Shown here: positions 1 through 28,503 of the stretch, one piece after another | Position numbering within the stretch: the first letter of the stretch is position 1 | Layout: every line of letters begins with the position of its first letter | Virus record (IMG/VR): IMGVR_UViG_3300032092_004397 | Span: 1 to 28,503 of that record | DNA length: 28,503 nucleotides | Direction: 5' to 3' (one strand) | Origin: a virus | Notes under the pieces: generated by a model | What the model saw: the letters and a program-made list of their open reading frames with translations, nothing else | What the model was told of the DNA's origin: nothing | The model's database searches: none | Position numbers and translations under genes: made by a program

Positions 1-165
1 CCAGGTAGAGGCAACTTGGCGGCCGAGCAGGTCCGCCAGTGGGCAGAGAATCATACAGGCAAGATTCTCACGTACTTGTTGGCGAATAGGGCCCTGAGTC
101 AGCAAGTTGCCTTGCGATCTTCATGTGAAAGAGTCACCGGAAGGTCACAGATTTGGGAAGCGTGA
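1..165 (+). CDS. possible 3' end of an upstream gene (partial)
   Basis: Frame 1 is open from the first base for 54 codons and ends at TGA 163-165. It would be the C-terminus of a gene that starts before the window. I do not recognise the residues; the segment contains QVRQWAENHTGKI and YLLANRAL and ends in SQIWEA. An open frame of this length can arise by chance in high-GC DNA, so this is weak. Bases 166-258 then hold nothing I can identify before the minus-strand gene. Confidence 0.25.
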   Translation, partial: PGRGNLAAEQVRQWAENHTGKILTYLLANRALSQQVALRSSCERVTGRSQIWEA

Positions 166-258
166 CGGGCCGTGCCGCCTGAGGTGAAGCCTTGCACGCC
201 GACTGGATCTGCCGATGAAGGCGACCTACCGTTTGCGGGATCATCGGAGGTGCGGTGG

Positions 259-660
259 TCAGGCGCTTTCGCCCTGCGCCGCGGCTGCGGCAAAATACTG
301 CACCCAACCGGTCAGGTAGGGCAGCCCCGCGGGGATGCCCTCAAGACGCTGGGTCTGGACCGAAATGCGCCAGCCCTGCCATTTGGCGATGCTGACCTTG
401 ATGGCGCTTTCGCTGTCGGGGGTTCCGCTTTGCAGGGCCCCTATCACCTCATCGGCGAAGTGGCGTCCCATGCGGCTGTCCAGAAAATCGCGAACCCCTG
501 CGAGGTCTTCTACACTGTTTGCCTTAATCGCGGCGGCGATCAGATTTGAGGCCAGCGCCCAGACTTCTGTGCTCCGCCGCTCGCGGAGGGGGCAGGTGGT
601 CAATGTCCCGAAAAAGCCTGCGTCTTCGTTGCGGCTGGGCAGAATGGGGTGTTCGGTCAT
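259..660 (-). CDS. hypothetical protein, 133 aa
   Basis: This frame is transcribed away from the terminase operon. The start ATG (658-660) is preceded by GGAAA at suitable spacing. The protein has a helical middle (RRSTEVWALASNLIAAAI, then a VRDFLDSRMGRHFADEVIGA stretch) and a C-terminal segment AKWQGWRIS...GIPAGLPYLTGW that looks like a conserved small-protein core. There is no signal peptide or membrane helix. I cannot assign a function. It may be the last gene of a leftward unit or a host gene beside the late region. Overlapping plus-strand frames here look like shadows. Confidence 0.55.
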   Translation of the reverse strand: MTEHPILPSRNEDAGFFGTLTTCPLRERRSTEVWALASNLIAAAIKANSVEDLAGVRDFLDSRMGRHFADEVIGALQSGTPDSESAIKVSIAKWQGWRISVQTQRLEGIPAGLPYLTGWVQYFAAAAAQGESA

Positions 661-780
661 GGCGGTTTCCGGCGGGTGAGTTGCATCGTTTTCTGGGGAT
701 CAGCTTTGCTCTGCTTGGGGTGCATATCCAGTCGTATCGCAGCAATTCCATGGCTTTAATCGGATTGGCGGGGTCATCAA

Positions 781-1371
781 ATGTCGGCAGCAACGCAACC
801 GATCGGCGTCATCGCGCGGCTGCTGGATCTCTCGGAACGGCGGGTCCAGCAGTTGAGCCGCGAGGGGGTAATCCCGAAGGCAGAGCGTGGCCAGTATGAT
901 CTGATCGGGTCGGTGCGGGGCTATGTCCGCTATCTGCGCGATCAGGCGCTGAAAGCGCAGGCAGGGGCGCCAGATTACGGGGCTGAGCGGGCGCGGTTCA
1001 TCCGGGCGCGGGCTGATCTCGCCGAGATGGAGGCCGAAGAAAAGCGTCGTTCCCTGATCGCCGCTGACGAAATCGAAGCCGCTTGGATTGCCGTGCTGGC
1101 GCTCCTCAGAACCCGCCTTTTGGGGCTGCCGGACCGGCTGGCGCCACAGGCTTTTGACCAACCCACCGTCGGAGACATCCGGAACCTGATCCGAACTGCG
1201 ATCCGCGAGGTGCTTGATGATCTCGCAGAACCAGAAATTGACGTCGAAGCTGACATTGGTGGGGTCGCCGATCCTGAAACGGACGGTCGCGAAGGCCTTG
1301 GCGGTCTTGAGGCCGCCACCGGATCTGACAATCAGCGATTGGGCGGATCAGAACCGCAGGCTGAGTTCTGA
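781..1371 (+). CDS. terminase small subunit (Nu1-like)
   Basis: This is the DNA-recognition subunit of the packaging terminase, which brings the ATPase/nuclease subunit to the cos or pac site. The N-terminus (GVIARLLDLSERRVQQLSREGVIPK, residues about 8-33) reads as the winged helix-turn-helix of lambda gpNu1. A charged coiled segment follows (RARADLAEMEAEEKRR, about 75-90), then a helical region and an acidic, low-complexity tail. At 196 aa it is near the 181 aa of gpNu1. The start is preceded by GGCGGGG seven bases upstream. The next gene, the large subunit, begins inside its 3' end, as expected for translationally coupled terminase subunits. The 661-780 gap upstream is divergent and should hold the late-operon promoter or leader, but I see no convincing -35/-10 pair. 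Confidence 0.85.
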   Translation: MSAATQPIGVIARLLDLSERRVQQLSREGVIPKAERGQYDLIGSVRGYVRYLRDQALKAQAGAPDYGAERARFIRARADLAEMEAEEKRRSLIAADEIEAAWIAVLALLRTRLLGLPDRLAPQAFDQPTVGDIRNLIRTAIREVLDDLAEPEIDVEADIGGVADPETDGREGLGGLEAATGSDNQRLGGSEPQAEF

Positions 1372-3181
1372 GGCCAGCGCTGAGCCGGGCCAATGGCGCA
1401 CTGCCCGTGCCGAATACCAGCGCGGGATCATGGAAGCGGTCTCGGACGCAGGCACCGAAACCGTTGTCATTATGTCCAGTTCACAGGTGGGCAAGACGGA
1501 AGTGGTTAACAACTGTGTCGGCTACCACATCGACCAAGATCCGGCACCGATCATGGTGGTGATGCCGACCGAGCGGGATGCGGAAACTTGGTCGAAGGAC
1601 CGCTTCTCGCCGATGGCGCGGGACACGCCCTGTTTGCAGACCAAGATCGCCAACCCGAAGTCTAGGGACGGCAACAACAAGATCCTGCACAAGCGGTTTC
1701 CGGGCGGGCATCTGACCATCGTGGGTGCCAACGCGCCCTCGGGGCTGGCGAGCCGCCCGATCCGGCTGCTCTTGTGCGACGAGGTGGACCGCTATCCCTT
1801 CAGCGCAGGGGCCGAGGGTGACCCGGTCAACCTAGCGAAGAAGCGGACGGTGACGTTCTGGAACCGCAAGATCGTGCTGGTCTCGACGCCGACGAACAAG
1901 GGCGCCAGCCGGATCGAGGCGGCTTTTGAGGAAAGCGACCAGCGCCGGTATTGGGTGCCGTGCCCGGTGTGCGGTGCGGAACAAATCCTGACCTGGGGAC
2001 AGGTGAAGTGGGACAAGGACGAGAACGGCGGCCATCGCCCCGAAACAGCGCGCTACCACTGCGCGGACTGCGATGCGCCCTGGAAGGATGAGACCCGCTG
2101 GGCCGCAATCTCGAAGGGCCGCTGGATCGCAGACGCGCCATTTAACGGGACGGCTGGCTTCCACCTGAACGAGATCTATTCGCCTTGGGTGCGGCTCGAG
2201 GCCATGGCCAAGGCGTTTCTGTCGGCGCGCGCCGGTGGGGACGAGACGATGAAGACCTTCATCAACACCTCTCTCGGCGAAACCTGGATGGAAAGCGGCG
2301 AGGCGCCGGACTGGCAGCGCCTCCAAGGGCTGAAAGAAGATTGGCGCGCGGGCACGGTGCCGGCGGGAGGATTGTTCCTGACTGCGGGCGCTGACGTCCA
2401 GAAGGACCGGATCGAGGTCGATATCTGGGCCTGGGGCAGGGGTCTGCAAAGCTGGCTCATTGATCACATCGTCATCGACGGCGGCCCGGGCGAGCAAGCC
2501 TGTTGGCAGAAGCTTTCTGACCTTCTTGGCCGAACTTGGGCTCACGCGAGCGGCACGACGATGACGATTGCGCGGCTCGCGATCGACACCGGTTATGAAA
2601 CGGCCGCAGTCTACGCCTGGGCGCGGCAGGTGGGCTTTGGACAGGTCGCGCCGGTGAAGGGCGTGGAAGGGTTCAATCGGGCAAGCCCTGTGACAGGGCC
2701 GACGTTTGTGGATGCGACGATCGCGGGCAAACGTCTTCGCCGAGGTGCACGGCTTTGGACCATCGCCACCTCGACGTTCAAGGCCGAGACTTATCGCTTC
2801 CTGCGGCTTGATCCGCCGGAACCCAGCCCGGTTGGTGGAGAGACGTTTCCTCCCGGCTTTCTCCATCTGCCGGGCTGGGTCGATGCCGAATGGTTGAAGC
2901 AGCTGACGGCCGAGCAGCTGGTCACGGTCAAGAACAAGCGCGGCTTTGCCAAGCTTGAGTGGCAAAAGCTGCGGGAACGCAACGAGGCGCTGGACTGTCG
3001 GGTCTATGCCCGCGCGGCTGCCTGGATCCTCGGGGCCGACCGCTGGTCGGACGCGCGGTGGGAGGAATTGGCGGCGCAGTTCGAGGTCACTAGCGCCGGG
3101 CTGAATGCCAAATCGGCTCAGCCGTCGCAGACCCGCATGGCACAGGTTCGCCGCATCGCACGGTCAACTTATATGGGATAA
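1217..3181 (+). CDS. terminase large subunit (GpA family)
   Basis: This is the packaging motor and cos endonuclease. The Walker A motif SSSQVGKT lies near residues 87-94 and the Walker B motif LLLCDEVD follows later. Next comes a zinc-ribbon-like pair of cysteine knuckles (CPVC ... CADC) typical of GpA. The C-terminal nuclease half has acidic motifs in LTAGADVQKDRIEVDIW and LAIDTGYETA. At about 654 aa it matches lambda gpA (641). I chose ATG 1217 because GCGAGG sits six bases upstream; a TTG at 1214 is directly adjacent. This start overlaps the small-subunit gene by 155 nt in another frame. The conserved core begins only at PPPDLTISDWADQ, so a later TTG (for example 1298) cannot be excluded. 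Confidence 0.93.
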   Translation: MISQNQKLTSKLTLVGSPILKRTVAKALAVLRPPPDLTISDWADQNRRLSSEASAEPGQWRTARAEYQRGIMEAVSDAGTETVVIMSSSQVGKTEVVNNCVGYHIDQDPAPIMVVMPTERDAETWSKDRFSPMARDTPCLQTKIANPKSRDGNNKILHKRFPGGHLTIVGANAPSGLASRPIRLLLCDEVDRYPFSAGAEGDPVNLAKKRTVTFWNRKIVLVSTPTNKGASRIEAAFEESDQRRYWVPCPVCGAEQILTWGQVKWDKDENGGHRPETARYHCADCDAPWKDETRWAAISKGRWIADAPFNGTAGFHLNEIYSPWVRLEAMAKAFLSARAGGDETMKTFINTSLGETWMESGEAPDWQRLQGLKEDWRAGTVPAGGLFLTAGADVQKDRIEVDIWAWGRGLQSWLIDHIVIDGGPGEQACWQKLSDLLGRTWAHASGTTMTIARLAIDTGYETAAVYAWARQVGFGQVAPVKGVEGFNRASPVTGPTFVDATIAGKRLRRGARLWTIATSTFKAETYRFLRLDPPEPSPVGGETFPPGFLHLPGWVDAEWLKQLTAEQLVTVKNKRGFAKLEWQKLRERNEALDCRVYARAAAWILGADRWSDARWEELAAQFEVTSAGLNAKSAQPSQTRMAQVRRIARSTYMG

Positions 3182-3191
3182 GCCCACGAGT

Positions 3192-3806
3192 TCAGTGTAG
3201 CCGTTTTGTGCGGCTGCGCTCAAAGGCCTCGAGAGCAGCTTTGCGCTTCTGGGCGATGGTGCGGACATTTTCGATTATGCGCTCTGCGCCGAAATCGACC
3301 GAATTGAAGGGGCCGCCATACCAGCGGACGAGGTCCTTCCTCTGAGGATGGTGAGGTTTTGCCATGGCCTCGATGAAGTCCATGAAGCCGGGCGGGCCGC
3401 CCACATCTTCTGGTGGGGCAGTGCGCTCACCGTCGACAAAGAGAGGATAGTCGGTGCCGGGTGTCCCATCGATGACCTCTTCCACGATGATGCGATGCTG
3501 CCAGTCATCTCCAAAATCGTAGGTATAGCGCAGTTCTGTAATGCCACGATCCATAAGAGTGCCGAGGCGCATGCTCTTTGCTTGGAAAATCTTGCGGCCC
3601 CAGGCTGCGCCGGTGGGATCGGTTTCTCCATAAACAGCTTCGCCCACTTTGAACTGGTAGAGGTGGCAGTTCTCCCAAGGCATGACTGCCTGAATGATCT
3701 CGTGCAGCGCACGGAGGTTTGTTGTCAGACTGACGTCAACCCGCCGCCAGATGCGTGGCGCAATGTGCTCGAGTTCAATCCTGATGCGGGCGATCTTTAG
3801 GGGCAT
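3192..3806 (-). CDS. plasmid pRiA4b ORF-3 family protein
   Basis: The 204-aa protein belongs to the pRiA4b ORF-3-like family, known from plasmids, mobile elements and chromosomes; its function is unestablished. Family features are an N-terminal IELEHIAPRIWRRVDV strand, LRALHEIIQAVMPWENCHLY, the YDFGDDWQHRI motif, and a C-terminal CGGP-like DVGGPPGF segment. Translation starts at ATG 3804-3806, because the conserved N-terminus begins there; the frame extends upstream to 4184 only by antisense overlap with the next two phage genes. It lies on the minus strand between terminase and the gpW-like gene. Its stop is 10 nt from the terminase stop, so it looks like an inserted cargo gene. Confidence 0.85.
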   Translation of the reverse strand: MPLKIARIRIELEHIAPRIWRRVDVSLTTNLRALHEIIQAVMPWENCHLYQFKVGEAVYGETDPTGAAWGRKIFQAKSMRLGTLMDRGITELRYTYDFGDDWQHRIIVEEVIDGTPGTDYPLFVDGERTAPPEDVGGPPGFMDFIEAMAKPHHPQRKDLVRWYGGPFNSVDFGAERIIENVRTIAQKRKAALEAFERSRTKRLH

Positions 3807-3854
3807 GATGCGACCTGGCTGTGGCTTTGGTATGAAACCTAGAAGGTGATGGCG

Positions 3855-4070
3855 ATGGCCACAATCACAGACCTTCGCACCCGCCGAGAAACGCTGGCGG
3901 CACAACGCGCCTCGGGCGTGGCCCGCGTCAGCTATGACGGCAAGACGGTGGACTACCGGTCTTTGGCAGAGATCGACCGGGCCATTGAGGCTTTGGACCG
4001 TGAGATCGCGATGGCCGAAGGGCGTCGGATCGTGAGGCAGGTCCGCGTGACGACTGCCAAGGGGCTCTGA
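3855..4070 (+). CDS. gpW-like head-tail joining protein
   Basis: This small protein of 71 aa sits between terminase and portal, exactly where lambda-type phages encode gpW, which plugs the portal and helps tail attachment. It has a heptad-like C-terminal helix (SLAEIDRAIEALDREIAMAE) and a short strand region (ARVSYDGKTVDYRS), as in the gpW fold. I chose ATG 3855 because AGAAGG ends eight bases upstream; the in-frame GTG 3846 and ATG 3849 are too close to that site. Lambda gpW is 68 aa. Confidence 0.8.
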   Translation: MATITDLRTRRETLAAQRASGVARVSYDGKTVDYRSLAEIDRAIEALDREIAMAEGRRIVRQVRVTTAKGL

Positions 4071-4075
4071 CACAA

Positions 4076-5584
4076 ATGGGGATGTTTGACCTCTTTCGCC
4101 GCCCCAAGCCGGGCGGCACAGAAGCCATGCGCGCGCGGCTTGAAGGCGCGATGGCCAAGCGCCGCTTGCGCGGCTGGAACCCACCGCTCGAGAACATCAA
4201 CGCCCTGGTCGCTTCTGGTGGACCCAAACTGCTGGCGCGATCGCGCGAACTGGTGGTGACCAACGGTTATGCGGCGAACGCCTGCGAGGCCTTTGCGGCC
4301 AACCTTGTTGGGGACGGTATCAAGCCGTCATCGCTCATCACGGATGCGGCGCTGCGCGATCAGGTGCAAAAACTCTGGCTGGCATGGACAGACGAGGCGG
4401 ACGCAGATGGGCTGACCGATTTCTACGGCCTGCAAGCCATGGTCGCACGCGAGATGTTTGTGGCGGGCGAGTGCTTCGTGCGCTTGCGGCCCCGTCGGGC
4501 GGAGGATGAGCTCCTTGTGCCTCTGCAGTTGCAGCTTCTCCAATCCGAGATGCTGCCCTTTGAGAAAACGGAGACGGACCCGAACGGCAACCCCATCCGC
4601 TGTGGGGTTGAGTTCGATCTGATCGGACGGCGGGTGGCTTATCACTTCCGCCGCCGTCACCCGGGCGACAGCACAGACCAGCGGATGGCGGTGCCCGAGA
4701 CGGTGCGCGTGCCGGCTGAGGAGGTGCTGCACATCTACCGCCCCATCGATGCGGGCCAGATCCGAGGGTTGCCGCATGTGGCACCGGCCATGGTACGGCT
4801 CTTCCTCCTAGACCAGTACGATGATGCAGAGCTTGACCGGAAAAAGACCGCGGCGATGTTCGCGGGCTTTATAACGAAGACCGCACCCGAGGACCCGATG
4901 ATGGGGGAGGGGGCAGCTGATCTTGATGGGGCAGCCATTGCGAGCCTCGAGCCCGGAACCATGCAGGTGCTGCTGCCCGGAGAGGATGTGAAGTTCTCAA
5001 GCCCCGCTGATGTTGGTGGTGGCTATGAGGCGTTCCAATACCGCACGCTGCTGGCGGTCTCAGCCTCGCTGGGTCTGCCCTATCACCTCGTCACCGGCGA
5101 TGTCCGGCAGGCGAATTATTCGAGCTTGCGGGCAGAACTCGTCGAGTTCCGCCGCCGCATCGGCCAGTTGCAGCACGGGGTCATGGCCCATCAGTTGTGC
5201 CGCCCAATCTGGCGGCGTTGGTTGGAAACGGCTGTGCTCTCGGGTGCGCTGGACGCAGACCCCGCTGACGCGCGCGCGGTGCAATGGATCCCGCCCCGGT
5301 GGGATTGGGTCGACCCGTTGAAGGATATCCAAGCGCAGGTGCTGGCGATGGAGGCTGGGATCACCTCGCGACGCAAGGTTGTCGAGGGTACCGGCTACGA
5401 TATCGAAGAGGTCGATCGTGAGAACGCCGCGGATGCCAAGCGCGCATCGGATCTGGGGCTGACCTACCGCGCCAGCCCGGGCGAGACGCAGGGTGCACGG
5501 GCCACGCCAATCCAAGAGAAAAGCCCCAATTCTAATGACGGACCGTCCGACTTTAGCCGGGAAAACAACCCCGCAGAGGAGTAA
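4076..5584 (+). CDS. phage portal protein (lambda gpB family)
   Basis: This 502-aa protein would form the dodecameric ring at one capsid vertex through which DNA enters and to which the tail is joined. Length and position match lambda gpB (533 aa). Recognisable portal-type segments are LVVTNGYAANACEAFAAN, MVAREMFVAGECFVRLR, the AEEVLHIYRPIDAGQIRGLP region, and LPYHLVTGDVRQANYSSLRA followed by a long helix. The start overlaps nothing and lies six bases after the gpW-like stop; AAGGGG is about eleven bases upstream. The Pro/Ser/Asn-rich last 30 or so residues are probably disordered. The stop codon is directly followed by the protease gene. Confidence 0.93.
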   Translation: MGMFDLFRRPKPGGTEAMRARLEGAMAKRRLRGWNPPLENINALVASGGPKLLARSRELVVTNGYAANACEAFAANLVGDGIKPSSLITDAALRDQVQKLWLAWTDEADADGLTDFYGLQAMVAREMFVAGECFVRLRPRRAEDELLVPLQLQLLQSEMLPFEKTETDPNGNPIRCGVEFDLIGRRVAYHFRRRHPGDSTDQRMAVPETVRVPAEEVLHIYRPIDAGQIRGLPHVAPAMVRLFLLDQYDDAELDRKKTAAMFAGFITKTAPEDPMMGEGAADLDGAAIASLEPGTMQVLLPGEDVKFSSPADVGGGYEAFQYRTLLAVSASLGLPYHLVTGDVRQANYSSLRAELVEFRRRIGQLQHGVMAHQLCRPIWRRWLETAVLSGALDADPADARAVQWIPPRWDWVDPLKDIQAQVLAMEAGITSRRKVVEGTGYDIEEVDRENAADAKRASDLGLTYRASPGETQGARATPIQEKSPNSNDGPSDFSRENNPAEE

Positions 5585-5588
5585 CCCC

Positions 5589-6569
5589 ATGAAATCCTGG
5601 TACACGATCCGTGCTCGTACCTCGGGCACGGAAGTGCTGATCTATGACGAAATCGGCGCTTACGGCGTCACAGCGAAGGGCTTTCTGGCGGAGTTGGGTG
5701 CACTGCCCGATGATGCGTCCATTGATCTGCGCCTCAACAGCCCCGGCGGCTCGGTCTTTGACGCAGTCGCCATTTACAACGCGTTGAAGCGTCACGCGGG
5801 CGAGATCACGGTCTGGGTCGATGGCATCGCAGCCTCGGCCGCGAGCTACATCGCCATGGCCGGCGACACCGTCGTCATGCCGGAAAACGCCTTCCTGATG
5901 ATCCACGACCCTTCGGGGCTGGTGATGGGGACGGCTGAGGACATGCGAGCGACGGCCGAGGCGCTAGACAAGGTGAAGGGCAGCCTCATTCAGGGCTATG
6001 CCGCGAAATCTGGCAAAGCTGATGAAGAGATTGCCGCCCTGATGGCAGCCGAAACCTGGCTTGATGCCAAAGACGCGCTGGACTTCGGGTTCATCGACCG
6101 CATCGCCGAGCCTGTGAGGCTCGCCGCCACCTTTGATGTGGCGCGGTTCCGCAACGCGCCGCCGGCAGTGATCGATGCGGCAAGTGAACCAGAAGTGCCT
6201 GCCGTCCCTGAGCCCCAGACTGAGGGTGTCGCAGAGGCCAACACCCAAGCTGACCCTGAACGCCCGGCTGCGGAAGCGTCAAACCAGGCCGCAGGCGACG
6301 CCACAATCGCCGACGCCGCAAGCGTCCGCGCCGAGGCCATCGCCCATGCCCGCGCCGTGATCGACCTTTGCCGGCTTGCGGGCCAGCCGCAAATGGCAGG
6401 CCGGTACCTTGAGGAAGATATCGTCCTTGAGGACGTCAGGGCCCGCCTATTGGCCGTGAAGGCCGCTGCAACCCCCGTCATCACCGCCGCCCATGCTCAG
6501 CCTGGGCGTGCGGCAACCACCAACACTTGGGGCGATGTGATCGCCCGCACGTTCAAGACGAAAGGCTAA
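5589..6569 (+). CDS. prohead protease, ClpP-like, with scaffold-like C-terminus
   Basis: This head maturation serine protease of 326 aa has an N-terminal ClpP/crotonase fold. Residues 51-54 (SPGG) form the oxyanion loop, Ser83 in GIAAS is the predicted nucleophile, and His106 in MIHDP is the predicted base. After about residue 195 an Ala/Pro/Glu-rich linker leads to a C-terminal helical part (ARAVIDLCRLAGQPQMAGRY...). This is likely the scaffold portion, equivalent to lambda gpC with its embedded Nu3. The start at 5589 has GAGGAG seven bases upstream; a longer in-frame start (5493) would lie inside the portal gene and is less likely. I did not find a clear internal start for a separate scaffold. 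Confidence 0.92.
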   Translation: MKSWYTIRARTSGTEVLIYDEIGAYGVTAKGFLAELGALPDDASIDLRLNSPGGSVFDAVAIYNALKRHAGEITVWVDGIAASAASYIAMAGDTVVMPENAFLMIHDPSGLVMGTAEDMRATAEALDKVKGSLIQGYAAKSGKADEEIAALMAAETWLDAKDALDFGFIDRIAEPVRLAATFDVARFRNAPPAVIDAASEPEVPAVPEPQTEGVAEANTQADPERPAAEASNQAAGDATIADAASVRAEAIAHARAVIDLCRLAGQPQMAGRYLEEDIVLEDVRARLLAVKAAATPVITAAHAQPGRAATTNTWGDVIARTFKTKG

Positions 6570-6575
6570 TGTCTC

Positions 6576-6947
6576 ATGACCACACTCACGGAAGGCAAAC
6601 ACGCCGGTGGCTTCCTCGTTTGGGAAGTCTTGCGCGATTACACCCGAGAAACCGTCACCCTTGCCTCAGGTGCAGGCAAGATTGAGCCGGGTACGGTGCT
6701 GGGCAAGATCACCACGGGTGGCAAATACACTTGCCTCGCACCGGCCGCGACGAACGGCAGCCAGACGGCGGCCGGCATTCTCTGGGTCGGCGTGGATGCC
6801 AGTGCGGCCGATGTGCCGGGCGTCGTGATCCTGCGCGGCCCTGTGATCGTCAACCGCCACGACCTCGTTTGGCCCGCTGGTGCGACGGAGGCCCAGATCG
6901 CTGCGGCTACGACGGCGCTTGGTGCGCTTGGGATCGTGCTGCGCTGA
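6576..6947 (+). CDS. head decoration protein (gpD-like)
   Basis: This 123-aa protein lies directly between protease and major capsid genes, where lambda-type phages encode the trimeric capsid-stabilising protein gpD (110 aa). The middle shows the expected beta pattern: VTLASGAGKIEPGTVLGKIT, then AAGILWVGVDASAAD, then VVILRGPVIVNRHDLVWP. It would be added to the outside of the expanded capsid. The gene starts six bases after the protease stop. No lysine-rich or immunoglobulin-like extension is present. Confidence 0.88.
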   Translation: MTTLTEGKHAGGFLVWEVLRDYTRETVTLASGAGKIEPGTVLGKITTGGKYTCLAPAATNGSQTAAGILWVGVDASAADVPGVVILRGPVIVNRHDLVWPAGATEAQIAAATTALGALGIVLR

Positions 6948-6992
6948 GGCGGGGCCTTCGCCTCTCGAACATCACATCAAGGAGTTTGGCAT

Positions 6993-8006
6993 ATGGCCAG
7001 CATGGATATTTTTGAAGGCGATGCCTTCTCTGTCATCGAACTGACGCGCGCGTTGGAAAACATTCCCTTCAAGCCCGCGACCTTGTCGGGCTCGGGGCTC
7101 TTCGGCGAGCGGGGCGTGCGCACACGCACGGTCGTCATTGAAAGCCGTGATGGCACGCTTGCTCTGATCCCGTTCTCGGAGCGTGGTGCGTCTTATGACC
7201 AGCAGTCGCCGGAAAGCCGGCAGGTGCGGGCCTTTGTCTGCCGTCAGTTCAAGAAGCAGGATGTGCTTTGGGCGTCCGAGATCCAAGGCATCCGCGAGTT
7301 TGGCATGGAAAGCGTGACCCAGCAGGCTCAGGCCGAGGTTGCGCGCCGGATGCGCCGTCTACGCTCGGACGCTGAGGCCACTTTTGAATACCATTTGCTG
7401 AACGGCATTCAGGGTTTGGTGAAAGATCCGCGCGATGGAGCGGTGGTCGTCAATTTTGCCACGGAGTTTGGCATCACGCCAGCGGCAGAGGTCGACTTTG
7501 ATCTCGACAATACGGCACCGGCATCGGGGGCACTGCGCAAGCGGTGTCAGGCCTTGATCGAAAGCGTGGAAGAAAGCCTGGGTGGGCTGGCCGTTGGTCC
7601 CGTGCAACTGCGCGCGGAATGTGGCTCGGCCTTCTTTGCCGATCTCGTGGCCCATAAGGAAATCCGCGAGACCTATCTCAATACGGCGGCCGCGAATGAG
7701 TTGCGGGGCAGGGTGGTTGATGAGTTCACCTTCGGTGGCATCACCTTCCGCCGTTATGGCGGCAGTGCGACGATCGGCGTGCCGACGGATAAGGCCTTTT
7801 TCTATCCGCAAGGCATCGAGGGCCTTTTTGAAATCTACTTTGCGCCGGCTGACACGTTTGAGACGGTGAACACGCTGGGTCTGCCGCTTTATGCGCGGAT
7901 GATCCCAGACCGTGAGCGGGATGAATGGGTGCGGCTGGAAATCGAGTCGAACCCGCTGCCGATTTGCACCCGGCCACAGGTGCTGCGCAGTGCGAGGCGG
8001 ACGTGA
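6993..8006 (+). CDS. major capsid protein (gpE-like)
   Basis: At 337 aa it closely matches lambda gpE (341 aa) and carries family-typical segments: the N-terminal MDIFEGDAFSVIELTRALEN, then FKPATLSGSGLFGERGVRT, QVRAFVCRQFKKQDVLWAS, and near the C-terminus PLYARMIPDRERDEWVRLEI. It forms the icosahedral shell. AAGGAG lies eight bases before the start, a strong ribosome site as expected for the most abundant protein. The stop TGA overlaps the next start (TGATG, 8004-8008), so the two are translationally coupled. Confidence 0.95.
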   Translation: MASMDIFEGDAFSVIELTRALENIPFKPATLSGSGLFGERGVRTRTVVIESRDGTLALIPFSERGASYDQQSPESRQVRAFVCRQFKKQDVLWASEIQGIREFGMESVTQQAQAEVARRMRRLRSDAEATFEYHLLNGIQGLVKDPRDGAVVVNFATEFGITPAAEVDFDLDNTAPASGALRKRCQALIESVEESLGGLAVGPVQLRAECGSAFFADLVAHKEIRETYLNTAAANELRGRVVDEFTFGGITFRRYGGSATIGVPTDKAFFYPQGIEGLFEIYFAPADTFETVNTLGLPLYARMIPDRERDEWVRLEIESNPLPICTRPQVLRSARRT

Positions 8007-8317
8007 TGACGGCCTTTGCTGAGGCGGTTGGGGTCCTCTTCGGGGACCTCAACCTTGCGGTTGAGATTTGGCATCGCGATGGCGAGGGGCGTTTCACGAG
8101 GGGAAGGGGTGTCCTGCGCCGTCCGGATGAAATCACCGAGTTCGGCGCGGCGCGGCTCTTGTCTCAGACCACCCGGATTGATGTTCGGGTGGCGGATATT
8201 CCTGATCCCCGCCCGCAGGAGCAGATCCTGATCGGGGAAGAGACGTTCTTGATCCAGGGGGAGCCGCGGCGAGACCGCGAGCGGCTGATCTGGACTCTTG
8301 ATCTCTGCCCTGCGTGA
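8006..8317 (+). CDS. head-tail attachment protein (gpFII-like)
   Basis: This 103-aa protein follows the capsid gene with a one-base overlap. It is in the position of lambda gpFII, which caps the filled head and receives the tail. The C-terminal half (RIDVRVADIPDPRPQEQILIGEETFLIQGEPRRDRERLIWTLDL) reads as the small beta-barrel usual in head completion proteins of this type. The ATG at 8006 is preferred over the longer in-frame GTG at 7925, because the latter would lie inside the capsid gene and GAGGCGG precedes 8006. Confidence 0.72.
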   Translation: MTAFAEAVGVLFGDLNLAVEIWHRDGEGRFTRGRGVLRRPDEITEFGAARLLSQTTRIDVRVADIPDPRPQEQILIGEETFLIQGEPRRDRERLIWTLDLCPA

Positions 8318-8323
8318 CCCAGG

Positions 8324-8953
8324 GTGAAACTGAAGCTCAACATCGATCACGACATTGTTGCGATGATGCAAGCCGAACTCCTCGCCGGCGAAAAGGCGGT
8401 CTCGGACGCCGTTCGTGGCGCGGCGCTCCGTCTCAAGGCCGATTGGCGGGGTCAGATCGCGCAAGTCGGTCTTGGGCAACGGCTTGCCCGCACCATTCGA
8501 TCCGAGGCCTATCCCAAAGGGCAACCCAGCTTGAATGCGGCGGCGCTGGTCTGGTCCAACGCGCCGGTGATTGTCGGGGCGCATGACAGTGGGCCGCTGA
8601 TCCGGTCGAAGAGCGGCCTGTGGCTGGCGATCCCGACGGCGGCCGCGGGCAAATCCGCGCGGGGCGGACGGATAACGCCGGGTGAATGGGAGCGGCGGCG
8701 CGGATTATCGCTGCGGTTCATCTACCGGGCCCGGGGGCCGAGCCTTCTCGTGGCAGAGGGGCGGCTCAACAGTCGCGGGCTTGGGGTGGCCTCTCGCGCG
8801 AAATCTGGCAGGGGGCGGACAACAGTGCCGATCTTTCTGCTGGTGCGGCAGGTGAAGCTGGCGAAACGGCTGGATCTGGCGCGCGATGCCGAGCGGGCGA
8901 TGGCGTCAATCCCTGGCCAGATCGTCGCGGGTTGGGTCGGGGGAAAGCTATGA
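8324..8953 (+). CDS. phage tail-completion-type protein (gpZ-like / DUF6441-type)
   Basis: This 209-aa basic protein starts at GTG 8324, six bases after the preceding stop. Its position between head completion and tail terminator genes corresponds to lambda gpZ. Visible features are an amphipathic N-terminal helix (AVSDAVRGAALRLKADWRGQ), a segment reading SGLWLAIPTAAAGKSARGG, and a hydrophobic strand (TTVPIFLLVRQVKLAKRLDL) near the end. These resemble the uncharacterised proteins called DUF6441 in Rhodobacteraceae prophages, from memory and unchecked. The stop (8951-8953) overlaps an ATGATG that seems to have been the start of the next gene before a toxin-antitoxin cassette was inserted. Confidence 0.7.
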   Translation: MKLKLNIDHDIVAMMQAELLAGEKAVSDAVRGAALRLKADWRGQIAQVGLGQRLARTIRSEAYPKGQPSLNAAALVWSNAPVIVGAHDSGPLIRSKSGLWLAIPTAAAGKSARGGRITPGEWERRRGLSLRFIYRARGPSLLVAEGRLNSRGLGVASRAKSGRGRTTVPIFLLVRQVKLAKRLDLARDAERAMASIPGQIVAGWVGGKL

Positions 8954-8976
8954 TGCGGGCTTCCACGTCACTTTGA
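8950..8976 (+). pseudogene. possible 5' stub of a phage gene cut by the yhaV insertion
   Basis: An ATGATG overlaps the upstream stop codon as ATGA, the usual coupling arrangement in this operon. It opens an eight-codon frame (MMRASTSL) that ends inside the antisense 3' end of yhaV. The intact tail terminator-like gene on the other side of the cassette begins MPTPRE, only loosely similar. It could be the orphaned start of that gene, but similarity alone does not prove it. Confidence 0.3.
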
Positions 8977-9468
8977 GCTCATCAAATCGGCAAGTTGGCC
9001 GCCAGACTCTTGTACGCTTGCAAGCAGCGTGGCCCAGTTGCCAGGTGGATTTCCTTCGTCGAGCATCCCTTTGAAGACCCGATATGCATCCGTGCGGCTG
9101 TCATAGGCGCGTAACGTTGTATCGTCATTCACCCATGCAAGAATGATGACGCGGCTTTCGGCATGGAACCGGAAGAACAGCCGGTATTGCTGAAAGAACT
9201 TTGCGCGGAACCAGTGCCTGTGATCTTCGCCCAAGGTGTTGCCCTGCCGGAACTTCGGGTCGGTAGGGTCTGAGGGGATTTCTTCAAAGATCAGCTTGTT
9301 GATCGCGGCAAGCCGCTTCGTTGCGTTCTTGCTGCGATAGCCGGTCGGATTGGCAGCTTTGAGAGCCGCAACCTTAACGGCAAGCTCCTCCACCTGGGCA
9401 AGAAACAAAGGGTGCGCAAACAAAGTCCAACCGTTCACGGCCAGTTGCATAGAGGAACCGTCCGTCAT
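8968..9468 (-). CDS. yhaV: YhaV family toxin (type II TA)
   Basis: This 166-aa protein is a ribonuclease toxin of the RelE superfamily, normally held by PrlF. Family features are NGWTLFAHPLFLAQVEEL at the N-terminus, ATKRLAAINKLIFEEIPSDP, and the core QGNTLGEDHRHWFRAKFF followed by QYRLFFRF and IILAWVNDD. The last part (YRVFKGMLDEGNPPGNW) is also YhaV-like. It is full length. Its ATG (9466-9468) overlaps the stop of the antitoxin gene, so the pair is coupled. It is coded against the phage late operon, and its stop lies 14 nt from the stop of the upstream phage gene. Confidence 0.93.
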   Translation of the reverse strand: MTDGSSMQLAVNGWTLFAHPLFLAQVEELAVKVAALKAANPTGYRSKNATKRLAAINKLIFEEIPSDPTDPKFRQGNTLGEDHRHWFRAKFFQQYRLFFRFHAESRVIILAWVNDDTTLRAYDSRTDAYRVFKGMLDEGNPPGNWATLLASVQESGGQLADLMSSK

Positions 9469-9791
9469 TCATCGTCAGGCGACAAGGCCGCATCCAGATC
9501 GAGGTCTACACCCTCGACCAACTCAGAGAGTCTGGCGCGGAGCGGAGCGCCGAGGGCCTGAATATGCCCGGGGTTTTGGGCAATGTCCTGTGCAAGAAAG
9601 TTAAGGAAGGCACCAATAGCCGGATCCTCAACGGCGTCCGAGGCACGGCTGAGCAGCACATCACCTTCTGGCAGGATGGTATAGGAGATGCGATCTCGCT
9701 TTTTGAGGCCGAGCGCCTTGCGAACGACCCCTGGCATTGTCGTCTGATATTTGTCGGTCAGCGTGGATTCGACCTTGAGTTCAGCAAACAT
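9465..9791 (-). CDS. prlF: PrlF family antitoxin (type II TA)
   Basis: This 108-aa protein is the partner of YhaV. Residues about 3-50 form an AbrB/MazE-type swapped-hairpin DNA-binding domain (LKVESTLTDKYQTTMPGVVR, then ALGLKKRDRISYTI and GDVLLSRA). The C-terminal half is the toxin-binding tail (AIGAFLNFLAQDIAQNPGHI ... LVEGVDLDLD). ATG 9791 is chosen because GGGAG lies about six bases upstream; a GTG at 9806 would include that site. The antitoxin is expected to repress its own promoter, and an inverted repeat is present just upstream. Confidence 0.92.
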   Translation of the reverse strand: MFAELKVESTLTDKYQTTMPGVVRKALGLKKRDRISYTILPEGDVLLSRASDAVEDPAIGAFLNFLAQDIAQNPGHIQALGAPLRARLSELVEGVDLDLDAALSPDDE

Positions 9792-9817
9792 GTGATTCTC
9801 CCGCACGGCACCAGTCC

Positions 9818-9846
9818 AAGGTAAGGCAAATGCATTACCTATTCAA
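9818..9846 (-). promoter_or_regulatory. candidate prlF-yhaV promoter and operator
   Basis: Read on the minus strand, TTGAAT (9841-9846) and TACCTT (9818-9823) are 17 bases apart. The -35 is good and the -10 weak. An inverted repeat, AGGTAA (9819-9824) and TTACCT (9835-9840), occupies the spacer, where an AbrB-type antitoxin could bind. It lies about 27 bases upstream of the prlF start. This is pattern-based only. Confidence 0.35.
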
Positions 9847-9903
9847 GAACGCTGCCGCAACAGGCCTGATGTGCCCCAAGCTTTACTCAAATTTGGTACC
9901 GTA

Positions 9904-10323
9904 ATGCCAACCCCTCGCGAAACCATCCTCGCCGCGCTCCTGGCGCGTCTGTCAGCGCTGCCCGCCACAACCTTGCGCGGGGAGGTGCTGCCTGAGCGTA
10001 TTCCGCCTGCGGGCCTCTTAATCCTGCGCGACGGCAACCCCGGCGAGCCGGAGGTCACGCTGTCGCCCCTGCGCTATCATTACCGACATCGGGTAGAAAT
10101 CGAGGCTGTAGTTCAGGGAAGTGACCGCGACAGGGCTTTTGACACCCTTTGCGCCAGCATCGGCGCAGCGCTCGCGGCCGACCGCACGTTGGGCGGTCTC
10201 TGCGACTGGGTTGAAGCGGAAGCGCCGCAACCCGTCGATCTGCCGATGGAGGGGGCAGCGCAGGCGAAGGCGGCGGTCCTCGCCATCGTGCTCCATTATG
10301 CGCTGGCTGATCCGCTGGGCTGA
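9904..10323 (+). CDS. tail terminator-like protein (gpU position)
   Basis: This 139-aa protein lies between the gpZ-like and tail tube genes, as tail terminators do. Such proteins cap the tail tube when it reaches full length. Visible segments are ETILAALLARLSALPATTL, then ILRDGNPGEPEVTLSPLRYH, the strand HRVEIEAVVQG, and a helix DRAFDTLCASIGAALAADRT. Residues PQPVDLPMEGAAQAKAAVLA precede the final strand; this pattern is common in gpU-type proteins. I chose ATG 9904; a GTG at 9871 is possible. The ribosome site is poor, which fits a gene that lost its original coupled start to the upstream cassette. Its last 28 bases overlap the 3' end of the convergent bactofilin gene. Confidence 0.68.
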   Translation: MPTPRETILAALLARLSALPATTLRGEVLPERIPPAGLLILRDGNPGEPEVTLSPLRYHYRHRVEIEAVVQGSDRDRAFDTLCASIGAALAADRTLGGLCDWVEAEAPQPVDLPMEGAAQAKAAVLAIVLHYALADPLG

Positions 10324-10700
10324 GCGGCCAATTCAGCAGGGCCCGGCTCGGCAGAAGCCACCTCAACCGGCGCCATCTTGCGGATCTCCGCTTCAAGGAT
10401 CGCCCCGGCTTCAACTGCGAGCGTCTTATACTGCAGCGATCCGGTCATCTGACCTGTCGTTCCGACCGTCACATCCTCGATAAAGGCAGAGCCTTGAACA
10501 GACCCATAGATCTTGGCCTCAAGGGCTTCAACGTCCCCCATCACCTCAGCGCCTTGCTGCAAGGTTAGAGTAGCGGCTCTGATATTGCCTGTGACTTTGG
10601 CCTGAACCACCAAGGTCCCGGCATGGCGGATATCTCCGGTCACTTCGAGATCGGCCGCCAGAAACGAAGGTTTTGCCGAATGCCTTGCTGCGCTGTCCAT
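10296..10700 (-). CDS. bactofilin family polymer-forming protein
   Basis: This 134-aa protein has the right-handed beta-helix repeats of bactofilins (DUF583/CcmA). Successive short turns of Gly-hydrophobic pattern run from LEVTGDIRHAGTLVVQAKV through VTGNIRAATLTLQQGAEV, GDVEALEAKIYGSVQGSAFI and GSLQYKTLAVEAGAILEAEI. Short, disordered N- and C-terminal tails flank it, as usual. Bactofilins self-assemble into nucleotide-free filaments linked to cell shape and polarity. The start has AGGA six bases upstream. It is coded against the tail operon, and its 3' end runs 28 nt into the tail terminator-like gene. A structural phage role is possible, but a cargo gene is more likely. Confidence 0.85.
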   Translation of the reverse strand: MDSAARHSAKPSFLAADLEVTGDIRHAGTLVVQAKVTGNIRAATLTLQQGAEVMGDVEALEAKIYGSVQGSAFIEDVTVGTTGQMTGSLQYKTLAVEAGAILEAEIRKMAPVEVASAEPGPAELAAQPSGSASA

Positions 10701-10878
10701 TGATGTCCTGCTGTGTCATCTGCCGCTACTGCTGGCGCTAAAAAAATCTATTGCCCTGAGCATGAAGAGCCTTCGCCCTCGGCGCAACATATCGAGATTT
10801 GGGCATTAGATACCAAAAACGATACCCGCGCCGGAAATGCACGCAGGGCGACGTGATGAAAGTGGGTACCTCTCCGCG
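10701..10878. other. intergenic gap between bactofilin and nuclease genes
   Basis: This 178-base gap probably holds the promoter of the bactofilin gene on the minus strand. It includes an A-rich stretch near 10740-10747. I see no convincing -35/-10 pair, terminator or coding frame. Confidence 0.4.
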
Positions 10879-11319
10879 TCAGCAGGTGCCGTAAAAGCCG
10901 CCAGAGTAGCGGCAATATTCTGTGGCAACGCCCATGGAGATCATGGCTTCGGCGATATCTTGGCCATTTGGCAAGAAACACTGGCCGACGAGGCGCTGGT
11001 AACGATCGATGTCGATGAGGACGCAGGTCAGAGGTTGGCCGTCGATCAAGCCGCGCATCGCCTTGGTGGCAGCAGAACCGCCGCGCTCATCACGTTCTGG
11101 CGCATCAAGGCCCCAGACGCGGATGGCAGGGACCACGCCACTCAGATGAAACGTGTCTCCATCGGTAACGCGGGTCACGGTTCCGGAAAACTCTTCGGCG
11201 GTTGCCGAGGTCGGTGCGAAGGCTGCGGCAAGGCACATCGTCCATACTGCCGCGAAAGTTACGCCCCGCGAGACACCCGTGTCGGCCAAGTCAGCCATAT
11301 ATCTGGACAATCTGTTCAT
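10879..11319 (-). CDS. secreted thermonuclease-like protein (SNase family)
   Basis: This 146-aa protein starts at ATG 11317-11319 with a hydrophobic signal segment (FAAVWTMCLAAAFA) ending in a likely AxA cleavage site before EEF. The mature part is a staphylococcal nuclease fold: VTRVTDGDTFHL, the active-site strand IRVWGLDAPERDERGG (Arg and Glu of the IR...APE motif), and DRYQRLVGQCFLPNGQDIAE with the second conserved Arg. The C-terminus (EYCRYSGGFYGTC) has two cysteines. It would act in the periplasm or outside, cutting DNA or RNA with calcium. It is minus-strand cargo between tail terminator-like and tail tube genes. An upstream in-frame start at 11364 would add 15 residues ahead of the signal and is less likely. 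Confidence 0.85.
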   Translation of the reverse strand: MNRLSRYMADLADTGVSRGVTFAAVWTMCLAAAFAPTSATAEEFSGTVTRVTDGDTFHLSGVVPAIRVWGLDAPERDERGGSAATKAMRGLIDGQPLTCVLIDIDRYQRLVGQCFLPNGQDIAEAMISMGVATEYCRYSGGFYGTC

Positions 11320-11390
11320 TCTGCACCCCCGGCCCAGGAAGCTGGCAGGCTGCGCTGTGAACACAATCTATCTTAAGAGGGAGGAAGAGG

Positions 11391-12329
11391 ATGGCACGAG
11401 CCCATGGGGCGCGGGCGCAGATGGCGCTTGCGTTTGAGACCACCTATGGCACCGCCCCCACAGCGGGATTCCGGGTGGTGCCTTTCGCCAGCACGACGCT
11501 CGGCTCCGAGCAACCGCTGATTGCCTCGGAGCTTTTGGGCCAAGGGCGTGACCCGCTGGCCCCGATCAAAGACGCGGTGACAGCAGATGGCGATGTCGTG
11601 GTTCCACTTGATGTTGAGAACTTCGGCCTTTGGCTGAAGGCCGCCTTTGGGGCCCCCACAACCACCGGCACCACGCCGAAGACCCATACGTTCCAGTCGG
11701 GGGGCTGGGCTCTGCCAAGCATGGCCATCGAGACGGGTATGCCGGAAGTGCCGCGCTATGCGATGTACACGGGCTGCGTTTGCGATCAGCTCAGTTGGCA
11801 GATGGCGCGGTCAGGACTGCTGACCGCCTCCGCCCGCCTGGTGGCCCAGGGCGAAACCGTTGCAGCCGCCACGGCCGCTGGCACGCCCACCGCGCTTTCG
11901 CTGCAGCGCTTTGGCCACTTCAATGGGTCGATCAGCCGCAACGGGGTGCCGCTTGGCAATGTCATCTCGGCTGAGGTGACTTATTCCAACGGCCTCGACC
12001 GGATCGAGACCATCCGACCGGATGGCAAGATCGAAGGGGTTGATCCCGGCATGGCGGCGCTGACCGGCAAGATCGAGGCCCGCTTTGCCGACACGACGCT
12101 GATCACTCAGGCCATGGACGGTACGCCTTGCGAATTGGTCTTCGGCTGGAGCCTTGGGGCCAATGCCAGCTTCAGCTTCACGGCGCATGCCGTCTATCTG
12201 CCGCGGCCCCGCATCGAGATCCCGGGTCCGCAGGGGATCCAGGCCACGTTCGACTGGCAGGCTGCCAAGGCGGCAAGCCCCGCCCGCCTGTGCACCGCCA
12301 CCCTCGTCAACACTGTCATCTCCTATTGA
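11391..12329 (+). CDS. major tail tube protein
   Basis: This 312-aa protein is the repeating subunit of the tail tube. It begins ARAQMALAFETTYGTAP and has a middle domain and a second domain with SLQRFGHFNGSISRNG and VISAEVTYSNGLDRIETIRP. The segment LTGKIEARFADTTLI followed by a strand-rich C-terminus resembles phage tail tube proteins of the two-domain type. A strong ribosome site (GGAGGAAGAGG) directly precedes the start, as expected for an abundant protein. It is the first plus-strand gene after the bactofilin-nuclease cargo. Confidence 0.88.
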   Translation: MARAHGARAQMALAFETTYGTAPTAGFRVVPFASTTLGSEQPLIASELLGQGRDPLAPIKDAVTADGDVVVPLDVENFGLWLKAAFGAPTTTGTTPKTHTFQSGGWALPSMAIETGMPEVPRYAMYTGCVCDQLSWQMARSGLLTASARLVAQGETVAAATAAGTPTALSLQRFGHFNGSISRNGVPLGNVISAEVTYSNGLDRIETIRPDGKIEGVDPGMAALTGKIEARFADTTLITQAMDGTPCELVFGWSLGANASFSFTAHAVYLPRPRIEIPGPQGIQATFDWQAAKAASPARLCTATLVNTVISY

Positions 12330-12345
12330 GAGGATCTCTTCCGCC

Positions 12346-12783
12346 ATGCTGACCCTTGATCTCTGCAGTGTACCGTTCTGGTGTGACCTTCTTCCCGGCC
12401 TGCGGGTCAAACTGCGGCCGTTGACCACGGCGCTGATGGTCGCCAGCCGCGCGGATCCCGCAATTGCGGCCCTCACCGAAGGGACAGCGCCTGAAGAGGC
12501 CGCCCTTGCCATGGCCAAGGCGCTGGCGCGGCGCGCGATCCTCGACTGGGACGGCGTTGGCGATGTCTCTGGCGAGGTCTTGCCGGTCAGCCCCGAGGCG
12601 ATCGACGCACTTCTTGAGCTTTGGCCGGTCTTTGAGGCCTTCCAGACCCGCTATGTCGCCAAGGGCCTGCTCTTGGATGCCGAAAAAAACGTCTCATCGC
12701 CCTTGCCGATTGGGAGTTCGGCGGGGGCGGCGGCTATTGCGCCGCCTGCGGATCCGTCTGTCCCGAGTGCCCCGCACGGCTGA
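12346..12783 (+). CDS. tail assembly chaperone, short form (gpG-like)
   Basis: This 145-aa protein follows the tail tube gene and precedes the tape measure gene, the position of lambda gpG. Tail assembly chaperones coat the tape measure and recruit tube subunits. It contains VKLRPLTTALMVASRADPAI, then EEAALAMAKALARRAILDWD and SPEAIDALLELWPVFEAFQT, a helical array typical of this group, and ends in a low-complexity Ala/Pro/Ser tail read only when no frameshift occurs. ATG 12346 is chosen because the frame upstream lies inside the tail tube gene; GAGAGGA lies about eleven bases away. A slippery heptamer at 12684-12690 diverts some ribosomes into the longer form. Confidence 0.85.
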   Translation: MLTLDLCSVPFWCDLLPGLRVKLRPLTTALMVASRADPAIAALTEGTAPEEAALAMAKALARRAILDWDGVGDVSGEVLPVSPEAIDALLELWPVFEAFQTRYVAKGLLLDAEKNVSSPLPIGSSAGAAAIAPPADPSVPSAPHG

Positions 12784-13013
12784 ACGCGCCGCAGACTTGG
12801 GAGGGCGCGCAAATCTGGGACCTCGTTCAGCGTCTTGGCGGGCAATTGCGCCTCATCACCGGTGCGGTGATCGGTTGGGATATGGGGGCCGCACTGGCGC
12901 TCGGGGCGGCGCTTGGCATCCCGGCGCTTGCGGTTGCGGAGCTCATGCCGCCCATCGAGGCTGTGATGGTGCGCAAGATCAATGAAGCGATGCAGGCTGA
13001 CGCTGGCGGCTAA
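12346..13013 (+). CDS. tail assembly chaperone, -1 frameshift fusion (gpG-T-like)
   Basis: This is the predicted 222-aa frameshift product. Residues 1-115 are shared with the short form. Then 107 residues come from the -1 frame, which stays open from the slip at 12690 to TAA 13011-13013. The extension reads RLIALADWEFGGGGGY, then four cysteines spaced C-x2-C-x3-C-x2-C, then TWEGAQIWDLVQRLGGQLR, and ends in a long helix (AVMVRKINEAMQ). The -1 frame has no ATG before 12882, so a separately started gene of this length is unlikely. In lambda the equivalent fusion gpGT is made at a few percent and binds the tail tube and tape measure proteins. Confidence 0.85.
12684..12690 (+). promoter_or_regulatory. 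programmed -1 ribosomal frameshift site
   Basis: The heptamer A AAA AAC is in the exact register needed for tandem slippage: zero-frame codons are GAA (12682-12684), AAA and AAC. After slipping back one base, reading continues CGT CTC ATC into a 107-codon open frame. A GC-rich hairpin, GGCGGC 12729-12734 with GCCGCC 12741-12746, lies about 38 bases downstream, farther than the usual stimulator distance. Confidence 0.85.
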
Positions 13014-13033
13014 TCTGTCAGGCTTTGCCCTGC

Positions 13034-13324
13034 TTAGGCCGCTCGAAGGGGCTGGATTCCTGTGAGGTCTACCTTCTCGCGGGCGCGGGCCAAATCCCAG
13101 GACCGTTGCAGGTTCATCCAGTATTCTGGCGTGGTGCCAAAGAAGGTTGCAAGACGCATGGCCGTGTCGGCAGACAAGGTCGTCTCGCCCTTGACCAGCC
13201 GTTCGATCCGGGTGCGCGGCACAGCCAGGCGCTTTGCTAGGGCTGGCGCACTCATCGCCAGCGGCTCCAGATAGAGCAACGAGAGCACTTCACCAGGATG
13301 GGAAGGATTATGCAGCAGGCTCAT
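13034..13324 (-). CDS. higA: HigA family antitoxin (XRE-type)
   Basis: This 96-aa protein begins with the HigA signature HNPSHPGEVLSLLYLEPL. It carries a helix-turn-helix (ALAKRLAVPRTRIERLVKGE, about residues 28-47) and the typical TTLSADTAMRLATFFGTTPE followed by YWMNLQRSWDL. It neutralises the HigB ribonuclease and represses the shared promoter. It lies 11 bases downstream of higB, in the toxin-first order characteristic of HigBA. Its stop is 20 nt from the stop of the tail assembly chaperone, to which it is convergent. Confidence 0.93.
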   Translation of the reverse strand: MSLLHNPSHPGEVLSLLYLEPLAMSAPALAKRLAVPRTRIERLVKGETTLSADTAMRLATFFGTTPEYWMNLQRSWDLARAREKVDLTGIQPLRAA

Positions 13325-13335
13325 CGTGTCTCCTT

Positions 13336-13617
13336 TCAGTGATAATCTACAAGTTCAACTTCGGCTGGACCTTGATCTGTCCAGACAAAACAAATGCGCC
13401 ACTGGCCGTTGATGCGGACCGAATGCTGGCCGATCCTGTCGCCAACCAAGGCTTCCAGATGGTTGCCCGGCGGAAAGCGCAAGTCTTCCAAAACAACCGC
13501 CGCATCCAACGCAGAAAGCATAGCACGCGTTCGCCGTACCAGATCCGCCGGAAAGCCTTTGCCGAAACGGCCAGAGAGCGCCTGCTCAGTCAGTTTGCCG
13601 CGAATGCTGATGATCAT
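13336..13617 (-). CDS. higB: HigB toxin (RelE/ParE superfamily)
   Basis: This 93-aa mRNA interferase cuts mRNA at the ribosome. Family features are LTEQALSGRFGKGFP, RRTRAMLSALDAAVVLEDLR, FPPGNHLEALVGDR and the C-terminal strands QHSVRINGQWRICFVW and AEVELVDYH. I chose ATG 13617 (MIISIRG), which matches the family N-terminus; an ATG at 13626 would add three residues and sits against the operator. It is the first gene of the pair and is transcribed against the phage operon. Confidence 0.92.
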   Translation of the reverse strand: MIISIRGKLTEQALSGRFGKGFPADLVRRTRAMLSALDAAVVLEDLRFPPGNHLEALVGDRIGQHSVRINGQWRICFVWTDQGPAEVELVDYH

Positions 13618-13626
13618 GTCAAGCAT

Positions 13627-13643
13627 GTATCATGCCGTGATAC
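13627..13643 (-). promoter_or_regulatory. higBA operator (inverted repeat)
   Basis: A perfect inverted repeat, GTATCA (13627-13632) and TGATAC (13638-13643) around five bases, lies immediately upstream of the higB start. HigA-type repressors bind such short palindromes over their own promoter. On the minus strand a possible -35 (TTGATT, revcomp of 13647-13652) lies just upstream. The arms are certain; the function is inferred. Confidence 0.55.
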
Positions 13644-13644
13644 G

Positions 13645-13711
13645 AAAATCAAGGAGCCCGAGCCATGTCACAAAAAAGGTCTCCGTCCGGCTTGTCGCCG
13701 TGGAGGCTGTC
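13645..13711 (+). pseudogene. 5' stub of the tape measure gene
   Basis: This stretch repeats the ribosome site and first codons of the tape measure gene at 14353-14413. By hand alignment 53 of 65 columns match. The shared parts include AAAATCAAGGA, an ATG at 13665, and TCTCCGTCCG. In the tape measure frame both encode VSVRLVAV, with mostly synonymous differences. The stub has lost one base after the start, so the frame from ATG 13665 is shifted. It then runs straight into the 3' end of vapC (stop 13710-13712). It is best read as a leftover of an older tape measure start, cut off by the VapBC cassette. Confidence 0.8.
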
Positions 13712-14090
13712 AGCCCTTGATCTTCTCGATCAGGGTGACCCCCGGCAGGCCCTCGAAATGCTTGTCGCAGGTCAGCAGTTCCGCTCCTTTGGCGCGGGCG
13801 GTCGCAAACATGATGGCATCGGCCGTTGCAAGCTTGTGGTTGCGGCAGGCCTCTGCCGCCGCGATAGCGATTTCTGTATCGAGCGGCACCACTTGGCAGA
13901 CTTGGGTAAAGGCAATGACCTGATCTGCCTTGTCCTCGCCCGCTTCCCGCGTCAGCCACTTCGCCAGTTCCAGCTGAACCATGCTGGGCACAAGCCAGTC
14001 GGACTGTTCAGGCAGATGCGCCGCCAGTTTGTCGCCGGTCGGCGACCCGATCAGCCATTCGATCCAGGCGGATGTATCGACGAGGATCAT
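13710..14090 (-). CDS. vapC: VapC toxin, PIN domain (first VapBC pair)
   Basis: This 126-aa PIN-domain ribonuclease has the expected four acidic residues: Asp5 in MILVDTSAWIEWL, Glu41 in SMVQLELAKW, Asp91 in LATADAIMFATA and Asp109 in LLTCDKHF. Toxins of this family typically cut initiator tRNA or rRNA with magnesium. The start overlaps the vapB stop by one base (TGATG on the minus strand). Its stop abuts the truncated tape measure stub. It is full length and apparently intact. Confidence 0.93.
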   Translation of the reverse strand: MILVDTSAWIEWLIGSPTGDKLAAHLPEQSDWLVPSMVQLELAKWLTREAGEDKADQVIAFTQVCQVVPLDTEIAIAAAEACRNHKLATADAIMFATARAKGAELLTCDKHFEGLPGVTLIEKIKG

Positions 14091-14302
14091 CAGAAGCGGT
14101 CCGCTCGATCACGGTAATCGGCGGAAGATGCGCCGCGGGCCAGGCCCTTTAGAGCATCACGTTTGGGAACCGGGACCAGTAAGACGCCAGTGCCCTTCGG
14201 AATGAACGCAAAGGTTAGACCTGCCTCCCAATGCTGGGCGCTGCGGATCGCCTTTGGGATGGAGATTTGGAACTTCGAGGAAAGGGTCGCGGTCTCGGAC
14301 AT
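14090..14302 (-). CDS. vapB: VapB antitoxin, AbrB/MazE type (first pair)
   Basis: This 70-aa protein has the swapped-hairpin domain: ATLSSKFQISIPKAIRSA, then WEAGLTFAFIPKGTGVLLVP. The C-terminal tail DALKGLARGASSADYRDR is the kind that threads into the PIN toxin and ends in a charged arginine segment. ATG 14302 is preferred because AAGG lies nine bases upstream; ATG 14308 is only three bases from it. A palindrome lies about 20 bases upstream and could be its operator. Confidence 0.9.
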   Translation of the reverse strand: MSETATLSSKFQISIPKAIRSAQHWEAGLTFAFIPKGTGVLLVPVPKRDALKGLARGASSADYRDRADRF

Positions 14303-14320
14303 AATCATACGCCTTCATGA

Positions 14321-14330
14321 TCGATATCGA
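14321..14330. promoter_or_regulatory. palindrome upstream of vapB (possible operator)
   Basis: The perfect ten-base palindrome TCGATATCGA lies 19 bases upstream of the vapB start and 44 bases before the tape measure start, in the only intergenic space available to a vapBC promoter. Antitoxins of this class bind palindromes over their promoters. Such a short palindrome can occur by chance. Confidence 0.3.
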
Positions 14331-14373
14331 CAACGTAAGATGACTGCAGTCCAAAATCAAGGATCCCGCCTCC

Positions 14374-16833
14374 ATGTCAGAAAAACGCGTCTCCGTCCGC
14401 CTGGTCGCTGTCGGCGGCCGGCAGGTGCGGGCCGAGCTTGAAGGGATCGGCGAGGCGGGCGCGCGCGGCTTTGGCCGGCTCTCGTCCGAGATAACGGCGG
14501 CCAATGCGCGGCTCGCGGGTTTTGCCAGCAAGGCGGGGATTGCACTGGCCGCCCTGACCGCAGCCGCCACGGCGGCCGGTGTTGCGATGATCCGCTCGGG
14601 GCTCGAGGTAATCGGCGCGCAGGCGGATATGGCAGCCTCGCTTGGCACGACGGTAGAAAGCCTGCAGGTGCTGACCTGGGCGGGGGAGTTGGCCGGGGTC
14701 TCGCTGGGAGAAATCGAACAGGCGACAAAGAAGCTGACGACGCGGCTTTCCGAGGCGGCGACGGGGTCAGGCACGGCGGTCAAGGCGCTGGCGCGTTTGA
14801 ACCTGACGGCGACGGATCTGCAGGCCTTGCCTTTGGATCAGCGGATTGTCGCCATTCAAGAGGCGCTGAACAGGCTTGTCCCGGAGGCAGAGCGCGCGGC
14901 AGTGGCCTCGGACCTCTTTGGCGACAAGGCAGCCCTGGCCTTCCTGCGGGTCGATCCCGCAACCTTGCGCGAGGCGGCGAAAGATGTGCGCGACTTTGGC
15001 GTGGCGGTCAGTGCCAGTGACGCGGCGCAGATCGAACGAACGGGAGATGCGATTGCCAAGCTGAGCCTGATCTGGCTCGGCCTCACGAACCGGCTGACGG
15101 CGGCGGTTGCGCCTGCCTTGGAAGCGGTAGCCAATACACTTGCCGACATGGCACGCGGCACGGGGCCGCTGGGACAGGCGATCAACGGGATCTTCGACAA
15201 TCTGGGGCGGCTTGCAACCTATGCCAGCATATTCGCCGCGCTGATGGCGGGGCGCTGGGTGGCGGGGCTGGCTGCGGCCGCGCTTTCGGTCAAAAGCCTT
15301 GCGACCGGGCTCGTGGTTTTGCGCGGGGCGCTCATTCGCACCGGCGTCGGCGCTCTGATCGTTGGTGCGGGGGAGCTGGTCTATCAGTTTACCGAGCTTG
15401 TTGGCAAAGTCGGCGGGGTTGGTGCAGCCTTTGGCCTTTTGCGCGATGTAGCGGCGGAGGCGTGGAACCGGTTGGCCCTGGCAGCGACAGGCGCCTGGTC
15501 CCGTGTCGAGGCTGGCTGGGCCGGGGCACAGGCCATGATCTACGAGGGACTGCAATCGGCACTGGCAGCCGTGGTGGGCTGGGGCAATTCTGCCGTGGGC
15601 AGCTTCCAAGGCGCCTTTGATGCGGTGAAGGCGATCTGGGGTGCGTTGCCGCAGGCGATCGGCGATTTTGCCTATCAAGCCGCGAACGGCCTGATCGACG
15701 GCGTCGAGGCAATGCTGAATGCGGTGGTCACCCGCATCAACCGCTTCATCGAAGGCTTGAACGCGGCGCTGGACCTGCTGCCGGATTGGGCCACGGGAGA
15801 GGGCGGCATCAAGATCGGCACACTTGATGCCGTCGATCTTGGCGGCATTGCCAATCCCTTCGCAGGGGCTGCAACGGCCGCGGGCACGGCGGCGGCTGAT
15901 GCCTTCCAGGCGGCGATGGGCAAGACCTATGTGGATGCCCCCGACCTCTTCGGCGGCATGGCAGAGGCAGCGCGCACCCGGGCGGATGGCTATGCCGAGG
16001 CGGCGGGGATGCTGTCGGAGGCGGCATCACAGCCGATGACAGCTTGGGCCGCGCTGAAATCTGCGATCTTCGGCGCGGGTGCGGAGGGTGAGGCGGCTTT
16101 GAACCACGCCTCAGATGCCGCCGACGCGCTGTCGGACGGATTGGACAATGCCGGCAAATCTGCCGGTGAGGCTGGAGGGACTGCGAAGAAGGCGGCGGAG
16201 GAGGCTGCTACCGGCTGGGCGGCGGTCACAAAGTCCTTGGCGGACTATGCCAAGGGCGCGATGGATTGGGGCAAGGGGCTAGGCGAGACGCTGACTTCGG
16301 CCTTCTCCTCGGCCGAGAACGCCTTCCGGCAATTTGTCACCGCTGGCAAGTTCGACTTCAGATCGCTCATCTCCTCGATCTTGGCCGATCTTGCGGTGCT
16401 CTCGTTCAAACGCGCGGTTCTTGGGCCGATTGCGGATGCGCTGTCCTTTGCCTTTGGCGGCGGGAGCTTTCTGGATGGCCTCGTGGCACATAATGGGGCC
16501 GTGGTCGGCTCAACTGGGTCGACCCGATCCGTTCCTGCCTTGGCCTTTGCAGGCGCACCGCGGATGCACGAGGGGGGCTGGGCGGGTCTCAAGCCCGATG
16601 AGGTGCCGGCCATCCTGCAGCGCGGGGAGCGCGTGCTGTCGCGCCGAGAGCTTGCAAGCCAAGGGCGTGCTGGCGGGGCAGTTCCCGGTATCACGGTGAA
16701 CATCGACGCGCGCGGCGCGCAGCTGGGTGTGGCCGAGCAGATCAATGCAAAATTGCGGGCGGCCATCCCGGAGATCGCCCGCATCGCGAAGGAAAGCGTG
16801 GCCGATGGTCGGCGCAGAGGTCAGGGGATTTGA
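14374..16833 (+). CDS. tail tape measure protein
   Basis: This 819-aa protein sets tail length and is ejected ahead of the DNA. The N-terminus (MSEKRVSVRLVAVGGRQVRAEL) starts a strand-helix module. Hydrophobic segments lie near residues 50-72 and 285-320. A long Ala/Gly-rich helical middle follows. The C-terminal region (ITSAFSS-like WGKGLGETLTSAFSSAENAF, then FDFRSLISSILADLAVL) is the lambda gpH C-terminal domain. By the usual rule of about 1.5 angstrom per residue, the tail would be near 120 nm. The start is preceded by AAGGA at suitable distance. Its 5' end is duplicated upstream of the VapBC cassette. The stop overlaps a TTG just ahead of the next gene. Confidence 0.93.
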   Translation: MSEKRVSVRLVAVGGRQVRAELEGIGEAGARGFGRLSSEITAANARLAGFASKAGIALAALTAAATAAGVAMIRSGLEVIGAQADMAASLGTTVESLQVLTWAGELAGVSLGEIEQATKKLTTRLSEAATGSGTAVKALARLNLTATDLQALPLDQRIVAIQEALNRLVPEAERAAVASDLFGDKAALAFLRVDPATLREAAKDVRDFGVAVSASDAAQIERTGDAIAKLSLIWLGLTNRLTAAVAPALEAVANTLADMARGTGPLGQAINGIFDNLGRLATYASIFAALMAGRWVAGLAAAALSVKSLATGLVVLRGALIRTGVGALIVGAGELVYQFTELVGKVGGVGAAFGLLRDVAAEAWNRLALAATGAWSRVEAGWAGAQAMIYEGLQSALAAVVGWGNSAVGSFQGAFDAVKAIWGALPQAIGDFAYQAANGLIDGVEAMLNAVVTRINRFIEGLNAALDLLPDWATGEGGIKIGTLDAVDLGGIANPFAGAATAAGTAAADAFQAAMGKTYVDAPDLFGGMAEAARTRADGYAEAAGMLSEAASQPMTAWAALKSAIFGAGAEGEAALNHASDAADALSDGLDNAGKSAGEAGGTAKKAAEEAATGWAAVTKSLADYAKGAMDWGKGLGETLTSAFSSAENAFRQFVTAGKFDFRSLISSILADLAVLSFKRAVLGPIADALSFAFGGGSFLDGLVAHNGAVVGSTGSTRSVPALAFAGAPRMHEGGWAGLKPDEVPAILQRGERVLSRRELASQGRAGGAVPGITVNIDARGAQLGVAEQINAKLRAAIPEIARIAKESVADGRRRGQGI

Positions 16834-16835
16834 TT

Positions 16836-17423
16836 ATGGCGATTCCGATCTTGCCTTTGACGCTGGCGACCTCGCTCGAGCGGCGGCTGGTCACCTCTGT
16901 GGCCGAGGCACGCTCGCCCTTTACCGGCACCTCGCAAATCCAGGACTGGGGTGCCTCATGGTGGGAGTATCAGATCGAGATGGCGGTGAGCCAAGGGGCC
17001 AATGCCCGGCGTCTCTCAGCCTTCTTTGCTGCCCTGGGCGGGCTCAGGGGCCGATTCCTCTTCCCCGATCCGTCGATCGAAGTGCCGTTGTCCGTGGGTA
17101 CTCCTTACGTGACCGCAGCCCAGAGTGCTGGTGCATCGAAGTTACAAACCGCCGGCTGGGGGCTTGGTCTTAGGGCGGGCGACTTCTTCCAGCTGGGCGC
17201 AGATGTGACGACCCGGCTTTATCAGGTGATCGAGGATGTGGCGCCCGTGGGCGGTGAGGCGGTGCTGTCCTTCGTGCCGCCGCTCAGGTCGGCGGTATCG
17301 GCTGGCACGTTCCTTGGCCTTGACACCCCCTCCGCACTCCTGCGGCTGACGGCCCCAGTGCCGACGGTGATAGGCCGGGCCGACCAGCACCGCTTCACCC
17401 TCTCAGCGCGCGAAGCGCTTTGA
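16836..17423 (+). CDS. minor tail protein
   Basis: This 195-aa protein directly follows the tape measure gene, the position of distal tail (gpM/gpL-like) proteins. Features are an N-terminal SLERRLVTSVAEARSPFTG, then QDWGASWWEYQIEMAVSQG, and LSAFFAALGGLRGRFLFPDP, which resemble the strand-turn core of tail tip proteins. The C-terminal half has FFQLGADVTTRLYQVIEDV and VLSFVPPLRSAV. I chose ATG 16836, with AGGGGA seven bases upstream; a TTG at 16830 overlaps the tape measure stop. The exact role is inferred from order. Confidence 0.75.
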   Translation: MAIPILPLTLATSLERRLVTSVAEARSPFTGTSQIQDWGASWWEYQIEMAVSQGANARRLSAFFAALGGLRGRFLFPDPSIEVPLSVGTPYVTAAQSAGASKLQTAGWGLGLRAGDFFQLGADVTTRLYQVIEDVAPVGGEAVLSFVPPLRSAVSAGTFLGLDTPSALLRLTAPVPTVIGRADQHRFTLSAREAL

Positions 17424-17463
17424 AGCTTCGTCCTTTGCAGGCAACGATCTCGAAAGTTCTCCA

Positions 17464-18024
17464 ATGTCGCGCGATCTCACCGCCGCCTTTGCGTCTGCAC
17501 TGGCGGATCAGACCCTGCGGCCAGTTATCTTCTTTGAGGGCCAGTTTGCTTCGGGCTGGGTGCGGATCTGGTCAGGCTTGGGAGAGGTGAGCTTGAATGG
17601 CCAGACTTGGTCTGGAGCTGGGTCGCTCTTGGGCCTCGGCTCCATGGATGAGACCGGCGAGGTGGTGGCGGGTGGCACGGCGGTGTCACTTTCCGGCGTG
17701 CCGCTCGATCTGGTGCAGATGGCCATCGAGGAAGCGCGGCAGGGATTGCCGGGCCGGATTTGGCTTGGGCTCTTGGCAGAGGATGGCAGCATCATCGCCA
17801 ACCCGGTGCAGGCCTTCTCCGGCCGCCTCGATGTTCCAGAAATCAAGGATGATGCAGACACCTGCACAATCACCATCAGCTATGAAAGCCGTCTCATAGA
17901 CCTGACCGTGGCGCGGGCCTGGCGTTACACCCATGAAAGCCAGCAGGTGATGTTCCCTGGAGATTTGGGGTTTGAATATGTCACCGCGATCCAGGATCGA
18001 GAGATCACTTGGGGGCGGGGGTAA
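17464..18024 (+). CDS. DUF2163-like minor tail protein
   Basis: This 186-aa protein begins MSRDLTAAFASALADQTLRP, typical of the DUF2163/BR0599 group found before the NlpC/P60 gene in alphaproteobacterial phages and gene transfer agents. The middle has TGEVVAGGTAVSLSGVPLDL and the strand series VQAFSGRLDVPEIKDDADTC and TITISYESRLIDL. It ends YTHESQQVMFPGDLGFEYV...ITWGRG. It probably forms part of the tail-tip hub. It may be slightly truncated at the C-terminus, because the next bases are a cassette junction with vapC 24 nt away. The family C-terminal zinc-binding half is absent. Confidence 0.8.
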   Translation: MSRDLTAAFASALADQTLRPVIFFEGQFASGWVRIWSGLGEVSLNGQTWSGAGSLLGLGSMDETGEVVAGGTAVSLSGVPLDLVQMAIEEARQGLPGRIWLGLLAEDGSIIANPVQAFSGRLDVPEIKDDADTCTITISYESRLIDLTVARAWRYTHESQQVMFPGDLGFEYVTAIQDREITWGRG

Positions 18025-18048
18025 GGGGGACGTGAGATAAACGTCGGT

Positions 18049-18447
18049 TCAGGATTTGAACGGGTTGGTGATTGTAAGCCGCCCCTCGACCAAGAGGCCA
18101 TCCTGCATGTCTTCAGAATAGAGCGTGGTGCATTGATTTTGCAGGGCTGCGGCGACGATCATCGCATCATAAACAGAAAATCCGTAACGCTCGCCAAGGG
18201 CGCGCCCAATCTCATGGGTCGTGGGCGTCAGGGAAACGACAGGGCAAATCTGGCATATGCTGTCGAGGAAAACGCCCGCTTCCTGCCAGCTCATCGCGGC
18301 TTTGCGGATACAGTTGACGAGGGTCTCGTTGAGGACCTGAACGCTGACCATCCCGCCTTGGGCGATGAGGTGTTCGGCCTTCTCGGCCTTTGTGCTCTCA
18401 TCCAGCAAATAGAGGATAACGTTTGTGTCGAAAAAATTAGCGCTCAT
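18049..18447 (-). CDS. vapC: VapC toxin, PIN domain (second VapBC pair)
   Basis: This 132-aa PIN ribonuclease carries Asp7 in FFDTNVILYLLD, Glu41 in VLNETLVNCI, Asp94 in GFSVYDAMIVAAA and Asp113 in YSEDMQDG. It belongs to a different subfamily from the first pair, so the two are not duplicates. ATG 18447 is chosen because the PIN core starts at residue 4; an in-frame start at 18459 would add four residues. It overlaps the vapB stop by 11 bases. Its stop is 24 nt from the stop of the DUF2163-like gene, to which it is convergent. Confidence 0.92.
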   Translation of the reverse strand: MSANFFDTNVILYLLDESTKAEKAEHLIAQGGMVSVQVLNETLVNCIRKAAMSWQEAGVFLDSICQICPVVSLTPTTHEIGRALGERYGFSVYDAMIVAAALQNQCTTLYSEDMQDGLLVEGRLTITNPFKS

Positions 18448-18664
18448 GTGTATCGTCACGGCTTAGACGCGCGCTGGCGGGAAGGCGCCCACGGAAGGGC
18501 CGCAGTGCGGCCAAGACTTCCTCGGGTCGCTGATGACGCGCGAGGGCAATCCCGGCCCCATCGGCATGAATATCAATGTCGTCACCCTCTTTGAGGCCCA
18601 GTTGGCGAACAAGCTCGGCGGGGAGACGGATGGCAAGAGAATTACCCCATTTTGCGACTTGCAT
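18437..18664 (-). CDS. vapB: VapB antitoxin, AbrB/MazE type (second pair)
   Basis: This 75-aa protein has the swapped-hairpin fold in MQVAKWGNSLAIRLPAELVR, then QLGLKEGDDIDIHADGAGIA, followed by a toxin-binding C-terminal tail (EEVLAALRPFRGRLPASARL). It is full length. It represses its own promoter, and a candidate inverted repeat lies upstream. The 11-base overlap with vapC implies coupled translation. Confidence 0.92.
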   Translation of the reverse strand: MQVAKWGNSLAIRLPAELVRQLGLKEGDDIDIHADGAGIALARHQRPEEVLAALRPFRGRLPASARLSRDDTHER

Positions 18665-18682
18665 GGCAGCCCTCTATTGTTT

Positions 18683-18726
18683 GGATACACTTATAGAAAT
18701 GTATATCCATTGCGAGATGTTTGCAA
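18683..18726 (-). promoter_or_regulatory. candidate vapBC promoter with inverted repeat (second pair)
   Basis: On the minus strand TTGCAA (18721-18726) and TACATT (18698-18703) are 17 bases apart, a good -35 and -10. An imperfect inverted repeat, GGATACA (18683-18689) facing TGTATATCC (18700-18708), overlaps the -10. The region is AT-rich compared with its surroundings, as is common for promoters of such modules. Confidence 0.5.
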
Positions 18727-18762
18727 GACCAACGGCACACATGTTGAGAGAAGGGAAGACCC

Positions 18763-19185
18763 ATGCCCCGCGTTGACCACTGGGAGCGCCTGCTTGCCGC
18801 GGCGATCGACACGGCCCGAGTGCGGCCCTTCGCTTGGGGTCTTCACGACTGCCCGACCTTCGCCTTTGAGACGCGCATGGCTCTGACCGGCGGCGAGGAT
18901 GTCGCCTCGCTCTGGCGGGGCAAATATACAACCCATCTTGGCGGACTTCGCGTCATGTGTCGCTTGGGGTGGTCCTCACTTGAGGCCATGGGTCATGCGC
19001 TTTTGGGGGTGCCGCGCGACACCGTGCTTCAGGCCCAACGGGGCGACATCGTATTGGCTGATACTGGCCTTGGCTTCGGCGTCGTGATTGGCGCCACGGC
19101 GGTCGGGCTTGCCCCCGATGGCCTGAAATTTGCTTCACTCAGCTCCTGCCGTGTGGCTTGGCCCGTTAGATCCAAACGCATTTGA
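18763..19185 (+). CDS. small NlpC/P60-like tail peptidase (DUF6950-type)
   Basis: This 140-aa protein lies between the DUF2163-like and gpJ-like genes. That is where lambda-type and transfer-agent tails encode the cell-wall peptidase that helps the tail cross the envelope. WGLHDCPTFAFETRMALTG carries the candidate nucleophile cysteine near residue 30. The GDIVLADTGLGFGVVIGA stretch occupies the place of the usual His strand, but I see no obvious histidine there. It is short for the NlpC/P60 fold and resembles what I recall as DUF6950, so activity is uncertain. AAGGGAAG gives a good ribosome site. Confidence 0.72.
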   Translation: MPRVDHWERLLAAAIDTARVRPFAWGLHDCPTFAFETRMALTGGEDVASLWRGKYTTHLGGLRVMCRLGWSSLEAMGHALLGVPRDTVLQAQRGDIVLADTGLGFGVVIGATAVGLAPDGLKFASLSSCRVAWPVRSKRI

Positions 19186-19492
19186 CGTTGCTGTCGGGAA
19201 GCTGCGCGGCCCAGGCCTCCCCACCCGGACCGCGCATCGGGGCTCACATGGACCTGAGGCCTGGCAGCTTGGGTCACTGCATGGTCCAACGTCACCCCGC
19301 ATTCATCTGGCAATAAATCGGTTGGCAATTGGTCGGTGCGGGGCGCATGGTCCATGCCCGCGAAATGCGCTTCAAGAGTATGTGCCCGGTAAAAGCGGTA
19401 CTCGCAGCACATCTTTAACACTTGAAGTGCAAAATACCTACGTTTTTTAGCTGAGGCGGCTCGCGCGCCCCTCAAACCCAGGACTCTCGCCG
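19186..19492. other. 307-base gap before the gpJ-like gene
   Basis: No supported gene lies here. CCAGGCCTC (19211-19219) faces GAGGCCTGG (19256-19264), extended by GCTG (19201-19204) with CAGC (19265-19268), which could fold into a bulged hairpin. Short open frames on both strands show no recognisable protein. It may be the remains of a lost gene, such as a gpI-like tail protein, or of another cassette. Confidence 0.4.
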
Positions 19493-22054
19493 ATGCCCTT
19501 CATCGTGACAGCCGTCACCGCGGTCGCGGGGGCGATCGGCGGGGTATTGGCCGCGGGCGGGATCGGGGCAGCCCTTCTCCGGATCGGCGGCACGCTTCTC
19601 TTGTCCTATGCGACACAGGCCCTGATGCCGAAACCGCAAGCAACGCTTGCAAACCGCACGGTGACAATCCGCGAACCGGTGGTGCCGCGCGATCTCGTCT
19701 ATGGCCGCACCCGCAAGGGCGGGGTCATTGTCTTCCTGCATGCCTCGGGTCCTGCCGATCAATATCTCGATCTCGTCGTCGTGCTGGCCGCACATCGCGT
19801 CAAATCCATTGGTGCCATCTACTTTGAGGGCGAGATGGCGCTCAATGCGGCAGGCGTCGCGCAGGGCCGCTGGGCCGGAAACGTTCTTGTTGAGAAGAAA
19901 CTCGGCGCGGCCGATCAGACCGCCTTTGCGGGGCTTAGGGTGGCTCTGCCTGACAAGTGGACAGAAAACCACCGCCTGCGGGGCTGTGCCGCCATCCGTT
20001 TGCGGCTCACCTATGACCAAGACGCGTTCCCGGGCGGCATCCCGAACATCACGGTCGATCTCGAGGGCAAGGATGACATTTGGGATCCACGGACGCAAAG
20101 CGCGGGCTACTCCGAGAACCCCGCTCTGTGTCTGGCCGATTATATGGCGAACCCGACCTGGGGCGTGGGCGCACGGATCGGCGAGGCCGACGGGATCGAT
20201 GAGATGTCGCTCGTTGAGGCCGCCAACATCTGCGACGAGCCCGTCGCCCTTGCCGGTGGCGGCACGGAACCGCGCTACGCCTGCAATGGGGTGATCACGC
20301 TGTCCGAGCCCCCGAAGACCATCATCGAAGGGATGCTCTCCGCTTTTGCCGGGCGCTGCGCCTTCTCGGGCGGGGCTTGGCGCCTCTACGCAGGTGCATG
20401 GCGGGCGCCCGATCTGGCGCTGACGGCAGATCATGTCCGGGAAGGCGGCCTGACGCTGGCGACGCGGGTGACGATGTCTATGAGCTTCAACGCGGTGCGG
20501 GGTCAATTTGTCAGCCCCGAGAATGACTGGCAGCCGGATGACTTCCCGGCTTATGCCTCAGACGTTTACCTTGCCGAGGATGGCGGCGAACAGAAATGGC
20601 GCGACATCTCGCTTCCGTTCACGATCTCTGCCGCCATGGCGCAGCGGCTGGCGAAGATCGAGTTGGAGCGCGCGCGGCGGCAGATGACGGTGCGGCTTTC
20701 TGGCAAGCTCTCGGCTTGGGCCGCGACGGTGGGCGATGTGGTGACGCTGTCCTATGCGCGCTGGGGCTTTGCCGCCAAACCCTTCGAGGTGCAGGGCGTG
20801 AGCCTGGATCTGACGGCCTCGGGCGATGGGGCATTGCTCCTGCCCGAGCTTGTTCTGCGCGAGACTTCGCCCTTGGTCTATGATTGGACGGCCTCGGAAG
20901 AACAGATCTACGCCGCGGCCCCGAGGACGGCGCTGCCGAGGGCCCATGACATTCCCGCCCCGGGCCCGCCGCAGGTTACGGAAGAGATCTACGTCACCCG
21001 CGACGGCGGTGGGCTGAAGGTTCTGGCCAAGATCACTTGGGCGGCGGCACCGTCTGGTTTTGTGGCCGCGTATCAATTGCAGGCCCGTCGTTCCGGGATG
21101 GCGGACGGGATTGCGGGCGAGTGGCTGGATTATGGCCGCACCGAGGGTTTGAGCCTCGAGATCCGCGACATTGCACCGGGGCTTTGGGACTTCCGGATCA
21201 AGGCGATCTCTGTCCTTGGCGTCTCCTCCCCTTGGCAGGCGGCGGTAGTGGAAATCCTCGGTCTAACCGCGCCGCCACAGGGGTTGGAGAATGTGACCCT
21301 GCAAACAGCAGGCGGGCTCGCCATTCTCAAATGGACGCGCTCAGCCGATCCGGATGTGCGGGTGGGCGGCAATATCGTGATCCGGCATTCCAAGGAGGCG
21401 ACGGCCACTTGGGCCGACAGCTATTCGATGGACCGGGTGGGTGGGGGAGAGGCGATTGCCGTCGTGCCCTTGAAGCCCGGCACCTATCTCTTGCGCGCAG
21501 AAGACAGTGGTGGGCGCGCCGGCCCTGAGGTCCGGGTCTCGACCAAGGGGGCGCAGGTGCTGACCTTCTCGCCCTTGGGCTTTCTTCAGGCTGATCCCGG
21601 CTTTGTCGGGACGAAATCCGGCCTGGCGGCCAGCGGCACGAACCTGACGCTCACTACGGCAACGGCAAATGGCGTGACGCAGGTCACCGCGATGGAGGGG
21701 CAGTACAGCTTCGCCGCCGGGCTCGATCTTGGGGCGGTGAAACGCGTGCGGCTGCGCTCAGAGATTGGGCTTGCGGCCTTGGCGCTGAATGACCGGATCG
21801 ATGCCAGGACCGCGCTGATGGATGCTTGGGCGGATTTTGACGGGTCGGCCGGCGCAGAAATCGATGTGCTCTTCGAGATCCGCGAGACGGACGATGATCC
21901 CGCGGGCAATCCGCTCTGGGGTCCCTGGGGCCGTCTCGACGCCCATGAAATCGAGGCGCGTGCGGTTCAGGCGCGGGCGCATCTCACGACGAAGGACGCG
22001 TCTTATACGCCCATCGTCAGTCAATTGCGGCTTTACGCCGACGAGGTCGTTTGA
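19493..22054 (+). CDS. tail tip / host specificity protein (gpJ-like)
   Basis: This 853-aa protein is the central tail-tip fibre that contacts the receptor. It has a hydrophobic, Gly/Ala-rich N-terminus (about residues 5-45), then VTIREPVVPRDLVYGRTRKG and VLAAHRVKSIGAIYFEGE, typical of the phage-tail_3 hub. TWGVGARIGEADGIDEMSLV and GRCAFSGGAWRLYAGAWRAP follow. Fibronectin III-like modules start near 500 (VTEEIYVTRDGGGLKVLAKI, then LRAEDSGGRAGP). The C-terminal 150 residues differ and probably set receptor choice. It is shorter than lambda gpJ (1132 aa). The ATG at 19493 has AGGA nine bases upstream. Confidence 0.88.
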   Translation: MPFIVTAVTAVAGAIGGVLAAGGIGAALLRIGGTLLLSYATQALMPKPQATLANRTVTIREPVVPRDLVYGRTRKGGVIVFLHASGPADQYLDLVVVLAAHRVKSIGAIYFEGEMALNAAGVAQGRWAGNVLVEKKLGAADQTAFAGLRVALPDKWTENHRLRGCAAIRLRLTYDQDAFPGGIPNITVDLEGKDDIWDPRTQSAGYSENPALCLADYMANPTWGVGARIGEADGIDEMSLVEAANICDEPVALAGGGTEPRYACNGVITLSEPPKTIIEGMLSAFAGRCAFSGGAWRLYAGAWRAPDLALTADHVREGGLTLATRVTMSMSFNAVRGQFVSPENDWQPDDFPAYASDVYLAEDGGEQKWRDISLPFTISAAMAQRLAKIELERARRQMTVRLSGKLSAWAATVGDVVTLSYARWGFAAKPFEVQGVSLDLTASGDGALLLPELVLRETSPLVYDWTASEEQIYAAAPRTALPRAHDIPAPGPPQVTEEIYVTRDGGGLKVLAKITWAAAPSGFVAAYQLQARRSGMADGIAGEWLDYGRTEGLSLEIRDIAPGLWDFRIKAISVLGVSSPWQAAVVEILGLTAPPQGLENVTLQTAGGLAILKWTRSADPDVRVGGNIVIRHSKEATATWADSYSMDRVGGGEAIAVVPLKPGTYLLRAEDSGGRAGPEVRVSTKGAQVLTFSPLGFLQADPGFVGTKSGLAASGTNLTLTTATANGVTQVTAMEGQYSFAAGLDLGAVKRVRLRSEIGLAALALNDRIDARTALMDAWADFDGSAGAEIDVLFEIRETDDDPAGNPLWGPWGRLDAHEIEARAVQARAHLTTKDASYTPIVSQLRLYADEVV

Positions 22055-22156
22055 ACGCGCTTTGCGTTCCTATGGAGCACGCCTTCGCTGCCGCTCAGTT
22101 CCGCCTCAAAAGCGAACGCCCGCATGTCTTTTTGAGCAAGAACGGAAAACGCTGAT

Positions 22157-22816
22157 ATGCCCCAGACATCCAGCTTCGTGATCGCGAATGACGCGGGCGC
22201 GGCCGTTCGCGCGCGGATCAACGAGATCGTTGCGGCGCTGCAATCGACGAGTGCCGGGGCCTTGGCGCCCGCCGCAACGGTGGCCGGGATGCTCTGGGTC
22301 GATACCTCGGTCTCGCCGCCGGTCTTACGGCGGCGGAATGCCACCAACACCGGCTGGGATGCGCTGTTGGATGCGGCGGGCAATTTGGCGGGTTTGGCGA
22401 ATACGGCCATGGCGCGGACCAACCTTGGGCTTGGCTCCATGGCCCAGAAATCTGCCGCCGAGTATGACGCTGCCATCGCCGAGAAGGCGGCGCTTGCTGG
22501 GGCCACCTTCACCGGGGTGGTAACGGCACCAAACTTCGTCTCCTCCTCGGATGCCCGGCTCAAGACCGAGGTCGAGACCATTGTGGGGGCACTGGCCCTC
22601 CTCGGATCCTTGCGCGGGGTGCGCTTCACCATGGATGGAAGCCGCCAGATCGGGGTGATCGCGCAGGAGGTGGCGACCGTGCTGCCCGAAGTGGTGCGGG
22701 CGGATGCGCAAACGGGCCGGCTCTCGGTGGCTTACGGCAATATCACCGGTCTCTTGATCGAGGCTGTCAAAGAACTCGCGGCCCGCGTGGCGGATTTGGA
22801 AGGACGGTTACTATGA
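22157..22816 (+). CDS. tail fibre protein with S74 chaperone domain (first copy)
   Basis: This 219-aa protein has an N-terminal attachment part with GAAVRARINEIVAALQSTS and a middle containing MARTNLGLGSMAQKSA. The C-terminal peptidase S74 intramolecular chaperone starts near residue 128: SSSDARLKTEVE, then IGVIAQEVATVLPEVVRAD and ITGLLIEAVKELAARV. S74 domains trimerise fibres and are then cut off autocatalytically at the conserved Ser of the SDxRLK motif. A short coiled coil ends the protein. The junction segment shares strong similarity with the second S74 fibre at 27676, pointing to exchange of modules. The 22055-22156 gap before it holds nothing I can identify. Confidence 0.88.
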   Translation: MPQTSSFVIANDAGAAVRARINEIVAALQSTSAGALAPAATVAGMLWVDTSVSPPVLRRRNATNTGWDALLDAAGNLAGLANTAMARTNLGLGSMAQKSAAEYDAAIAEKAALAGATFTGVVTAPNFVSSSDARLKTEVETIVGALALLGSLRGVRFTMDGSRQIGVIAQEVATVLPEVVRADAQTGRLSVAYGNITGLLIEAVKELAARVADLEGRLL

Positions 22817-23127
22817 GCGAAGGCGATGGCTTTATCGAGACGATCAACACGCTCTTTGGCGGGGCGGTGACCACGTTGATCGGGGCCTTCACCGGGCGGC
22901 TCATGTGGCATTCGGGCGAAGTGAAGCTTGGGCGGCGGCGCTTTTTTGGCAAGGAGCTCCTTTGGGAAATCCCTGTGGCCGTCGGCATGGCGCTGATTGG
23001 CGAGGCGGCCGCGCGCTACATCGGGCTCGCGCAGCCGGTCTCGACCGGGTTCGTGGCGACATTGGCCTATCTTGGGCCGCGCGGAGCGGAGGCATTGCTG
23101 ACCGCTTGGATTGGGCGGAAGAAATAA
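22813..23127 (+). CDS. putative holin
   Basis: This 104-aa protein overlaps the fibre stop by four bases (ATGA). Hydrophobic stretches at about 16-27 (GAVTTLIGAFTG), 52-72 (IPVAVGMALIGEAAARYIGL) and 77-88 (GFVATLAYLGPR) could be two or three membrane helices. The Lys/Arg-rich segment between them (KLGRRRFFGKE) and the charged C-terminus are usual for holins. It is followed by a membrane protein and then the endolysin, so a membrane-pore role fits. Resemblance to the LydA-type holin group is from memory only. Confidence 0.65.
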   Translation: MSEGDGFIETINTLFGGAVTTLIGAFTGRLMWHSGEVKLGRRRFFGKELLWEIPVAVGMALIGEAAARYIGLAQPVSTGFVATLAYLGPRGAEALLTAWIGRKK

Positions 23128-23128
23128 C

Positions 23129-23145
23129 CTGCCCAAATTGGGCAG
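23129..23145. terminator. short hairpin after the holin gene
   Basis: CTGCCCAA and TTGGGCAG form an eight-base palindrome around one base, beginning two bases after the holin stop. No T run follows, so it may be a weak terminator or an RNA-stabilising hairpin. Confidence 0.3.
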
Positions 23146-23215
23146 AGCGCAAGATAGCTTCACCTCGTAGCGGTAAGGCGCTAACGTCGCCAAAACCAAA
23201 CGCAGGGGCCGGGGC

Positions 23216-23692
23216 GTGCAGCACGAGAAAATCTACAGCATCTTCGGCCAAATGCTGGCCTTTGCCGTTTTGGGCCTGATGTTTTGTTCCGTCTATTGGA
23301 CCCTTCACGGGTTGATAGGGCTATCGGCGCCCTTGCTTGGGCAAACTGGTAGCCTCTTTCTCGGATTGGCCGGAATTCCACTCTTGCTTATCATAGCAAG
23401 ACGAAGCGTTAGCTTGGCTTTGGTCGTGTCTTTGCTGATCGCTGGGGTAGATCGCGCCTATTATCGGGGTGCCGATTATCCGTTGGCCAATAGCGTGATT
23501 GCGGGCCTCTGCTTTGTGATTGCAGCGGTCATGTTGATCGGCGTCCTGTCGGAGCGCAGGAAGTTTGCCAACAAGGCCCTGCCGAAAGTGCTGATGGTTG
23601 TTTTGGGATTGGCCTTTCTGCTGCCAGCGGGGCTCATCGCCAAAGTGCTGACCATGCTGCGGATCCTCCCCCAAAGGTCGGACAGCGAATAG
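23216..23692 (+). CDS. polytopic membrane protein of the lysis region
   Basis: This 158-aa protein starts at GTG 23216 and shows four or five likely membrane helices: FGQMLAFAVLGLMFCSVYW, then GSLFLGLAGIPLLLIIA, VSLALVVSLLIAGVDRA, VIAGLCFVIAAVMLIGVL and VLMVVLGLAFLLPAGLIA. I do not recognise a family. Its position between holin and endolysin suggests a lysis-timing or second holin role, but a superinfection-exclusion moron is equally possible. It is in the phage direction, unlike the other cargo genes. The 5' GTG is in a GC-rich context with a moderate ribosome site (AGGGGCC). Confidence 0.6.
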   Translation: MQHEKIYSIFGQMLAFAVLGLMFCSVYWTLHGLIGLSAPLLGQTGSLFLGLAGIPLLLIIARRSVSLALVVSLLIAGVDRAYYRGADYPLANSVIAGLCFVIAAVMLIGVLSERRKFANKALPKVLMVVLGLAFLLPAGLIAKVLTMLRILPQRSDSE

Positions 23693-23801
23693 GCCAAGGC
23701 GGTTTGACCTCCCCCCTGTTTGAGGCCTGACCCCAGAGCTCACCCGACCTCCTGAACCGTCATCGCCAGAAATAGCCCTGGTGGCACCCACCAACCTCAA
23801 G

Positions 23802-23829
23802 CGCCGTCCCGTCTCCGGGGCGGCGTTTT
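23802..23829 (+). terminator. Rho-independent terminator just before the endolysin
   Basis: CGCCGTCCCG (23802-23811) pairs with CGGGGCGGCG (23816-23825) across a TCTC loop: ten pairs with one G-U. It is followed by TTTT. This is the clearest intrinsic terminator in the window. It ends 20 bases before the endolysin start, so endolysin expression would need readthrough or antitermination, or a promoter I cannot see. Confidence 0.7.
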
Positions 23830-23848
23830 GCATTGCATGGAGAAGACC

Positions 23849-24781
23849 ATGACGCTTTACGACATCGCCCGCAGCTATATCGGCACCACCGAGGGGCCTG
23901 GCCCCGCCGACAATCCCATCATCATGGAGATGTATGCCTCGGTTGGTCAGGCCCATGTCGAGCATGATGAGGTGGCTTGGTGTGCTGCCTTCGTCGGGCA
24001 TTGCCTCGAGAAGGCGGGCATTCGGTCAACGCGCCGGCTGAACGCGCGGTCCTATCTCGACTGGGGCGTGCCGGTTGAGATCGCGGAGGCCCGGCAGGGA
24101 GATATCGGCGTCATCCCGCGCGGGTCGTCCGGCTGGCAGGGGCATGTCTTCTTCATCGACCGGGTCGAGGGGCAATGGGTCTGGGGCCTTGGCGGCAATC
24201 AGGATGATGCGGTCAATGTGAAGCGCTATCCGGTGGCAAAGCTTTTGGGCGTGCGGCGTGCAGGGAACGTCGCACCTGCCGTGACGCTTTCTGTTGCGAC
24301 GGTCCAGCGGCGCCTGAAACAACTCGGCTATCACGAGGTGGGTCAAATCGACGGGCGCATTGGGCCGCGCACGCAAGCTGCGATCCTTGCCTTCCGCCAG
24401 GACAACATCCTGCCACTTGCTCCGATCGTTGATGTCGCACTTACCGAGGCGCTGGAAGCCGCGCCCCCGCGGCAGATTGCGCCGGAGCGTACAACGGGCG
24501 TTCCGACGGGCAGTCGAATTGTCTCAGCAGCCAATGCCCAGATCGGGCTTGGGGTACTTGGCGCGGCGGGCACGATCGGGAGCCAGATTGCGCCGGCCCT
24601 GATTGAAGCCGAACATGCCCGTGAAACAGCCGGGCGCCTGTTCAACCTGATCGGGCTTGAGGCTTGGCTTGCGAGCGCGCTGCCGTGGATCGGAGCGGCC
24701 GTGTTCCTCGGGGTGATCTTCTATGCCCTGCGCGCCCGCGCGGCCCGGATCGAGGACCATCGGACGGGGAAGACGCCATGA
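23849..24781 (+). CDS. endolysin, NlpC/P60-like peptidase with peptidoglycan-binding domain and C-terminal membrane anchor
   Basis: This 310-aa protein has an N-terminal papain-like domain of the TIGR02594 kind with candidate Cys45 (EVAWCAAFVGHCLEKAG), His99 (WQGHVFFIDRV) and Asn117 (GLGGNQDD). Residues about 148-205 are a peptidoglycan-binding repeat (VATVQRRLKQLGY, then DGRIGPRTQAAILAFRQDN). Near the C-terminus lies a hydrophobic helix (about 278-295, LPWIGAAVFLGVIFYALRA) that may hold the enzyme in the inner membrane until the holin acts. ATG 23849 is chosen because GGAGAAG lies four bases upstream; ATG 23837 is possible. The stop overlaps the next start as ATGA. Confidence 0.88.
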   Translation: MTLYDIARSYIGTTEGPGPADNPIIMEMYASVGQAHVEHDEVAWCAAFVGHCLEKAGIRSTRRLNARSYLDWGVPVEIAEARQGDIGVIPRGSSGWQGHVFFIDRVEGQWVWGLGGNQDDAVNVKRYPVAKLLGVRRAGNVAPAVTLSVATVQRRLKQLGYHEVGQIDGRIGPRTQAAILAFRQDNILPLAPIVDVALTEALEAAPPRQIAPERTTGVPTGSRIVSAANAQIGLGVLGAAGTIGSQIAPALIEAEHARETAGRLFNLIGLEAWLASALPWIGAAVFLGVIFYALRARAARIEDHRTGKTP

Positions 24782-25035
24782 TCCCGTTCGTCACGCAGGT
24801 CTTCGCCGCCATCGCTCGCCGTGCCCTCTTTTGGGGCGGGCTGGCCCTGATCTTCTTCGCCGCTTTGCGCGTGGCCAGCCGTCAGGGCCGCCATGCGGCC
24901 AAGGCCGACTTTGCCATCCGCCGTGCCGAGGCTCGCATTCGGGCACTGCAGACATCCAAGGAAATCCGTCATGAGGTTCAAAACGCTGACCGTACTGATC
25001 TTGAGCGCCGGGTTGATCGCTGGATGCGGGATTGA
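24778..25035 (+). CDS. inner-membrane spanin-like protein (Rz-like)
   Basis: This 85-aa protein overlaps the endolysin stop by four bases. It has a single N-terminal membrane helix (about 15-32, RALFWGGLALIFFAALRV) followed by a charged coiled-coil-like segment (AKADFAIRRAEARIRALQTS), as in i-spanins. Its last 65 bases overlap the start of a lipoprotein gene in another frame, the classic embedded Rz/Rz1 plan. It is much shorter than lambda Rz (153 aa), so a spanin role is inferred from context and architecture. Confidence 0.72.
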   Translation: MIPFVTQVFAAIARRALFWGGLALIFFAALRVASRQGRHAAKADFAIRRAEARIRALQTSKEIRHEVQNADRTDLERRVDRWMRD

Positions 25036-25174
25036 GCCGCGGGGGGTGCGGAACGACTGTGATTGGGCAGAGCCGATCCGGCCCTCGCGCGCGGATGTGA
25101 TGAGCGACGGCACGCTGGCGCAGATCCTTGCCCATAATGAGGTCGGTGCCCGGCTTTGCGGGTGGGCGCCATGA
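24971..25174 (+). CDS. outer-membrane lipoprotein, spanin-like (Rz1-like)
   Basis: This 67-aa frame starts inside the previous gene, +1 relative to it. The N-terminus is a lipoprotein signal, FKTLTVLILSAGLIAGC, with lipobox IAGC and cleavage before Cys19. The mature peptide is about 49 residues with several prolines (GIEPRGVRND, AEPIRPSRAD), like a short o-spanin. It would bridge to the inner-membrane partner to fuse the two membranes in the last step of lysis. It ends at TGA overlapping an ATG that starts the truncated stub of the 26033 gene. Confidence 0.78.
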   Translation: MRFKTLTVLILSAGLIAGCGIEPRGVRNDCDWAEPIRPSRADVMSDGTLAQILAHNEVGARLCGWAP

Positions 25175-25213
25175 CCAACACGCATCTTCAGGAAGGACCG
25201 GTCATCCTGATCG
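25171..25213 (+). pseudogene. 5' stub of the 26033 gene
   Basis: ATG 25171 overlaps the spanin lipoprotein stop as ATGA and encodes MTNTHLQEGPVILI, which matches MTTSLQEGPVILI at the start of the intact gene at 26033. From CTT (25186) 26 of 28 bases are identical, and the two differences are at third codon positions (GGA/GGT and ATC/ATT). After 25213 similarity stops and the frame runs into the antisense 3' end of the YecA-like gene, ending at 25314. This is a clear remnant of the original coupled start. Confidence 0.85.
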
Positions 25214-25229
25214 CGAGCAGAGGCGGACC

Positions 25230-25913
25230 TCAGTTCTTGCCGCAGCACTGTTTGTATTTGCGGCCTGAGCCGCAGCGACAGGGATCGTTGCGACCGGGGC
25301 GTTGCGCACTCTGATGGGGGCGGCCCGGCAGGTTGGCCGCCTGTGTGCGGCTGAGTTCCGGCCGCGATTGGTGCAGGATCGTCGCCACGCAGTTCGGGAT
25401 CAGGTCCGGCGCTTCGAGATCAATCTCGTCGATCTCTTCGTCAGAGAAGTTGCTCTCGCCGAGATTGATATCTGCCAAAGCCATAATAAAGATCATGGTC
25501 TCACGGGTCTCATCATCGGCGCGATCAAGGAGCGCCTCCCAGGCCTTGGGCCGCAAAGCCATGGCATGGGTGAACCCGGCGATCCAGGCTTCCCAGAGAA
25601 CTTCCTCGCTGATGGAATCGATCTCATAGATGGGCTCGAGCCAGAGTGACCGGGTCATTGCCTCGGCCACCGCATTGTAATGCGCCATCACGGCACTGAT
25701 GGTCTCTTGCGCGGTCTTGAGGTCGGGGAACCCGGCATCTTTGCGCTCGCCCCAGACATCAGCAAGCCAGTCTGAGGGCGGGATCATCTCTGGGCAGGCG
25801 AGAATGCCGGTGATGAAGCCATCCAGTTCGCTCAAGGTCATTGGCTCGTCGTCGATGGGCAGGGCTGACAGGAGATCATCGAGGTGCTGCAGCCGTTCGT
25901 CGTCCTGATCCAT
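25230..25913 (-). CDS. YecA/UPF0149 family protein with C-terminal SEC-C metal-binding motif
   Basis: This 227-aa protein opens with LSELDGFITGILACPEMIPP, the UPF0149 signature, then WLADVWGERK, LEPIYEIDSISEEVLWEA and WIAGFTHAMALRPKAWEALL. The C-terminus ends in the SEC-C motif NDPCRCGSGRKYKQCCGKN, a zinc- or iron-binding segment also found on SecA. Family members have no settled activity; a link to protein translocation or ribosome-associated processes has been proposed. The ATG at 25913 follows AAGGA eight or nine bases upstream; an in-frame start at 25970 would add 19 residues. It is antisense cargo between lysis and fibre genes. Confidence 0.85.
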   Translation of the reverse strand: MDQDDERLQHLDDLLSALPIDDEPMTLSELDGFITGILACPEMIPPSDWLADVWGERKDAGFPDLKTAQETISAVMAHYNAVAEAMTRSLWLEPIYEIDSISEEVLWEAWIAGFTHAMALRPKAWEALLDRADDETRETMIFIMALADINLGESNFSDEEIDEIDLEAPDLIPNCVATILHQSRPELSRTQAANLPGRPHQSAQRPGRNDPCRCGSGRKYKQCCGKN

Positions 25914-26032
25914 GGCCCAATCCTTTTGCCAACTCTCGCGATCCTTAACCGCGATTGACCGCAGCCACAATTGAAGCCGTACCGGCCGAACAGCGAAAGC
26001 CAGTCCAGCCGATCATCTCCTCTGGGGCATAA

Positions 26033-26392
26033 ATGACAACATCACTTCAGGAAGGTCCGGTCATTCTGATCGGTTATGAATACCGGCTGCAACTGCAGGC
26101 CGAGGCTGACCGCTTTCCTCAGGGCGCCAGTTTTGCTGGGCAGGTACGCAGCGCGATCAGCGCGGACGCGGTCTTGGCGGAGCTTTCGACGGCCATGGGC
26201 AGTGTGTTACGCGTGGACGGGCGCACGTTGGAAATCGTGCTGTCCCCTGACGTGACGGCGCGCCTTGCGCCCGGCGGGGTCGTCCTCGATCTCGTGCGTA
26301 CCGATCTGACCCCCGACCGACACCTCGGCTTCGTGCTGGAAATCCCCGTGGTCTTGCCGGTGACGCGGCTCCCTGTCGCCGGGGAGCTTTGA
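26033..26392 (+). CDS. phage protein of the fibre region, unknown function
   Basis: This 119-aa protein begins MTTSLQEGPVILIGYEYRLQ. It has a strand-rich second half (SVLRVDGRTLEIVLSPDVTA, then VVLDLVRTDLTPDRHLGFVL and EIPVVLPVTRLPV). I do not recognise the family. Its place before the collagen-like and fibre genes suggests a small fibre connector or a baseplate-upper type protein. The same N-terminus occurs as a stub at 25171, so the gene was originally coupled to the spanin gene. The current ATG at 26033 has a weak ribosome site (TCTGGGG about nine bases away). Confidence 0.7.
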   Translation: MTTSLQEGPVILIGYEYRLQLQAEADRFPQGASFAGQVRSAISADAVLAELSTAMGSVLRVDGRTLEIVLSPDVTARLAPGGVVLDLVRTDLTPDRHLGFVLEIPVVLPVTRLPVAGEL

Positions 26393-26395
26393 ACG

Positions 26396-26623
26396 ATGGA
26401 AGCCGCACTCGAGCTTCGACCCCTGATTGGGCCGATCCGCCTGCATCTGACCTCCAGCGAACCGATCCGACTGCGCGTTCTGTCTGGGCCAGTGGCTGTG
26501 CGGCTTCTCGGCCAACCTGGACCCCAAGGCCGGACGGGGCTGCAGGGGGACAAGGGAGACCCCGGCACACCTGGGATCACCATTCTGCCCACTGATACCC
26601 CGATCAATGGAGGATTCTTCTGA
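26396..26623 (+). CDS. short collagen-like fibre protein
   Basis: This 75-aa protein starts four bases after the preceding stop, with GGGGAG upstream. Residues about 39-62 are Gly-X-Y triplets (GQPGPQGRTGLQG, then DKGDPGTPG), a short collagen-like rod that would trimerise. The first part (LIGPIRLHLTSSEPIRLRVL) is strand-forming and may be the tail-side plug. Proteins like this link tail tips to fibres in other phages. Its stop overlaps the next ATG (TGATG). Confidence 0.8.
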   Translation: MEAALELRPLIGPIRLHLTSSEPIRLRVLSGPVAVRLLGQPGPQGRTGLQGDKGDPGTPGITILPTDTPINGGFF

Positions 26624-27672
26624 TGGCCAATACCATCCAACTCAAGCGCCGGGTCTCAGGGCTCGCTGGCGCGCCGGCGGCGCTCAAATCCGGCGAACTC
26701 GCCCATAACGAGGTCGATGACACGCTTTATGTTGGCAAGGGGGATGATGGGGCGGGCAATGCGACTTCTGTGGTGCCGCTCGCCGGCAAGGGCGCCTTTG
26801 TCGATCTGACGGGGGCGCAAAGCATTGCCGGAGCCAAGACCTTCGCTGCCGTCCCCAAATCCGCCCAAGACGCCAGTGGCGGGACGGATCTCATCCGCAA
26901 ATCGCAATTTGACGCGGGGTTGGTAGCGAAAGCGGCGCTGAGCCACAGCCATGTCTTGACGGATATCACCGGGTTGCAAGGCGCGCTCGAGGCCAAGGCG
27001 CCACTGGCTTCCCCTGCGCTGACGGGAGTGCCCACTGCCCCCACCGCGCAATCAGGCGCAAACAGCACACAAATCGCCACCACCGCCTTCGTGCAACAGG
27101 CCACTGTCGCCTTTGGCCCCGGCGATATGCTGAAATCCACCTATGACACCGACAATGACGGCAAGGTCGATGCGGCCGAGGTGGCCGATGCAGCACCTTG
27201 GGCGGGTATCACCGGCAAACCGACAAGCTTCCCGCCCGCGGCCCATACCCATGCGGTGAGCGATGTGACGGGCCTGCAAGCGGCACTGGATGCGAAAGCG
27301 CCGCTTGCTTCCCCCGCGCTGACCGGAACGCCGACGGCGCCCACAGCGCTCTTGGGCACCAACACGACGCAGCTTGCGACGACGGGGTTTGTGACTGCGG
27401 CCATCGGCGCGCTGATCGATGCAGCCCCGGGCGCCATGGATACTTTGAACGAGCTTGCGGCCGCTCTCGGGGATGATCCGAGTTTTGCTGCCACCGTGAC
27501 CAACGCGCTGGCGGGGAAACTGGCTTCTGCTTCAAACCTTGCCGATCTGCCGAACAAGGCAACATCGCGGACGAATTTGGGGCTTGGCTCACTTGCCACG
27601 CAGGCCGCGAGCAGCGTCGCGATCACCGGTGGGACGATCGACGGCATTGCACTTGATGGGGGCACGTTCTGA
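26623..27672 (+). CDS. tail fibre protein with internal repeats and an EF-hand-like loop
   Basis: This 349-aa protein starts with the fibre module ANTIQLKRRVSGLAG, a good ribosome site (GGAGGA) eight bases upstream. Two similar blocks begin at about residues 108 and 208: HSHVLTDITGLQGALEAK and HTHAVSDVTGLQAALDAK, each followed by APLASPALTG...PTAPTA and TTQLATTGFV-like strands. Between them DTDNDGKVDAAE matches the 12-residue EF-hand loop, with Asp at 1, 3, 5 and 9 and Glu at 12. The C-terminal ALDGG and SRTNLGLGSLA segment is shared with the 22157 fibre. It is probably a trimeric, calcium-stabilised fibre shaft. Confidence 0.88.
   Translation: MANTIQLKRRVSGLAGAPAALKSGELAHNEVDDTLYVGKGDDGAGNATSVVPLAGKGAFVDLTGAQSIAGAKTFAAVPKSAQDASGGTDLIRKSQFDAGLVAKAALSHSHVLTDITGLQGALEAKAPLASPALTGVPTAPTAQSGANSTQIATTAFVQQATVAFGPGDMLKSTYDTDNDGKVDAAEVADAAPWAGITGKPTSFPPAAHTHAVSDVTGLQAALDAKAPLASPALTGTPTAPTALLGTNTTQLATTGFVTAAIGALIDAAPGAMDTLNELAAALGDDPSFAATVTNALAGKLASASNLADLPNKATSRTNLGLGSLATQAASSVAITGGTIDGIALDGGTF
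26944..27393 (+). repeat. two diverged 150-base repeats within the fibre gene
   Basis: The segments 26944-27093 and 27244-27393 encode similar 50-residue blocks (HSHVLTDITGLQ and HTHAVSDVTGLQ onward), spaced by 300 bases. They share stretches such as CCCCTGCGCTGAC and CCCCCGCGCTGAC. Such blocks are common in tail fibre shafts and can change in number by recombination. Confidence 0.7.
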
Positions 27673-27675
27673 GCC

Positions 27676-28269
27676 ATGGCCAACACGCTTCTAGTCAAGC
27701 GCACGACGGTCGCGGGCCGGGTGCCGACCACCGCACAGCTTGCGACCGGGGAGCTTGCGGTTAATGTGACCGACGGCAAACTTTATCTCAAAAAAAGCGC
27801 CAGCGGCGTTGAAAGCATCGTCGACGTGACGGCCGGCGGCATGACCGATGCTGAACTCTTCGCCAAGGTGACTGCGCAGGATGGCACCGGCTCCGGCCTT
27901 GATGCTGATCTTCTCGATGGCAGCCACGCCAGCGCCTTTGCCCTGCTGGCGGGGGCCACCTTCACCGGCACGGTCACCGCGTCGAACTTTGTGTCGTCCT
28001 CGGACGCGCGACTCAAATCCGACATCGCCGGGATCCCGGATGCACTTCAGAAACTGCGGGTGCTGAGGGGCGTCACCTATCGCATGGCCGGGTCCGATCT
28101 CCGCCAGATGGGTCTCATCGCGCAAGACGTGCAGGCCGTTGCGCCGGAAGTCGTGGTCGAGACTGAGGGTGTGTTGCGCCTTGCCTATGGCAATCTCATC
28201 GGCCTCCTCGTCGAGGCCATCAAGGACCTCGCATCTGAGGTCGATCAGCTCAAAAGGACCGCCCCATGA
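27676..28269 (+). CDS. tail fibre protein with S74 chaperone domain (second copy)
   Basis: This 197-aa protein starts three bases after the previous stop with the N-terminal module ANTLLVKRTTVAGRV, similar to the 26623 fibre. It then has ELAVNVTDGKLYLKK and the frequent fibre motif LDADLLDGSHASAF. The S74 chaperone begins at SSSDARLKSDIAG (about 107-119), then LIAQDVQAVAPEVVVETEG and NLIGLLVEAIKDLASEV. Its C-terminal half is strongly similar to that of the 22157 protein, so the phage carries two S74 fibres. The stop overlaps the next ATG as ATGA. Confidence 0.88.
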   Translation: MANTLLVKRTTVAGRVPTTAQLATGELAVNVTDGKLYLKKSASGVESIVDVTAGGMTDAELFAKVTAQDGTGSGLDADLLDGSHASAFALLAGATFTGTVTASNFVSSSDARLKSDIAGIPDALQKLRVLRGVTYRMAGSDLRQMGLIAQDVQAVAPEVVVETEGVLRLAYGNLIGLLVEAIKDLASEVDQLKRTAP

Positions 28270-28503
28270 TCGAGACCGGGCTTTATGCCATCACGAACTG
28301 CGGCGTGCCGCGCCATTACGCGGTCGATGTCAAACCGGGCTATGCCGGGCTTGCGGTCTTTGTTCCTACCAGCGATGGCACAACTGCGGGCATGGCGGGT
28401 ATCATGCTCTGGGCTGATCTGCGCACCTATCTCGAGACCCCGCCCGATTTTGGCAACGCGGCAGGCTTTGTCGACACGCGAAATGACGAGGTCTTTGTCC
28501 CAG
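28266..28503 (+). CDS. phage protein, truncated by the window end
   Basis: ATG 28266 overlaps the fibre stop by four bases, and the frame is open to the last base (79 codons seen). The residues (MIETGLYAITNCGVPRHYAV, then DVKPGYAGLAVFVPTSDGTT) do not match a family I know. Position suggests a fibre-associated or tail-end protein. Confidence 0.65.
   Translation, partial: MIETGLYAITNCGVPRHYAVDVKPGYAGLAVFVPTSDGTTAGMAGIMLWADLRTYLETPPDFGNAAGFVDTRNDEVFVP

What the first reader, a model, noticed from the sequence alone, without database searches (positions are those of the whole stretch)
3192..25913. Eight antisense cassettes, including four toxin-antitoxin modules, inside one phage late operon
The minus-strand cassettes are pRiA4b ORF-3, PrlF-YhaV, bactofilin, nuclease, HigBA, two VapBC and a YecA/SEC-C protein. 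All are opposite to the structural genes and sit between otherwise tightly packed phage genes. Prophages with one or two morons are common; four complete modules of three types within the structural block is unusual. It suggests strong selection for stabilising the element, or a phage lineage that recruits such modules at gene boundaries.
Basis: partly seen in the sequence, partly recalled or inferred. Interest (0 to 1): 0.8.

Follow-up and report, generated by a model that had tools for sequence, protein, structure and literature searches.

The report
Phage operon with swappable antisense cargo
A bacterial virus related to prophages of the Rhodobacter group carries eight gene cassettes, four of them toxin-antitoxin pairs, backwards between its structural genes; related viruses carry different cargo at the same few gene boundaries, and one boundary is nearly always filled, usually with something different.

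Summary
In detail: all eight minus-strand cassettes are present with Pfam support, though VapB1 is below cut-off. They fill six gene boundaries. A 99.6%-identical contig from another metagenome carries the four cassettes (five genes) in its stretch in the same places.

Relatives with 94-97% identical tail tube, tape measure and J proteins carry other cassettes or none, so "one fixed set" is refuted. One boundary, DUF6441 to tail terminator, is filled in 140 of 143 loci and in 55 of 69 of the second sample, usually with unrelated DNA. Seven of 16 boundaries never carry an insert, some in small samples. Inserts are AT-richer, mostly antisense, sit between core stop and start codons, and keep a ribosome-binding site for the next gene. 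Footprinted toxin-antitoxin cassettes have conserved promoter/operator-like boxes.

Best reading: morons at preferred slots of a late operon, expressed in the lysogen; expression, addiction and defence are inferred. Known kind, extreme extent: five of six scored slots filled, the maximum among nine comparable loci.

The parts
3192..3806 (-). cassette 1, pRiA4b ORF-3-like protein (204 aa), between TerL and the gpW-like gene
   Evidence: Pfam PF07929 4.4e-57; gene call 3192-3806; boundary filled in 9 of 78 loci
8968..9468 (-). cassette 2, YhaV toxin, hotspot between DUF6441 and tail terminator
   Evidence: Pfam PF11663 6.3e-59; boundary filled in 140 of 143 loci
9465..9806 (-). cassette 2, PrlF antitoxin (an ATG start at 9791 is also possible)
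   Evidence: Pfam PF15937 6.4e-36; gene call 9465-9791
9818..9846 (-). candidate prlF promoter/operator: TTGAAT, 17 nt, TACCTT, with the inverted repeat AGGTAA/TTACCT between the boxes
   Evidence: conserved in 4 PrlF loci; coordinates and spacing; not reported by the consensus scan
10296..10700 (-). cassette 3, bactofilin, overlapping the end of the tail terminator gene
   Evidence: Pfam PF04519 2e-18
10879..11364 (-). cassette 4, staphylococcal-nuclease-like protein, same boundary as cassette 3
   Evidence: Pfam PF00565 2e-9; gene call 10879-11298
13034..13324 (-). cassette 5, HigA-like antitoxin, between DUF7697 and the tape measure gene
   Evidence: Pfam HTH_3 9.4e-7
13336..13626 (-). cassette 5, HigB toxin
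   Evidence: Pfam PF05015 3.5e-13; closest solved chain 6f8s, 'Putative Killer protein', E 5.5e-24
13710..14090 (-). cassette 6, VapC1 PIN-domain toxin, same boundary as cassette 5
   Evidence: Pfam PF01850 4.7e-21
14090..14308 (-). cassette 6, VapB1 MazE-like antitoxin
   Evidence: Pfam PF04014 E 0.0011, below cut-off; 81% VapC homologue on plasmid pOT1-5 sits next to an annotated AbrB/MazE protein
14309..14373 (-). 65-bp edge between vapB1 and tape measure start: -35-like box 14351-14363 whose other strand carries AAGGA upstream of the tape measure ATG, and -10-like box 14332-14340
   Evidence: footprint over 19 loci; coordinates
18049..18459 (-). cassette 7, VapC2 PIN-domain toxin, between gene 17464-18024 and DUF6950
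   Evidence: Pfam PF01850 4.3e-12; closest solved chain 8wmm, PcrIIC1, E 2.4e-11
18437..18664 (-). cassette 7, VapB2 MazE-family antitoxin
   Evidence: Pfam PF04014 6.5e-15
25230..25970 (-). cassette 8, YecA-like UPF0149 plus SEC-C protein, after the lysis genes (gene call 25230-25913)
   Evidence: Pfam PF03695 1.3e-33, PF02810 2.3e-7; gene call; a minus-strand 227-aa gene stands there in L087 and L095, none in L083, L084, L085, L086
1214..24781 (+). host late operon: TerL, gpW-like, portal, ClpP, D, capsid E, head-tail attachment, DUF6441, tail terminator, tail tube, chaperone, DUF7697, tape measure, tip genes, S74, lysis region
   Evidence: Pfam and PHROGs

Best explanation
These are morons: self-contained accessory operons inserted, mostly antisense, at a few tolerated boundaries of the late operon of a prophage family of Rhodobacterales. 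Shown by sequence: the insert lies between the stop codon of one core gene and the start codon of the next; in the toxin-antitoxin cassettes footprinted, conserved promoter- and operator-like boxes lie at the head end on the minus strand; the downstream core gene keeps a plus-strand Shine-Dalgarno site; the insert is AT-richer than its flanks; cargo changes between close relatives while the slot stays. Inferred: in the lysogen, where the late operon is silent, the cassettes are transcribed from their own promoters and serve prophage and host (toxin-antitoxin addiction or abortive infection, other cargo); at induction late transcription reads through them in antisense and they are not expressed as late genes. 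Inferred: cargo spreads between related phages mainly by recombination in the conserved flanks, so a cassette stays in its slot; new cargo enters rarely by illegitimate joining. Why the DUF6441/tail-terminator boundary is hottest is a guess: the downstream gene is needed in few copies and tolerates weak initiation.
For: Slots: derep counts 140/143 (DUF6441-TT), 29/173, 31/177, 12/30, 9/78, 9/188, 4/85, 3/134, against 0/71, 0/32, 0/31, 0/14, 0/13, 0/12, 0/6 at others; 12/30 against 0/63 gives p=2e-7. Independent sample: 55/69 at the hotspot, empty sites overlapping by 4 bp. GC: hotspot inserts 0.564, flanks 0.683, lower in 142 of 142, 55 of 55. Orientation by gene-set type: 27 minus, 5 plus outside the hotspot (p=1e-4); 43 minus, 21 plus, 18 both in it (p=0.008). 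Shine-Dalgarno energies at occupied tail tube, tape measure, DUF6950 and tail terminator starts beat random sites inside the inserts. Footprints: VapBC1 19 loci, RHH/ParE 12, Gp49/HTH 6, PrlF 4. Movement: YhaV dS 0.018 and PrlF 0.024 to L097, flanks 0.27 each; a tract near window 8924-9944 is 0-3% divergent, with 5-15% outside in most bins. No DNA match between inserts of different slots. Close relatives differ. Cultured relatives have the boundaries empty.
Against: No RNA or phenotype was seen. The consensus scan found 2 promoter-like sites against 3.2 expected and 13 terminator-like sites against 13.6 expected, so own terminators are not shown and own promoters rest on footprints. The test that inserts are more alike than both flanks is modest: 18 against 7 (10 between) for a random or a highest-flank pair per family, p=0.04; 14 against 12 with the least similar insert pair. 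The Shine-Dalgarno site may belong to the core leader rather than to the cassette; at the hotspot it is weak (55% at -3 kcal/mol or lower, 30% in random sites). A third of the single-orientation hotspot types run with the late genes. In 21 of the 140 hotspot inserts no gene was called.
Confidence: 0.82

Rival explanations
1. Prophage decay: the late operon is no longer under selection and genes accumulate in a dying element.
For: The window is a 28.5-kb fragment; no integrase or repressor was identified by the searches I made in it, and activity was not tested.
Against: The structural genes are open and under purifying selection in the close comparisons: dN/dS 0.05-0.12 for tail tube and tape measure against L082, L084, L085, L097, and 0.09-0.14 for J. 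Inserts stop at codon boundaries and never break a core gene in the boundaries measured. A 99.6% identical contig occurs in another metagenome.
Confidence: 0.06
2. The cassettes are late (lytic) genes in disguise: their products act in the lytic cycle or in the virion, and antisense orientation is incidental.
For: 21 of 82 hotspot gene-set types are plus only; the YecA-like protein between tube and chaperone is plus-strand in 8 loci.
Against: Minus bias, lower GC, promoter/operator footprints on the minus strand, toxin-antitoxin and metal-resistance families, and empty slots in cultured relatives.
Confidence: 0.05
3. Cargo is placed by a dedicated site-specific or transposition mechanism at the slots.
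For: Extreme site preference and sharp codon-edge junctions.
Against: No shared sequence at the two edges was seen in the junction listing by eye; slots differ in sequence; no recombinase is common to the inserts; no DNA is shared between slots. No dedicated motif search of the edges was run.
Confidence: 0.07

Closest known systems
Morons of lambdoid and Mu-like phages (definition read as passages in PMC4378225)
   Same: Accessory genes between two genes that are adjacent in relatives, odd base composition, often expressed from the prophage; P. aeruginosa Mu-like phages have nine regions of plasticity with 4 to 7 used per genome.
   Different: Here mostly multi-gene toxin-antitoxin operons, antisense, inside the structural block, with one boundary filled in 140 of 143 loci. 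Terminators, usual in morons, were not demonstrated.
P2/P4 hotspots of antiviral systems (passages in PMC9122126)
   Same: Different cargo, including a DprA system (here L141) and other defence-model matches, at one locus.
   Different: Those lie next to cos, with either orientation reported for P4; here the slot is inside the late operon between a DUF6441 gene and the tail terminator. No defence assay exists for this family in what I read.
Noncontiguous operons (passages in PMC11087260, S. aureus 80alpha tha/ith)
   Same: An operon interrupted by an antisense gene with its own promoter; sense and antisense states exclude each other.
   Different: There one small antisense gene with transcripts mapped; here six interruptions, and no transcripts known.
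Paracoccus prophage toxin-antitoxin pairs and arsB opposite to the surrounding genes (PMC6536676, section 11 and part of section 15 read, other passages)
   Same: Antisense TA pairs in Rhodobacterales prophages; the Pben1 pair stabilised a plasmid in P. versutus, the Pkon1 pair did not; arsB lies opposite to structural genes in PD6 and PD20.
   Different: One cassette per phage is described in the text I read; slots and exchange were not in the passages seen. None of the 31 phage records matched by the tail tube is a Paracoccus phage.

Membership tests
moron | inserted between two genes that are adjacent in relatives | tested here: met
   empty and filled versions of the boundaries
moron | base composition unlike the neighbours | tested here: met
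   lower GC in 142 of 142 hotspot inserts; 27 of 28, 28 of 28, 11 of 11, 9 of 9 and 8 of 8 at five other slots; not at MCP|HTJ (2 of 4)
moron | own promoter | tested here: inconclusive
   conserved footprints, but the consensus scan is at chance and no RNA data
moron | own terminator (usual, per PMC4378225) | tested here: inconclusive
   13 terminator-like sites, 13.6 expected; coarse scan
moron | expressed in the lysogen | not testable with these tools
   no transcriptome
type II toxin-antitoxin modules | toxin and antitoxin families side by side in one operon | tested here: met
   PrlF-YhaV, HigBA and VapBC2 by Pfam; VapBC1 with antitoxin below cut-off
type II toxin-antitoxin modules | toxic alone, neutralised by partner | not testable with these tools
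   needs expression
noncontiguous operon | antisense gene inside an operon | tested here: met
   gene order
noncontiguous operon | overlapping sense and antisense transcripts | not testable with these tools
   no RNA data
defence hotspot (P2/P4 type) | diverse systems at one locus | tested here: met
   82 gene-set types among 119 derep inserts with called genes, inflated where a gene was missed; 48 of 857 locus pairs with 87-93% mean flank identity share insert DNA
defence hotspot (P2/P4 type) | anti-phage activity of the cargo | not testable with these tools
   model matches only
defence hotspot (P2/P4 type) | same locus as in P2 or P4 (next to cos, between gpA and gpQ in P2) | tested here: not met
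   slot lies between DUF6441 and the tail terminator gene

The most novel reading that the evidence does not exclude
The late operon is a multi-slot noncontiguous operon in which orientation is the switch: several toxin-antitoxin and defence cassettes run from autoregulated promoters in the lysogen and damp leaky late transcription, and late readthrough at induction turns all of them off together, so that the phage escapes its own cargo. The head end of a cassette does double duty: in VapBC1 the -35-like box of the cassette promoter is, read on the other strand, the Shine-Dalgarno site of the tape measure gene.
Probability: 0.3. Interest if true: 0.75.

Novelty: new variant of a known kind. 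Interest (0 to 1): 0.57.

Why it matters
It gives a dense, countable natural experiment on how cargo enters a temperate phage: fixed slots, empty sites, filled sites and scars in hundreds of relatives. The near-saturated boundary is a simple address (the gap between DUF6441 and the tail terminator gene) at which to look for unknown toxin-antitoxin, defence and resistance genes in Rhodobacterales. It also makes a regulatory question testable: does antisense orientation keep accessory genes on in the lysogen and off in the lytic cycle?

Tried and rejected
Whole-window megablast against phages and plasmids found nothing; protein search was needed. The consensus promoter and terminator scan gave chance numbers and was replaced by footprints. 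My first version of the insert-against-flank test took the most similar insert pair per family (23 of 36 above both flanks, 3 below); that choice favours the claim, so it was repeated with other choices, which weakened it. A search for pairs with both flanks at 93% or more and unrelated inserts had 8 pairs and found none, too few to say anything. Site-specific insertion was considered and not supported; no edge motif search was run. Decay was considered and rejected on dN/dS. L084, called empty in the view, has 334 bp of insert without a called gene. My gene caller, trained on the core genes and on the window cassettes, misses foreign genes: 22 hotspot inserts without a call. Toxin-antitoxin labels of clusters were assigned by me from Pfam results and by eye. 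Families in alignment mode are not tied to single loci, and only the first 25 families are shown where more matched. The portal Shine-Dalgarno row does not test the TerL slot, because the gpW-like gene lies between. L261, L282, L284 and L303 of the second sample come from contigs already in the first and were not removed from the count. PDB searches with YhaV and VapC1 found nothing.
Full report
What is there. The window is an IMG/VR virus record of 28,503 bp. Its plus strand is a lambda-like late operon: GpA terminase, gpW-like gene, portal, ClpP, decoration protein, capsid E, head-tail attachment, DUF6441, tail terminator, tail tube, chaperone, DUF7697, tape measure, tip genes, S74 proteins and a lysis region. 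They fill six boundaries: TerL|gpW-like; DUF6441|tail terminator; tail terminator|tail tube (bactofilin and SNase); DUF7697|tape measure (HigBA and VapBC1); gene 17464-18024|DUF6950; and a place after the lysis genes (YecA-like). A codon-usage gene caller trained on the core genes plus the window's own cassettes returned all 12 cassette genes; because the cassettes were in the training set, this is a consistency check and not independent evidence.

Not an artefact. Contig L242, from another metagenome, is 99.58% identical over 9,610 bp and carries pRiA4b, YhaV, PrlF, bactofilin and SNase in place. dN/dS of cassette genes against relatives is 0.00-0.37 for 11 of 12 genes; VapC2 (0.88) has one relative and dS 0.022.

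Relatives. The tail tube and tape measure proteins found relatives in viral contigs and the tail tube in GTDB genomes, each call capped at the best 80. That gave 234 loci, some of them overlapping pieces of one contig or copies in two collections. The named genomes are mostly Rhodobacteraceae or Paracoccaceae, so the host is inferred to be of Rhodobacterales. Close relatives differ in cargo: L082 (tape measure 95%) has another pair at the hotspot; L084 (94%) has yet another there, an extra 297-aa gene beside SNase, and no VapBC2; L085/L086 (94%) lack HigBA and VapBC1; L097 shares PrlF-YhaV, bactofilin and SNase but has no pRiA4b, HigBA, VapBC1 or VapBC2.

Slots. After removal of near-identical loci per slot, inserts of more than 150 bp beyond baseline were found at DUF6441|TT in 140 of 143, TT|tube 29 of 173, TAC|TMP 31 of 177, g174|DUF6950 12 of 30, TerL|portal 9 of 78, tube|TAC 9 of 188, MCP|HTJ 4 of 85, HTJ|DUF6441 3 of 134, and DUF6950|J 5 of 29 (no gene called in those five). 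None at D|MCP (71), TMP|g168 (32), g168|g174 (31), ClpP|D (14), J|S74a (13), portal|ClpP (12), S74a|hol (6). The last four samples are small. 12 of 30 against 0 of 63 gives p=2e-7; D|MCP 0 of 71 against TerL|portal 9 of 78 gives p=0.003. A second sample found with DUF6441 (73 new loci; four come from contigs already used) gave 55 of 69 filled at the hotspot, with empty sites in which the two genes overlap by 4 bp. L095 of the first sample is also empty there.

Content of the hotspot. Clustered genes give 82 gene-set types, 65 of them in one locus. This is inflated where a gene was missed; 21 of 140 inserts had no called gene. A measure without gene calls: among locus pairs with mean flank identity from 87 to below 93%, 48 of 857 share insert DNA (pairs are not independent). 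Families among the 139 cluster representatives include ParE, ParD, RHH, CcdAB, Gp49, RES, GNAT, SocA/Panacea and DarT1-associated NADAR; MerT, MerF and MerR; TauE, cation efflux, LysE, EamA and MFS; QueC, DprA and transposases. PADLOC models matched include ShosA, ShosT, RmrA and DrmC; these are names of models, not tested functions. A toxin-antitoxin component was recognised in 40 of 121 hotspot inserts with called genes.

Load. Of 50 loci in which seven slots could be scored, the window alone has four filled; of nine with six slots scored including g174|DUF6950, it has the maximum, five. Over the four central slots (126 loci: 81 with one, 34 with two, 10 with three, 1 with none) it ties with nine others at three, and L084 has nine minus-strand cassette genes to the window's eight.

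Anatomy. In minus-only inserts the cassette's stop codon lies a median 21 nt from the upstream core stop at the hotspot (n=65), 22 at TT|tube (27), 24 at g174|DUF6950 (7), 9 at TerL (9) and overlapping by 11 at TAC|TMP (27). The downstream core gene keeps a Shine-Dalgarno site: tail tube -6.9 kcal/mol when occupied (28), -7.8 when empty (144), -2.1 at random places in the inserts (140); tape measure -5.3, -6.9, -2.4; DUF6950 -4.7, -6.6, -1.6; tail terminator -3.1 occupied (134), -1.7 random, with one empty site only. Whether the site came with the cassette or is the old leader is not settled. Insert GC is lower than the flanks in 142 of 142 hotspot inserts (0.564 against 0.683) and in all or nearly all at five other slots; MCP|HTJ shows no difference. 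By type, 27 minus to 5 plus outside the hotspot, 43 to 21 with 18 mixed inside.

Control elements. On the minus strand at the head end, 19 VapBC1 loci share a TCCTTG box, a TCTTACGT box and ATCGAT while the DNA between them varies. The other strand of the first box carries AAGGA just upstream of the tape measure ATG. RHH/ParE (12 loci), Gp49/HTH (6 loci, GGCTATATAGCC) and PrlF-YhaV (4 loci, TTGAAT-17-TACCTT with an inverted repeat, window 9818-9846) show such boxes too. The SNase cassettes (18 loci) and the pRiA4b cassettes (6 loci, where the aligned stretch includes the gpW-like gene) showed no comparably clear boxes. Consensus scans on their own are at chance. No transcription was seen.

Movement. 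Against L097, YhaV has dS 0.018 and PrlF 0.024, while DUF6441 and the tail terminator have 0.27 each; the low-divergence tract runs from about 8924 to 9944. Against L084, HigA and HigB have dS 0 and VapC1 0.045, while chaperone and tape measure have 0.18 and 0.28; VapB1 at the edge has 0.37. Over 35 insert families, inserts exceed both flanks in 18 and fall below both in 7 (p=0.04) for a random or highest-flank pair, 23 against 4 for the most similar insert pair, and 14 against 12 for the least similar. So exchange of single cassettes is clear in some cases and only a tendency overall. No DNA match joins inserts of different slots; at protein level a YecA-like family occurs at tube|TAC and once at TerL|portal, and a transposase family at two slots. 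Outside phages, YhaV homologues occur in 320 plasmid records and a VapC1 homologue (81%) lies near a relaxase gene on Haematobacter plasmid pOT1-5.

Cultured relatives. Tail tube homologues occur in 31 phage records, 11 of them Rhodobacter capsulatus phages. In the four of these examined no minus-strand gene is annotated from terminase to tip, and DUF6441 and tail terminator homologues (44-47% and 50-54% identity) overlap by 4 bp. PMC8601537 (passages read) lists the lifestyle of this cluster as not determined and its plaques as turbid. Synechococcus phage Sc-Yong805-1 has no minus-strand gene from the terminase to the J-like gene.

What is known. Passages of PMC4378225 define morons and describe nine plastic regions in Mu-like Pseudomonas phages; PMC9122126 (passages) describes P2/P4 hotspots; PMC11087260 (passages) describes noncontiguous operons in a staphylococcal prophage; PMC7067206 (passages) calls an own-promoter gene antisense to lytic genes characteristic of morons; PMC10884400 (passages) has a moron in a late operon. 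PMC6536676 (section 11, part of section 15, passages) reports toxin-antitoxin pairs and arsB opposite to neighbouring genes in Paracoccus prophages, and plasmid stabilisation by one pair. Searches for this slot system in print listed no paper that describes it, in a library without most subscription journals.

Verdict. The kind (morons, hotspots) is known; the degree (several slots in one structural operon, one nearly saturated, antisense bias) is a new variant.

Noticed in passing
window 259-660, minus strand: A 133-aa minus-strand gene call upstream of the terminase small subunit, with no convincing Pfam match; the four cultured R. capsulatus phages examined also have minus-strand genes just upstream of terS. 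Possibly a further slot.
   Followed up: partly
window 19186-19492: About 310 bp without a called gene between DUF6950 and the J-like gene; 5 of 29 loci have such a stretch, others a few bases.
   Followed up: no
L084, g174|DUF6950 boundary: 334 bp without a called gene where the window has VapBC2; looks like the scar of a lost cassette.
   Followed up: no
L179 (Paracoccus aminovorans) 6681-9563: Five called genes with mercury-resistance-like content fill the hotspot of a prophage (sequences; MerT, MerF, MerR and reductase families, not tied to loci there).
   Followed up: partly
L028:7823-9436 and seven other loci at the hotspot: Minus-strand family whose longest member has a Phage_Mu_F domain; function unclear.
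   Followed up: no
L082 against window, terminase to capsid: The head genes of L082 are only 30-43% identical in portal, D and capsid while its tail genes are about 95% identical: a head-module swap.
   Followed up: no
window 18049-18459: The closest solved sequence to VapC2 is PcrIIC1 (8wmm, E 2.4e-11).
   Followed up: no

Follow-up and report, generated by a model that had tools for sequence, protein, structure and literature searches.

The question raised by this locus is whether a small gene lying between the tail tube and tape measure genes of a virus encodes a single tail protein, or whether some ribosomes change frame near its end to make a longer one. The window, i.e. the whole stretch of DNA that was analysed, covers the 28,503 nucleotides of record IMGVR_UViG_3300032092_004397. 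As read from the window, the zero-frame gene starts at ATG 12346 and stops at TGA 12781-12783, and its codons 113-115 (GAA AAA AAC, 12682-12690) place the heptamer A AAA AAC in the zero-frame register near the 3' end of the gene. The -1 frame then runs for 107 codons without a stop, from 12690 to TAA 13011-13013; in the window sequence it holds no ATG, GTG or TTG between the upstream stop at 12633 and TTG 12846, and no ATG before 12882. The original prediction, which had proposed a frameshift from these elements, had the position and register of the heptamer and all the other coordinates right. We consider it very likely (probability about 0.95) that the locus carries a programmed -1 ribosomal frameshift of the lambda gpG/gpGT kind, in a phage of the Rhodobacteraceae type. 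Its features, all on the plus strand, are the following.

12346-12783 (+), zero-frame gene, gpG-like tail assembly chaperone of 145 aa, residues 1-115 being common to the fusion.
12684-12690 (+), slippery heptamer A AAA AAC, identified by its register in the window and its conservation in relatives.
12691-12697 (+), 7-nt spacer from heptamer to hairpin (computed spacing).
12698-12709 and 12718-12729 (+), arms of a probable stimulatory hairpin of 11-12 bp, with its loop at 12710-12717, suggested by stability and codon choice.
12690-13013 (+), -1 frame extension, gpT-like, 107 aa (whole fusion 222 aa), recognised by homology, -1 wobble and an AlphaFold model.
12738-12770 (+), CxxC-x3-CxxC motif (C17, C20, C24 and C27 of the extension), recognised by Cys invariance.
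12855-13004 (+), part of the extension matching the DUF7697 and phrog_11212 profiles, residues 56-105.
12691-12780 (+), the 30 zero-frame codons that follow the slip, by their substitution pattern probably a by-product under no selection.

Taken by itself, the open -1 frame is weak evidence. In the plus-strand genes of the window, 10.0% of the codon positions are followed by 107 or more codons without a stop in the -1 frame, the +1 frame is likewise open here (173 aa, 12464-12985), and heptamers of the X XXY YYZ type (Y being A or T) stand in register six times in about 5,800 codons of the window, one alone being A AAA AAC. Because long open -1 frames are so commonplace here, the case had to be settled by comparison.

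The comparison set comprises 256 related loci (257 with the window), taken from phages, viral contigs and species genomes; 255 loci have both parts, a count that takes in the window and some redundant contigs, and 49 representatives make up the non-redundant set. In 254 of these 255 loci the frame of the extension is -1 and a heptamer coincides precisely with the switch, at the first column of the extension (246 AAAAAAC, six GGGAAAC and two AAAAAAA); in L097, the only exception, the site contains Ns. Heptamer conservation, which the original prediction had proposed to check, extends to all 49 non-redundant relatives. A tblastn search of phage records found 13 relatives, in which the zero-frame protein is matched up to residue 115 and the extension from residue 1 on, i.e. 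from base 12690, so that homology switches frame exactly at the heptamer. The GGGAAAC sites change the peptide from E-K-N to E-G-N and retain slipperiness, which argues that slippery DNA, not the peptide, is what is kept. The string GAAAAAAAC occurs in 191 of 198 unique sites; elsewhere in the gene Lys is encoded by AAA in 41 of 126 cases and Glu by GAA in 136 of 383. We regard this conservation as the decisive evidence, and it rules out chance.

The signal is fuller than the original prediction had described, a conserved hairpin being found after the heptamer. It begins 7 nt past the heptamer, the usual spacing from heptamer to structure being 5-9 nt (PMC7618472). Across 49 relatives, the 60 nt following the heptamer are the most stable segment around the site (mean -29.3 kcal/mol vs -15 to -25 elsewhere), and 93.6% of the hairpin pair cells in the alignment of relatives are standard. 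When synonymous codons were resampled, the hairpin gave a mean z of -2.18, with 38 of 49 relatives below -1.64, and eleven control blocks gave -0.6 to +0.4; the hairpin is thus more stable than the protein demands. Individual codons of the extension are strongly biased in favour of pairing in the hairpin: Gly12 is GGG in 36 of 43 sequences vs a 17% background, every one of the 43 sequences with Leu at position 5 uses CTT or CTC (background CTG 50%) and Ala4 is GCC or GCT in 45 of 45 (background GCG 43%). Covariation is modest, since four pairs changed on both sides and the structure slid by one column gives an equal count, and RNAalifold alone returns 9 pairs only, with a covariation term of -0.5. 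The claim for a hairpin therefore leans mainly on codon choice. Among the most distant relatives, a few (L174, L175 and L177) are without this hairpin and L167 forms part of it only; a search for anti-Shine-Dalgarno pairing in 8-nt steps found no convincing conserved stimulator of the Shine-Dalgarno type upstream. Selection on the hairpin as RNA is strongly supported, and this putative element probably acts as a frameshift stimulator. A hairpin for this tail-chaperone gene was not found described in the literature searched, a weak argument for novelty.

A fusion could also be obtained without any movement of the ribosome if RNA polymerase added or dropped an A in the seven-A run, so that some mRNAs would encode the fusion in frame. 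A-runs can indeed be slippery for RNA polymerase (PMC3711429), and the window has G-A7-C and its cyanophage relatives A8. However, A8 is also the longest A-run seen, and six loci carry GGGAAAC at the identical place, with no long homopolymer. Furthermore, a polymerase standing at the slip site has yet to transcribe the hairpin and could not be helped by it, so that selection on the hairpin points to the ribosome. The GGGAAAC sites, and a downstream hairpin that has no way of acting on RNA polymerase, strongly favour slippage by the ribosome over slippage during transcription, and we hold the transcriptional explanation to be very improbable.

Beyond the heptamer, selection follows the -1 frame, as the substitutions indicate. 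In 122 gapless relatives, each compared with the window, substitutions by phase number 7083/3482/2435 upstream of the slip, with the peak at the zero-frame wobble, and 2110/1203/4224 downstream of the overlap, with the peak at the -1-frame wobble. Within the 90-nt overlap itself (631/730/1452), the -1-frame wobble is highest and the zero-frame wobble lowest. The peak thus moves to the -1 wobble at the slip, so the extension is a real protein. Together with the conservation in 254 of 255 loci, this selection in the -1 frame bears out the lambda gpG/gpGT logic of the original prediction. The 30-codon zero-frame tail displays no sign of selection and probably is an unselected by-product; in 7 of the 49 representatives it is one codon long, the stop lying one codon past the slip.

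Pfam PF24752 (DUF7697) and phrog_11212 imply a different arrangement, in which the extension would be a separate gene with its own start at TTG 12846, GTG 12867 or ATG 12882: both profiles span the C-terminal half only, and a short CDS of its own is annotated there in two cyanophage records. However, the conserved domain begins 52 codons ahead of the first possible start. No start codon is conserved in extension codons 1-45, where any codon is a start in at most 8 of the 49 representatives, so that the second refuting condition named in the original prediction does not apply either; yet these 45 codons hold the four invariant Cys, R1 and W8 and evolve as -1-frame protein. The extension can thus be reached only via a frame change, and a separate gene is a still more remote prospect than transcriptional slippage. 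Rather, since DUF7697 and phrog_11212, both of unknown function, cover only about residues 53-105, their profiles correspond to the C-terminal half of the extension alone, and both families seem to have been assembled from gene calls with a wrong start, the two cyanophage CDS being an instance. Finally, a -1 frame this long opens from 10% of the window codons, which would suit a heptamer arising by chance, or one gene split by an indel or by faulty assembly. This reading is refuted by the 255-locus census, in which frame relation and site recur in independent assemblies and isolates, and its probability is negligible.

What are the products of a ribosomal frameshift at this site? The zero-frame protein matches phrog_313, "Tail assembly chaperone" (E 9.1e-20), and has tblastn matches in Rhodobacter phages that are annotated as tail assembly chaperone; it matched no family in NCBIfam or Pfam. 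The gene and its extension stand between a Phage_tube_2 gene (11391-12329) and a tape measure gene of the lambda type, with Tape_meas_lam_C at 14374-16833. Its AlphaFold model (pLDDT 89) has as best PDB match the HK97 tail chaperone 2ob9, a weak match (E 1.4, Z 4.6) that is consistent with a chaperone and lies below the level that would prove a shared fold. For the extension, the original prediction of a clear domain proved correct: the CxxC-x3-CxxC motif is followed by DUF7697 (E 2.8e-25, 88.4 bits vs a gathering cut-off of 27) and the match to phrog_11212 reaches E 4.9e-20. The four Cys of the motif, invariant in 47 diverse extensions, are likely to bind zinc. The extension model is compact (pLDDT 92.6), and several of its best matches among predicted viral structures are named tape measure chaperone (top Foldseek probability 1.00, E 0.025), the fold matches being weak throughout, with all E above 0.001. 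Searches of the PDB with Foldseek and VIA gave weak unrelated rows only (Z at most 3.1) for the extension, and PDB sequence-profile searches gave nothing convincing for either half.

A working scheme may be proposed. Most ribosomes would translate 12346-12783 into the 145-aa chaperone. In a minority of cases the hairpin at 12698-12729 would probably hold the ribosome while its tRNAs sit on AAA AAC; these ribosomes would move back by one base, read A AAA AAC as AAA AAA and continue in the -1 frame to 13013, yielding the 222-aa fusion. The comparison establishes the signal and its conservation, the switch of frame in the selection on the protein, and that the extension is out of reach unless the frame changes; slippage in the cell and the ratio of short to long product are what we infer from them. 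By analogy with lambda (PMC5009743), the short form, present in abundance, would cover the tape measure by binding through the shared part, and the rare long form would bridge the tape measure to tail-tube subunits via its extension; the link from RNA signal to tail assembly would likewise follow the lambda model.

For alphaproteobacterial prophages, this is a frameshift with very strong support, and DUF7697 and phrog_11212 would be accounted for as the last portion of its product. We also lean, with appreciably less confidence than for the frameshift itself, towards a two-part tuned signal unlike that of lambda (heptamer and conserved 11-12 bp hairpin with a 7-nt spacer) in a large group of mainly alphaproteobacterial phages, its product bearing a zinc-binding T-like domain of which DUF7697 would be the C-terminal half. 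If so, the hairpin would set a chaperone to fusion ratio that differs from lambda's. The natural series A AAA AAC, G GGA AAC and A AAA AAA, with and without hairpin, is well suited to asking how phages tune the short to long ratio.

Several further genes lie on the opposite strand. Two toxin-antitoxin-like pairs (13034-14308, -) separate the frameshift gene from the tape measure gene, and two more stand between structural genes.

8968-9806 (-), YhaV/PrlF toxin-antitoxin pair (E 6e-59 and 6e-36), between structural genes.
10296-10700 and 10879-11364 (-), bactofilin (PF04519, E 2e-18) and staphylococcal-nuclease-like gene (PF00565), just ahead of the tail tube gene.
13034-13626 (-), HigB-like toxin and HTH antitoxin.
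13710-14308 (-), PIN toxin and unclassified AbrB-like small protein.
18049-18664 (-), PIN toxin and MazE-like antitoxin, between structural genes.

Four toxin-antitoxin pairs within one late operon are unusual. Where a tape measure could be recognised (224 relatives), the junction is free of inserts in 151 and occupied in about 70, mostly by a single pair of the HigB or the PIN/AbrB type, six relatives having both; loci with junction inserts include L005-L007, L191-L193 and others. The junction between fusion and tape measure looks like a hotspot for toxin-antitoxin cargo, the HK97 moron gp15 lying at the same place. Phage RcKemmy carries no insert, and there the first 8 nt of the tape measure gene are shared with the end of the -1 extension, the same arrangement as lambda H/T (L001:4350-4357, L258:1043-1050). 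Tape measure translation might thus be coupled to frameshifted ribosomes in RcKemmy, a coupling that the insert of the window would break. A further opposite-strand ORF of 330 aa (3192-4184, -), between the terminase and head-tail genes, presumably resembles plasmid pRiA4b ORF-3 proteins.

How does this signal compare with known systems? The bacterial dnaX frameshift also combines an A-rich heptamer with a downstream hairpin (PMC3711429); it concerns a different gene and has an upstream Shine-Dalgarno-like stimulator, whereas none is clear in the window. HK97 gp13/gp14 is likewise a gene joined by a -1 frameshift, gp13 being the weak fold match (2ob9) to the zero-frame model, and there too an extra gene, gp15, separates the frameshift gene from the tape measure. 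HK97 is, however, absent from the sequence matches in the phage collection; a heptamer near the gene start, considered as a comparison site for the hairpin, was dropped as it is not the real slip site. The Rhodobacter capsulatus phages RcKemmy, RcKvothe and their kin are direct homologues (extension identity 54-56%), in which the frameshift is described as usual (PMC8601537). The joined CDS is already annotated in these Rhodobacter phage records, so the original claim that automatic gene calling would miss the fusion was too strong. They differ from the window by their heptamer, G GGA AAC, and by the lack of a toxin-antitoxin insertion ahead of the tape measure.

Frameshifts in tail-chaperone genes are textbook knowledge, and the frameshift of the window belongs to the already known lambda gpG/gpGT kind. 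In both, the gene lies between the tail tube and tape measure genes, the -1 slip occurs near the end of the G gene at an X XXY YYZ site (G_GGA_AAG in lambda), and the products would be in the window, as they are in lambda, a short chaperone and a rarer fusion. The differences lie in the parts: the window has A AAA AAC as its heptamer and a four-Cys/DUF7697 domain as its extension; lambda has no hairpin, the corresponding stretch folding no better than synonymous versions (z +1.04); and lambda H overlaps the end of T, whereas about 1.36 kb of toxin-antitoxin genes separate fusion and tape measure in the window.
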